64,000 nt of DNA from Hydractinia symbiolongicarpus (taxonomy: Eukaryota > Cnidaria > Hydrozoa > Anthoathecata > Hydractiniidae): NCBI RefSeq assembly GCF_029227915.1, contig NC_079881.1, positions 21,551,501 through 21,615,500 of the forward strand, written 5' to 3'. The position numbers were made by a program, and so were the translations under genes. Positions within the stretch are counted from its first letter, which is position 1; each line of letters starts with the position of its first letter. The notes beneath the pieces were generated by a model. The model saw nothing but the letters and a program-made list of their open reading frames with translations. It had not been told where the DNA came from and did no database searches. Of the stretch, positions 1 to 64,000 are shown piece after piece.

Positions 1-36
1 AAAGAAGCACGCGATGGTTGCCGCTCTTGTTGGCTT
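1..36 (+). promoter_or_regulatory. Promoter-proximal end of a unit cut by the window edge
   Basis: These bases are -36 to -1 of U4 copy 1. The PSE of this gene would lie before the window start. The stretch is identical to the corresponding part of later units. Confidence 0.8.
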
Positions 37-151
37 AGCTTTGCGCAGTGGCATTACCATAGCCAATGAGGTTTAACCGAGGCGTGGTGATTGCTAATTG
101 AAAACTTTTCCCAATATCCCGCATGACGGCGTGAAACATCGCCGGCGTTGC

Positions 152-160
152 AATATTTGG
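152..160 (+). promoter_or_regulatory. Sm protein binding site of U4 (shown for copy 1)
   Basis: AATATTTGG fits the Sm-site consensus (A, U-rich run, G) and sits between the central hairpin and the 3' terminal hairpin, as expected for Sm-class snRNAs. It lies at gene start +115 to +123 in every copy except 110 and 116, where it is one base further. I found no copy with a changed Sm site. Confidence 0.9.
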
Positions 161-161
161 A

Positions 162-177
162 GGTTCCCACTGGGACC
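162..177 (+). other. 3' terminal hairpin of U4 (shown for copy 1)
   Basis: GGTTCCCACTGGGACC folds into G-C, G-C, U-A, U-G, C-G, C-G with a four-base loop. It immediately follows the Sm site, the position of the U4 3' stem-loop. Copies 98, 105, 111 and 120 carry substitutions in it. Confidence 0.85.
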
Positions 178-179
178 AT

Positions 180-192
180 GCCTAAAAATAGA
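180..192 (+). terminator. 3'-box-like snRNA processing signal (shown for copy 1)
   Basis: GCCTAAAAATAGA contains AAAAATAGA, an exact fit to the AAARNNAGA core of the vertebrate 3' box that directs Integrator-dependent 3' end formation. The GTTT part of the consensus is only weakly represented by GCCT. It begins 3 nt after the hairpin, closer than the usual 9-19 nt, so the precursor end may differ. It recurs at gene start +143 to +155. Copies 99 and 110 have A to T in it (52520, 58395), but both still fit AAARNNAGA. Confidence 0.6.
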
Positions 193-505
193 AATCTGCT
201 GAGCTCACGAAGACTGCGTCGAATGCAAGAAAAGCGCAAAAATTCTTGTTTGCTCGCTTCCGGATGGAGAAGAACCCTTTCGTGTAAAGCAGGACACATT
301 ATGCATCGCCTCTTTTCAACGCAACTGGTCACTTCCGCAGACGGTGGGCATTCTAGGTGTAAATGGCGAATCAGTGGTGGAGACAAAGCGCTCGTTGCGG
401 CACTGGCCCTTACTCTCACGACGACAACGGACACTTGTCTTAGTTCGGCTATGAATATGAAAACTGTTTAAGTGGCACAAGGGAAAGGCGAGATGGGGAC
501 CAAAA
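193..505 (+). other. Intergenic spacer of the repeat unit (shown for unit 1)
   Basis: About 310 bp between the 3'-box-like element and the next PSE, recurring in every unit. I recognise no second RNA gene, 5S rRNA, spliced-leader sequence, other snRNA or protein gene in it. Reading frames cross it on both strands but run on into the U4 RNA or promoter. It contains the T/C marker at 404. A distal enhancer would be expected near -220 to -250 of the next gene (about 320-350 here), but I see no octamer ATGCAAAT. ATTATGCATCGC at 299-310 loosely resembles half of a ZNF143 site, which is weak evidence. Confidence 0.6.
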
Positions 506-523
506 TGCCGTAACCACAAGCAA
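506..523 (+). promoter_or_regulatory. Proximal sequence element (PSE) of a U4 gene (shown for copy 2)
   Basis: TGCCGTAACCACAAGCAA lies at -65 to -48 of U4 copy 2 and shares CCGTAAC and an A/G-rich right half with the vertebrate snRNA PSE bound by SNAPc. No convincing TATA box stands at -30 (only TTAAAG at -38 to -33), which fits a Pol II snRNA promoter of the U1-U5 kind rather than a U6 Pol III promoter. The element recurs at gene start -65 to -48 for copies 2-120. It is altered ahead of copies 48 (25076), 61 (32015) and 81 (42700). Confidence 0.75.
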
Positions 524-570
524 TCGATAACGTTAAAGAAGCACGCGATGGTTGCCGCTCTTGTTGGCTT

Positions 571-711
571 AGCTTTGCGCAGTGGCATTACCATAGCCAA
601 TGAGGTTTAACCGAGGCGTGGTGATTGCTAATTGAAAACTTTTCCCAATATCCCGCATGACGGCGTGAAACATCGCCGGCGTTGCAATATTTGGAGGTTC
701 CCACTGGGACC
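571..711 (+). ncRNA. U4: U4 snRNA, copy 2
   Basis: Consensus RNA, T-type spacer. Confidence 0.95.
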
Positions 712-1104
712 ATGCCTAAAAATAGAAATCTGCTGAGCTCACGAAGACTGCGTCGAATGCAAGAAAAGCGCAAAAATTCTTGTTTGCTCGCTTCCGGATG
801 GAGAAGAACCCTTTCGTGTAAAGCAGGACACATTATGCATCGCCTCTTTTCAACGCAACTGGTCACTTCCGCAGACGGTGGGCATTCTAGGTGTAAATGG
901 CGAATCAGTGGTGGAGACAAAGCGCTCGTTGCGGCACTGGCCCTTACTCTCACGACGACAACGGACACTTGTCTTAGTTCGGCTATGAATATGAAAACTG
1001 TTTAAGTGGCACAAGGGAAAGGCGAGATGGGGACCAAAATGCCGTAACCACAAGCAATCGATAACGTTAAAGAAGCACGCGATGGTTGCCGCTCTTGTTG
1101 GCTT

Positions 1105-1245
1105 AGCTTTGCGCAGTGGCATTACCATAGCCAATGAGGTTTAACCGAGGCGTGGTGATTGCTAATTGAAAACTTTTCCCAATATCCCGCATGACGGCGT
1201 GAAACATCGCCGGCGTTGCAATATTTGGAGGTTCCCACTGGGACC
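1105..1245 (+). ncRNA. U4: U4 snRNA, copy 3
   Basis: Consensus RNA, T-type spacer. Confidence 0.95.
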
Positions 1246-1638
1246 ATGCCTAAAAATAGAAATCTGCTGAGCTCACGAAGACTGCGTCGAATGCAAGAAA
1301 AGCGCAAAAATTCTTGTTTGCTCGCTTCCGGATGGAGAAGAACCCTTTCGTGTAAAGCAGGACACATTATGCATCGCCTCTTTTCAACGCAACTGGTCAC
1401 TTCCGCAGACGGTGGGCATTCTAGGTGTAAATGGCGAATCAGTGGTGGAGACAAAGCGCTCGTTGCGGCACTGGCCCTTACTCTCACGACGACAACGGAC
1501 ACTTGTCTTAGTTCGGCTATGAATATGAAAACTGTTTAAGTGGCACAAGGGAAAGGCGAGATGGGGACCAAAATGCCGTAACCACAAGCAATCGATAACG
1601 TTAAAGAAGCACGCGATGGTTGCCGCTCTTGTTGGCTT

Positions 1639-1779
1639 AGCTTTGCGCAGTGGCATTACCATAGCCAATGAGGTTTAACCGAGGCGTGGTGATTGCTAAT
1701 TGAAAACTTTTCCCAATATCCCGCATGACGGCGTGAAACATCGCCGGCGTTGCAATATTTGGAGGTTCCCACTGGGACC
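1639..1779 (+). ncRNA. U4: U4 snRNA, copy 4
   Basis: Consensus RNA, T-type spacer with a private C to T at 1919. Confidence 0.95.
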
Positions 1780-2172
1780 ATGCCTAAAAATAGAAATCTG
1801 CTGAGCTCACGAAGACTGCGTCGAATGCAAGAAAAGCGCAAAAATTCTTGTTTGCTCGCTTCCGGATGGAGAAGAACCCTTTCGTGTAAAGCAGGACACA
1901 TTATGCATCGCCTCTTTTTAACGCAACTGGTCACTTCCGCAGACGGTGGGCATTCTAGGTGTAAATGGCGAATCAGTGGTGGAGACAAAGCGCTCGTTGC
2001 GGCACTGGCCCTTACTCTCACGACGACAACGGACACTTGTCTTAGTTCGGCTATGAATATGAAAACTGTTTAAGTGGCACAAGGGAAAGGCGAGATGGGG
2101 ACCAAAATGCCGTAACCACAAGCAATCGATAACGTTAAAGAAGCACGCGATGGTTGCCGCTCTTGTTGGCTT

Positions 2173-2313
2173 AGCTTTGCGCAGTGGCATTACCATAGCC
2201 AATGAGGTTTAACCGAGGCGTGGTGATTGCTAATTGAAAACTTTTCCCAATATCCCGCATGACGGCGTGAAACATCGCCGGCGTTGCAATATTTGGAGGT
2301 TCCCACTGGGACC
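2173..2313 (+). ncRNA. U4: U4 snRNA, copy 5
   Basis: Consensus RNA, T-type spacer. Confidence 0.95.
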
Positions 2314-2706
2314 ATGCCTAAAAATAGAAATCTGCTGAGCTCACGAAGACTGCGTCGAATGCAAGAAAAGCGCAAAAATTCTTGTTTGCTCGCTTCCGGA
2401 TGGAGAAGAACCCTTTCGTGTAAAGCAGGACACATTATGCATCGCCTCTTTTCAACGCAACTGGTCACTTCCGCAGACGGTGGGCATTCTAGGTGTAAAT
2501 GGCGAATCAGTGGTGGAGACAAAGCGCTCGTTGCGGCACTGGCCCTTACTCTCACGACGACAACGGACACTTGTCTTAGTTCGGCTATGAATATGAAAAC
2601 TGTTTAAGTGGCACAAGGGAAAGGCGAGATGGGGACCAAAATGCCGTAACCACAAGCAATCGATAACGTTAAAGAAGCACGCGATGGTTGCCGCTCTTGT
2701 TGGCTT

Positions 2707-2847
2707 AGCTTTGCGCAGTGGCATTACCATAGCCAATGAGGTTTAACCGAGGCGTGGTGATTGCTAATTGAAAACTTTTCCCAATATCCCGCATGACGGC
2801 GTGAAACATCGCCGGCGTTGCAATATTTGGAGGTTCCCACTGGGACC
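2707..2847 (+). ncRNA. U4: U4 snRNA, copy 6
   Basis: Consensus RNA, T-type spacer. Confidence 0.95.
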
Positions 2848-3240
2848 ATGCCTAAAAATAGAAATCTGCTGAGCTCACGAAGACTGCGTCGAATGCAAGA
2901 AAAGCGCAAAAATTCTTGTTTGCTCGCTTCCGGATGGAGAAGAACCCTTTCGTGTAAAGCAGGACACATTATGCATCGCCTCTTTTCAACGCAACTGGTC
3001 ACTTCCGCAGACGGTGGGCATTCTAGGTGTAAATGGCGAATCAGTGGTGGAGACAAAGCGCTCGTTGCGGCACTGGCCCTTACTCTCACGACGACAACGG
3101 ACACTTGTCTTAGTTCGGCTATGAATATGAAAACTGTTTAAGTGGCACAAGGGAAAGGCGAGATGGGGACCAAAATGCCGTAACCACAAGCAATCGATAA
3201 CGTTAAAGAAGCACGCGATGGTTGCCGCTCTTGTTGGCTT

Positions 3241-3381
3241 AGCTTTGCGCAGTGGCATTACCATAGCCAATGAGGTTTAACCGAGGCGTGGTGATTGCTA
3301 ATTGAAAACTTTTCCCAATATCCCGCATGACGGCGTGAAACATCGCCGGCGTTGCAATATTTGGAGGTTCCCACTGGGACC
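3241..3381 (+). ncRNA. U4: U4 snRNA, copy 7
   Basis: Consensus RNA, T-type spacer. Confidence 0.95.
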
Positions 3382-3774
3382 ATGCCTAAAAATAGAAATC
3401 TGCTGAGCTCACGAAGACTGCGTCGAATGCAAGAAAAGCGCAAAAATTCTTGTTTGCTCGCTTCCGGATGGAGAAGAACCCTTTCGTGTAAAGCAGGACA
3501 CATTATGCATCGCCTCTTTTCAACGCAACTGGTCACTTCCGCAGACGGTGGGCATTCTAGGTGTAAATGGCGAATCAGTGGTGGAGACAAAGCGCTCGTT
3601 GCGGCACTGGCCCTTACTCTCACGACGACAACGGACACTTGTCTTAGTTCGGCTATGAATATGAAAACTGTTTAAGTGGCACAAGGGAAAGGCGAGATGG
3701 GGACCAAAATGCCGTAACCACAAGCAATCGATAACGTTAAAGAAGCACGCGATGGTTGCCGCTCTTGTTGGCTT

Positions 3775-3915
3775 AGCTTTGCGCAGTGGCATTACCATAG
3801 CCAATGAGGTTTAACCGAGGCGTGGTGATTGCTAATTGAAAACTTTTCCCAATATCCCGCATGACGGCGTGAAACATCGCCGGCGTTGCAATATTTGGAG
3901 GTTCCCACTGGGACC
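3775..3915 (+). ncRNA. U4: U4 snRNA, copy 8
   Basis: Consensus RNA, T-type spacer. Confidence 0.95.
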
Positions 3916-4308
3916 ATGCCTAAAAATAGAAATCTGCTGAGCTCACGAAGACTGCGTCGAATGCAAGAAAAGCGCAAAAATTCTTGTTTGCTCGCTTCCG
4001 GATGGAGAAGAACCCTTTCGTGTAAAGCAGGACACATTATGCATCGCCTCTTTTCAACGCAACTGGTCACTTCCGCAGACGGTGGGCATTCTAGGTGTAA
4101 ATGGCGAATCAGTGGTGGAGACAAAGCGCTCGTTGCGGCACTGGCCCTTACTCTCACGACGACAACGGACACTTGTCTTAGTTCGGCTATGAATATGAAA
4201 ACTGTTTAAGTGGCACAAGGGAAAGGCGAGATGGGGACCAAAATGCCGTAACCACAAGCAATCGATAACGTTAAAGAAGCACGCGATGGTTGCCGCTCTT
4301 GTTGGCTT

Positions 4309-4449
4309 AGCTTTGCGCAGTGGCATTACCATAGCCAATGAGGTTTAACCGAGGCGTGGTGATTGCTAATTGAAAACTTTTCCCAATATCCCGCATGACG
4401 GCGTGAAACATCGCCGGCGTTGCAATATTTGGAGGTTCCCACTGGGACC
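4309..4449 (+). ncRNA. U4: U4 snRNA, copy 9
   Basis: Consensus RNA, T-type spacer with G to A at 4554, shared only with copy 17. Confidence 0.95.
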
Positions 4450-4842
4450 ATGCCTAAAAATAGAAATCTGCTGAGCTCACGAAGACTGCGTCGAATGCAA
4501 GAAAAGCGCAAAAATTCTTGTTTGCTCGCTTCCGGATGGAGAAGAACCCTTTCATGTAAAGCAGGACACATTATGCATCGCCTCTTTTCAACGCAACTGG
4601 TCACTTCCGCAGACGGTGGGCATTCTAGGTGTAAATGGCGAATCAGTGGTGGAGACAAAGCGCTCGTTGCGGCACTGGCCCTTACTCTCACGACGACAAC
4701 GGACACTTGTCTTAGTTCGGCTATGAATATGAAAACTGTTTAAGTGGCACAAGGGAAAGGCGAGATGGGGACCAAAATGCCGTAACCACAAGCAATCGAT
4801 AACGTTAAAGAAGCACGCGATGGTTGCCGCTCTTGTTGGCCT

Positions 4843-4983
4843 AGCTTTGCGCAGTGGCATTACCATAGCCAATGAGGTTTAACCGAGGCGTGGTGATTGC
4901 TAATTGAAAACTTTTCCCAATATCCCGCATGACGGCGTGAAACATCGCCGGCGTTGCAATATTTGGAGGTTCCCACTGGGACC
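4843..4983 (+). ncRNA. U4: U4 snRNA, copy 10
   Basis: Consensus RNA, T-type spacer. Position -2 is C (4841), shared only with copy 18. Confidence 0.95.
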
Positions 4984-5376
4984 ATGCCTAAAAATAGAAA
5001 TCTGCTGAGCTCACGAAGACTGCGTCGAATGCAAGAAAAGCGCAAAAATTCTTGTTTGCTCGCTTCCGGATGGAGAAGAACCCTTTCGTGTAAAGCAGGA
5101 CACATTATGCATCGCCTCTTTTCAACGCAACTGGTCACTTCCGCAGACGGTGGGCATTCTAGGTGTAAATGGCGAATCAGTGGTGGAGACAAAGCGCTCG
5201 TTGCGGCACTGGCCCTTACTCTCACGACGACAACGGACACTTGTCTTAGTTCGGCTATGAATATGAAAACTGTTTAAGTGGCACAAGGGAAAGGCGAGAT
5301 GGGGACCAAAATGCCGTAACCACAAGCAATCGATAACGTTAAAGAAGCACGCGATGGTTGCCGCTCTTGTTAGCTT

Positions 5377-5517
5377 AGCTTTGCGCAGTGGCATTACCAT
5401 AGCCAATGAGGTTTAACCGAGGCGTGGTGATTGCTAATTGAAAACTTTTCCCAATATCCCGCATGACGGCGTGAAACATCGCCGGCGTTGCAATATTTGG
5501 AGGTTCCCACTGGGACC
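5377..5517 (+). ncRNA. U4: U4 snRNA, copy 11
   Basis: Consensus RNA, T-type spacer. Position -5 is A (5372), shared only with copy 19. Confidence 0.95.
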
Positions 5518-5910
5518 ATGCCTAAAAATAGAAATCTGCTGAGCTCACGAAGACTGCGTCGAATGCAAGAAAAGCGCAAAAATTCTTGTTTGCTCGCTTC
5601 CGGATGGAGAAGAACCCTTTCGTGTAAAGCAGGACACATTATGCATCGCCTCTTTTCAACGCAACTGGTCACTTCCGCAGACGGTGGGCATTCTAGGTGT
5701 AAATGGCGAATCAGTGGTGGAGACAAAGCGCTCGTTGCGGCACTGGCCCTTACTCTCACGACGACAACGGACACTTGTCTTAGTTCGGCTATGAATATGA
5801 AAACTGTTTAAGTGGCACAAGGGAAAGGCGAGATGGGGACCAAAATGCCGTAACCACAAGCAATCGATAACGTTAAAGAAGCACGCGATGGTTGCCGCTC
5901 TTGTTGGCTT

Positions 5911-6051
5911 AGCTTTGCGCAGTGGCATTACCATAGCCAATGAGGTTTAACCGAGGCGTGGTGATTGCTAATTGAAAACTTTTCCCAATATCCCGCATGA
6001 CGGCGTGAAACATCGCCGGCGTTGCAATATTTGGAGGTTCCCACTGGGACC
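5911..6051 (+). ncRNA. U4: U4 snRNA, copy 12
   Basis: Consensus RNA, T-type spacer with a private A to G at 6101. Confidence 0.95.
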
Positions 6052-6444
6052 ATGCCTAAAAATAGAAATCTGCTGAGCTCACGAAGACTGCGTCGAATGC
6101 GAGAAAAGCGCAAAAATTCTTGTTTGCTCGCTTCCGGATGGAGAAGAACCCTTTCGTGTAAAGCAGGACACATTATGCATCGCCTCTTTTCAACGCAACT
6201 GGTCACTTCCGCAGACGGTGGGCATTCTAGGTGTAAATGGCGAATCAGTGGTGGAGACAAAGCGCTCGTTGCGGCACTGGCCCTTACTCTCACGACGACA
6301 ACGGACACTTGTCTTAGTTCGGCTATGAATATGAAAACTGTTTAAGTGGCACAAGGGAAAGGCGAGATGGGGACCAAAATGCCGTAACCACAAGCAATCG
6401 ATAACGTTAAAGAAGCACGCGATGGTTGCCGCTCTTGTTGGCTT

Positions 6445-6585
6445 AGCTTTGCGCAGTGGCATTACCATAGCCAATGAGGTTTAACCGAGGCGTGGTGATT
6501 GCTAATTGAAAACTTTTCCCAATATCCCGCATGACGGCGTGAAACATCGCCGGCGTTGCAATATTTGGAGGTTCCCACTGGGACC
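6445..6585 (+). ncRNA. U4: U4 snRNA, copy 13
   Basis: Consensus RNA, T-type spacer. Confidence 0.95.
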
Positions 6586-6978
6586 ATGCCTAAAAATAGA
6601 AATCTGCTGAGCTCACGAAGACTGCGTCGAATGCAAGAAAAGCGCAAAAATTCTTGTTTGCTCGCTTCCGGATGGAGAAGAACCCTTTCGTGTAAAGCAG
6701 GACACATTATGCATCGCCTCTTTTCAACGCAACTGGTCACTTCCGCAGACGGTGGGCATTCTAGGTGTAAATGGCGAATCAGTGGTGGAGACAAAGCGCT
6801 CGTTGCGGCACTGGCCCTTACTCTCACGACGACAACGGACACTTGTCTTAGTTCGGCTATGAATATGAAAACTGTTTAAGTGGCACAAGGGAAAGGCGAG
6901 ATGGGGACCAAAATGCCGTAACCACAAGCAATCGATAACGTTAAAGAAGCACGCGATGGTTGCCGCTCTTGTTGGCTT

Positions 6979-7119
6979 AGCTTTGCGCAGTGGCATTACC
7001 ATAGCCAATGAGGTTTAACCGAGGCGTGGTGATTGCTAATTGAAAACTTTTCCCAATATCCCGCATGACGGCGTGAAACATCGCCGGCGTTGCAATATTT
7101 GGAGGTTCCCACTGGGACC
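6979..7119 (+). ncRNA. U4: U4 snRNA, copy 14
   Basis: Consensus RNA, T-type spacer. Confidence 0.95.
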
Positions 7120-7512
7120 ATGCCTAAAAATAGAAATCTGCTGAGCTCACGAAGACTGCGTCGAATGCAAGAAAAGCGCAAAAATTCTTGTTTGCTCGCT
7201 TCCGGATGGAGAAGAACCCTTTCGTGTAAAGCAGGACACATTATGCATCGCCTCTTTTCAACGCAACTGGTCACTTCCGCAGACGGTGGGCATTCTAGGT
7301 GTAAATGGCGAATCAGTGGTGGAGACAAAGCGCTCGTTGCGGCACTGGCCCTTACTCTCACGACGACAACGGACACTTGTCTTAGTTCGGCTATGAATAT
7401 GAAAACTGTTTAAGTGGCACAAGGGAAAGGCGAGATGGGGACCAAAATGCCGTAACCACAAGCAATCGATAACGTTAAAGAAGCACGCGATGGTTGCCGC
7501 TCTTGTTGGCTT

Positions 7513-7653
7513 AGCTTTGCGCAGTGGCATTACCATAGCCAATGAGATTTAACCGAGGCGTGGTGATTGCTAATTGAAAACTTTTCCCAATATCCCGCAT
7601 GACGGCGTGAAACATCGCCGGCGTTGCAATATTTGGAGGTTCCCACTGGGACC
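7513..7653 (+). ncRNA. U4: U4 snRNA, copy 15 (G35A variant)
   Basis: G35A at 7547 replaces the pair G35-C41 that closes the 5' stem-loop pentaloop beside the SNU13 kink-turn. Reduced protein binding is possible. T-type spacer. Confidence 0.9.
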
Positions 7654-8046
7654 ATGCCTAAAAATAGAAATCTGCTGAGCTCACGAAGACTGCGTCGAAT
7701 GCAAGAAAAGCGCAAAAATTCTTGTTTGCTCGCTTCCGGATGGAGAAGAACCCTTTCGTGTAAAGCAGGACACATTATGCATCGCCTCTTTTCAACGCAA
7801 CTGGTCACTTCCGCAGACGGTGGGCATTCTAGGTGTAAATGGCGAATCAGTGGTGGAGACAAAGCGCTCGTTGCGGCACTGGCCCTTACTCTCACGACGA
7901 CAACGGACACTTGTCTTAGTTCGGCTATGAATATGAAAACTGTTTAAGTGGCACAAGGGAAAGGCGAGATGGGGACCAAAATGCCGTAACCACAAGCAAT
8001 CGATAACGTTAAAGAAGCACGCGATGGTTGCCGCTCTTGTTGGCTT

Positions 8047-8187
8047 AGCTTTGCGCAGTGGCATTACCATAGCCAATGAGGTTTAACCGAGGCGTGGTGA
8101 TTGCTAATTGAAAACTTTTCCCAATATCCCGCATGACGGCGTGAAACATCGCCGGCGTTGCAATATTTGGAGGTTCCCACTGGGACC
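8047..8187 (+). ncRNA. U4: U4 snRNA, copy 16
   Basis: Consensus RNA, T-type spacer. Confidence 0.95.
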
Positions 8188-8580
8188 ATGCCTAAAAATA
8201 GAAATCTGCTGAGCTCACGAAGACTGCGTCGAATGCAAGAAAAGCGCAAAAATTCTTGTTTGCTCGCTTCCGGATGGAGAAGAACCCTTTCGTGTAAAGC
8301 AGGACACATTATGCATCGCCTCTTTTCAACGCAACTGGTCACTTCCGCAGACGGTGGGCATTCTAGGTGTAAATGGCGAATCAGTGGTGGAGACAAAGCG
8401 CTCGTTGCGGCACTGGCCCTTACTCTCACGACGACAACGGACACTTGTCTTAGTTCGGCTATGAATATGAAAACTGTTTAAGTGGCACAAGGGAAAGGCG
8501 AGATGGGGACCAAAATGCCGTAACCACAAGCAATCGATAACGTTAAAGAAGCACGCGATGGTTGCCGCTCTTGTTGGCTT

Positions 8581-8721
8581 AGCTTTGCGCAGTGGCATTA
8601 CCATAGCCAATGAGGTTTAACCGAGGCGTGGTGATTGCTAATTGAAAACTTTTCCCAATATCCCGCATGACGGCGTGAAACATCGCCGGCGTTGCAATAT
8701 TTGGAGGTTCCCACTGGGACC
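8581..8721 (+). ncRNA. U4: U4 snRNA, copy 17
   Basis: Consensus RNA, T-type spacer with G to A at 8826 (as in copy 9). Confidence 0.95.
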
Positions 8722-9114
8722 ATGCCTAAAAATAGAAATCTGCTGAGCTCACGAAGACTGCGTCGAATGCAAGAAAAGCGCAAAAATTCTTGTTTGCTCG
8801 CTTCCGGATGGAGAAGAACCCTTTCATGTAAAGCAGGACACATTATGCATCGCCTCTTTTCAACGCAACTGGTCACTTCCGCAGACGGTGGGCATTCTAG
8901 GTGTAAATGGCGAATCAGTGGTGGAGACAAAGCGCTCGTTGCGGCACTGGCCCTTACTCTCACGACGACAACGGACACTTGTCTTAGTTCGGCTATGAAT
9001 ATGAAAACTGTTTAAGTGGCACAAGGGAAAGGCGAGATGGGGACCAAAATGCCGTAACCACAAGCAATCGATAACGTTAAAGAAGCACGCGATGGTTGCC
9101 GCTCTTGTTGGCCT

Positions 9115-9255
9115 AGCTTTGCGCAGTGGCATTACCATAGCCAATGAGGTTTAACCGAGGCGTGGTGATTGCTAATTGAAAACTTTTCCCAATATCCCGC
9201 ATGACGGCGTGAAACATCGCCGGCGTTGCAATATTTGGAGGTTCCCACTGGGACC
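9115..9255 (+). ncRNA. U4: U4 snRNA, copy 18
   Basis: Consensus RNA, T-type spacer. Position -2 is C (9113, as in copy 10). Confidence 0.95.
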
Positions 9256-9648
9256 ATGCCTAAAAATAGAAATCTGCTGAGCTCACGAAGACTGCGTCGA
9301 ATGCAAGAAAAGCGCAAAAATTCTTGTTTGCTCGCTTCCGGATGGAGAAGAACCCTTTCGTGTAAAGCAGGACACATTATGCATCGCCTCTTTTCAACGC
9401 AACTGGTCACTTCCGCAGACGGTGGGCATTCTAGGTGTAAATGGCGAATCAGTGGTGGAGACAAAGCGCTCGTTGCGGCACTGGCCCTTACTCTCACGAC
9501 GACAACGGACACTTGTCTTAGTTCGGCTATGAATATGAAAACTGTTTAAGTGGCACAAGGGAAAGGCGAGATGGGGACCAAAATGCCGTAACCACAAGCA
9601 ATCGATAACGTTAAAGAAGCACGCGATGGTTGCCGCTCTTGTTAGCTT

Positions 9649-9789
9649 AGCTTTGCGCAGTGGCATTACCATAGCCAATGAGGTTTAACCGAGGCGTGGT
9701 GATTGCTAATTGAAAACTTTTCCCAATATCCCGCATGACGGCGTGAAACATCGCCGGCGTTGCAATATTTGGAGGTTCCCACTGGGACC
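9649..9789 (+). ncRNA. U4: U4 snRNA, copy 19
   Basis: Consensus RNA, T-type spacer. Position -5 is A (9644, as in copy 11). Confidence 0.95.
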
Positions 9790-10182
9790 ATGCCTAAAAA
9801 TAGAAATCTGCTGAGCTCACGAAGACTGCGTCGAATGCAAGAAAAGCGCAAAAATTCTTGTTTGCTCGCTTCCGGATGGAGAAGAACCCTTTCGTGTAAA
9901 GCAGGACACATTATGCATCGCCTCTTTTCAACGCAACTGGTCACTTCCGCAGACGGTGGGCATTCTAGGTGTAAATGGCGAATCAGTGGTGGAGACAAAG
10001 CGCTCGTTGCGGCACTGGCCCTTACTCTCACGACGACAACGGACACTTGTCTTAGTTCGGCTATGAATATGAAAACTGTTTAAGTGGCACAAGGGAAAGG
10101 CGAGATGGGGACCAAAATGCCGTAACCACAAGCAATCGATAACGTTAAAGAAGCACGCGATGGTTGCCGCTCTTGTTGGCTT

Positions 10183-10323
10183 AGCTTTGCGCAGTGGCAT
10201 TACCATAGCCAATGAGGTTTAACCGAGGCGTGGTGATTGCTAATTGAAAACGTTTCCCAATATCCCGCATGACGGCGTGAAACATCGCCGGCGTTGCAAT
10301 ATTTGGAGGTTCCCACTGGGACC
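10183..10323 (+). ncRNA. U4: U4 snRNA, copy 20 (T70G variant)
   Basis: T70G at 10252 lies in the conserved AAAACTTTTCCC block. First C-type spacer of the window. Confidence 0.9.
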
Positions 10324-10716
10324 ATGCCTAAAAATAGAAATCTGCTGAGCTCACGAAGACTGCGTCGAATGCAAGAAAAGCGCAAAAATTCTTGTTTGCT
10401 CGCTTCCGGATGGAGAAGAACCCTTTCGTGTAAAGCAGGACACATTATGCATCGCCTCTTTTCAACGCAACTGGTCACTTCCGCAGACGGTGGGCATTCT
10501 AGGTGTAAATGGCGAATCAGTGGTGGAGACAAAGCGCTCGTTGCGGCACCGGCCCTTACTCTCACGACGACAACGGACACTTGTCTTAGTTCGGCTATGA
10601 ATATGAAAACTGTTTAAGTGGCACAAGGGAAAGGCGAGATGGGGACCAAAATGCCGTAACCACAAGCAATCGATAACGTTAAAGAAGCACGCGATGGTTG
10701 CCGCTCTTGTTGGCTT

Positions 10717-10857
10717 AGCTTTGCGCAGTGGCATTACCATAGCCAATGAGGTTTAACCGAGGCGTGGTGATTGCTAATTGAAAACTTTTCCCAATATCCC
10801 GCATGACGGCGTGAAACATCGCCGGCGTTGCAATATTTGGAGGTTCCCACTGGGACC
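10717..10857 (+). ncRNA. U4: U4 snRNA, copy 21
   Basis: Consensus RNA, C-type spacer. Confidence 0.95.
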
Positions 10858-11250
10858 ATGCCTAAAAATAGAAATCTGCTGAGCTCACGAAGACTGCGTC
10901 GAATGCAAGAAAAGCGCAAAAATTCTTGTTTGCTCGCTTCCGGATGGAGAAGAACCCTTTCGTGTAAAGCAGGACACATTATGCATCGCCTCTTTTCAAC
11001 GCAACTGGTCACTTCCGCAGACGGTGGGCATTCTAGGTGTAAATGGCGAATCAGTGGTGGAGACAAAGCGCTCGTTGCGGCACCGGCCCTTACTCTCACG
11101 ACGACAACGGACACTTGTCTTAGTTCGGCTATGAATATGAAAACTGTTTAAGTGGCACAAGGGAAAGGCGAGATGGGGACCAAAATGCCGTAACCACAAG
11201 CAATCGATAACGTTAAAGAAGCACGCGATGGTTGCCGCTCTTGTTGGCTT

Positions 11251-11391
11251 AGCTTTGCGCAGTGGCATTACCATAGCCAATGAGGTTTAACCGAGGCGTG
11301 GTGATTGCTAATTGAAAACTTTTCCCAATATCCCGCATGACGGCGTGAAACATCGCCGGCGTTGCAATATTTGGAGGTTCCCACTGGGACC
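11251..11391 (+). ncRNA. U4: U4 snRNA, copy 22
   Basis: Consensus RNA, C-type spacer. Confidence 0.95.
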
Positions 11392-11784
11392 ATGCCTAAA
11401 AATAGAAATCTGCTGAGCTCACGAAGACTGCGTCGAATGCAAGAAAAGCGCAAAAATTCTTGTTTGCTCGCTTCCGGATGGAGAAGAACCCTTTCGTGTA
11501 AAGCAGGACACATTATGCATCGCCTCTTTTCAACGCAACTGGTCACTTCCGCAGACGGTGGGCATTCTAGGTGTAAATGGCGAATCAGTGGTGGAGACAA
11601 AGCGCTCGTTGCGGCACCGGCCCTTACTCTCACGACGACAACGGACACTTGTCTTAGTTCGGCTATGAATATGAAAACTGTTTAAGTGGCACAAGGGAAA
11701 GGCGAGATGGGGACCAAAATGCCGTAACCACAAGCAATCGATAACGTTAAAGAAGCACGCGATGGTTGCCGCTCTTGTTGGCTT

Positions 11785-11925
11785 AGCTTTGCGCAGTGGC
11801 ATTACCATAGCCAATGAGGTTTAACCGAGGCGTGGTGATTGCTAATTGAAAACTTTTCCCAATATCCCGCATGACGGCGTGAAACATCGCCGGCGTTGCA
11901 ATATTTGGAGGTTCCCACTGGGACC
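11785..11925 (+). ncRNA. U4: U4 snRNA, copy 23
   Basis: Consensus RNA, C-type spacer. Confidence 0.95.
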
Positions 11926-12318
11926 ATGCCTAAAAATAGAAATCTGCTGAGCTCACGAAGACTGCGTCGAATGCAAGAAAAGCGCAAAAATTCTTGTTTG
12001 CTCGCTTCCGGATGGAGAAGAACCCTTTCGTGTAAAGCAGGACACATTATGCATCGCCTCTTTTCAACGCAACTGGTCACTTCCGCAGACGGTGGGCATT
12101 CTAGGTGTAAATGGCGAATCAGTGGTGGAGACAAAGCGCTCGTTGCGGCACCGGCCCTTACTCTCACGACGACAACGGACACTTGTCTTAGTTCGGCTAT
12201 GAATATGAAAACTGTTTAAGTGGCACAAGGGAAAGGCGAGATGGGGACCAAAATGCCGTAACCACAAGCAATCGATAACGTTAAAGAAGCACGCGATGGT
12301 TGCCGCTCTTGTTGGCTT

Positions 12319-12459
12319 AGCTTTGCGCAGTGGCATTACCATAGCCAATGAGGTTTAACCGAGGCGTGGTGATTGCTAATTGAAAACTTTTCCCAATATC
12401 CCGCATGACGGCGTGAAACATCGCCGGCGTTGCAATATTTGGAGGTTCCCACTGGGACC
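12319..12459 (+). ncRNA. U4: U4 snRNA, copy 24
   Basis: Consensus RNA, C-type spacer. Confidence 0.95.
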
Positions 12460-12852
12460 ATGCCTAAAAATAGAAATCTGCTGAGCTCACGAAGACTGCG
12501 TCGAATGCAAGAAAAGCGCAAAAATTCTTGTTTGCTCGCTTCCGGATGGAGAAGAACCCTTTCGTGTAAAGCAGGACACATTATGCATCGCCTCTTTTCA
12601 ACGCAACTGGTCACTTCCGCAGACGGTGGGCATTCTAGGTGTAAATGGCGAATCAGTGGTGGAGACAAAGCGCTCGTTGCGGCACCGGCCCTTACTCTCA
12701 CGACGACAACGGACACTTGTCTTAGTTCGGCTATGAATATGAAAACTGTTTAAGTGGCACAAGGGAAAGGCGAGATGGGGACCAAAATGCCGTAACCACA
12801 AGCAATCGATAACGTTAAAGAAGCACGCGATGGTTGCCGCTCTTGTTGGCTT

Positions 12853-12993
12853 AGCTTTGCGCAGTGGCATTACCATAGCCAATGAGGTTTAACCGAGGCG
12901 TGGTGATTGCTAATTGAAAACTTTTCCCAATATCCCGCATGACGGCGTGAAACATCGCCGGCGTTGCAATATTTGGAGGTTCCCACTGGGACC
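12853..12993 (+). ncRNA. U4: U4 snRNA, copy 25
   Basis: Consensus RNA, T-type spacer. Confidence 0.95.
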
Positions 12994-13386
12994 ATGCCTA
13001 AAAATAGAAATCTGCTGAGCTCACGAAGACTGCGTCGAATGCAAGAAAAGCGCAAAAATTCTTGTTTGCTCGCTTCCGGATGGAGAAGAACCCTTTCGTG
13101 TAAAGCAGGACACATTATGCATCGCCTCTTTTCAACGCAACTGGTCACTTCCGCAGACGGTGGGCATTCTAGGTGTAAATGGCGAATCAGTGGTGGAGAC
13201 AAAGCGCTCGTTGCGGCACTGGCCCTTACTCTCACGACGACAACGGACACTTGTCTTAGTTCGGCTATGAATATGAAAACTGTTTAAGTGGCACAAGGGA
13301 AAGGCGAGATGGGGACCAAAATGCCGTAACCACAAGCAATCGATAACGTTAAAGAAGCACGCGATGGTTGCCGCTCTTGTTGGCTT

Positions 13387-13527
13387 AGCTTTGCGCAGTG
13401 GCATTACCATAGCCAATGAGGTTTAACCGAGGCGTGGTGATTGCTAATTGAAAACTTTTCCCAATATCCCGCATGACGGCGTGAAACATCGCCGGCGTTG
13501 CAATATTTGGAGGTTCCCACTGGGACC
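13387..13527 (+). ncRNA. U4: U4 snRNA, copy 26
   Basis: Consensus RNA, T-type spacer. Confidence 0.95.
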
Positions 13528-13920
13528 ATGCCTAAAAATAGAAATCTGCTGAGCTCACGAAGACTGCGTCGAATGCAAGAAAAGCGCAAAAATTCTTGTT
13601 TGCTCGCTTCCGGATGGAGAAGAACCCTTTCGTGTAAAGCAGGACACATTATGCATCGCCTCTTTTCAACGCAACTGGTCACTTCCGCAGACGGTGGGCA
13701 TTCTAGGTGTAAATGGCGAATCAGTGGTGGAGACAAAGCGCTCGTTGCGGCACTGGCCCTTACTCTCACGACGACAACGGACACTTGTCTTAGTTCGGCT
13801 ATGAATATGAAAACTGTTTAAGTGGCACAAGGGAAAGGCGAGATGGGGACCAAAATGCCGTAACCACAAGCAATCGATAACGTTAAAGAAGCACGCGATG
13901 GTTGCCGCTCTTGTTGGCTT

Positions 13921-14061
13921 AGCTTTGCGCAGTGGCATTACCATAGCCAATGAGGTTTAACCGAGGCGTGGTGATTGCTAATTGAAAACTTTTCCCAATA
14001 TCCCGCATGACGGCGTGAAACATCGCCGGCGTTGCAATATTTGGAGGTTCCCACTGGGACC
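13921..14061 (+). ncRNA. U4: U4 snRNA, copy 27
   Basis: Consensus RNA, T-type spacer. Confidence 0.95.
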
Positions 14062-14454
14062 ATGCCTAAAAATAGAAATCTGCTGAGCTCACGAAGACTG
14101 CGTCGAATGCAAGAAAAGCGCAAAAATTCTTGTTTGCTCGCTTCCGGATGGAGAAGAACCCTTTCGTGTAAAGCAGGACACATTATGCATCGCCTCTTTT
14201 CAACGCAACTGGTCACTTCCGCAGACGGTGGGCATTCTAGGTGTAAATGGCGAATCAGTGGTGGAGACAAAGCGCTCGTTGCGGCACTGGCCCTTACTCT
14301 CACGACGACAACGGACACTTGTCTTAGTTCGGCTATGAATATGAAAACTGTTTAAGTGGCACAAGGGAAAGGCGAGATGGGGACCAAAATGCCGTAACCA
14401 CAAGCAATCGATAACGTTAAAGAAGCACGCGATGGTTGCCGCTCTTGTTGGCTT

Positions 14455-14595
14455 AGCTTTGCGCAGTGGCATTACCATAGCCAATGAGGTTTAACCGAGG
14501 CGTGGTGATTGCTAATTGAAAACTTTTCCCAATATCCCGCATGACGGCGTGAAACATCGCCGGCGTTGCAATATTTGGAGGTTCCCACTGGGACC
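14455..14595 (+). ncRNA. U4: U4 snRNA, copy 28
   Basis: Consensus RNA, T-type spacer. Confidence 0.95.
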
Positions 14596-14988
14596 ATGCC
14601 TAAAAATAGAAATCTGCTGAGCTCACGAAGACTGCGTCGAATGCAAGAAAAGCGCAAAAATTCTTGTTTGCTCGCTTCCGGATGGAGAAGAACCCTTTCG
14701 TGTAAAGCAGGACACATTATGCATCGCCTCTTTTCAACGCAACTGGTCACTTCCGCAGACGGTGGGCATTCTAGGTGTAAATGGCGAATCAGTGGTGGAG
14801 ACAAAGCGCTCGTTGCGGCACTGGCCCTTACTCTCACGACGACAACGGACACTTGTCTTAGTTCGGCTATGAATATGAAAACTGTTTAAGTGGCACAAGG
14901 GAAAGGCGAGATGGGGACCAAAATGCCGTAACCACAAGCAATCGATAACGTTAAAGAAGCACGCGATGGTTGCCGCTCTTGTTGGCTT

Positions 14989-15129
14989 AGCTTTGCGCAG
15001 TGGCATTACCATAGCCAATGAGGTTTAACCGAGGCGTGGTGATTGCTAATTGAAAACTTTTCCCAATATCCCGCATGACGGCGTGAAACATCGCCGGCGT
15101 TGCAATATTTGGAGGTTCCCACTGGGACC
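14989..15129 (+). ncRNA. U4: U4 snRNA, copy 29
   Basis: Consensus RNA, C-type spacer with a private A to T at 15185. Confidence 0.95.
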
Positions 15130-15522
15130 ATGCCTAAAAATAGAAATCTGCTGAGCTCACGAAGACTGCGTCGAATGCAAGAAATGCGCAAAAATTCTTG
15201 TTTGCTCGCTTCCGGATGGAGAAGAACCCTTTCGTGTAAAGCAGGACACATTATGCATCGCCTCTTTTCAACGCAACTGGTCACTTCCGCAGACGGTGGG
15301 CATTCTAGGTGTAAATGGCGAATCAGTGGTGGAGACAAAGCGCTCGTTGCGGCACCGGCCCTTACTCTCACGACGACAACGGACACTTGTCTTAGTTCGG
15401 CTATGAATATGAAAACTGTTTAAGTGGCACAAGGGAAAGGCGAGATGGGGACCAAAATGCCGTAACCACAAGCAATCGATAACGTTAAAGAAGCACGCGA
15501 TGGTTGCCGCTCTTGTTGGCTT

Positions 15523-15663
15523 AGCTTTGCGCAGTGGCATTACCATAGCCAATGAGGTTTAACCGAGGCGTGGTGATTGCTAATTGAAAACTTTTCCCAA
15601 TATCCCGCATGACGGCGTGAAACATCGCCGGCGTTGCAATATTTGGAGGTTCCCACTGGGACC
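15523..15663 (+). ncRNA. U4: U4 snRNA, copy 30
   Basis: Consensus RNA, C-type spacer. Confidence 0.95.
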
Positions 15664-16056
15664 ATGCCTAAAAATAGAAATCTGCTGAGCTCACGAAGAC
15701 TGCGTCGAATGCAAGAAAAGCGCAAAAATTCTTGTTTGCTCGCTTCCGGATGGAGAAGAACCCTTTCGTGTAAAGCAGGACACATTATGCATCGCCTCTT
15801 TTCAACGCAACTGGTCACTTCCGCAGACGGTGGGCATTCTAGGTGTAAATGGCGAATCAGTGGTGGAGACAAAGCGCTCGTTGCGGCACCGGCCCTTACT
15901 CTCACGACGACAACGGACACTTGTCTTAGTTCGGCTATGAATATGAAAACTGTTTAAGTGGCACAAGGGAAAGGCGAGATGGGGACCAAAATGCCGTAAC
16001 CACAAGCAATCGATAACGTTAAAGAAGCACGCGATGGTTGCCGCTCTTGTTGGCTT

Positions 16057-16197
16057 AGCTTTGCGCAGTGGCATTACCATAGCCAATGAGGTTTAACCGA
16101 GGCGTGGTGATTGCTAATTGAAAACTTTTCCCAATATCCCGCATGACGGCGTGAAACATCGCCGGCGTTGCAATATTTGGAGGTTCCCACTGGGACC
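16057..16197 (+). ncRNA. U4: U4 snRNA, copy 31
   Basis: Consensus RNA, C-type spacer. Confidence 0.95.
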
Positions 16198-16590
16198 ATG
16201 CCTAAAAATAGAAATCTGCTGAGCTCACGAAGACTGCGTCGAATGCAAGAAAAGCGCAAAAATTCTTGTTTGCTCGCTTCCGGATGGAGAAGAACCCTTT
16301 CGTGTAAAGCAGGACACATTATGCATCGCCTCTTTTCAACGCAACTGGTCACTTCCGCAGACGGTGGGCATTCTAGGTGTAAATGGCGAATCAGTGGTGG
16401 AGACAAAGCGCTCGTTGCGGCACCGGCCCTTACTCTCACGACGACAACGGACACTTGTCTTAGTTCGGCTATGAATATGAAAACTGTTTAAGTGGCACAA
16501 GGGAAAGGCGAGATGGGGACCAAAATGCCGTAACCACAAGCAATCGATAACGTTAAAGAAGCACGCGATGGTTGCCGCTCTTGTTGGCTT

Positions 16591-16731
16591 AGCTTTGCGC
16601 AGTGGCATTACCATAGCCAATGAGGTTTAACCGAGGCGTGGTGATTGCTAATTGAAAACTTTTCCCAATATCCCGCATGACGGCGTGAAACATCGCCGGC
16701 GTTGCAATATTTGGAGGTTCCCACTGGGACC
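16591..16731 (+). ncRNA. U4: U4 snRNA, copy 32
   Basis: Consensus RNA, T-type spacer. Confidence 0.95.
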
Positions 16732-17124
16732 ATGCCTAAAAATAGAAATCTGCTGAGCTCACGAAGACTGCGTCGAATGCAAGAAAAGCGCAAAAATTCT
16801 TGTTTGCTCGCTTCCGGATGGAGAAGAACCCTTTCGTGTAAAGCAGGACACATTATGCATCGCCTCTTTTCAACGCAACTGGTCACTTCCGCAGACGGTG
16901 GGCATTCTAGGTGTAAATGGCGAATCAGTGGTGGAGACAAAGCGCTCGTTGCGGCACTGGCCCTTACTCTCACGACGACAACGGACACTTGTCTTAGTTC
17001 GGCTATGAATATGAAAACTGTTTAAGTGGCACAAGGGAAAGGCGAGATGGGGACCAAAATGCCGTAACCACAAGCAATCGATAACGTTAAAGAAGCACGC
17101 GATGGTTGCCGCTCTTGTTGGCTT

Positions 17125-17265
17125 AGCTTTGCGCAGTGGCATTACCATAGCCAATGAGGTTTAACCGAGGCGTGGTGATTGCTAATTGAAAACTTTTCCC
17201 AATATCCCGCATGACGGCGTGAAACATCGCCGGCGTTGCAATATTTGGAGGTTCCCACTGGGACC
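17125..17265 (+). ncRNA. U4: U4 snRNA, copy 33
   Basis: Consensus RNA, T-type spacer. Confidence 0.95.
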
Positions 17266-17658
17266 ATGCCTAAAAATAGAAATCTGCTGAGCTCACGAAG
17301 ACTGCGTCGAATGCAAGAAAAGCGCAAAAATTCTTGTTTGCTCGCTTCCGGATGGAGAAGAACCCTTTCGTGTAAAGCAGGACACATTATGCATCGCCTC
17401 TTTTCAACGCAACTGGTCACTTCCGCAGACGGTGGGCATTCTAGGTGTAAATGGCGAATCAGTGGTGGAGACAAAGCGCTCGTTGCGGCACTGGCCCTTA
17501 CTCTCACGACGACAACGGACACTTGTCTTAGTTCGGCTATGAATATGAAAACTGTTTAAGTGGCACAAGGGAAAGGCGAGATGGGGACCAAAATGCCGTA
17601 ACCACAAGCAATCGATAACGTTAAAGAAGCACGCGATGGTTGCCGCTCTTGTTGGCTT

Positions 17659-17799
17659 AGCTTTGCGCAGTGGCATTACCATAGCCAATGAGGTTTAACC
17701 GAGGCGTGGTGATTGCTAATTGAAAACTTTTCCCAATATCCCGCATGACGGCGTGAAACATCGCCGGCGTTGCAATATTTGGAGGTTCCCACTGGGACC
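17659..17799 (+). ncRNA. U4: U4 snRNA, copy 34
   Basis: Consensus RNA, T-type spacer. Confidence 0.95.
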
Positions 17800-18192
17800 A
17801 TGCCTAAAAATAGAAATCTGCTGAGCTCACGAAGACTGCGTCGAATGCAAGAAAAGCGCAAAAATTCTTGTTTGCTCGCTTCCGGATGGAGAAGAACCCT
17901 TTCGTGTAAAGCAGGACACATTATGCATCGCCTCTTTTCAACGCAACTGGTCACTTCCGCAGACGGTGGGCATTCTAGGTGTAAATGGCGAATCAGTGGT
18001 GGAGACAAAGCGCTCGTTGCGGCACTGGCCCTTACTCTCACGACGACAACGGACACTTGTCTTAGTTCGGCTATGAATATGAAAACTGTTTAAGTGGCAC
18101 AAGGGAAAGGCGAGATGGGGACCAAAATGCCGTAACCACAAGCAATCGATAACGTTAAAGAAGCACGCGATGGTTGCCGCTCTTGTTGGCTT

Positions 18193-18333
18193 AGCTTTGC
18201 GCAGTGGCATTACCATAGTCAATGAGGTTTAACCGAGGCGTGGTGATTGCTAATTGAAAACTTTTCCCAATATCCCGCATGACGGCGTGAAACATCGCCG
18301 GCGTTGCAATATTTGGAGGTTCCCACTGGGACC
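18193..18333 (+). ncRNA. U4: U4 snRNA, copy 35 (C27T variant)
   Basis: C27T at 18219 turns the pair C27-G46 next to the kink-turn into a U-G wobble, so the fold is kept. T-type spacer with a private T to C at 18421. Confidence 0.92.
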
Positions 18334-18726
18334 ATGCCTAAAAATAGAAATCTGCTGAGCTCACGAAGACTGCGTCGAATGCAAGAAAAGCGCAAAAATT
18401 CTTGTTTGCTCGCTTCCGGACGGAGAAGAACCCTTTCGTGTAAAGCAGGACACATTATGCATCGCCTCTTTTCAACGCAACTGGTCACTTCCGCAGACGG
18501 TGGGCATTCTAGGTGTAAATGGCGAATCAGTGGTGGAGACAAAGCGCTCGTTGCGGCACTGGCCCTTACTCTCACGACGACAACGGACACTTGTCTTAGT
18601 TCGGCTATGAATATGAAAACTGTTTAAGTGGCACAAGGGAAAGGCGAGATGGGGACCAAAATGCCGTAACCACAAGCAATCGATAACGTTAAAGAAGCAC
18701 GCGATGGTTGCCGCTCTTGTTGGCTT

Positions 18727-18867
18727 AGCTTTGCGCAGTGGCATTACCATAGCCAATGAGGTTTAACCGAGGCGTGGTGATTGCTAATTGAAAACTTTTC
18801 CCAATATCCCGCATGACGGCGTGAAACATCGTCGGCGTTGCAATATTTGGAGGTTCCCACTGGGACC
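18727..18867 (+). ncRNA. U4: U4 snRNA, copy 36 (C106T variant)
   Basis: C106T at 18832 changes G93-C106 of the central hairpin to a G-U wobble. C-type spacer. Confidence 0.92.
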
Positions 18868-19260
18868 ATGCCTAAAAATAGAAATCTGCTGAGCTCACGA
18901 AGACTGCGTCGAATGCAAGAAAAGCGCAAAAATTCTTGTTTGCTCGCTTCCGGATGGAGAAGAACCCTTTCGTGTAAAGCAGGACACATTATGCATCGCC
19001 TCTTTTCAACGCAACTGGTCACTTCCGCAGACGGTGGGCATTCTAGGTGTAAATGGCGAATCAGTGGTGGAGACAAAGCGCTCGTTGCGGCACCGGCCCT
19101 TACTCTCACGACGACAACGGACACTTGTCTTAGTTCGGCTATGAATATGAAAACTGTTTAAGTGGCACAAGGGAAAGGCGAGATGGGGACCAAAATGCCG
19201 TAACCACAAGCAATCGATAACGTTAAAGAAGCACGCGATGGTTGCCGCTCTTGTTGGCTT

Positions 19261-19401
19261 AGCTTTGCGCAGTGGCATTACCATAGCCAATGAGGTTTAA
19301 CCGAGGCGTGGTGATTGCTAATTGAAAACTTTTCCCAATATCCCGCATGACGGCGTGAAACATCGCCGGCGTTGCAATATTTGGAGGTTCCCACTGGGAC
19401 C
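19261..19401 (+). ncRNA. U4: U4 snRNA, copy 37
   Basis: Consensus RNA, C-type spacer with a private C to A at 19520. Confidence 0.95.
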
Positions 19402-19794
19402 ATGCCTAAAAATAGAAATCTGCTGAGCTCACGAAGACTGCGTCGAATGCAAGAAAAGCGCAAAAATTCTTGTTTGCTCGCTTCCGGATGGAGAAGAACC
19501 CTTTCGTGTAAAGCAGGAAACATTATGCATCGCCTCTTTTCAACGCAACTGGTCACTTCCGCAGACGGTGGGCATTCTAGGTGTAAATGGCGAATCAGTG
19601 GTGGAGACAAAGCGCTCGTTGCGGCACCGGCCCTTACTCTCACGACGACAACGGACACTTGTCTTAGTTCGGCTATGAATATGAAAACTGTTTAAGTGGC
19701 ACAAGGGAAAGGCGAGATGGGGACCAAAATGCCGTAACCACAAGCAATCGATAACGTTAAAGAAGCACGCGATGGTTGCCGCTCTTGTTGGCTT

Positions 19795-19935
19795 AGCTTT
19801 GCGCAGTGGCATTACCATAGCCAATGAGGTTTAACCGAGGCGTGGTGATTGCTAATTGAAAACTTTTCCCAATATCCCGCATGACGGCGTGAAACATCGC
19901 CGGCGTTGCAATATTTGGAGGTTCCCACTGGGACC
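19795..19935 (+). ncRNA. U4: U4 snRNA, copy 38
   Basis: Consensus RNA, C-type spacer. Confidence 0.95.
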
Positions 19936-20328
19936 ATGCCTAAAAATAGAAATCTGCTGAGCTCACGAAGACTGCGTCGAATGCAAGAAAAGCGCAAAAA
20001 TTCTTGTTTGCTCGCTTCCGGATGGAGAAGAACCCTTTCGTGTAAAGCAGGACACATTATGCATCGCCTCTTTTCAACGCAACTGGTCACTTCCGCAGAC
20101 GGTGGGCATTCTAGGTGTAAATGGCGAATCAGTGGTGGAGACAAAGCGCTCGTTGCGGCACCGGCCCTTACTCTCACGACGACAACGGACACTTGTCTTA
20201 GTTCGGCTATGAATATGAAAACTGTTTAAGTGGCACAAGGGAAAGGCGAGATGGGGACCAAAATGCCGTAACCACAAGCAATCGATAACGTTAAAGAAGC
20301 ACGCGATGGTTGCCGCTCTTGTTGGCTT

Positions 20329-20469
20329 AGCTTTGCGCAGTGGCATTACCATAGCCAATGAGGTTTAACCGAGGCGTGGTGATTGCTAATTGAAAACTTT
20401 TCCCAATATCCCGCATGACGGCGTGAAACATCGCTGGCGTTGCAATATTTGGAGGTTCCCACTGGGACC
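20329..20469 (+). ncRNA. U4: U4 snRNA, copy 39 (C107T variant)
   Basis: C107T at 20435 makes the base pair of the central hairpin a G-U wobble; copies 56, 76 and 120 share it. T-type spacer with A to G at 20611. Confidence 0.92.
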
Positions 20470-20862
20470 ATGCCTAAAAATAGAAATCTGCTGAGCTCAC
20501 GAAGACTGCGTCGAATGCAAGAAAAGCGCAAAAATTCTTGTTTGCTCGCTTCCGGATGGAGAAGAACCCTTTCGTGTAAAGCAGGACACATTATGCATCG
20601 CCTCTTTTCAGCGCAACTGGTCACTTCCGCAGACGGTGGGCATTCTAGGTGTAAATGGCGAATCAGTGGTGGAGACAAAGCGCTCGTTGCGGCACTGGCC
20701 CTTACTCTCACGACGACAACGGACACTTGTCTTAGTTCGGCTATGAATATGAAAACTGTTTAAGTGGCACAAGGGAAAGGCGAGATGGGGACCAAAATGC
20801 CGTAACCACAAGCAATCGATAACGTTAAAGAAGCACGCGATGGTTGCCGCTCTTGTTGGCTT

Positions 20863-21003
20863 AGCTTTGCGCAGTGGCATTACCATAGCCAATGAGGTTT
20901 AACCGAGGCGTGGTGATTGCTAATTGAAAACTTTTCCCAATATCCCGCATGACGGCGTGAAACATCGCCGGCGTTGCAATATTTGGAGGTTCCCACTGGG
21001 ACC
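20863..21003 (+). ncRNA. U4: U4 snRNA, copy 40
   Basis: Consensus RNA, T-type spacer with A to G at 21145, shared with copies 39 and 77. Confidence 0.95.
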
Positions 21004-21396
21004 ATGCCTAAAAATAGAAATCTGCTGAGCTCACGAAGACTGCGTCGAATGCAAGAAAAGCGCAAAAATTCTTGTTTGCTCGCTTCCGGATGGAGAAGAA
21101 CCCTTTCGTGTAAAGCAGGACACATTATGCATCGCCTCTTTTCAGCGCAACTGGTCACTTCCGCAGACGGTGGGCATTCTAGGTGTAAATGGCGAATCAG
21201 TGGTGGAGACAAAGCGCTCGTTGCGGCACTGGCCCTTACTCTCACGACGACAACGGACACTTGTCTTAGTTCGGCTATGAATATGAAAACTGTTTAAGTG
21301 GCACAAGGGAAAGGCGAGATGGGGACCAAAATGCCGTAACCACAAGCAATCGATAACGTTAAAGAAGCACGCGATGGTTGCCGCTCTTGTTGGCTT

Positions 21397-21537
21397 AGCT
21401 TTGCGCAGTGGCATTACCATAGCCAATGAGGTTTAACCGAGGCGTGGTGATTGCTAATTGAAAACTTTTCCCAATATCCCGCATGACGGCGTGAAACATC
21501 GCCGGCGTTGCAATATTTGGAGGTTCCCACTGGGACC
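21397..21537 (+). ncRNA. U4: U4 snRNA, copy 41
   Basis: Consensus RNA, T-type spacer. Confidence 0.95.
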
Positions 21538-21930
21538 ATGCCTAAAAATAGAAATCTGCTGAGCTCACGAAGACTGCGTCGAATGCAAGAAAAGCGCAAA
21601 AATTCTTGTTTGCTCGCTTCCGGATGGAGAAGAACCCTTTCGTGTAAAGCAGGACACATTATGCATCGCCTCTTTTCAACGCAACTGGTCACTTCCGCAG
21701 ACGGTGGGCATTCTAGGTGTAAATGGCGAATCAGTGGTGGAGACAAAGCGCTCGTTGCGGCACTGGCCCTTACTCTCACGACGACAACGGACACTTGTCT
21801 TAGTTCGGCTATGAATATGAAAACTGTTTAAGTGGCACAAGGGAAAGGCGAGATGGGGACCAAAATGCCGTAACCACAAGCAATCGATAACGTTAAAGAA
21901 GCACGCGATGGTTGCCGCTCTTGTTGGCTT

Positions 21931-22071
21931 AGCTTTGCGCAGTGGCATTACCATAGCCAATGAGGTTTAACCGAGGCGTGGTGATTGCTAATTGAAAACT
22001 TTTCCCAATATCCCGCATGACGGCGTGAAACATCGCCGGCGTTGCAATATTTGGAGGTTCCCACTGGGACC
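21931..22071 (+). ncRNA. U4: U4 snRNA, copy 42
   Basis: Consensus RNA. Starts the longest C-type run (copies 42-50). Confidence 0.95.
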
Positions 22072-22464
22072 ATGCCTAAAAATAGAAATCTGCTGAGCTC
22101 ACGAAGACTGCGTCGAATGCAAGAAAAGCGCAAAAATTCTTGTTTGCTCGCTTCCGGATGGAGAAGAACCCTTTCGTGTAAAGCAGGACACATTATGCAT
22201 CGCCTCTTTTCAACGCAACTGGTCACTTCCGCAGACGGTGGGCATTCTAGGTGTAAATGGCGAATCAGTGGTGGAGACAAAGCGCTCGTTGCGGCACCGG
22301 CCCTTACTCTCACGACGACAACGGACACTTGTCTTAGTTCGGCTATGAATATGAAAACTGTTTAAGTGGCACAAGGGAAAGGCGAGATGGGGACCAAAAT
22401 GCCGTAACCACAAGCAATCGATAACGTTAAAGAAGCACGCGATGGTTGCCGCTCTTGTTGGCTT

Positions 22465-22605
22465 AGCTTTGCGCAGTGGCATTACCATAGCCAATGAGGT
22501 TTAACCGAGGCGTGGTGATTGCTAATTGAAAACTTTTCCCAATATCCCGCATGACGGCGTGAAACATCGCCGGCGTTGCAATATTTGGAGGTTCCCACTG
22601 GGACC
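22465..22605 (+). ncRNA. U4: U4 snRNA, copy 43
   Basis: Consensus RNA, C-type spacer. Confidence 0.95.
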
Positions 22606-22998
22606 ATGCCTAAAAATAGAAATCTGCTGAGCTCACGAAGACTGCGTCGAATGCAAGAAAAGCGCAAAAATTCTTGTTTGCTCGCTTCCGGATGGAGAAG
22701 AACCCTTTCGTGTAAAGCAGGACACATTATGCATCGCCTCTTTTCAACGCAACTGGTCACTTCCGCAGACGGTGGGCATTCTAGGTGTAAATGGCGAATC
22801 AGTGGTGGAGACAAAGCGCTCGTTGCGGCACCGGCCCTTACTCTCACGACGACAACGGACACTTGTCTTAGTTCGGCTATGAATATGAAAACTGTTTAAG
22901 TGGCACAAGGGAAAGGCGAGATGGGGACCAAAATGCCGTAACCACAAGCAATCGATAACGTTAAAGAAGCACGCGATGGTTGCCGCTCTTGTTGGCTT

Positions 22999-23139
22999 AG
23001 CTTTGCGCAGTGGCATTACCATAGCCAATGAGGTTTAACCGAGGCGTGGTGATTGCTAATTGAAAACTTTTCCCAATATCCCGCATGACGGCGTGAAACA
23101 TCGCCGGCGTTGCAATATTTGGAGGTTCCCACTGGGACC
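22999..23139 (+). ncRNA. U4: U4 snRNA, copy 44
   Basis: Consensus RNA, C-type spacer. Confidence 0.95.
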
Positions 23140-23532
23140 ATGCCTAAAAATAGAAATCTGCTGAGCTCACGAAGACTGCGTCGAATGCAAGAAAAGCGCA
23201 AAAATTCTTGTTTGCTCGCTTCCGGATGGAGAAGAACCCTTTCGTGTAAAGCAGGACACATTATGCATCGCCTCTTTTCAACGCAACTGGTCACTTCCGC
23301 AGACGGTGGGCATTCTAGGTGTAAATGGCGAATCAGTGGTGGAGACAAAGCGCTCGTTGCGGCACCGGCCCTTACTCTCACGACGACAACGGACACTTGT
23401 CTTAGTTCGGCTATGAATATGAAAACTGTTTAAGTGGCACAAGGGAAAGGCGAGATGGGGACCAAAATGCCGTAACCACAAGCAATCGATAACGTTAAAG
23501 AAGCACGCGATGGTTGCCGCTCTTGTTGGCTT

Positions 23533-23673
23533 AGCTTTGCGCAGTGGCATTACCATAGCCAATGAGGTTTAACCGAGGCGTGGTGATTGCTAATTGAAAA
23601 CTTTTCCCAATATCCCGCATGACGGCGTGAAACATCGCCGGCGTTGCAATATTTGGAGGTTCCCACTGGGACC
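23533..23673 (+). ncRNA. U4: U4 snRNA, copy 45
   Basis: Consensus RNA, C-type spacer. Confidence 0.95.
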
Positions 23674-24066
23674 ATGCCTAAAAATAGAAATCTGCTGAGC
23701 TCACGAAGACTGCGTCGAATGCAAGAAAAGCGCAAAAATTCTTGTTTGCTCGCTTCCGGATGGAGAAGAACCCTTTCGTGTAAAGCAGGACACATTATGC
23801 ATCGCCTCTTTTCAACGCAACTGGTCACTTCCGCAGACGGTGGGCATTCTAGGTGTAAATGGCGAATCAGTGGTGGAGACAAAGCGCTCGTTGCGGCACC
23901 GGCCCTTACTCTCACGACGACAACGGACACTTGTCTTAGTTCGGCTATGAATATGAAAACTGTTTAAGTGGCACAAGGGAAAGGCGAGATGGGGACCAAA
24001 ATGCCGTAACCACAAGCAATCGATAACGTTAAAGAAGCACGCGATGGTTGCCGCTCTTGTTGGCTT

Positions 24067-24207
24067 AGCTTTGCGCAGTGGCATTACCATAGCCAATGAG
24101 GTTTAACCGAGGCGTGGTGATTGCTAATTGAAAACTTTTCCCAATATCCCGCATGACGGCGTGAAACATCGCCGGCGTTGCAATATTTGGAGGTTCCCAC
24201 TGGGACC
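24067..24207 (+). ncRNA. U4: U4 snRNA, copy 46
   Basis: Consensus RNA, C-type spacer. Confidence 0.95.
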
Positions 24208-24600
24208 ATGCCTAAAAATAGAAATCTGCTGAGCTCACGAAGACTGCGTCGAATGCAAGAAAAGCGCAAAAATTCTTGTTTGCTCGCTTCCGGATGGAGA
24301 AGAACCCTTTCGTGTAAAGCAGGACACATTATGCATCGCCTCTTTTCAACGCAACTGGTCACTTCCGCAGACGGTGGGCATTCTAGGTGTAAATGGCGAA
24401 TCAGTGGTGGAGACAAAGCGCTCGTTGCGGCACCGGCCCTTACTCTCACGACGACAACGGACACTTGTCTTAGTTCGGCTATGAATATGAAAACTGTTTA
24501 AGTGGCACAAGGGAAAGGCGAGATGGGGACCAAAATGCCGTAACCACAAGCAATCGATAACGTTAAAGAAGCACGCGATGGTTGCCGCTCTTGTTGGCTT

Positions 24601-24741
24601 AGCTTTGCGCAGTGGCATTACCATAGCCAATGAGGTTTAACCGAGGCGTGGTGATTGCTAATTGAAAACTTTTCCCAATATCCCGCATGACGGCGTGAAA
24701 CATCGCCGGCGTTGCAATATTTGGAGGTTCCCACTGGGACC
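24601..24741 (+). ncRNA. U4: U4 snRNA, copy 47
   Basis: Consensus RNA, C-type spacer. Confidence 0.95.
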
Positions 24742-25134
24742 ATGCCTAAAAATAGAAATCTGCTGAGCTCACGAAGACTGCGTCGAATGCAAGAAAAGCG
24801 CAAAAATTCTTGTTTGCTCGCTTCCGGATGGAGAAGAACCCTTTCGTGTAAAGCAGGACACATTATGCATCGCCTCTTTTCAACGCAACTGGTCACTTCC
24901 GCAGACGGTGGGCATTCTAGGTGTAAATGGCGAATCAGTGGTGGAGACAAAGCGCTCGTTGCGGCACCGGCCCTTACTCTCACGACGACAACGGACACTT
25001 GTCTTAGTTCGGCTATGAATATGAAAACTGTTTAAGTGGCACAAGGGAAAGGCGAGATGGGGACCAAAATGCCGTCACCACAAGCAATCGATAACGTTAA
25101 AGAAGCACGCGATGGTTGCCGCTCTTGTTGGCTT

Positions 25135-25275
25135 AGCTTTGCGCAGTGGCATTACCATAGCCAATGAGGTTTAACCGAGGCGTGGTGATTGCTAATTGAA
25201 AACTTTTCCCAATATCCCGCATGACGGCGTGAAACATCGCCGGCGTTGCAATATTTGGAGGTTCCCACTGGGACC
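25135..25275 (+). ncRNA. U4: U4 snRNA, copy 48 (PSE variant)
   Basis: Consensus RNA, C-type spacer. The PSE has A to C at 25076 (-59), giving CCGTCAC. Confidence 0.93.
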
Positions 25276-25668
25276 ATGCCTAAAAATAGAAATCTGCTGA
25301 GCTCACGAAGACTGCGTCGAATGCAAGAAAAGCGCAAAAATTCTTGTTTGCTCGCTTCCGGATGGAGAAGAACCCTTTCGTGTAAAGCAGGACACATTAT
25401 GCATCGCCTCTTTTCAACGCAACTGGTCACTTCCGCAGACGGTGGGCATTCTAGGTGTAAATGGCGAATCAGTGGTGGAGACAAAGCGCTCGTTGCGGCA
25501 CCGGCCCTTACTCTCACGACGACAACGGACACTTGTCTTAGTTCGGCTATGAATATGAAAACTGTTTAAGTGGCACAAGGGAAAGGCGAGATGGGGACCA
25601 AAATGCCGTAACCACAAGCAATCGATAACGTTAAAGAAGCACGCGATGGTTGCCGCTCTTGTTGGCTT

Positions 25669-25809
25669 AGCTTTGCGCAGTGGCATTACCATAGCCAATG
25701 AGGTTTAACCGAGGCGTGGTGATTGCTAATTGAAAACTTTTCCCAATATCCCGCATGACGGCGTGAAACATCGCCGGCGTTGCAATATTTGGAGGTTCCC
25801 ACTGGGACC
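25669..25809 (+). ncRNA. U4: U4 snRNA, copy 49
   Basis: Consensus RNA, C-type spacer. Confidence 0.95.
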
Positions 25810-26202
25810 ATGCCTAAAAATAGAAATCTGCTGAGCTCACGAAGACTGCGTCGAATGCAAGAAAAGCGCAAAAATTCTTGTTTGCTCGCTTCCGGATGGA
25901 GAAGAACCCTTTCGTGTAAAGCAGGACACATTATGCATCGCCTCTTTTCAACGCAACTGGTCACTTCCGCAGACGGTGGGCATTCTAGGTGTAAATGGCG
26001 AATCAGTGGTGGAGACAAAGCGCTCGTTGCGGCACCGGCCCTTACTCTCACGACGACAACGGACACTTGTCTTAGTTCGGCTATGAATATGAAAACTGTT
26101 TAAGTGGCACAAGGGAAAGGCGAGATGGGGACCAAAATGCCGTAACCACAAGCAATCGATAACGTTAAAGAAGCACGCGATGGTTGCCGCTCTTGTTGGC
26201 TT

Positions 26203-26343
26203 AGCTTTGCGCAGTGGCATTACCATAGCCAATGAGGTTTAACCGAGGCGTGGTGATTGCTAATTGAAAACTTTTCCCAATATCCCGCATGACGGCGTGA
26301 AACATCGCCGGCGTTGCAATATTTGGAGGTTCCCACTGGGACC
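26203..26343 (+). ncRNA. U4: U4 snRNA, copy 50
   Basis: Consensus RNA, C-type spacer. Confidence 0.95.
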
Positions 26344-26736
26344 ATGCCTAAAAATAGAAATCTGCTGAGCTCACGAAGACTGCGTCGAATGCAAGAAAAG
26401 CGCAAAAATTCTTGTTTGCTCGCTTCCGGATGGAGAAGAACCCTTTCGTGTAAAGCAGGACACATTATGCATCGCCTCTTTTCAACGCAACTGGTCACTT
26501 CCGCAGACGGTGGGCATTCTAGGTGTAAATGGCGAATCAGTGGTGGAGACAAAGCGCTCGTTGCGGCACCGGCCCTTACTCTCACGACGACAACGGACAC
26601 TTGTCTTAGTTCGGCTATGAATATGAAAACTGTTTAAGTGGCACAAGGGAAAGGCGAGATGGGGACCAAAATGCCGTAACCACAAGCAATCGATAACGTT
26701 AAAGAAGCACGCGATGATTGCCGCTCTTGTTGGCTT

Positions 26737-26877
26737 AGCTTTGCGCAGTGGCATTACCATAGCCAATGAGGTTTAACCGAGGCGTGGTGATTGCTAATTG
26801 AAAACTTTTCCCAATATCCCGCATGACGGCGTGAAACATCGCCGGCGTTGCAATATTTGGAGGTTCCCACTGGGACC
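26737..26877 (+). ncRNA. U4: U4 snRNA, copy 51
   Basis: Consensus RNA, T-type spacer. Private G to A at -20 (26717) and A to C in the spacer (26928). Confidence 0.95.
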
Positions 26878-27270
26878 ATGCCTAAAAATAGAAATCTGCT
26901 GAGCTCACGAAGACTGCGTCGAATGCACGAAAAGCGCAAAAATTCTTGTTTGCTCGCTTCCGGATGGAGAAGAACCCTTTCGTGTAAAGCAGGACACATT
27001 ATGCATCGCCTCTTTTCAACGCAACTGGTCACTTCCGCAGACGGTGGGCATTCTAGGTGTAAATGGCGAATCAGTGGTGGAGACAAAGCGCTCGTTGCGG
27101 CACTGGCCCTTACTCTCACGACGACAACGGACACTTGTCTTAGTTCGGCTATGAATATGAAAACTGTTTAAGTGGCACAAGGGAAAGGCGAGATGGGGAC
27201 CAAAATGCCGTAACCACAAGCAATCGATAACGTTAAAGAAGCACGCGATGGTTGCCGCTCTTGTTGGCTT

Positions 27271-27411
27271 AGCTTTGCGCAGTGGCATTACCATAGCCAA
27301 TGAGGTTTAACCGAGGCGTGGTGATTGCTAATTGAAAACTTTTCCCAATATCCCGCATGACGGCGTGAAACATCGCCGGCGTTGCAATATTTGGAGGTTC
27401 CCACTGGGACC
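27271..27411 (+). ncRNA. U4: U4 snRNA, copy 52
   Basis: Consensus RNA, C-type spacer with a private C to T at 27632. Confidence 0.95.
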
Positions 27412-27804
27412 ATGCCTAAAAATAGAAATCTGCTGAGCTCACGAAGACTGCGTCGAATGCAAGAAAAGCGCAAAAATTCTTGTTTGCTCGCTTCCGGATG
27501 GAGAAGAACCCTTTCGTGTAAAGCAGGACACATTATGCATCGCCTCTTTTCAACGCAACTGGTCACTTCCGCAGACGGTGGGCATTCTAGGTGTAAATGG
27601 CGAATCAGTGGTGGAGACAAAGCGCTCGTTGTGGCACCGGCCCTTACTCTCACGACGACAACGGACACTTGTCTTAGTTCGGCTATGAATATGAAAACTG
27701 TTTAAGTGGCACAAGGGAAACGCGAGATGGGGACCAAAATGCCGTAACCACAAGCAATCGATAACGTTAAAGAAGCACGCGATGGTTGCCGCTCTTGTTG
27801 GCTT

Positions 27805-27945
27805 AGCTTTGCGCAGTGGCATTACCATAGCCAATGAGGTTTAACCGAGGCGTGGTGATTGCTAATTGAAAACTTTTCCCAATATCCCGCATGACGGCGT
27901 GAAACATCGCCGGCGTTGCAATATTTGGAGGTTCCCACTGGGACC
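27805..27945 (+). ncRNA. U4: U4 snRNA, copy 53
   Basis: Consensus RNA, C-type spacer. G to C at -84 (27721), outside the PSE. Confidence 0.95.
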
Positions 27946-28338
27946 ATGCCTAAAAATAGAAATCTGCTGAGCTCACGAAGACTGCGTCGAATGCAAGAAA
28001 AGCGCAAAAATTCTTGTTTGCTCGCTTCCGGATGGAGAAGAACCCTTTCGTGTAAAGCAGGACACATTATGCATCGCCTCTTTTCAACGCAACTGGTCAC
28101 TTCCGCAGACGGTGGGCATTCTAGGTGTAAATGGCGAATCAGTGGTGGAGACAAAGCGCTCGTTGCGGCACCGGCCCTTACTCTCACGACGACAACGGAC
28201 ACTTGTCTTAGTTCGGCTATGAATATGAAAACTGTTTAAGTGGCACAAGGGAAAGGCGAGATGGGGACCAAAATGCCGTAACCACAAGCAATCGATAACG
28301 TTAAAGAAGCACGCGATGGTTGCCGCTCTTGTTGGCTT

Positions 28339-28479
28339 AGCTTTGCGCAGTGGCATTACCATAGCCAATGAGGTTTAACCGAGGCGTGGTGATTGCTAAT
28401 TGAAAACTTTTCCCAATATCCCGCATGACGGCGTGAAACATCGCCGGCGTTGCAATATTTGGAGGTTCCCACTGGGACC
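28339..28479 (+). ncRNA. U4: U4 snRNA, copy 54
   Basis: Consensus RNA, T-type spacer with G to A at 28785, shared with copy 116. Confidence 0.95.
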
Positions 28480-28872
28480 ATGCCTAAAAATAGAAATCTG
28501 CTGAGCTCACGAAGACTGCGTCGAATGCAAGAAAAGCGCAAAAATTCTTGTTTGCTCGCTTCCGGATGGAGAAGAACCCTTTCGTGTAAAGCAGGACACA
28601 TTATGCATCGCCTCTTTTCAACGCAACTGGTCACTTCCGCAGACGGTGGGCATTCTAGGTGTAAATGGCGAATCAGTGGTGGAGACAAAGCGCTCGTTGC
28701 GGCACTGGCCCTTACTCTCACGACGACAACGGACACTTGTCTTAGTTCGGCTATGAATATGAAAACTGTTTAAGTGGCACAAGGAAAAGGCGAGATGGGG
28801 ACCAAAATGCCGTAACCACAAGCAATCGATAACGTTAAAGAAGCACGCGATGGTTGCCGCTCTTGTTGGCTT

Positions 28873-29013
28873 AGCTTTGCGCAGTGGCATTACCATAGCC
28901 AATGAGGTTTAACCGAGGCGTGGTGATTGCTAATTGAAAACTTTTCCCAATATCCCGCATGACGGCGTGAAACATCGCCGGCGTTGCAATATTTGGAGGT
29001 TCCCACTGGGACC
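28873..29013 (+). ncRNA. U4: U4 snRNA, copy 55
   Basis: Consensus RNA, T-type spacer. Confidence 0.95.
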
Positions 29014-29406
29014 ATGCCTAAAAATAGAAATCTGCTGAGCTCACGAAGACTGCGTCGAATGCAAGAAAAGCGCAAAAATTCTTGTTTGCTCGCTTCCGGA
29101 TGGAGAAGAACCCTTTCGTGTAAAGCAGGACACATTATGCATCGCCTCTTTTCAACGCAACTGGTCACTTCCGCAGACGGTGGGCATTCTAGGTGTAAAT
29201 GGCGAATCAGTGGTGGAGACAAAGCGCTCGTTGCGGCACTGGCCCTTACTCTCACGACGACAACGGACACTTGTCTTAGTTCGGCTATGAATATGAAAAC
29301 TGTTTAAGTGGCACAAGGGAAAGGCGAGATGGGGACCAAAATGCCGTAACCACAAGCAATCGATAACGTTAAAGAAGCACGCGATGGTTGCCGCTCTTGT
29401 TGGCTT

Positions 29407-29547
29407 AGCTTTGCGCAGTGGCATTACCATAGCCAATGAGGTTTAACCGAGGCGTGGTGATTGCTAATTGAAAACTTTTCCCAATATCCCGCATGACGGC
29501 GTGAAACATCGCTGGCGTTGCAATATTTGGAGGTTCCCACTGGGACC
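29407..29547 (+). ncRNA. U4: U4 snRNA, copy 56 (C107T variant)
   Basis: C107T at 29513 (wobble in the central hairpin). C-type spacer with a private G to A at 29663. Confidence 0.92.
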
Positions 29548-29940
29548 ATGCCTAAAAATAGAAATCTGCTGAGCTCACGAAGACTGCGTCGAATGCAAGA
29601 AAAGCGCAAAAATTCTTGTTTGCTCGCTTCCGGATGGAGAAGAACCCTTTCGTGTAAAGCAGAACACATTATGCATCGCCTCTTTTCAACGCAACTGGTC
29701 ACTTCCGCAGACGGTGGGCATTCTAGGTGTAAATGGCGAATCAGTGGTGGAGACAAAGCGCTCGTTGCGGCACCGGCCCTTACTCTCACGACGACAACGG
29801 ACACTTGTCTTAGTTCGGCTATGAATATGAAAACTGTTTAAGTGGCACAAGGGAAAGGCGAGATGGGGACCAAAATGCCGTAACCACAAGCAATCGATAA
29901 CGTTAAAGAAGCACGCGATGGTTGCCGCTCTTGTTGGCTT

Positions 29941-30081
29941 AGCTTTGCGCAGTGGCATTACCATAGCCAATGAGGTTTAACCGAGGCGTGGTGATTGCTA
30001 ATTGAAAACTTTTCCCAATATCCCGCATGACGGCGTGAAACATCGCCGGCGTTGCAATATTTGGAGGTTCCCACTGGGACC
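29941..30081 (+). ncRNA. U4: U4 snRNA, copy 57
   Basis: Consensus RNA, T-type spacer with a private C to A at 30382. Confidence 0.95.
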
Positions 30082-30474
30082 ATGCCTAAAAATAGAAATC
30101 TGCTGAGCTCACGAAGACTGCGTCGAATGCAAGAAAAGCGCAAAAATTCTTGTTTGCTCGCTTCCGGATGGAGAAGAACCCTTTCGTGTAAAGCAGGACA
30201 CATTATGCATCGCCTCTTTTCAACGCAACTGGTCACTTCCGCAGACGGTGGGCATTCTAGGTGTAAATGGCGAATCAGTGGTGGAGACAAAGCGCTCGTT
30301 GCGGCACTGGCCCTTACTCTCACGACGACAACGGACACTTGTCTTAGTTCGGCTATGAATATGAAAACTGTTTAAGTGGCAAAAGGGAAAGGCGAGATGG
30401 GGACCAAAATGCCGTAACCACAAGCAATCGATAACGTTAAAGAAGCACGCGATGGTTGCCGCTCTTGTTGGCTT

Positions 30475-30615
30475 AGCTTTGCGCAGTGGCATTACCATAG
30501 CCAATGAGGTTTAACCGAGGCGTGGTGATTGCTAATTGAAAACTTTTTCCAATATCCCGCATGACGGCGTGAAACATCGCCGGCGTTGCAATATTTGGAG
30601 GTTCCCACTGGGACC
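30475..30615 (+). ncRNA. U4: U4 snRNA, copy 58 (C74T variant)
   Basis: C74T at 30548 shortens the conserved CCC after the T run. T-type spacer. Confidence 0.91.
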
Positions 30616-31008
30616 ATGCCTAAAAATAGAAATCTGCTGAGCTCACGAAGACTGCGTCGAATGCAAGAAAAGCGCAAAAATTCTTGTTTGCTCGCTTCCG
30701 GATGGAGAAGAACCCTTTCGTGTAAAGCAGGACACATTATGCATCGCCTCTTTTCAACGCAACTGGTCACTTCCGCAGACGGTGGGCATTCTAGGTGTAA
30801 ATGGCGAATCAGTGGTGGAGACAAAGCGCTCGTTGCGGCACTGGCCCTTACTCTCACGACGACAACGGACACTTGTCTTAGTTCGGCTATGAATATGAAA
30901 ACTGTTTAAGTGGCACAAGGGAAAGGCGAGATGGGGACCAAAATGCCGTAACCACAAGCAATCGATAACGTTAAAGAAGCACGCGATGGTTGCCGCTCTT
31001 GTTGGCTT

Positions 31009-31149
31009 AGCTTTGCGCAGTGGCATTACCATAGCCAATGAGGTTTAACCGAGGCGTGGTGATTGCTAATTGAAAACTTTTCCCAATATCCCGCATGACG
31101 GCGTGAAACATCGCCGGCGTTGCAATATTTGGAGGTTCCCACTGGGACC
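31009..31149 (+). ncRNA. U4: U4 snRNA, copy 59
   Basis: Consensus RNA, T-type spacer. Confidence 0.95.
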
Positions 31150-31542
31150 ATGCCTAAAAATAGAAATCTGCTGAGCTCACGAAGACTGCGTCGAATGCAA
31201 GAAAAGCGCAAAAATTCTTGTTTGCTCGCTTCCGGATGGAGAAGAACCCTTTCGTGTAAAGCAGGACACATTATGCATCGCCTCTTTTCAACGCAACTGG
31301 TCACTTCCGCAGACGGTGGGCATTCTAGGTGTAAATGGCGAATCAGTGGTGGAGACAAAGCGCTCGTTGCGGCACTGGCCCTTACTCTCACGACGACAAC
31401 GGACACTTGTCTTAGTTCGGCTATGAATATGAAAACTGTTTAAGTGGCACAAGGGAAAGGCGAGATGGGGACCAAAATGCCGTAACCACAAGCAATCGAT
31501 AACGTTAAAGAAGCACGCGATGGTTGCCGCTCTTGTTGGCTT

Positions 31543-31683
31543 AGCTTTGCGCAGTGGCATTACCATAGCCAATGAGGTTTAACCGAGGCGTGGTGATTGC
31601 TAATTGAAAACTTTTCCCAATATCCCGCATGACGGCGTGAAACATCGCCGGCGTTGCAATATTTGGAGGTTCCCACTGGGACC
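31543..31683 (+). ncRNA. U4: U4 snRNA, copy 60
   Basis: Consensus RNA, T-type spacer. Confidence 0.95.
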
Positions 31684-32076
31684 ATGCCTAAAAATAGAAA
31701 TCTGCTGAGCTCACGAAGACTGCGTCGAATGCAAGAAAAGCGCAAAAATTCTTGTTTGCTCGCTTCCGGATGGAGAAGAACCCTTTCGTGTAAAGCAGGA
31801 CACATTATGCATCGCCTCTTTTCAACGCAACTGGTCACTTCCGCAGACGGTGGGCATTCTAGGTGTAAATGGCGAATCAGTGGTGGAGACAAAGCGCTCG
31901 TTGCGGCACTGGCCCTTACTCTCACGACGACAACGGACACTTGTCTTAGTTCGGCTATGAATATGAAAACTGTTTAAGTGGCACAAGGGAAAGGCGAGAT
32001 GGGGACCAAAATGCTGTAACCACAAGCAATCGATAACGTTAAAGAAGCACGCGATGGTTGCCGCTCTTGTTGGCTT

Positions 32077-32217
32077 AGCTTTGCGCAGTGGCATTACCAT
32101 AGCCAATGAGGTTTAACCGAGGCGTGGTGATTGCTAATTGAAAACTTTTCCCAACATCCCGCATGACGGCGTGAAACATCGCCGGCGTTGCAATATTTGG
32201 AGGTTCCCACTGGGACC
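32077..32217 (+). ncRNA. U4: U4 snRNA, copy 61 (T79C and PSE variant)
   Basis: T79C at 32155 in the RNA and C to T at 32015 (-62) in the PSE. T-type spacer, with a further G to A at 32535. Confidence 0.9.
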
Positions 32218-32610
32218 ATGCCTAAAAATAGAAATCTGCTGAGCTCACGAAGACTGCGTCGAATGCAAGAAAAGCGCAAAAATTCTTGTTTGCTCGCTTC
32301 CGGATGGAGAAGAACCCTTTCGTGTAAAGCAGGACACATTATGCATCGCCTCTTTTCAACGCAACTGGTCACTTCCGCAGACGGTGGGCATTCTAGGTGT
32401 AAATGGCGAATCAGTGGTGGAGACAAAGCGCTCGTTGCGGCACTGGCCCTTACTCTCACGACGACAACGGACACTTGTCTTAGTTCGGCTATGAATATGA
32501 AAACTGTTTAAGTGGCACAAGGGAAAGGCGAGATAGGGACCAAAATGCCGTAACCACAAGCAATCGATAACGTTAAAGAAGCACGCGATGGTTGCCGCTC
32601 TTGTTGGCTT

Positions 32611-32751
32611 AGCTTTGCGCAGTGGCATTACCATAGCCAATGAGGTTTAACCGAGGCGTGGTGATTGCTAATTGAAAACTTTTCCCAATATCCCGCATGA
32701 CGGCGTGAAACATCGCCGGCGTTGCAATATTTGGAGGTTCCCACTGGGACC
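32611..32751 (+). ncRNA. U4: U4 snRNA, copy 62
   Basis: Consensus RNA, T-type spacer with T to G at 33014, shared with copy 64. Confidence 0.95.
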
Positions 32752-33144
32752 ATGCCTAAAAATAGAAATCTGCTGAGCTCACGAAGACTGCGTCGAATGC
32801 AAGAAAAGCGCAAAAATTCTTGTTTGCTCGCTTCCGGATGGAGAAGAACCCTTTCGTGTAAAGCAGGACACATTATGCATCGCCTCTTTTCAACGCAACT
32901 GGTCACTTCCGCAGACGGTGGGCATTCTAGGTGTAAATGGCGAATCAGTGGTGGAGACAAAGCGCTCGTTGCGGCACTGGCCCTTACTCTCACGACGACA
33001 ACGGACACTTGTCGTAGTTCGGCTATGAATATGAAAACTGTTTAAGTGGCACAAGGGAAAGGCGAGATGGGGACCAAAATGCCGTAACCACAAGCAATCG
33101 ATAACGTTAAAGAAGCACGCGATGGTTGCCGCTCTTGTTGGCTT

Positions 33145-33285
33145 AGCTTTGCGCAGTGGCATTACCATAGCCAATGAGGTTTAACCGAGGCGTGGTGATT
33201 GCTAATTGAAAACTTTTCCCAATATCCCGCATGACGGCGTGAAACATCGCCGGCGTTGCAATATTTGGAGGTTCCCACTGGGACC
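33145..33285 (+). ncRNA. U4: U4 snRNA, copy 63
   Basis: Consensus RNA, T-type spacer. Confidence 0.95.
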
Positions 33286-33678
33286 ATGCCTAAAAATAGA
33301 AATCTGCTGAGCTCACGAAGACTGCGTCGAATGCAAGAAAAGCGCAAAAATTCTTGTTTGCTCGCTTCCGGATGGAGAAGAACCCTTTCGTGTAAAGCAG
33401 GACACATTATGCATCGCCTCTTTTCAACGCAACTGGTCACTTCCGCAGACGGTGGGCATTCTAGGTGTAAATGGCGAATCAGTGGTGGAGACAAAGCGCT
33501 CGTTGCGGCACTGGCCCTTACTCTCACGACGACAACGGACACTTGTCTTAGTTCGGCTATGAATATGAAAACTGTTTAAGTGGCACAAGGGAAAGGCGAG
33601 ATGGGGACCAAAATGCCGTAACCACAAGCAATCGATAACGTTAAAGAAGCACGCGATGGTTGCCGCTCTTGTTGGATT

Positions 33679-33819
33679 AGCTTTGCGCAGTGGCATTACC
33701 ATAGCCAATGAGGTTTAACCGAGGCGTGGTGATTGCTAATTGAAAACTTTTCCCAATATCCCGCATGACGGCGTGAAACATCGCCGGCGTTGCAATATTT
33801 GGAGGTTCCCACTGGGACC
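33679..33819 (+). ncRNA. U4: U4 snRNA, copy 64
   Basis: Consensus RNA, T-type spacer with T to G at 34082. Position -3 is A (33676). Confidence 0.95.
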
Positions 33820-34212
33820 ATGCCTAAAAATAGAAATCTGCTGAGCTCACGAAGACTGCGTCGAATGCAAGAAAAGCGCAAAAATTCTTGTTTGCTCGCT
33901 TCCGGATGGAGAAGAACCCTTTCGTGTAAAGCAGGACACATTATGCATCGCCTCTTTTCAACGCAACTGGTCACTTCCGCAGACGGTGGGCATTCTAGGT
34001 GTAAATGGCGAATCAGTGGTGGAGACAAAGCGCTCGTTGCGGCACTGGCCCTTACTCTCACGACGACAACGGACACTTGTCGTAGTTCGGCTATGAATAT
34101 GAAAACTGTTTAAGTGGCACAAGGGAAAGGCGAGATGGGGACCAAAATGCCGTAACCACAAGCAATCGATAACGTTAAAGAAGCACGCGATGGTTGCCGC
34201 TCTTGTTGGCTT

Positions 34213-34353
34213 AGCTTTGCGCAGTGGCATTACCATAGCCAATGAGGTTTAACCGAGGCGTGGTGATTGCTAATTGAAAACTTTTCCCAATATCCCGCAT
34301 GACGGCGTGAAACATCGCCGGCGTTGCAATATTTGGAGGTTCCCACTGGGACC
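34213..34353 (+). ncRNA. U4: U4 snRNA, copy 65
   Basis: Consensus RNA, T-type spacer. Confidence 0.95.
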
Positions 34354-34746
34354 ATGCCTAAAAATAGAAATCTGCTGAGCTCACGAAGACTGCGTCGAAT
34401 GCAAGAAAAGCGCAAAAATTCTTGTTTGCTCGCTTCCGGATGGAGAAGAACCCTTTCGTGTAAAGCAGGACACATTATGCATCGCCTCTTTTCAACGCAA
34501 CTGGTCACTTCCGCAGACGGTGGGCATTCTAGGTGTAAATGGCGAATCAGTGGTGGAGACAAAGCGCTCGTTGCGGCACTGGCCCTTACTCTCACGACGA
34601 CAACGGACACTTGTCTTAGTTCGGCTATGAATATGAAAACTGTTTAAGTGGCACAAGGGAAAGGCGAGATGGGGACCAAAATGCCGTAACCACAAGCAAT
34701 CGATAACGTTAAAGAAGCACGCGATGGTTGCCGCTCTTGTTGGCTT

Positions 34747-34887
34747 AGCTTTGCGCAGTGGCATTACCATAGCCAATGAGGTTTAACCGAGGCGTGGTGA
34801 TTGCTAATTGAAAACTTTTCCCAATATCCCGCATGACGGCGTGAAACATCGCCGGCGTTGCAATATTTGGAGGTTCCCACTGGGACC
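34747..34887 (+). ncRNA. U4: U4 snRNA, copy 66
   Basis: Consensus RNA, T-type spacer with T to C at 34995 and A to G at 35194, the latter shared with copy 68. Confidence 0.95.
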
Positions 34888-35280
34888 ATGCCTAAAAATA
34901 GAAATCTGCTGAGCTCACGAAGACTGCGTCGAATGCAAGAAAAGCGCAAAAATTCTTGTTTGCTCGCTTCCGGATGGAGAAGAACCCTTTCGTGCAAAGC
35001 AGGACACATTATGCATCGCCTCTTTTCAACGCAACTGGTCACTTCCGCAGACGGTGGGCATTCTAGGTGTAAATGGCGAATCAGTGGTGGAGACAAAGCG
35101 CTCGTTGCGGCACTGGCCCTTACTCTCACGACGACAACGGACACTTGTCTTAGTTCGGCTATGAATATGAAAACTGTTTAAGTGGCACAAGGGGAAGGCG
35201 AGATGGGGACCAAAATGCCGTAACCACAAGCAATCGATAACGTTAAAGAAGCACGCGATGGTTGCCGCTCTTGTTGGCTT

Positions 35281-35421
35281 AGCTTTGCGCAGTGGCATTA
35301 CCATAGCCAATGAGGTTTAACCGAGGCGTGGTGATTGCTAATTGAAAACTTTTCCCAATATCCCGCATGACGGCGTGAAACATCGCCGGCGTTGCAATAT
35401 TTGGAGGTTCCCACTGGGACC
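35281..35421 (+). ncRNA. U4: U4 snRNA, copy 67
   Basis: Consensus RNA, T-type spacer. Confidence 0.95.
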
Positions 35422-35814
35422 ATGCCTAAAAATAGAAATCTGCTGAGCTCACGAAGACTGCGTCGAATGCAAGAAAAGCGCAAAAATTCTTGTTTGCTCG
35501 CTTCCGGATGGAGAAGAACCCTTTCGTGTAAAGCAGGACACATTATGCATCGCCTCTTTTCAACGCAACTGGTCACTTCCGCAGACGGTGGGCATTCTAG
35601 GTGTAAATGGCGAATCAGTGGTGGAGACAAAGCGCTCGTTGCGGCACTGGCCCTTACTCTCACGACGACAACGGACACTTGTCTTAGTTCGGCTATGAAT
35701 ATGAAAACTGTTTAAGTGGCACAAGGGAAAGGCGAGATGGGGACCAAAATGCCGTAACCACAAGCAATCGATAACGTTAAAGAAGCACGCGATGGTTGCC
35801 GCTCTTGTTGGCTT

Positions 35815-35955
35815 AGCTTTGCGCAGTGGCATTACCATAGCCAATGAGGTTTAACCGAGGCGTGGTGATTGCTAATTGAAAACTTTTCCCAATATCCCGC
35901 ATGACGGCGTGAAACATCGCCGGCGTTGCAATATTTGGAGGTTCCCACTGGGACC
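35815..35955 (+). ncRNA. U4: U4 snRNA, copy 68
   Basis: Consensus RNA, T-type spacer with A to G at 36262. Confidence 0.95.
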
Positions 35956-36348
35956 ATGCCTAAAAATAGAAATCTGCTGAGCTCACGAAGACTGCGTCGA
36001 ATGCAAGAAAAGCGCAAAAATTCTTGTTTGCTCGCTTCCGGATGGAGAAGAACCCTTTCGTGTAAAGCAGGACACATTATGCATCGCCTCTTTTCAACGC
36101 AACTGGTCACTTCCGCAGACGGTGGGCATTCTAGGTGTAAATGGCGAATCAGTGGTGGAGACAAAGCGCTCGTTGCGGCACTGGCCCTTACTCTCACGAC
36201 GACAACGGACACTTGTCTTAGTTCGGCTATGAATATGAAAACTGTTTAAGTGGCACAAGGGGAAGGCGAGATGGGGACCAAAATGCCGTAACCACAAGCA
36301 ATCGATAACGTTAAAGAAGCACGCGATGGTTGCCGCTCTTGTTGGCTT

Positions 36349-36489
36349 AGCTTTGCGCAGTGGCATTACCATAGCCAATGAGGTTTAACCGAGGCGTGGT
36401 GATTGCTAATTGAAAACTTTTCCCAATATCCCGCATGACGGCGTGAAACATCGCCGGCGTTGCAATATTTGGAGGTTCCCACTGGGACC
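36349..36489 (+). ncRNA. U4: U4 snRNA, copy 69
   Basis: Consensus RNA, T-type spacer. Confidence 0.95.
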
Positions 36490-36882
36490 ATGCCTAAAAA
36501 TAGAAATCTGCTGAGCTCACGAAGACTGCGTCGAATGCAAGAAAAGCGCAAAAATTCTTGTTTGCTCGCTTCCGGATGGAGAAGAACCCTTTCGTGTAAA
36601 GCAGGACACATTATGCATCGCCTCTTTTCAACGCAACTGGTCACTTCCGCAGACGGTGGGCATTCTAGGTGTAAATGGCGAATCAGTGGTGGAGACAAAG
36701 CGCTCGTTGCGGCACTGGCCCTTACTCTCACGACGACAACGGACACTTGTCTTAGTTCGGCTATGAATATGAAAACTGTTTAAGTGGCACAAGGGAAAGG
36801 CGAGATGGGGACCAAAATGCCGTAACCACAAGCAATCGATAACGTTAAAGAAGCACGCGATGGTTGCCGCTCTTGTTGGCTT

Positions 36883-37023
36883 AGCTTTGCGCAGTGGCAT
36901 TACCATAGCCAATGAGGTTTAACCGAGGCGTGGTGATTGCTAATTGAAAACTTTTCCCAATATCCCGCATGACGGCGTGAAACATCGCCGGCGTTGCAAT
37001 ATTTGGAGGTTCCCACTGGGACC
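36883..37023 (+). ncRNA. U4: U4 snRNA, copy 70
   Basis: Consensus RNA, T-type spacer. Confidence 0.95.
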
Positions 37024-37416
37024 ATGCCTAAAAATAGAAATCTGCTGAGCTCACGAAGACTGCGTCGAATGCAAGAAAAGCGCAAAAATTCTTGTTTGCT
37101 CGCTTCCGGATGGAGAAGAACCCTTTCGTGTAAAGCAGGACACATTATGCATCGCCTCTTTTCAACGCAACTGGTCACTTCCGCAGACGGTGGGCATTCT
37201 AGGTGTAAATGGCGAATCAGTGGTGGAGACAAAGCGCTCGTTGCGGCACTGGCCCTTACTCTCACGACGACAACGGACACTTGTCTTAGTTCGGCTATGA
37301 ATATGAAAACTGTTTAAGTGGCACAAGGGAAAGGCGAGATGGGGACCAAAATGCCGTAACCACAAGCAATCGATAACGTTAAAGAAGCACGCGATGGTTG
37401 CCGCTCTTGTTGGCTT

Positions 37417-37557
37417 AGCTTTGCGCAGTGGCATTACCATAGCCAATGAGGTTTAACCGAGGCGTGGTGATTGCTAATTGAAAACTTTTCCCAATATCCC
37501 GCATGACGGCGTGAAACATCGCCGGCGTTGCAATATTTGGAGGTTCCCACTGGGACC
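37417..37557 (+). ncRNA. U4: U4 snRNA, copy 71
   Basis: Consensus RNA, C-type spacer. Confidence 0.95.
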
Positions 37558-37950
37558 ATGCCTAAAAATAGAAATCTGCTGAGCTCACGAAGACTGCGTC
37601 GAATGCAAGAAAAGCGCAAAAATTCTTGTTTGCTCGCTTCCGGATGGAGAAGAACCCTTTCGTGTAAAGCAGGACACATTATGCATCGCCTCTTTTCAAC
37701 GCAACTGGTCACTTCCGCAGACGGTGGGCATTCTAGGTGTAAATGGCGAATCAGTGGTGGAGACAAAGCGCTCGTTGCGGCACCGGCCCTTACTCTCACG
37801 ACGACAACGGACACTTGTCTTAGTTCGGCTATGAATATGAAAACTGTTTAAGTGGCACAAGGGAAAGGCGAGATGGGGACCAAAATGCCGTAACCACAAG
37901 CAATCGATAACGTTAAAGAAGCACGCGATGGTTGCCGCTCTTGTTGGCTT

Positions 37951-38091
37951 AGCTTTGCGCAGTGGCATTACCATAGCCAATGAGGTTTAACCGAGGCGTG
38001 GTGATTGCTAATTGAAAACTTTTCCCAATATCCCGCATGACGGCGTGAAACATCGCCGGCGTTGCAATATTTGGAGGTTCCCACTGGGACC
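37951..38091 (+). ncRNA. U4: U4 snRNA, copy 72
   Basis: Consensus RNA, C-type spacer. Confidence 0.95.
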
Positions 38092-38484
38092 ATGCCTAAA
38101 AATAGAAATCTGCTGAGCTCACGAAGACTGCGTCGAATGCAAGAAAAGCGCAAAAATTCTTGTTTGCTCGCTTCCGGATGGAGAAGAACCCTTTCGTGTA
38201 AAGCAGGACACATTATGCATCGCCTCTTTTCAACGCAACTGGTCACTTCCGCAGACGGTGGGCATTCTAGGTGTAAATGGCGAATCAGTGGTGGAGACAA
38301 AGCGCTCGTTGCGGCACCGGCCCTTACTCTCACGACGACAACGGACACTTGTCTTAGTTCGGCTATGAATATGAAAACTGTTTAAGTGGCACAAGGGAAA
38401 GGCGAGATGGGGACCAAAATGCCGTAACCACAAGCAATCGATAACGTTAAAGAAGCACGCGATGGTTGCCGCTCTTGTTGGCTT

Positions 38485-38625
38485 AGCTTTGCGCAGTGGC
38501 ATTACCATAGCCAATGAGGTTTAACCGAGGCGTGGTGATTGCTAATTGAAAACTTTTCCCAATATCCCGCATGACGGCGTGAAACATCGCCGGCGTTGCA
38601 ATATTTGGAGGTTCCCACTGGGACC
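38485..38625 (+). ncRNA. U4: U4 snRNA, copy 73
   Basis: Consensus RNA, single T-type spacer between C-type units. Confidence 0.95.
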
Positions 38626-39018
38626 ATGCCTAAAAATAGAAATCTGCTGAGCTCACGAAGACTGCGTCGAATGCAAGAAAAGCGCAAAAATTCTTGTTTG
38701 CTCGCTTCCGGATGGAGAAGAACCCTTTCGTGTAAAGCAGGACACATTATGCATCGCCTCTTTTCAACGCAACTGGTCACTTCCGCAGACGGTGGGCATT
38801 CTAGGTGTAAATGGCGAATCAGTGGTGGAGACAAAGCGCTCGTTGCGGCACTGGCCCTTACTCTCACGACGACAACGGACACTTGTCTTAGTTCGGCTAT
38901 GAATATGAAAACTGTTTAAGTGGCACAAGGGAAAGGCGAGATGGGGACCAAAATGCCGTAACCACAAGCAATCGATAACGTTAAAGAAGCACGCGATGGT
39001 TGCCGCTCTTGTTGGCTT

Positions 39019-39159
39019 AGCTTTGCGCAGTGGCATTACCATAGCCAATGAGGTTTAACCGAGGCGTGGTGATTGCTAATTGAAAACTTTTCCCAATATC
39101 CCGCATGACGGCGTGAAACATCGCCGGCGTTGCAATATTTGGAGGTTCCCACTGGGACC
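39019..39159 (+). ncRNA. U4: U4 snRNA, copy 74
   Basis: Consensus RNA, C-type spacer with a private A to T at 39222. Confidence 0.95.
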
Positions 39160-39552
39160 ATGCCTAAAAATAGAAATCTGCTGAGCTCACGAAGACTGCG
39201 TCGAATGCAAGAAAAGCGCAATAATTCTTGTTTGCTCGCTTCCGGATGGAGAAGAACCCTTTCGTGTAAAGCAGGACACATTATGCATCGCCTCTTTTCA
39301 ACGCAACTGGTCACTTCCGCAGACGGTGGGCATTCTAGGTGTAAATGGCGAATCAGTGGTGGAGACAAAGCGCTCGTTGCGGCACCGGCCCTTACTCTCA
39401 CGACGACAACGGACACTTGTCTTAGTTCGGCTATGAATATGAAAACTGTTTAAGTGGCACAAGGGAAAGGCGAGATGGGGACCAAAATGCCGTAACCACA
39501 AGCAATCGATAACGTTAAAGAAGCACGCGATGGTTGCCGCTCTTGTTGGCTT

Positions 39553-39693
39553 AGCTTTGCGCAGTGGCATTACCATAGCCAATGAGGTTTAACCGAGGCG
39601 TGGTGATTGCTAATTGAAAACTTTTCCCAATATCCCGCATGACGGCGTGAAACATCGCCGGCGTTGCAATATTTGGAGGTTCCCACTGGGACC
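39553..39693 (+). ncRNA. U4: U4 snRNA, copy 75
   Basis: Consensus RNA, C-type spacer. Confidence 0.95.
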
Positions 39694-40086
39694 ATGCCTA
39701 AAAATAGAAATCTGCTGAGCTCACGAAGACTGCGTCGAATGCAAGAAAAGCGCAAAAATTCTTGTTTGCTCGCTTCCGGATGGAGAAGAACCCTTTCGTG
39801 TAAAGCAGGACACATTATGCATCGCCTCTTTTCAACGCAACTGGTCACTTCCGCAGACGGTGGGCATTCTAGGTGTAAATGGCGAATCAGTGGTGGAGAC
39901 AAAGCGCTCGTTGCGGCACCGGCCCTTACTCTCACGACGACAACGGACACTTGTCTTAGTTCGGCTATGAATATGAAAACTGTTTAAGTGGCACAAGGGA
40001 AAGGCGAGATGGGGACCAAAATGCCGTAACCACAAGCAATCGATAACGTTAAAGAAGCACGCGATGGTTGCCGCTCTTGTTGGCTT

Positions 40087-40227
40087 AGCTTTGCGCAGTG
40101 GCATTACCATAGCCAATGAGGTTTAACCGAGGCGTGGTGATTGCTAATTGAAAACTTTTCCCAATATCCCGCATGACGGCGTGAAACATCGCTGGCGTTG
40201 CAATATTTGGAGGTTCCCACTGGGACC
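40087..40227 (+). ncRNA. U4: U4 snRNA, copy 76 (C107T variant)
   Basis: C107T at 40193 (wobble in the central hairpin). C-type spacer. Confidence 0.92.
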
Positions 40228-40620
40228 ATGCCTAAAAATAGAAATCTGCTGAGCTCACGAAGACTGCGTCGAATGCAAGAAAAGCGCAAAAATTCTTGTT
40301 TGCTCGCTTCCGGATGGAGAAGAACCCTTTCGTGTAAAGCAGGACACATTATGCATCGCCTCTTTTCAACGCAACTGGTCACTTCCGCAGACGGTGGGCA
40401 TTCTAGGTGTAAATGGCGAATCAGTGGTGGAGACAAAGCGCTCGTTGCGGCACCGGCCCTTACTCTCACGACGACAACGGACACTTGTCTTAGTTCGGCT
40501 ATGAATATGAAAACTGTTTAAGTGGCACAAGGGAAAGGCGAGATGGGGACCAAAATGCCGTAACCACAAGCAATCGATAACGTTAAAGAAGCACGCGATG
40601 GTTGCCGCTCTTGTTGGCTT

Positions 40621-40761
40621 AGCTTTGCGCAGTGGCATTACCATAGCCAATGAGGTTTAACCGAGGCGTGGTGATTGCTAATTGAAAACTTTTCCCAATA
40701 TCCCGCATGACGGCGTGAAACATCGCCGGCGTTGCAATATTTGGAGGTTCCCACTGGGACC
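40621..40761 (+). ncRNA. U4: U4 snRNA, copy 77
   Basis: Consensus RNA, T-type spacer with G to C at 40809 and A to G at 40903 (latter as in copies 39 and 40). Confidence 0.95.
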
Positions 40762-41154
40762 ATGCCTAAAAATAGAAATCTGCTGAGCTCACGAAGACTG
40801 CGTCGAATCCAAGAAAAGCGCAAAAATTCTTGTTTGCTCGCTTCCGGATGGAGAAGAACCCTTTCGTGTAAAGCAGGACACATTATGCATCGCCTCTTTT
40901 CAGCGCAACTGGTCACTTCCGCAGACGGTGGGCATTCTAGGTGTAAATGGCGAATCAGTGGTGGAGACAAAGCGCTCGTTGCGGCACTGGCCCTTACTCT
41001 CACGACGACAACGGACACTTGTCTTAGTTCGGCTATGAATATGAAAACTGTTTAAGTGGCACAAGGGAAAGGCGAGATGGGGACCAAAATGCCGTAACCA
41101 CAAGCAATCGATAACGTTAAAGAAGCACGCGATGGTTGCCGCTCTTGTTGGCTT

Positions 41155-41295
41155 AGCTTTGCGCAGTGGCATTACCATAGCCAATGAGGTTTAACCGAGG
41201 CGTGGTGATTGCTAATTGAAAACTTTTCCCAATATCCCGCATGACGGCGTGAAACATCGCCGGCGTTGCAATATTTGGAGGTTCCCACTGGGACC
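41155..41295 (+). ncRNA. U4: U4 snRNA, copy 78
   Basis: Consensus RNA, T-type spacer. Confidence 0.95.
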
Positions 41296-41688
41296 ATGCC
41301 TAAAAATAGAAATCTGCTGAGCTCACGAAGACTGCGTCGAATGCAAGAAAAGCGCAAAAATTCTTGTTTGCTCGCTTCCGGATGGAGAAGAACCCTTTCG
41401 TGTAAAGCAGGACACATTATGCATCGCCTCTTTTCAACGCAACTGGTCACTTCCGCAGACGGTGGGCATTCTAGGTGTAAATGGCGAATCAGTGGTGGAG
41501 ACAAAGCGCTCGTTGCGGCACTGGCCCTTACTCTCACGACGACAACGGACACTTGTCTTAGTTCGGCTATGAATATGAAAACTGTTTAAGTGGCACAAGG
41601 GAAAGGCGAGATGGGGACCAAAATGCCGTAACCACAAGCAATCGATAACGTTAAAGAAGCACGCGATGGTTGCCGCTCTTGTTGGCTT

Positions 41689-41829
41689 AGCTTTGCGCAG
41701 TGGCATTACCATAGCCAATGAGGTTTAACCGAGGCGTGGTGATTGCTAATTGAAAACTTTTCCCAATATCCCGCATGACGGCGTGAAACATCGCCGGCGT
41801 TGCAATATTTGGAGGTTCCCACTGGGACC
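41689..41829 (+). ncRNA. U4: U4 snRNA, copy 79
   Basis: Consensus RNA, T-type spacer. Confidence 0.95.
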
Positions 41830-42222
41830 ATGCCTAAAAATAGAAATCTGCTGAGCTCACGAAGACTGCGTCGAATGCAAGAAAAGCGCAAAAATTCTTG
41901 TTTGCTCGCTTCCGGATGGAGAAGAACCCTTTCGTGTAAAGCAGGACACATTATGCATCGCCTCTTTTCAACGCAACTGGTCACTTCCGCAGACGGTGGG
42001 CATTCTAGGTGTAAATGGCGAATCAGTGGTGGAGACAAAGCGCTCGTTGCGGCACTGGCCCTTACTCTCACGACGACAACGGACACTTGTCTTAGTTCGG
42101 CTATGAATATGAAAACTGTTTAAGTGGCACAAGGGAAAGGCGAGATGGGGACCAAAATGCCGTAACCACAAGCAATCGATAACGTTAAAGAAGCACGCGA
42201 TGGTTGCCGCTCTTGTTGGCTT

Positions 42223-42363
42223 AGCTTTGCGCAGTGGCATTACCATAGCCAATGAGGTTTAACCGAGGCGTGGTGATTGCTAATTGAAAACTTTTCCCAA
42301 TATCCCGCATGACGGCGTGAAACATCGCCGGCGTTGCAATATTTGGAGGTTCCCACTGGGACC
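42223..42363 (+). ncRNA. U4: U4 snRNA, copy 80
   Basis: Consensus RNA, T-type spacer. Confidence 0.95.
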
Positions 42364-42756
42364 ATGCCTAAAAATAGAAATCTGCTGAGCTCACGAAGAC
42401 TGCGTCGAATGCAAGAAAAGCGCAAAAATTCTTGTTTGCTCGCTTCCGGATGGAGAAGAACCCTTTCGTGTAAAGCAGGACACATTATGCATCGCCTCTT
42501 TTCAACGCAACTGGTCACTTCCGCAGACGGTGGGCATTCTAGGTGTAAATGGCGAATCAGTGGTGGAGACAAAGCGCTCGTTGCGGCACTGGCCCTTACT
42601 CTCACGACGACAACGGACACTTGTCTTAGTTCGGCTATGAATATGAAAACTGTTTAAGTGGCACAAGGGAAAGGCGAGATGGGGACCAAAATGCCGTAAA
42701 CACAAGCAATCGATAACGTTAAAGAAGCACGCGATGGTTGCCGCTCTTGTTGGCTT

Positions 42757-42897
42757 AGCTTTGCGCAGTGGCATTACCATAGCCAATGAGGTTTAACCGA
42801 GGCGTGGTGATTGCTAATTGAAAACTTTTCCCAATATCCCGCATGACGGCGTGAAACATCGCCGGCGTTGCAATATTTGGAGGTTCCCACTGGGACC
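42757..42897 (+). ncRNA. U4: U4 snRNA, copy 81 (PSE variant)
   Basis: Consensus RNA, T-type spacer. The PSE has C to A at 42700 (-57), the last base of CCGTAAC. Confidence 0.93.
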
Positions 42898-43290
42898 ATG
42901 CCTAAAAATAGAAATCTGCTGAGCTCACGAAGACTGCGTCGAATGCAAGAAAAGCGCAAAAATTCTTGTTTGCTCGCTTCCGGATGGAGAAGAACCCTTT
43001 CGTGTAAAGCAGGACACATTATGCATCGCCTCTTTTCAACGCAACTGGTCACTTCCGCAGACGGTGGGCATTCTAGGTGTAAATGGCGAATCAGTGGTGG
43101 AGACAAAGCGCTCGTTGCGGCACTGGCCCTTACTCTCACGACGACAACGGACACTTGTCTTAGTTCGGCTATGAATATGAAAACTGTTTAAGTGGCACAA
43201 GGGAAAGGCGAGATGGGGACCAAAATGCCGTAACCACAAGCAATCGATAACGTTAAAGAAGCACGCGATGGTTGCCGCTCTTGTTGGCTT

Positions 43291-43431
43291 AGCTTTGCGC
43301 AGTGGCATTACCATAGCCAATGAGGTTTAACCGAGGCGTGGTGATTGCTAATTGAAAACCTTTCCCAATATCCCGCATGACGGCGTGAAACATCGCCGGC
43401 GTTGCAATATTTGGAGGTTCCCACTGGGACC
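43291..43431 (+). ncRNA. U4: U4 snRNA, copy 82 (T70C variant)
   Basis: T70C at 43360 in the conserved T run, shared with copy 105. T-type spacer. Confidence 0.91.
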
Positions 43432-43824
43432 ATGCCTAAAAATAGAAATCTGCTGAGCTCACGAAGACTGCGTCGAATGCAAGAAAAGCGCAAAAATTCT
43501 TGTTTGCTCGCTTCCGGATGGAGAAGAACCCTTTCGTGTAAAGCAGGACACATTATGCATCGCCTCTTTTCAACGCAACTGGTCACTTCCGCAGACGGTG
43601 GGCATTCTAGGTGTAAATGGCGAATCAGTGGTGGAGACAAAGCGCTCGTTGCGGCACTGGCCCTTACTCTCACGACGACAACGGACACTTGTCTTAGTTC
43701 GGCTATGAATATGAAAACTGTTTAAGTGGCACAAGGGAAAGGCGAGATGGGGACCAAAATGCCGTAACCACAAGCAATCGATATCGTTAAAGAAGCACGC
43801 GATGGTTGCCGCTCTTGTTGGCTT

Positions 43825-43965
43825 AGCTTTGCGCAGTGGCATTACCATAGCCAATGAGGTTTAACCGAGGCGTGGTGATTGCTAATTGAAAACTTTTCCC
43901 AATATCCCGCATGACGGCGTGAAACATCGCCGGCGTTGCAATATTTGGAGGTTCCCACTGGGACC
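43825..43965 (+). ncRNA. U4: U4 snRNA, copy 83
   Basis: Consensus RNA, T-type spacer. A to T at -41 (43784), just after the PSE. Confidence 0.95.
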
Positions 43966-44358
43966 ATGCCTAAAAATAGAAATCTGCTGAGCTCACGAAG
44001 ACTGCGTCGAATGCAAGAAAAGCGCAAAAATTCTTGTTTGCTCGCTTCCGGATGGAGAAGAACCCTTTCGTGTAAAGCAGGACACATTATGCATCGCCTC
44101 TTTTCAACGCAACTGGTCACTTCCGCAGACGGTGGGCATTCTAGGTGTAAATGGCGAATCAGTGGTGGAGACAAAGCGCTCGTTGCGGCACTGGCCCTTA
44201 CTCTCACGACGACAACGGACACTTGTCTTAGTTCGGCTATGAATATGAAAACTGTTTAAGTGGCACAAGGGAAAGGCGAGATGGGGACCAAAATGCCGTA
44301 ACCACAAGCAATCGATAACGTTAAAGAAGCACGCGATGGTTGCCGCTCTTGTTGGCTT

Positions 44359-44499
44359 AGCTTTGCGCAGTGGCATTACCATAGCCAATGAGGTTTAACC
44401 GAGGCGTGGTGATTGCTAATTGAAAACTTTTCCCAATATCCCGCATGACGGCGTGAAACATCGCCGGCGTTGCAATATTTGGAGGTTCCCACTGGGACC
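44359..44499 (+). ncRNA. U4: U4 snRNA, copy 84
   Basis: Consensus RNA, T-type spacer. Confidence 0.95.
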
Positions 44500-44892
44500 A
44501 TGCCTAAAAATAGAAATCTGCTGAGCTCACGAAGACTGCGTCGAATGCAAGAAAAGCGCAAAAATTCTTGTTTGCTCGCTTCCGGATGGAGAAGAACCCT
44601 TTCGTGTAAAGCAGGACACATTATGCATCGCCTCTTTTCAACGCAACTGGTCACTTCCGCAGACGGTGGGCATTCTAGGTGTAAATGGCGAATCAGTGGT
44701 GGAGACAAAGCGCTCGTTGCGGCACTGGCCCTTACTCTCACGACGACAACGGACACTTGTCTTAGTTCGGCTATGAATATGAAAACTGTTTAAGTGGCAC
44801 AAGGGAAAGGCGAGATGGGGACCAAAATGCCGTAACCACAAGCAATCGATAACGTTAAAGAAGCACGCGATGGTTGCCGCTCTTGTTGGCTT

Positions 44893-45033
44893 AGCTTTGC
44901 GCAGTGGCATTACCATAGCCAATGAGGTTTAACCGAGGCGTGGTGATTGCTAATTGAAAACTTTTCCCAATATCCCGCATGACGGCGTGAAACATCGCCG
45001 GCGTTGCAATATTTGGAGGTTCCCACTGGGACC
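44893..45033 (+). ncRNA. U4: U4 snRNA, copy 85
   Basis: Consensus RNA, T-type spacer with G to A at 45285, shared with copy 89. Confidence 0.95.
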
Positions 45034-45426
45034 ATGCCTAAAAATAGAAATCTGCTGAGCTCACGAAGACTGCGTCGAATGCAAGAAAAGCGCAAAAATT
45101 CTTGTTTGCTCGCTTCCGGATGGAGAAGAACCCTTTCGTGTAAAGCAGGACACATTATGCATCGCCTCTTTTCAACGCAACTGGTCACTTCCGCAGACGG
45201 TGGGCATTCTAGGTGTAAATGGCGAATCAGTGGTGGAGACAAAGCGCTCGTTGCGGCACTGGCCCTTACTCTCACGACGACAACAGACACTTGTCTTAGT
45301 TCGGCTATGAATATGAAAACTGTTTAAGTGGCACAAGGGAAAGGCGAGATGGGGACCAAAATGCCGTAACCACAAGCAATCGATAACGTTAAAGAAGCAC
45401 GCGATGGTTGCTGCTCTTGTTGGCTT

Positions 45427-45567
45427 AGCTTTGCGCAGTGGCATTACCATAGCCAATGAGGTTTAACCGAGGCGTGGTGATTGCTAATTGAAAACTTTTC
45501 CCAATATCCCGCATGACGGCGTGAAACATCGCCGGCGTTGCAATATTTGGAGGTTCCCACTGGGACC
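45427..45567 (+). ncRNA. U4: U4 snRNA, copy 86
   Basis: Consensus RNA, C-type spacer. Position -15 is T (45412), as in copies 90 and 96. Confidence 0.95.
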
Positions 45568-45960
45568 ATGCCTAAAAATAGAAATCTGCTGAGCTCACGA
45601 AGACTGCGTCGAATGCAAGAAAAGCGCAAAAATTCTTGTTTGCTCGCTTCCGGATGGAGAAGAACCCTTTCGTGTAAAGCAGGACACATTATGCATCGCC
45701 TCTTTTCAACGCAACTGGTCACTTCCGCAGACGGTGGGCATTCTAGGTGTAAATGGCGAATCAGTGGTGGAGACAAAGCGCTCGTTGCGGCACCGGCCCT
45801 TACTCTCACGACGACAACGGACACTTGTCTTAGTTCGGCTATGAATATGAAAACTGTTTAAGTGGCACAAGGGAAAGGCGAGATGGGGACCAAAATGCCG
45901 TAACCACAAGCAATCGATAACGTTAAAGAAGCACGCGATGGTTGCCGCTCTTGTTGGCTT

Positions 45961-46101
45961 AGCTTTGCGCAGTGGCATTACCATAGCCAATGAGGTTTAA
46001 CCGAGGCGTGGTGATTGCTAATTGAAAACTTTTCCCAATATCCCGCATGACGGCGTGAAACATCGCCGGCGTTGCAATATTTGGAGGTTCCCACTGGGAC
46101 C
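45961..46101 (+). ncRNA. U4: U4 snRNA, copy 87
   Basis: Consensus RNA, T-type spacer. Confidence 0.95.
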
Positions 46102-46494
46102 ATGCCTAAAAATAGAAATCTGCTGAGCTCACGAAGACTGCGTCGAATGCAAGAAAAGCGCAAAAATTCTTGTTTGCTCGCTTCCGGATGGAGAAGAACC
46201 CTTTCGTGTAAAGCAGGACACATTATGCATCGCCTCTTTTCAACGCAACTGGTCACTTCCGCAGACGGTGGGCATTCTAGGTGTAAATGGCGAATCAGTG
46301 GTGGAGACAAAGCGCTCGTTGCGGCACTGGCCCTTACTCTCACGACGACAACGGACACTTGTCTTAGTTCGGCTATGAATATGAAAACTGTTTAAGTGGC
46401 ACAAGGGAAAGGCGAGATGGGGACCAAAATGCCGTAACCACAAGCAATCGATAACGTTAAAGAAGCACGCGATGGTTGCCGCTCTTGTTGGCTT

Positions 46495-46635
46495 AGCTTT
46501 GCGCAGTGGCATTACCATAGCCAATGAGGTTTAACCGAGGCGTGGTGATTGCTAATTGAAAACTTTTCCCAATATCCCGCATGACGGCGTGAAACATCGC
46601 CGGCGTTGCAATATTTGGAGGTTCCCACTGGGACC
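46495..46635 (+). ncRNA. U4: U4 snRNA, copy 88
   Basis: Consensus RNA, T-type spacer. Confidence 0.95.
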
Positions 46636-47028
46636 ATGCCTAAAAATAGAAATCTGCTGAGCTCACGAAGACTGCGTCGAATGCAAGAAAAGCGCAAAAA
46701 TTCTTGTTTGCTCGCTTCCGGATGGAGAAGAACCCTTTCGTGTAAAGCAGGACACATTATGCATCGCCTCTTTTCAACGCAACTGGTCACTTCCGCAGAC
46801 GGTGGGCATTCTAGGTGTAAATGGCGAATCAGTGGTGGAGACAAAGCGCTCGTTGCGGCACTGGCCCTTACTCTCACGACGACAACGGACACTTGTCTTA
46901 GTTCGGCTATGAATATGAAAACTGTTTAAGTGGCACAAGGGAAAGGCGAGATGGGGACCAAAATGCCGTAACCACAAGCAATCGATAACGTTAAAGAAGC
47001 ACGCGATGGTTGCCGCTCTTGTTGGCTT

Positions 47029-47169
47029 AGCTTTGCGCAGTGGCATTACCATAGCCAATGAGGTTTAACCGAGGCGTGGTGATTGCTAATTGAAAACTTT
47101 TCCCAATATCCCGCATGACGGCGTGAAACATCGCCGGCGTTGCAATATTTGGAGGTTCCCACTGGGACC
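47029..47169 (+). ncRNA. U4: U4 snRNA, copy 89
   Basis: Consensus RNA, T-type spacer with G to A at 47421. Confidence 0.95.
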
Positions 47170-47562
47170 ATGCCTAAAAATAGAAATCTGCTGAGCTCAC
47201 GAAGACTGCGTCGAATGCAAGAAAAGCGCAAAAATTCTTGTTTGCTCGCTTCCGGATGGAGAAGAACCCTTTCGTGTAAAGCAGGACACATTATGCATCG
47301 CCTCTTTTCAACGCAACTGGTCACTTCCGCAGACGGTGGGCATTCTAGGTGTAAATGGCGAATCAGTGGTGGAGACAAAGCGCTCGTTGCGGCACTGGCC
47401 CTTACTCTCACGACGACAACAGACACTTGTCTTAGTTCGGCTATGAATATGAAAACTGTTTAAGTGGCACAAGGGAAAGGCGAGATGGGGACCAAAATGC
47501 CGTAACCACAAGCAATCGATAACGTTAAAGAAGCACGCGATGGTTGCTGCTCTTGTTGGCTT

Positions 47563-47703
47563 AGCTTTGCGCAGTGGCATTACCATAGCCAATGAGGTTT
47601 AACCGAGGCGTGGTGATTGCTAATTGAAAACTTTTCCCAATATCCCGCATGACGGCGTGAAACATCGCCGGCGTTGCAATATTTGGAGGTTCCCACTGGG
47701 ACC
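47563..47703 (+). ncRNA. U4: U4 snRNA, copy 90
   Basis: Consensus RNA, C-type spacer. Position -15 is T (47548). Confidence 0.95.
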
Positions 47704-48096
47704 ATGCCTAAAAATAGAAATCTGCTGAGCTCACGAAGACTGCGTCGAATGCAAGAAAAGCGCAAAAATTCTTGTTTGCTCGCTTCCGGATGGAGAAGAA
47801 CCCTTTCGTGTAAAGCAGGACACATTATGCATCGCCTCTTTTCAACGCAACTGGTCACTTCCGCAGACGGTGGGCATTCTAGGTGTAAATGGCGAATCAG
47901 TGGTGGAGACAAAGCGCTCGTTGCGGCACCGGCCCTTACTCTCACGACGACAACGGACACTTGTCTTAGTTCGGCTATGAATATGAAAACTGTTTAAGTG
48001 GCACAAGGGAAAGGCGAGATGGGGACCAAAATGCCGTAACCACAAGCAATCGATAACGTTAAAGAAGCACGCGATGGTTGCCGCTCTTGTTGGCTT

Positions 48097-48237
48097 AGCT
48101 TTGCGCAGTGGCATTACCATAGCCAATGAGGCTTAACCGAGGCGTGGTGATTGCGAATTGAAAACTTTTCCCAATATCCCGCATGACGGCGTGAAACATC
48201 GCCGGCGTTGCAATATTTGGAGGTTCCCACTGGGACC
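48097..48237 (+). ncRNA. U4: U4 snRNA, copy 91 (T36C, T59G; possibly defective)
   Basis: T59G at 48155 lies in TGCTAAT, the segment that pairs with U6 in stem I, and would break a U-A pair. T36C at 48132 alters the first base of the pentaloop. This is the copy most clearly expected to be impaired. C-type spacer. Confidence 0.88.
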
Positions 48238-48630
48238 ATGCCTAAAAATAGAAATCTGCTGAGCTCACGAAGACTGCGTCGAATGCAAGAAAAGCGCAAA
48301 AATTCTTGTTTGCTCGCTTCCGGATGGAGAAGAACCCTTTCGTGTAAAGCAGGACACATTATGCATCGCCTCTTTTCAACGCAACTGGTCACTTCCGCAG
48401 ACGGTGGGCATTCTAGGTGTAAATGGCGAATCAGTGGTGGAGACAAAGCGCTCGTTGCGGCACCGGCCCTTACTCTCACGACGACAACGGACACTTGTCT
48501 TAGTTCGGCTATGAATATGAAAACTGTTTAAGTGGCACAAGGGAAAGGCGAGATGGGGACCAAAATGCCGTAACCACAAGCAATCGATAACGTTAAAGAA
48601 GCACGCGATGGTTGCCGCTCTTGTTGGCTT

Positions 48631-48771
48631 AGCTTTGCGCAGTGGCATTACCATAGCCAATGAGGTTTAACCGAGGCGTGGTGATTGCTAATTGAAAACT
48701 TTTCCCAATATCCCGCATGACGGCGTGAAACATCGCCGGCGTTGCAATATTTGGAGGTTCCCACTGGGACC
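48631..48771 (+). ncRNA. U4: U4 snRNA, copy 92
   Basis: Consensus RNA, T-type spacer. Confidence 0.95.
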
Positions 48772-49164
48772 ATGCCTAAAAATAGAAATCTGCTGAGCTC
48801 ACGAAGACTGCGTCGAATGCAAGAAAAGCGCAAAAATTCTTGTTTGCTCGCTTCCGGATGGAGAAGAACCCTTTCGTGTAAAGCAGGACACATTATGCAT
48901 CGCCTCTTTTCAACGCAACTGGTCACTTCCGCAGACGGTGGGCATTCTAGGTGTAAATGGCGAATCAGTGGTGGAGACAAAGCGCTCGTTGCGGCACTGG
49001 CCCTTACTCTCACGACGACAACGGACACTTGTCTTAGTTCGGCTATGAATATGAAAACTGTTTAAGTGGCACAAGGGAAAGGCGAGATGGGGACCAAAAT
49101 GCCGTAACCACAAGCAATCGATAACGTTAAAGAAGCACGCGATGGTTGCCGCTCTTGTTGGCTT

Positions 49165-49305
49165 AGCTTTGCGCAGTGGCATTACCATAGCCAATGAGGT
49201 TTAACCGAGGCGTGGTGATTGCTAATTGAAAACTTTTCCCAATATCCCGCATGACGGCGTGAAACATCGCCGGCGTTGCAATATTTGGAGGTTCCCACTG
49301 GGACC
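49165..49305 (+). ncRNA. U4: U4 snRNA, copy 93
   Basis: Consensus RNA, T-type spacer. Confidence 0.95.
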
Positions 49306-49698
49306 ATGCCTAAAAATAGAAATCTGCTGAGCTCACGAAGACTGCGTCGAATGCAAGAAAAGCGCAAAAATTCTTGTTTGCTCGCTTCCGGATGGAGAAG
49401 AACCCTTTCGTGTAAAGCAGGACACATTATGCATCGCCTCTTTTCAACGCAACTGGTCACTTCCGCAGACGGTGGGCATTCTAGGTGTAAATGGCGAATC
49501 AGTGGTGGAGACAAAGCGCTCGTTGCGGCACTGGCCCTTACTCTCACGACGACAACGGACACTTGTCTTAGTTCGGCTATGAATATGAAAACTGTTTAAG
49601 TGGCACAAGGGAAAGGCGAGATGGGGACCAAAATGCCGTAACCACAAGCAATCGATAACGTTAAAGAAGCACGCGATGGTTGCCGCTCTTGTTGGCTT

Positions 49699-49839
49699 AG
49701 CTTTGCGCAGTGGCATTACCATAGCCAATGAGGTTTAACCGAGGCGTGGTGATTGCTAATTGAAAACTTTTCCCAATATCCCGCATGACGGCGTGAAACA
49801 TCGCCGGCGTTGCAATATTTGGAGGTTCCCACTGGGACC
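49699..49839 (+). ncRNA. U4: U4 snRNA, copy 94
   Basis: Consensus RNA, T-type spacer. Confidence 0.95.
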
Positions 49840-50232
49840 ATGCCTAAAAATAGAAATCTGCTGAGCTCACGAAGACTGCGTCGAATGCAAGAAAAGCGCA
49901 AAAATTCTTGTTTGCTCGCTTCCGGATGGAGAAGAACCCTTTCGTGTAAAGCAGGACACATTATGCATCGCCTCTTTTCAACGCAACTGGTCACTTCCGC
50001 AGACGGTGGGCATTCTAGGTGTAAATGGCGAATCAGTGGTGGAGACAAAGCGCTCGTTGCGGCACTGGCCCTTACTCTCACGACGACAACGGACACTTGT
50101 CTTAGTTCGGCTATGAATATGAAAACTGTTTAAGTGGCACAAGGGAAAGGCGAGATGGGGACCAAAATGCCGTAACCACAAGCAATCGATAACGTTAAAG
50201 AAGCACGCGATGGTTGCCGCTCTTGTTGGCTT

Positions 50233-50373
50233 AGCTTTGCGCAGTGGCATTACCATAGCCAATGAGGTTTAACCGAGGCGTGGTGATTGCTAATTGAAAA
50301 CTTTTCCCAATATCCCGCATGACGGCGTGAAACATCGCCGGCGTTGCAATATTTGGAGGTTCCCACTGGGACC
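50233..50373 (+). ncRNA. U4: U4 snRNA, copy 95
   Basis: Consensus RNA, T-type spacer. Confidence 0.95.
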
Positions 50374-50766
50374 ATGCCTAAAAATAGAAATCTGCTGAGC
50401 TCACGAAGACTGCGTCGAATGCAAGAAAAGCGCAAAAATTCTTGTTTGCTCGCTTCCGGATGGAGAAGAACCCTTTCGTGTAAAGCAGGACACATTATGC
50501 ATCGCCTCTTTTCAACGCAACTGGTCACTTCCGCAGACGGTGGGCATTCTAGGTGTAAATGGCGAATCAGTGGTGGAGACAAAGCGCTCGTTGCGGCACT
50601 GGCCCTTACTCTCACGACGACAACGGACACTTGTCTTAGTTCGGCTATGAATATGAAAACTGTTTAAGTGGCACAAGGGAAAGGCGAGATGGGGACCAAA
50701 ATGCCGTAACCACAAGCAATCGATAACGTTAAAGAAGCACGCGATGGTTGCTGCTCTTGTTGGCTT

Positions 50767-50907
50767 AGCTTTGCGCAGTGGCATTACCATAGCCAATGAG
50801 GTTTAACCGAGGCGTGGTGATTGCTAATTGAAAACTTTTCCCAATATCCCGCATGACGGCGTGAAACATCGCCGGCGTTGCAATATTTGGAGGTTCCCAC
50901 TGGGACC
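50767..50907 (+). ncRNA. U4: U4 snRNA, copy 96
   Basis: Consensus RNA. Last C-type spacer of the window; position -15 is T (50752). Confidence 0.95.
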
Positions 50908-51300
50908 ATGCCTAAAAATAGAAATCTGCTGAGCTCACGAAGACTGCGTCGAATGCAAGAAAAGCGCAAAAATTCTTGTTTGCTCGCTTCCGGATGGAGA
51001 AGAACCCTTTCGTGTAAAGCAGGACACATTATGCATCGCCTCTTTTCAACGCAACTGGTCACTTCCGCAGACGGTGGGCATTCTAGGTGTAAATGGCGAA
51101 TCAGTGGTGGAGACAAAGCGCTCGTTGCGGCACCGGCCCTTACTCTCACGACGACAACGGACACTTGTCTTAGTTCGGCTATGAATATGAAAACTGTTTA
51201 AGTGGCACAAGGGAAAGGCGAGATGGGGACCAAAATGCCGTAACCACAAGCAATCGATAACGTTAAAGAAGCACGCGATGGTTGCCGCTCTTGTTGGCTT

Positions 51301-51441
51301 AGCTTTGCGCAGTGGCATTACCATAGCCAATGAGGTTTAACCGAGGCGTGGTGATTGCTAATTGAAAACTTTTCCCAATATCCCGCATGACGGCGTGAAA
51401 CATCGCCGGCGTTGCAATATTTGGAGGTTCCCACTGGGACC
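51301..51441 (+). ncRNA. U4: U4 snRNA, copy 97
   Basis: Consensus RNA, T-type spacer. Confidence 0.95.
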
Positions 51442-51834
51442 ATGCCTAAAAATAGAAATCTGCTGAGCTCACGAAGACTGCGTCGAATGCAAGAAAAGCG
51501 CAAAAATTCTTGTTTGCTCGCTTCCGGATGGAGAAGAACCCTTTCGTGTAAAGCAGGACACATTATGCATCGCCTCTTTTCAACGCAACTGGTCACTTCC
51601 GCAGACGGTGGGCATTCTAGGTGTAAATGGCGAATCAGTGGTGGAGACAAAGCGCTCGTTGCGGCACTGGCCCTTACTCTCACGACGACAACGGACACTT
51701 GTCTTAGTTCGGCTATGAATATGAAAACTGTTTAAGTGGCACAAGGGAAAGGCGAGATGGGGACCAAAATGCCGTAACCACAAGCAATCGATAACGTTAA
51801 AGAAGCACGCGATGGTTGCCGTTCTTGTTGGGTT

Positions 51835-51975
51835 AGCTTTGCGCAGTGGCACTGCCATAGCCAATGAGGTTTAACCGAGGCGTGGTGATTGCTAATTGAA
51901 AACTTTTCCCAATATCCCGCATGACGGCGTGAAACATCGCCGGCGTTGTAATATTTGGAGGTTCTCACTGGGACC
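51835..51975 (+). ncRNA. U4: U4 snRNA, copy 98 (most divergent copy)
   Basis: Four RNA changes: T18C (51852), A20G (51854), C115T (51949) and C131T (51965). A20G leaves G-U with U52, and C131T leaves U-G with G136, so both helices can still form. Positions -13 (T, 51822) and -3 (G, 51832) also differ. T-type spacer. Confidence 0.88.
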
Positions 51976-52368
51976 ATGCCTAAAAATAGAAATCTGCTGA
52001 GCTCACGAAGACTGCGTCGAATGCAAGAAAAGCGCAAAAATTCTTGTTTGCTCGCTTCCGGATGGAGAAGAACCCTTTCGTGTAAAGCAGGACACATTAT
52101 GCATCGCCTCTTTTCAACGCAACTGGTCACTTCCGCAGACGGTGGGCATTCTAGGTGTAAATGGCGAATCAGTGGTGGAGACAAAGCGCTCGTTGCGGCA
52201 CTGGCCCTTACTCTCACGACGACAACGGACACTTGTCTTAGTTCGGCTATGAATATGAAAACTGTTTAAGTGGCACAAGGGAAAGGCGAGATGGGGACCA
52301 AAATGCCGTAACCACAAGCAATCGATAACGTTAAAGAAGCACGCGATGGTTGCCGTTCTTGTTGGCTT

Positions 52369-52509
52369 AGCTTTGCGCAGTGGCATTACCATAGCCAATG
52401 AGGTTTAACCGAGGCGTGGTGATTGCTAATTGAAAACTTTTCCCAATATCCCGCATGACGGCGTGAAACATCGCCGGCGTTGCAATATTTGGAGGTTCCC
52501 ACTGGGACC
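52369..52509 (+). ncRNA. U4: U4 snRNA, copy 99
   Basis: Consensus RNA, T-type spacer. Position -13 is T (52356), and the 3'-box-like element has A to T at 52520 that still fits AAARNNAGA. Confidence 0.94.
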
Positions 52510-52902
52510 ATGCCTAAAATTAGAAATCTGCTGAGCTCACGAAGACTGCGTCGAATGCAAGAAAAGCGCAAAAATTCTTGTTTGCTCGCTTCCGGATGGA
52601 GAAGAACCCTTTCGTGTAAAGCAGGACACATTATGCATCGCCTCTTTTCAACGCAACTGGTCACTTCCGCAGACGGTGGGCATTCTAGGTGTAAATGGCG
52701 AATCAGTGGTGGAGACAAAGCGCTCGTTGCGGCACTGGCCCTTACTCTCACGACGACAACGGACACTTGTCTTAGTTCGGCTATGAATATGAAAACTGTT
52801 TAAGTGGCACAAGGGAAAGGTGAGATGGGGACCAAAATGCCGTAACCACAAGCAATCGATAACGTTAAAGAAGCACGCGATGGTTGCCGTTCTTGTTGGG
52901 TT

Positions 52903-53043
52903 AGATTTGCGCAGTGGCATTACCATAGCCAATGAGGTTTAACCGAGGCGTGGTGATTGCTAATTGAAAACTTTTCCCAATATCCCGCATGACGGCGTGA
53001 AACATCGCCGGCGTTGCAATATTTGGAGGTTCCCACTGGGACC
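52903..53043 (+). ncRNA. U4: U4 snRNA, copy 100 (C3A variant)
   Basis: C3A at 52905 lies at the edge of U4/U6 stem II and would remove a C-G pair. Also -82 (T, 52821), -13 (T, 52890) and -3 (G, 52900). T-type spacer. Confidence 0.89.
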
Positions 53044-53436
53044 ATGCCTAAAAATAGAAATCTGCTGAGCTCACGAAGACTGCGTCGAATGCAAGAAAAG
53101 CGCAAAAATTCTTGTTTGCTCGCTTCCGGATGGAGAAGAACCCTTTCGTGTAAAGCAGGACACATTATGCATCGCCTCTTTTCAACGCAACTGGTCACTT
53201 CCGCAGACGGTGGGCATTCTAGGTGTAAATGGCGAATCAGTGGTGGAGACAAAGCGCTCGTTGCGGCACTGGCCCTTACTCTCACGACGACAACGGACAC
53301 TTGTCTTAGTTCGGCTATGAATATGAAAACTGTTTAAGTGGCACAAGGGAAAGGCGAGATGGGGACCAAAATGCCGTAACCACAAGCAATCGATAACGTT
53401 AAAGAAGCACGCGATGGTTGCCGCTCTTGTTGGCTT

Positions 53437-53577
53437 AGCTTTGCGCAGTGGCATTACCATAGCCAATGAGGTTTAACCGAGGCGTGGTGATTGCTAATTG
53501 AAAACTTTTCCCAATATCCCGCATGACGGCGTGAAACATCGCCGGCGTTGCAATATTTGGAGGTTCCCACTGGGACC
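53437..53577 (+). ncRNA. U4: U4 snRNA, copy 101
   Basis: Consensus RNA, T-type spacer. Confidence 0.95.
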
Positions 53578-53970
53578 ATGCCTAAAAATAGAAATCTGCT
53601 GAGCTCACGAAGACTGCGTCGAATGCAAGAAAAGCGCAAAAATTCTTGTTTGCTCGCTTCCGGATGGAGAAGAACCCTTTCGTGTAAAGCAGGACACATT
53701 ATGCATCGCCTCTTTTCAACGCAACTGGTCACTTCCGCAGACGGTGGGCATTCTAGGTGTAAATGGCGAATCAGTGGTGGAGACAAAGCGCTCGTTGCGG
53801 CACTGGCCCTTACTCTCACGACGACAACGGACACTTGTCTTAGTTCGGCTATGAATATGAAAACTGTTTAAGTGGCACAAGGGAAAGGCGAGATGGGGAC
53901 CAAAATGCCGTAACCACAAGCAATCGATAACGTTAAAGAAGCACGCGATGGTTGCCGCTCTTGTTGGCTT

Positions 53971-54111
53971 AGCTTTGCGCAGTGGCATTACCATAGCCAA
54001 TGAGGTTTAACCGAGGCGTGGTGATTGCTAATTGAAAACTTTTCCCAATATCCCGCATGACGGCGTGAAACATCGCCGGCGTTGCAATATTTGGAGGTTC
54101 CCACTGGGACC
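53971..54111 (+). ncRNA. U4: U4 snRNA, copy 102
   Basis: Consensus RNA, T-type spacer. Confidence 0.95.
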
Positions 54112-54504
54112 ATGCCTAAAAATAGAAATCTGCTGAGCTCACGAAGACTGCGTCGAATGCAAGAAAAGCGCAAAAATTCTTGTTTGCTCGCTTCCGGATG
54201 GAGAAGAACCCTTTCGTGTAAAGCAGGACACATTATGCATCGCCTCTTTTCAACGCAACTGGTCACTTCCGCAGACGGTGGGCATTCTAGGTGTAAATGG
54301 CGAATCAGTGGTGGAGACAAAGCGCTCGTTGCGGCACTGGCCCTTACTCTCACGACGACAACGGACACTTGTCTTAGTTCGGCTATGAATATGAAAACTG
54401 TTTAAGTGGCACAAGGGAAAGGCGAGATGGGGACCAAAATGCCGTAACCACAAGCAATCGATAACGTTAAAGAAGCACGCGATGGTTGCCGCTCTTGTTG
54501 GCTT

Positions 54505-54645
54505 AGCTTTGCGCAGTGGCATTACCATAGCCAATGAGGTTTAACCGAGGCGTGGTGATTGCTAATTGAAAACTTTTCCCAATATCCCGCATGACGGCGT
54601 GAAACATCGCCGGCGTTGCAATATTTGGAGGTTCCCACTGGGACC
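54505..54645 (+). ncRNA. U4: U4 snRNA, copy 103
   Basis: Consensus RNA, T-type spacer. Confidence 0.95.
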
Positions 54646-55038
54646 ATGCCTAAAAATAGAAATCTGCTGAGCTCACGAAGACTGCGTCGAATGCAAGAAA
54701 AGCGCAAAAATTCTTGTTTGCTCGCTTCCGGATGGAGAAGAACCCTTTCGTGTAAAGCAGGACACATTATGCATCGCCTCTTTTCAACGCAACTGGTCAC
54801 TTCCGCAGACGGTGGGCATTCTAGGTGTAAATGGCGAATCAGTGGTGGAGACAAAGCGCTCGTTGCGGCACTGGCCCTTACTCTCACGACGACAACGGAC
54901 ACTTGTCTTAGTTCGGCTATGAATATGAAAACTGTTTAAGTGGCACAAGGGAAAGGCGAGATGGGGACCAAAATGCCGTAACCACAAGCAATCGATAACG
55001 TTAAAGAAGCACGCGATGGTTGCCGCTCTTGTTGGCTT

Positions 55039-55179
55039 AGCTTTGCGCAGTGGCATTACCATAGCCAATGAGGTTTAACCGAGGCGTGGTGATTGCTAAT
55101 TGAAAACTTTTCCCAATATCCCGCATGACGGCGTGAAACATCGCCGGCGTTGCAATATTTGGAGGTTCCCACTGGGACC
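55039..55179 (+). ncRNA. U4: U4 snRNA, copy 104
   Basis: Consensus RNA, T-type spacer with a private G to T at 55476. Confidence 0.95.
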
Positions 55180-55572
55180 ATGCCTAAAAATAGAAATCTG
55201 CTGAGCTCACGAAGACTGCGTCGAATGCAAGAAAAGCGCAAAAATTCTTGTTTGCTCGCTTCCGGATGGAGAAGAACCCTTTCGTGTAAAGCAGGACACA
55301 TTATGCATCGCCTCTTTTCAACGCAACTGGTCACTTCCGCAGACGGTGGGCATTCTAGGTGTAAATGGCGAATCAGTGGTGGAGACAAAGCGCTCGTTGC
55401 GGCACTGGCCCTTACTCTCACGACGACAACGGACACTTGTCTTAGTTCGGCTATGAATATGAAAACTGTTTAAGTTGCACAAGGGAAAGGCGAGATGGGG
55501 ACCAAAATGCCGTAACCACAAGCAATCGATAACGTTAAAGAAGCACGCGATGGTTGCCGCTCTTGTTGGCTT

Positions 55573-55713
55573 AGCTTTGCGCAGTGGCATTACCATAGCC
55601 AATGAGGTTTAACCGAGGCGTGGTGATTGCTAATTGAAAACCTTTCCCAATATCCCGCATGACGGCGTGAAACATCGCCGGCGTTGCAATATTTGGAGAT
55701 TCCCACTGGGACC
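55573..55713 (+). ncRNA. U4: U4 snRNA, copy 105 (T70C, G127A)
   Basis: T70C at 55642 and G127A at 55699. The second breaks pair G127-C140 of the 3' terminal hairpin and is shared with copy 111. T-type spacer. Confidence 0.89.
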
Positions 55714-56106
55714 ATGCCTAAAAATAGAAATCTGCTGAGCTCACGAAGACTGCGTCGAATGCAAGAAAAGCGCAAAAATTCTTGTTTGCTCGCTTCCGGA
55801 TGGAGAAGAACCCTTTCGTGTAAAGCAGGACACATTATGCATCGCCTCTTTTCAACGCAACTGGTCACTTCCGCAGACGGTGGGCATTCTAGGTGTAAAT
55901 GGCGAATCAGTGGTGGAGACAAAGCGCTCGTTGCGGCACTGGCCCTTACTCTCACGACGACAACGGACACTTGTCTTAGTTCGGCTATGAATATGAAAAC
56001 TGTTTAAGTGGCACAAGGGAAAGGCGAGATGGGGACCAAAATGCCGTAACCACAAGCAATCGATAACGTTAAAGAAGCACGCGATGGTTGCCGCTCTTGT
56101 TGGCTT

Positions 56107-56247
56107 AGCTTTGCGCAGTGGCATTACCATAGCCAATGAGGTTTAACCGAGGCGTGGTGATTGCTAATTGAAAACTTTTCCCAATATCCCGCATGACGGC
56201 GTGAAACATCGCCGGCGTTGCAATATTTGGAGGTTCCCACTGGGACC
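56107..56247 (+). ncRNA. U4: U4 snRNA, copy 106
   Basis: Consensus RNA, T-type spacer. Confidence 0.95.
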
Positions 56248-56640
56248 ATGCCTAAAAATAGAAATCTGCTGAGCTCACGAAGACTGCGTCGAATGCAAGA
56301 AAAGCGCAAAAATTCTTGTTTGCTCGCTTCCGGATGGAGAAGAACCCTTTCGTGTAAAGCAGGACACATTATGCATCGCCTCTTTTCAACGCAACTGGTC
56401 ACTTCCGCAGACGGTGGGCATTCTAGGTGTAAATGGCGAATCAGTGGTGGAGACAAAGCGCTCGTTGCGGCACTGGCCCTTACTCTCACGACGACAACGG
56501 ACACTTGTCTTAGTTCGGCTATGAATATGAAAACTGTTTAAGTGGCACAAGGGAAAGGCGAGATGGGGACCAAAATGCCGTAACCACAAGCAATCGATAA
56601 CGTTAAAGAAGCACGCGATGGTTGCCGCTCTTGTTGGCTT

Positions 56641-56781
56641 AGCTTTGCGCAGTGGCATTACCATAGCCAATGAGGTTTAACCGAGGCGTGGTGATTGCTA
56701 ATTGAAAACTTTTCCCAATATCCCGCATGACGGCGTGAAACATCGCCGGCGTTGCAATATTTGGAGGTTCCCACTGGGACC
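56641..56781 (+). ncRNA. U4: U4 snRNA, copy 107
   Basis: Consensus RNA, T-type spacer. Confidence 0.95.
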
Positions 56782-57174
56782 ATGCCTAAAAATAGAAATC
56801 TGCTGAGCTCACGAAGACTGCGTCGAATGCAAGAAAAGCGCAAAAATTCTTGTTTGCTCGCTTCCGGATGGAGAAGAACCCTTTCGTGTAAAGCAGGACA
56901 CATTATGCATCGCCTCTTTTCAACGCAACTGGTCACTTCCGCAGACGGTGGGCATTCTAGGTGTAAATGGCGAATCAGTGGTGGAGACAAAGCGCTCGTT
57001 GCGGCACTGGCCCTTACTCTCACGACGACAACGGACACTTGTCTTAGTTCGGCTATGAATATGAAAACTGTTTAAGTGGCACAAGGGAAAGGCGAGATGG
57101 GGACCAAAATGCCGTAACCACAAGCAATCGATAACGTTAAAGAAGCACGCGATGGTTGCCGCTCTTGTTGGCTT

Positions 57175-57315
57175 AGCTTTGCGCAGTGGCATTACCATAG
57201 CCAATGAGGTTTAACCGAGGCGTGGTGATTGCTAATTGAAAACTTTTCCCAATATCCCGCATGACGGCGTGAAACATCGCCGGCGTTGCAATATTTGGAG
57301 GTTCCCACTGGGACC
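57175..57315 (+). ncRNA. U4: U4 snRNA, copy 108
   Basis: Consensus RNA, T-type spacer. Confidence 0.95.
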
Positions 57316-57708
57316 ATGCCTAAAAATAGAAATCTGCTGAGCTCACGAAGACTGCGTCGAATGCAAGAAAAGCGCAAAAATTCTTGTTTGCTCGCTTCCG
57401 GATGGAGAAGAACCCTTTCGTGTAAAGCAGGACACATTATGCATCGCCTCTTTTCAACGCAACTGGTCACTTCCGCAGACGGTGGGCATTCTAGGTGTAA
57501 ATGGCGAATCAGTGGTGGAGACAAAGCGCTCGTTGCGGCACTGGCCCTTACTCTCACGACGACAACGGACACTTGTCTTAGTTCGGCTATGAATATGAAA
57601 ACTGTTTAAGTGGCACAAGGGAAAGGCGAGATGGGGACCAAAATGCCGTAACCACAAGCAATCGATAACGTTAAAGAAGCACGCGATGGTTGCCGCTCTT
57701 GTTGGCTT

Positions 57709-57849
57709 AGCTTTGCGCAGTGGCATTACCATAGCCAATGAGGTTTAACCGAGGCGTGGTGATTGCTAATTGAAAACTTTTCCCAATATCCCGCATGACG
57801 GCGTGAAACATCGCCGGCGTTGCAATATTTGGAGGTTCCCACTGGGACC
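57709..57849 (+). ncRNA. U4: U4 snRNA, copy 109
   Basis: Consensus RNA, T-type spacer. Confidence 0.95.
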
Positions 57850-58242
57850 ATGCCTAAAAATAGAAATCTGCTGAGCTCACGAAGACTGCGTCGAATGCAA
57901 GAAAAGCGCAAAAATTCTTGTTTGCTCGCTTCCGGATGGAGAAGAACCCTTTCGTGTAAAGCAGGACACATTATGCATCGCCTCTTTTCAACGCAACTGG
58001 TCACTTCCGCAGACGGTGGGCATTCTAGGTGTAAATGGCGAATCAGTGGTGGAGACAAAGCGCTCGTTGCGGCACTGGCCCTTACTCTCACGACGACAAC
58101 GGACACTTGTCTTAGTTCGGCTATGAATATGAAAACTGTTTAAGTGGCACAAGGGAAAGGCGAGATGGGGACCAAAATGCCGTAACCACAAGCAATCGAT
58201 AACGTTAAAGAAGCACGCGATGGTTGCCGCTCTTGTTGGCTT

Positions 58243-58384
58243 AGCTTTGCGCAGTGGCATTACCATAGCCAATGAGGTTTAACCGAGGCGTGGTGATTGC
58301 TAATTGAAAACTTTTCCCCAATATCCCGCATGACGGCGTGAAACATCGCCGGCGTTGCAATATTTGGAGGTTCCCACTGGGACC
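58243..58384 (+). ncRNA. U4: U4 snRNA, copy 110 (one-base insertion)
   Basis: 142 nt: the CCC at nt 74-76 is CCCC (58316-58319). The 3'-box-like element has A to T at 58395, as in copy 99. T-type spacer. From here the 534-bp register is shifted by +1. Confidence 0.89.
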
Positions 58385-58777
58385 ATGCCTAAAATTAGAA
58401 ATCTGCTGAGCTCACGAAGACTGCGTCGAATGCAAGAAAAGCGCAAAAATTCTTGTTTGCTCGCTTCCGGATGGAGAAGAACCCTTTCGTGTAAAGCAGG
58501 ACACATTATGCATCGCCTCTTTTCAACGCAACTGGTCACTTCCGCAGACGGTGGGCATTCTAGGTGTAAATGGCGAATCAGTGGTGGAGACAAAGCGCTC
58601 GTTGCGGCACTGGCCCTTACTCTCACGACGACAACGGACACTTGTCTTAGTTCGGCTATGAATATGAAAACTGTTTAAGTGGCACAAGGGAAAGGCGAGA
58701 TGGGGACCAAAATGCCGTAACCACAAGCAATCGATAACGTTAAAGAAGCACGCGATGGTTGCCGCTCTTGTTGGCTT

Positions 58778-58918
58778 AGCTTTGCGCAGTGGCATTACCA
58801 TAGCCAATGAGGTTTAACCGAGGCGTGGTGATTGCTAATTGAAAACTTTTCCCAATATCCCGCATGACGGCGTGAAACATCGCCGGCGTTGCAATATTTG
58901 GAGATTCCCACTGGGACC
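58778..58918 (+). ncRNA. U4: U4 snRNA, copy 111 (G127A)
   Basis: G127A at 58904 (terminal hairpin pair lost). T-type spacer with A to G at 58974 and G to A at 59097. Confidence 0.89.
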
Positions 58919-59311
58919 ATGCCTAAAAATAGAAATCTGCTGAGCTCACGAAGACTGCGTCGAATGCAAGAAAGGCGCAAAAATTCTTGTTTGCTCGCTT
59001 CCGGATGGAGAAGAACCCTTTCGTGTAAAGCAGGACACATTATGCATCGCCTCTTTTCAACGCAACTGGTCACTTCCGCAGACGGTGGGCATTCTAAGTG
59101 TAAATGGCGAATCAGTGGTGGAGACAAAGCGCTCGTTGCGGCACTGGCCCTTACTCTCACGACGACAACGGACACTTGTCTTAGTTCGGCTATGAATATG
59201 AAAACTGTTTAAGTGGCACAAGGGAAAGGCGAGATGGGGACCAAAATGCCGTAACCACAAGCAATCGATAACGTTAAAGAAGCACGCGATGGTTGCCGCT
59301 CTTGTTGGCTT

Positions 59312-59452
59312 AGCTTTGCGCAGTGGCATTACCATAGCCAATGAGGTTTAACCGAGGCGTGGTGATTGCTAATTGAAAACTTTTCCCAATATCCCGCATG
59401 ACGGCGTGAAACATCGCCGGCGTTGCAATATTTGGAGGTTCCCACTGGGACC
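59312..59452 (+). ncRNA. U4: U4 snRNA, copy 112
   Basis: Consensus RNA, T-type spacer. Confidence 0.95.
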
Positions 59453-59845
59453 ATGCCTAAAAATAGAAATCTGCTGAGCTCACGAAGACTGCGTCGAATG
59501 CAAGAAAAGCGCAAAAATTCTTGTTTGCTCGCTTCCGGATGGAGAAGAACCCTTTCGTGTAAAGCAGGACACATTATGCATCGCCTCTTTTCAACGCAAC
59601 TGGTCACTTCCGCAGACGGTGGGCATTCTAGGTGTAAATGGCGAATCAGTGGTGGAGACAAAGCGCTCGTTGCGGCACTGGCCCTTACTCTCACGACGAC
59701 AACGGACACTTGTCTTAGTTCGGCTATGAATATGAAAACTGTTTAAGTGGCACAAGGGAAAGGCGAGATGGGGACCAAAATGCCGTAACCACAAGCAATC
59801 GATAACGTTAAAGAAGCACGCGATGGTTGCCGTTCTTGTTGGGTT

Positions 59846-59986
59846 AGCTTTGCGCAGTGGCATTACCATAGCCAATGAGGTTTAACCGAGGCGTGGTGAT
59901 TGCTAATTGAAAACTTTTCCCACTATCCCGCATGACGGCGTGAAACATCGCCGGCGTTGCAATATTTGGAGGTTCCCACTGGGACC
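59846..59986 (+). ncRNA. U4: U4 snRNA, copy 113 (A78C)
   Basis: A78C at 59923 at the end of the CCCAAT block. Positions -13 (T, 59833) and -3 (G, 59843) match copies 98 and 100. T-type spacer. Confidence 0.9.
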
Positions 59987-60379
59987 ATGCCTAAAAATAG
60001 AAATCTGCTGAGCTCACGAAGACTGCGTCGAATGCAAGAAAAGCGCAAAAATTCTTGTTTGCTCGCTTCCGGATGGAGAAGAACCCTTTCGTGTAAAGCA
60101 GGACACATTATGCATCGCCTCTTTTCAACGCAACTGGTCACTTCCGCAGACGGTGGGCATTCTAGGTGTAAATGGCGAATCAGTGGTGGAGACAAAGCGC
60201 TCGTTGCGGCACTGGCCCTTACTCTCACGACGACAACGGACACTTGTCTTAGTTCGGCTATGAATATGAAAACTGTTTAAGTGGCACAAGGGAAAGGCGA
60301 GATGGGGACCAAAATGCCGTAACCACAAGCAATCGATAACGTTAAAGAAGCACGCGATGGTTGCCGCTCTTGTTGGCTT

Positions 60380-60520
60380 AGCTTTGCGCAGTGGCATTAC
60401 CATAGCCAATGAGGTTTAACCGAGGCGTGGTGATTGCTAATTGAAAACTTTTCCCAATATCCCGCATGACGGCGTGAAACATCGCCGGCGTTGCAATATT
60501 TGGAGGTTCCCACTGGGACC
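60380..60520 (+). ncRNA. U4: U4 snRNA, copy 114
   Basis: Consensus RNA, T-type spacer. Confidence 0.95.
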
Positions 60521-60913
60521 ATGCCTAAAAATAGAAATCTGCTGAGCTCACGAAGACTGCGTCGAATGCAAGAAAAGCGCAAAAATTCTTGTTTGCTCGC
60601 TTCCGGATGGAGAAGAACCCTTTCGTGTAAAGCAGGACACATTATGCATCGCCTCTTTTCAACGCAACTGGTCACTTCCGCAGACGGTGGGCATTCTAGG
60701 TGTAAATGGCGAATCAGTGGTGGAGACAAAGCGCTCGTTGCGGCACTGGCCCTTACTCTCACGACGACAACGGACACTTGTCTTAGTTCGGCTATGAATA
60801 TGAAAACTGTTTAAGTGGCACAAGGGAAAGGCGAGATGGGGACCAAAATGCCGTAACCACAAGCAATCGATAACGTTAAAGAAGCACGCGATGGTTGCCG
60901 CTCTTGTTGGCTT

Positions 60914-61054
60914 AGCTTTGCGCAGTGGCATTACCATAGCCAATGAGGTTTAACCGAGGCGTGGTGATTGCTAATTGAAAACTTTTCCCAATATCCCGCA
61001 TGACGGCGTGAAACATCGCCGGCGTTGCAATATTTGGAGGTTCCCACTGGGACC
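60914..61054 (+). ncRNA. U4: U4 snRNA, copy 115
   Basis: Consensus RNA, T-type spacer. Confidence 0.95.
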
Positions 61055-61447
61055 ATGCCTAAAAATAGAAATCTGCTGAGCTCACGAAGACTGCGTCGAA
61101 TGCAAGAAAAGCGCAAAAATTCTTGTTTGCTCGCTTCCGGATGGAGAAGAACCCTTTCGTGTAAAGCAGGACACATTATGCATCGCCTCTTTTCAACGCA
61201 ACTGGTCACTTCCGCAGACGGTGGGCATTCTAGGTGTAAATGGCGAATCAGTGGTGGAGACAAAGCGCTCGTTGCGGCACTGGCCCTTACTCTCACGACG
61301 ACAACGGACACTTGTCTTAGTTCGGCTATGAATATGAAAACTGTTTAAGTGGCACAAGGGAAAGGCGAGATGGGGACCAAAATGCCGTAACCACAAGCAA
61401 TCGATAACGTTAAAGAAGCACGCGATGGTTGCCGCTCTTGTTGGCTT

Positions 61448-61589
61448 AGCTTTGCGCAGTGGCATTACCATAGCCAATGAGGTTTAACCGAGGCGTGGTG
61501 ATTGCTAATTGAAAACTTTTCCCCAATATCCCGCATGACGGCGTGAAACATCGCCGGCGTTGCAATATTTGGAGGTTCCCACTGGGACC
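61448..61589 (+). ncRNA. U4: U4 snRNA, copy 116 (one-base insertion)
   Basis: 142 nt: CCCC at 61521-61524, the same insertion as copy 110. T-type spacer with G to A at 61895 (as in copy 54). The register is shifted by +2 from here. Confidence 0.89.
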
Positions 61590-61982
61590 ATGCCTAAAAA
61601 TAGAAATCTGCTGAGCTCACGAAGACTGCGTCGAATGCAAGAAAAGCGCAAAAATTCTTGTTTGCTCGCTTCCGGATGGAGAAGAACCCTTTCGTGTAAA
61701 GCAGGACACATTATGCATCGCCTCTTTTCAACGCAACTGGTCACTTCCGCAGACGGTGGGCATTCTAGGTGTAAATGGCGAATCAGTGGTGGAGACAAAG
61801 CGCTCGTTGCGGCACTGGCCCTTACTCTCACGACGACAACGGACACTTGTCTTAGTTCGGCTATGAATATGAAAACTGTTTAAGTGGCACAAGGAAAAGG
61901 CGAGATGGGGACCAAAATGCCGTAACCACAAGCAATCGATAACGTTAAAGAAGCACGCGATGGTTGCCGCTCTTGTTGGCTT

Positions 61983-62123
61983 AGCTTTGCGCAGTGGCAT
62001 TACCATAGCCAATGAGGTTTAACCGAGGCGTGGTGATTGCTAATTGAAAACTTTTCCCAATATCCCGCATGACGGCGTGAAACATCGCCGGCGTTGCAAT
62101 ATTTGGAGGTTCCCACTGGGACC
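61983..62123 (+). ncRNA. U4: U4 snRNA, copy 117
   Basis: Consensus RNA, T-type spacer. Confidence 0.95.
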
Positions 62124-62516
62124 ATGCCTAAAAATAGAAATCTGCTGAGCTCACGAAGACTGCGTCGAATGCAAGAAAAGCGCAAAAATTCTTGTTTGCT
62201 CGCTTCCGGATGGAGAAGAACCCTTTCGTGTAAAGCAGGACACATTATGCATCGCCTCTTTTCAACGCAACTGGTCACTTCCGCAGACGGTGGGCATTCT
62301 AGGTGTAAATGGCGAATCAGTGGTGGAGACAAAGCGCTCGTTGCGGCACTGGCCCTTACTCTCACGACGACAACGGACACTTGTCTTAGTTCGGCTATGA
62401 ATATGAAAACTGTTTAAGTGGCACAAGGGAAAGGCGAGATGGGGACCAAAATGCCGTAACCACAAGCAATCGATAACGTTAAAGAAGCACGCGATGGTTG
62501 CCGCTCTTGTTGGCTT

Positions 62517-62657
62517 AGCTTTGCGCAGTGGCATTACCATAGCCAATGAGGTTTAACCGAGGCGTGGTGATTGCTAATTGAAAACTTTTCCCAATATCCC
62601 GCATGACGGCGTGAAACATCGCCGGCGTTGCAATATTTGGAGGTTCCCACTGGGACC
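62517..62657 (+). ncRNA. U4: U4 snRNA, copy 118
   Basis: Consensus RNA, T-type spacer. Confidence 0.95.
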
Positions 62658-63050
62658 ATGCCTAAAAATAGAAATCTGCTGAGCTCACGAAGACTGCGTC
62701 GAATGCAAGAAAAGCGCAAAAATTCTTGTTTGCTCGCTTCCGGATGGAGAAGAACCCTTTCGTGTAAAGCAGGACACATTATGCATCGCCTCTTTTCAAC
62801 GCAACTGGTCACTTCCGCAGACGGTGGGCATTCTAGGTGTAAATGGCGAATCAGTGGTGGAGACAAAGCGCTCGTTGCGGCACTGGCCCTTACTCTCACG
62901 ACGACAACGGACACTTGTCTTAGTTCGGCTATGAATATGAAAACTGTTTAAGTGGCACAAGGGAAAGGCGAGATGGGGACCAAAATGCCGTAACCACAAG
63001 CAATCGATAACGTTAAAGAAGCACGCGATGGTTGCCGCTCTTGTTGGCTT

Positions 63051-63191
63051 AGCTTTGCGCAGTGGCATTACCATAGCCAATGAGGTTTAACCGAGGCGTG
63101 GTGATTGCTAATTGAAAACTTTTCCCAATATCCCGCATGACGGCGTGAAACATCGCCGGCGTTGCAATATTTGGAGGTTCCCACTGGGACC
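63051..63191 (+). ncRNA. U4: U4 snRNA, copy 119
   Basis: Consensus RNA, T-type spacer with a private A to G at 63345. Confidence 0.95.
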
Positions 63192-63584
63192 ATGCCTAAA
63201 AATAGAAATCTGCTGAGCTCACGAAGACTGCGTCGAATGCAAGAAAAGCGCAAAAATTCTTGTTTGCTCGCTTCCGGATGGAGAAGAACCCTTTCGTGTA
63301 AAGCAGGACACATTATGCATCGCCTCTTTTCAACGCAACTGGTCGCTTCCGCAGACGGTGGGCATTCTAGGTGTAAATGGCGAATCAGTGGTGGAGACAA
63401 AGCGCTCGTTGCGGCACTGGCCCTTACTCTCACGACGACAACGGACACTTGTCTTAGTTCGGCTATGAATATGAAAACTGTTTAAGTGGCACAAGGGAAA
63501 GGCGAGATGGGGACCAAAATGCCGTAACCACAAGCAATCGATAACGTTAAAGAAGCACGCGATGGTTGCCGCTCTTGTTGGGTT

Positions 63585-63725
63585 AGCTTTGCGCAGTGGC
63601 ATTACCATAGCCAATGAGGTTTAACCGAGGCGTGGTGATTGCTAATTGAAAACTTTTCCCAATATCCCGCATGACGGCGTGAAACATCGCTGGCGTTGCA
63701 ATATTTGGAGGTTCCCACTTGGACC
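63585..63725 (+). ncRNA. U4: U4 snRNA, copy 120 (C107T, G136T)
   Basis: C107T at 63691 (wobble) and G136T at 63720, which removes the loop-closing pair C131-G136 of the terminal hairpin. Position -3 is G (63582). The T-type spacer has C to A at 63883 and is cut by the window end. Confidence 0.9.
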
Positions 63726-64000
63726 ATGCCTAAAAATAGAAATCTGCTGAGCTCACGAAGACTGCGTCGAATGCAAGAAAAGCGCAAAAATTCTTGTTTG
63801 CTCGCTTCCGGATGGAGAAGAACCCTTTCGTGTAAAGCAGGACACATTATGCATCGCCTCTTTTCAACGCAACTGGTCACTTACGCAGACGGTGGGCATT
63901 CTAGGTGTAAATGGCGAATCAGTGGTGGAGACAAAGCGCTCGTTGCGGCACTGGCCCTTACTCTCACGACGACAACGGACACTTGTCTTAGTTCGGCTAT
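63726..64000 (+). other. Spacer of the last unit, cut by the window end
   Basis: The 3'-box-like element and most of the spacer follow copy 120 and stop at the window edge still in register with the repeat, so the array continues beyond 64000. Confidence 0.9.

Follow-up and report, generated by a model that had tools for sequence, protein, structure and literature searches.

Tandem arrays of snRNA genes are known from sea urchin and Xenopus, in which U1 and U2, and not U4, are arrayed, and the human RNU2 locus, as far as it has been described, is likewise a series of tandem snRNA genes, which are U2 genes. The closest described systems belong to Hydractinia. A histone/5S/U1/U2 repeat has been reported for H. 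echinata, and for Hydractinia a unit of approximately 5.85 kb and an estimated 700 or more clusters per haplotype are given (PMC5011920); in the genome analysed here, a unit on contig C9 holding U2, U1, 5S, a tRNA and five histones has the same make-up, which is among the features that suggest a Hydractinia species, probably H. symbiolongicarpus. This repeat resembles the U4 array of the present study in placing snRNA genes in a high-copy tandem unit, but it is mixed and approximately 5.85 kb long, whereas only U4 was found in the U4 unit of 0.534 kb. Moreover, tandem ncRNA arrays, similar in layout to the U4 array, were published for Hydractinia by Schnitzler et al. 2024 (PMC11067881), whose H. 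symbiolongicarpus assembly consisted of 4,840 pieces totalling 406.7 Mb, according to a table in PMC10411563. The passage on these arrays names U1, U2, U5 and U6 as arrayed, and U4, although present, is the one major snRNA absent from that list.

More distant systems share single features with the U4 array. The seven separate U1-U4 gene pairs of Arabidopsis place U4 in repeated small clusters, with no long U4-only array in the account given (PMC545797), and U4 of Perkinsus also lies in repeated small-RNA clusters, but mixed with spliced-leader RNA and U2 (PMC3101222). In the tapeworm Caryophyllaeus laticeps, a repeat of U1 snDNA initially came to notice as a putative satellite (PMC12274263), which concerns U1 and another phylum. 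No U4-only array is named in the titles or abstract openings examined among open-licence papers, and the terms 'Hydractinia' and 'U4 snRNA' together gave no match there. A sequence-only reading of the DNA studied here had presented a U4-only array of this density and size as apparently new. The array is no isolated oddity, since in the same genome U1 and U2 belong to a tandem unit with histone and 5S genes, and ncRNA arrays have been published for Hydractinia, U4 being unnamed among them. The U4 array would be an addition to the known Hydractinia tandem snRNA arrays, judged by the list in the text of PMC11067881.

Results

The window, which is the whole stretch of DNA analysed (64,000 nt, position 1 corresponding to C7:21,551,501), is a pure head-to-tail array of U4 snRNA genes, and all of it (1..64000, plus strand) forms an interior part of a larger tandem array, designated array 1, whose U4 units measure 534 bp. 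An Rfam scan of the window at the gathering threshold gave 120 matches to any family, and all 120 were to RF00015 (U4), on the plus strand, covering model positions 1-138 of 138 with scores of 111.8-120.5 bits against a cut-off of 46. The E-value of each match, approximately 1e-24 to 1e-27, excludes a chance origin. The spacing of the U4 anchors was 534 bp in 115 of 118 cases, 535 bp in two and 1068 bp in one, where one anchor was missed. ARAGORN found no tRNA gene in the window, and a 1.3-kb sample searched with Rfam at E<=10 revealed no 5S or other ncRNA linked to U4 within the unit, the only three non-U4 matches being at chance level with 13.3 bits each. The 120 co-oriented U4 genes, the 534-bp period and the lack of another gene type had all been claimed from the sequence, with an RF00015 scan proposed as a check, and they are borne out by these results. 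The same is true of the claim that the array exceeds the window, because neither end falls inside it: array 1 starts at C7:21,523,932, and its right edge lies between C7:21,788,000 and 21,790,000. Tandem Repeats Finder returned no row for the array because the longest period that it handles is 500.

The first complete U4 gene (Rfam model 1-138) was matched at 37..175 of the plus strand and is followed by 119 further genes, the last at 63585-63723. Its 5' end (37..54, plus strand), which we take to be the part forming stem II with U6, appears by eye complementary to a U6-derived fragment in L030; searches of the assembly for a complete canonical U6 gene yielded none. An Sm-site-like AATATTTGG at 152..160 (plus strand), aligned to Rfam AAUUUUUGg, is presumably the Sm site. 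The Rfam alignments of two units contain the 5' stem-loop, the 3' stem-loop and the terminal hairpin, with one non-standard pair each, and the MFE fold of one unit contains the 5' stem-loop and the terminal hairpin, the latter of which suggests a predicted RNA end near position 178. The fold is only mildly better than those of shuffled sequences (z -1.58), 11 of 200 shuffles folding as well. Directly past the gene, AAAAATAGA (184..192, plus strand) is a candidate 3' box that fits the core consensus AAARNNAGA; no match to this core occurs within 60 bases after U1 or U2. The remaining spacer of the first unit (193..513, plus strand) is without an Rfam match. It is followed by CCACAAGCA (514..522, plus strand), which lies at -57 relative to the next U4 gene (at 571) and is a candidate proximal sequence element. 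These 9 bases are common to U4 (-57), U1 (-57) and U2 (-54) of the same genome, and a shared word longer than 6 among the three upstream regions appeared in 0 of 2000 mononucleotide shuffles.

Array 1 was read through in C7:21,512,001-21,788,000, in which 494 U4 5' ends were counted and up to the end of which, at least, the array extends. Like the published Hydractinia ncRNA arrays, with their tens to hundreds of copies, it repeats a near-identical gene and spacer several hundred times. A 38-nt U4 pattern allowing up to 3 mismatches, which overlooks genes carrying more than 3 changes, gave 490 forward and 363 reverse matches genome-wide, and 488 of the 490 forward matches fall within the stretch read. 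A genome-wide U4 search scored 42 of 32,923 first-look candidates, so that a different U4 gene may exist elsewhere.

Variation was analysed in 469 units of array 1, which comprise 228 distinct unit sequences (haplotypes). The gene (positions 37-178) is without any change in 344 of them, and the share of unchanged genes falls from 46/47 in the leftmost block to 30/47, 20/47 and 29/46 in the last three. Divergence increases along the array (Spearman 0.70), the mean pairwise difference within blocks rising from 0.03% upstream to approximately 1% downstream. The upstream end carries 24C, 34C and 263G, which are absent from the second array described below, and shows almost no variation, while units near the right edge have 95-98% identity to the main unit; among 21 of the latter, 14 have gene changes, which hit the Sm-like site in 3 and the U6-pairing end in 5. 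From the left through the middle to the right third of the units, rare variants (<=3 copies) per kb numbered 0.54, 1.08 and 2.87 in the gene and 0.54, 0.96 and 2.36 in the spacer. Because these densities are equal, no purifying selection on single gene copies is visible among the 469 units. Variants present in at least 20 of the 469 copies were found once in the gene and five times in the spacer, and this spacer bias was not significant when four spacer variants common in the second array were added (1 vs 9, Fisher p 0.29). Within CCACAAGCA, the 469 units hold 3 variant types of one copy each, and the region 510-534, which was picked after the fact, holds 7 variant types in 25 bp vs 0.55 per bp in the spacer. 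Variants of the C-to-T kind are not in excess at CpG sites (29/70, vs 72/191 other C/G sites), so the array bears no mark of methylated silencing. Furthermore, strings of several different unit haplotypes are repeated at separations between a few and about sixteen units; examples are a string of 6 units with a lag of 14 and strings of 4 units with lags of 5 and 8.

A second, inverted array (array 2) was seen through probes on C7 at 33.0-33.2 Mb and ends in an N run (at C7:33,204,353), which is possibly a masked stretch instead of a gap. Its sampled positions span 193.7 kb from first to last, a length that fits the 363 reverse pattern matches, of which those within the probes were located. The flanks of the two arrays are colinear, as alignments of 263 bp (94.3% identity) and 940 bp (96.7%) show, and array 2 is therefore probably the other allele or a duplicate and not an independent locus. 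Among 26 sampled array-2 units, 493G was present in 26 and 528C in 20; neither occurs in the 469 units of array 1. Probes past array 2 up to the contig end met other repeated sequence.

Discussion

We consider it likely that the array ranks among the main genomic sources of U4 in a Hydractinia species, probably H. symbiolongicarpus, being one locus of about 500 tandem, individually promoted genes in the haplotype read that are kept uniform by exchange. With a candidate proximal sequence element and a 3'-box-like signal in each, the 534-bp units could in principle serve RNA polymerase II as normal snRNA genes, and the genes look usable given the promoter-like element that they share with U1 and U2. 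A bulk supply of U4, as had been proposed, would fit this shared element and the unchanged state of most gene copies. Short-range unequal exchange may keep the array uniform, as the recurring strings suggest, and renewal would be strongest at the upstream end, from which copies would age and change downstream, consistent with the observed gradient. Observations that speak against this reading include the lack of a counterpart of the 3'-box motif after U1 or U2, the small advantage of the U4 RNA fold over shuffles, and the lack of a sign of selection on single gene copies. The earlier reading is upheld for the U4 identity, orientation, purity and size of the array, but it missed the other snRNA arrays of the same genome. 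Provided that the species assignment is right, U4 is arrayed in hundreds of copies, like U1 and U2, which closes the one gap in the published Hydractinia list, and tandem amplification may set the dosage of all major snRNAs in this animal, which has adult pluripotent stem cells.

The alternative that a satellite DNA captured a U4 gene, so that recombination amplified it, most copies are silent and U4 is supplied by a few copies or by another gene, is rather unlikely. The unit is indeed satellite-like, as had been claimed, being head-to-tail and homogenised with a 534-bp period and no selection seen on single copies, and a satellite seeded by a U4 gene gains some support from the equal density of rare variants in gene and spacer and from the gene changes in most right-edge units, which reach the Sm-like site and the U6-pairing end. 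However, the retention of CCACAAGCA among the 469 units, the few variant types in the region 510-534 (chosen after inspection) and the lack of CpG decay argue against this alternative, and on the forward strand the U4 sequence is not widely dispersed, because only 2 of its 490 pattern copies lie outside the stretch read. It is far less probable still that the assembler inflated a short array. The leftmost 50 units of array 1 are almost identical, as such an error would have them, but the longest run of identical units is 16 (8.5 kb), which is shorter than the read N50 of 13.2 kb given for H. symbiolongicarpus (PMC10411563), apparently for the assembly analysed here. This run length and the 228 haplotypes make an expansion of a few units unlikely, the steady divergence gradient and the absence of Ns from the window and the array-1 stretches read also oppose it, and the expansion was rejected on the number of haplotypes. 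The near-identical leftmost units could nevertheless be miscounted by the assembler.

The placement of both arrays on C7 and the variants 493G and 528C, private to array 2, would suit two U4 loci lying 11 Mb apart on one chromosome, the product of a segmental duplication in inverted orientation, which would give more than 850 copies per haploid genome. This arrangement is rather unlikely in view of the flanks, which are colinear at 94-97%, and of the N run that closes array 2 and the other repeats beyond it, as expected for an ill-placed haplotype contig, although a duplication could also show these features. A total of 853 haploid copies in two independent loci was put aside once the flanks proved colinear. 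We regard array 2 as most likely allelic to array 1 and left at the scaffold end.

Theories of concerted evolution expect a uniform centre and decay at both edges of an array. Because array 1 has a readable divergence gradient, these theories become testable on an assembled natural array whose freshest part is one of its edges. A more specific and doubtful proposal is that the array is a one-way conveyor, in which new identical genes arise upstream, old ones drift downstream and decay, and position equals age. In array 2, the two genes furthest downstream carry no changes, which counts against it. The evidence from array 2 on this point consists of sampled stretches: 528C was found in 31 of 31 motif matches across eleven of them, and near the downstream end the array-1 state 528T was found in both exact motif matches of one further stretch (L061) and in 5 of 6 in another (L052), which is a hint, judged at site 528, that array 2 shares the upstream-to-downstream polarity.

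Extent and composition of the U4 array

The window was built of 534-bp units, with a single + strand U4 snRNA gene in each. An Rfam search, as suggested by the sequence-only reading, returned 120 matches of any family at gathering threshold, all 120 of which were full-length U4 (RF00015; 111.8 to 120.5 bits) on the + strand, which confirmed the claim that only U4 genes, in one orientation, are present. ARAGORN predicted no tRNA in the window, and no non-U4 Rfam match above chance was obtained in a 1.3-kb sample of it. Moreover, one identical sequence was common to 50 of the 118 anchored intervals in the window.

The extent of this array (array 1) was established by joint analysis of fetched stretches around the window on C7 (contig NC_079881.1). 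On the left, the array begins abruptly at C7:21,523,932, in mid-spacer (position 200 of the 534-bp main unit, in which U4 occupies 37-178). The array continues at C7:21,788,000 and its right edge lies before 21,790,001, where probe L033 starts, in which no unit match was found. The window therefore contains no array end, as had also been proposed. A total of 494 U4 5' ends were located up to C7:21,788,000, and reading frames matching the PROPPIN, GILT and saposin-A domains of Pfam lie upstream of the left edge.

In the main text of Schnitzler et al. 2024 (PMC11067881), many ncRNA genes are described in tandem arrays in two Hydractinia species, and arrayed U1, U2, U5 and U6 are named, that is, four of the five major snRNAs, with U4 omitted there. 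The U4 array thus removes the exception among the arrayed major snRNAs of Hydractinia. No U4-only array was named in the titles and abstract openings from our literature search. U4 is known in small mixed clusters in Arabidopsis, as U1-U4 pairs (excerpts of PMC545797), and in Perkinsus, with SL RNA and U2 (excerpts of PMC3101222).

Divergence gradient and turnover

The second point of interest is a divergence gradient along array 1. The first units at the left edge were the main unit with no differences, and relative to the leftmost sequence the first block of 25 units averaged 0.08 differences per unit, rising to 6.0 for the final block of 19. A reference-free measure, pairwise differences within blocks, rose from 0.03% to about 1%. 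Moreover, the gene was unchanged in 46/47 units of the first block and in 30/47, 20/47 and 29/46 units of the last three. Among 21 additional units from C7:21,775,267 on, seven had unchanged genes, and changes affected the Sm-like site in three units and the U6-pairing end in five.

Tandem arrays are expected to have a uniform centre and two decayed edges, whereas one edge of array 1 is its freshest part. The base states 24T, 34G and 263A of the unit were common to the right part of array 1 and to an inverted U4 array at C7 ~33.0-33.2 Mb (array 2), which makes it probable that the derived states are those at the left end of array 1. Near the downstream end of array 2, 528T was found, with 528C in the remaining sampled stretches; the two outermost genes at that end, however, were unchanged. 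Furthermore, haplotype strings recurred in array 1 at lags of 5, 8 and 14 units, which suggests unequal exchange over short distances or duplication of blocks. From one genome, the gradient may be read either as a lasting polarity or as what a single recent amplification left behind.

The inverted array and the genome-wide count

In the whole assembly (480.9 Mb, 76 contigs), a search with a 38-nt U4 pattern, allowing at most three mismatches, gave 490 forward and 363 reverse matches, and those listed were all on C7. Of the forward matches, 488 fell inside the analysed stretch of array 1 and two had no assigned location. An Rfam-based genome search scored 42 of 32,923 U4 candidates, so a divergent U4 gene elsewhere could have escaped it.

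Array 2, known through probes and not as a continuous sequence, starts at C7:33,010,623 and was present in every probe until an N run beginning at 33,204,353; this run may reflect a gap in the assembly or masking. The span of 193.7 kb agrees with the 363 reverse matches. The right flank of array 1 and the left flank of array 2 were colinear in reversed order, with identities of 94.3% over 263 bp and 96.7% over 940 bp. Array 2 is most likely the other allele of the array 1 locus, put at the scaffold end; a segmental duplication is the less likely alternative. Given the allelic reading, 853 (490 + 363) was not taken as the haploid copy number.

Two more U4 copies (C7:33,003,675-33,004,511) were separated from array 2 by ~6.1 kb of other sequence at C7:33,004,512-33,010,622 (end of probe L061 and L052:1-5622), all but 200 bp of which lay in the stretches covered. 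This interruption enters at unit position ~490, one of its ends carries an ATT repeat, and ~33 bp of the unit are absent near it. At the outer border of array 2 (L061:281-370), fragments of a decayed older spacer (~82-84% identity) lie beside two complete genes identical to the main U4 sequence. Past the N run, probes contained repeated sequence of another sort, and short N runs occurred in some of them. L055 and L056 (C7:33,210,001-33,221,200) carried 62-base N runs, two of them 617 bp apart, within repeated sequence. A 203-bp satellite occupied L050, at the extreme contig end, and similar sequence occurred in L057, L058 and L049; these four probes span C7:33,230,001 to the contig end.

Gene signals and variation

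The word CCACAAGCA was found upstream of U4 (-57), U1 (-57) and U2 (-54), and when these three upstream stretches of 150 bp were put through 2000 mononucleotide shuffles, the longest common word had a length of 6. This shared word is the strongest indication that the snRNA-gene promoter of this animal is present in the U4 units. Downstream of U4, AAAAATAGA matches the 3'-box core consensus; no comparable match was found downstream of U1 or U2.

The gene was unchanged in 344 of 469 units of array 1. Rare-variant density was no lower in the gene than in the spacer in every third of the array, which counts against selection on single copies; redundancy predicts the same outcome, so this comparison does not tell a gene array from a satellite.

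Other snRNA genes

A first look for U2 gave 110,725 candidates, and all 46 that were scored matched U2 and lay on C9 at 7.1-12.3 Mb, many ~5.85 kb apart. The 5.85-kb unit in L059 (C9) contained U2, U1 and 5S rRNA together with a tRNA and genes for five histones, putatively H2A, H2B, H4, H3 and H1, a composition also described in H. echinata (PMC5011920). The U2 matches, which occur in both orientations, cover a region of about 5 Mb, and this indicates inversions inside the block.

No complete canonical U6 was found; a 32-nt core with up to two mismatches gave 0 matches in the whole assembly. The Rfam search (48 scored of 42,524 candidates) gave four weak matches, in L029 (C5), L030 (C13), L031 (C10) and L032 (C12), of which one, a divergent sequence, was above the cut-off. 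U6 arrays are reported in Hydractinia in the main text of PMC11067881, and U6 may be missing or diverged in this assembly. In L030:1501-1700 and on the reverse strand of L032, U6 3' parts are fused to tRNA-like sequence after a T-rich stretch; by eye, these fusions resemble chimeric retrocopies of U6 and a tRNA-derived SINE.
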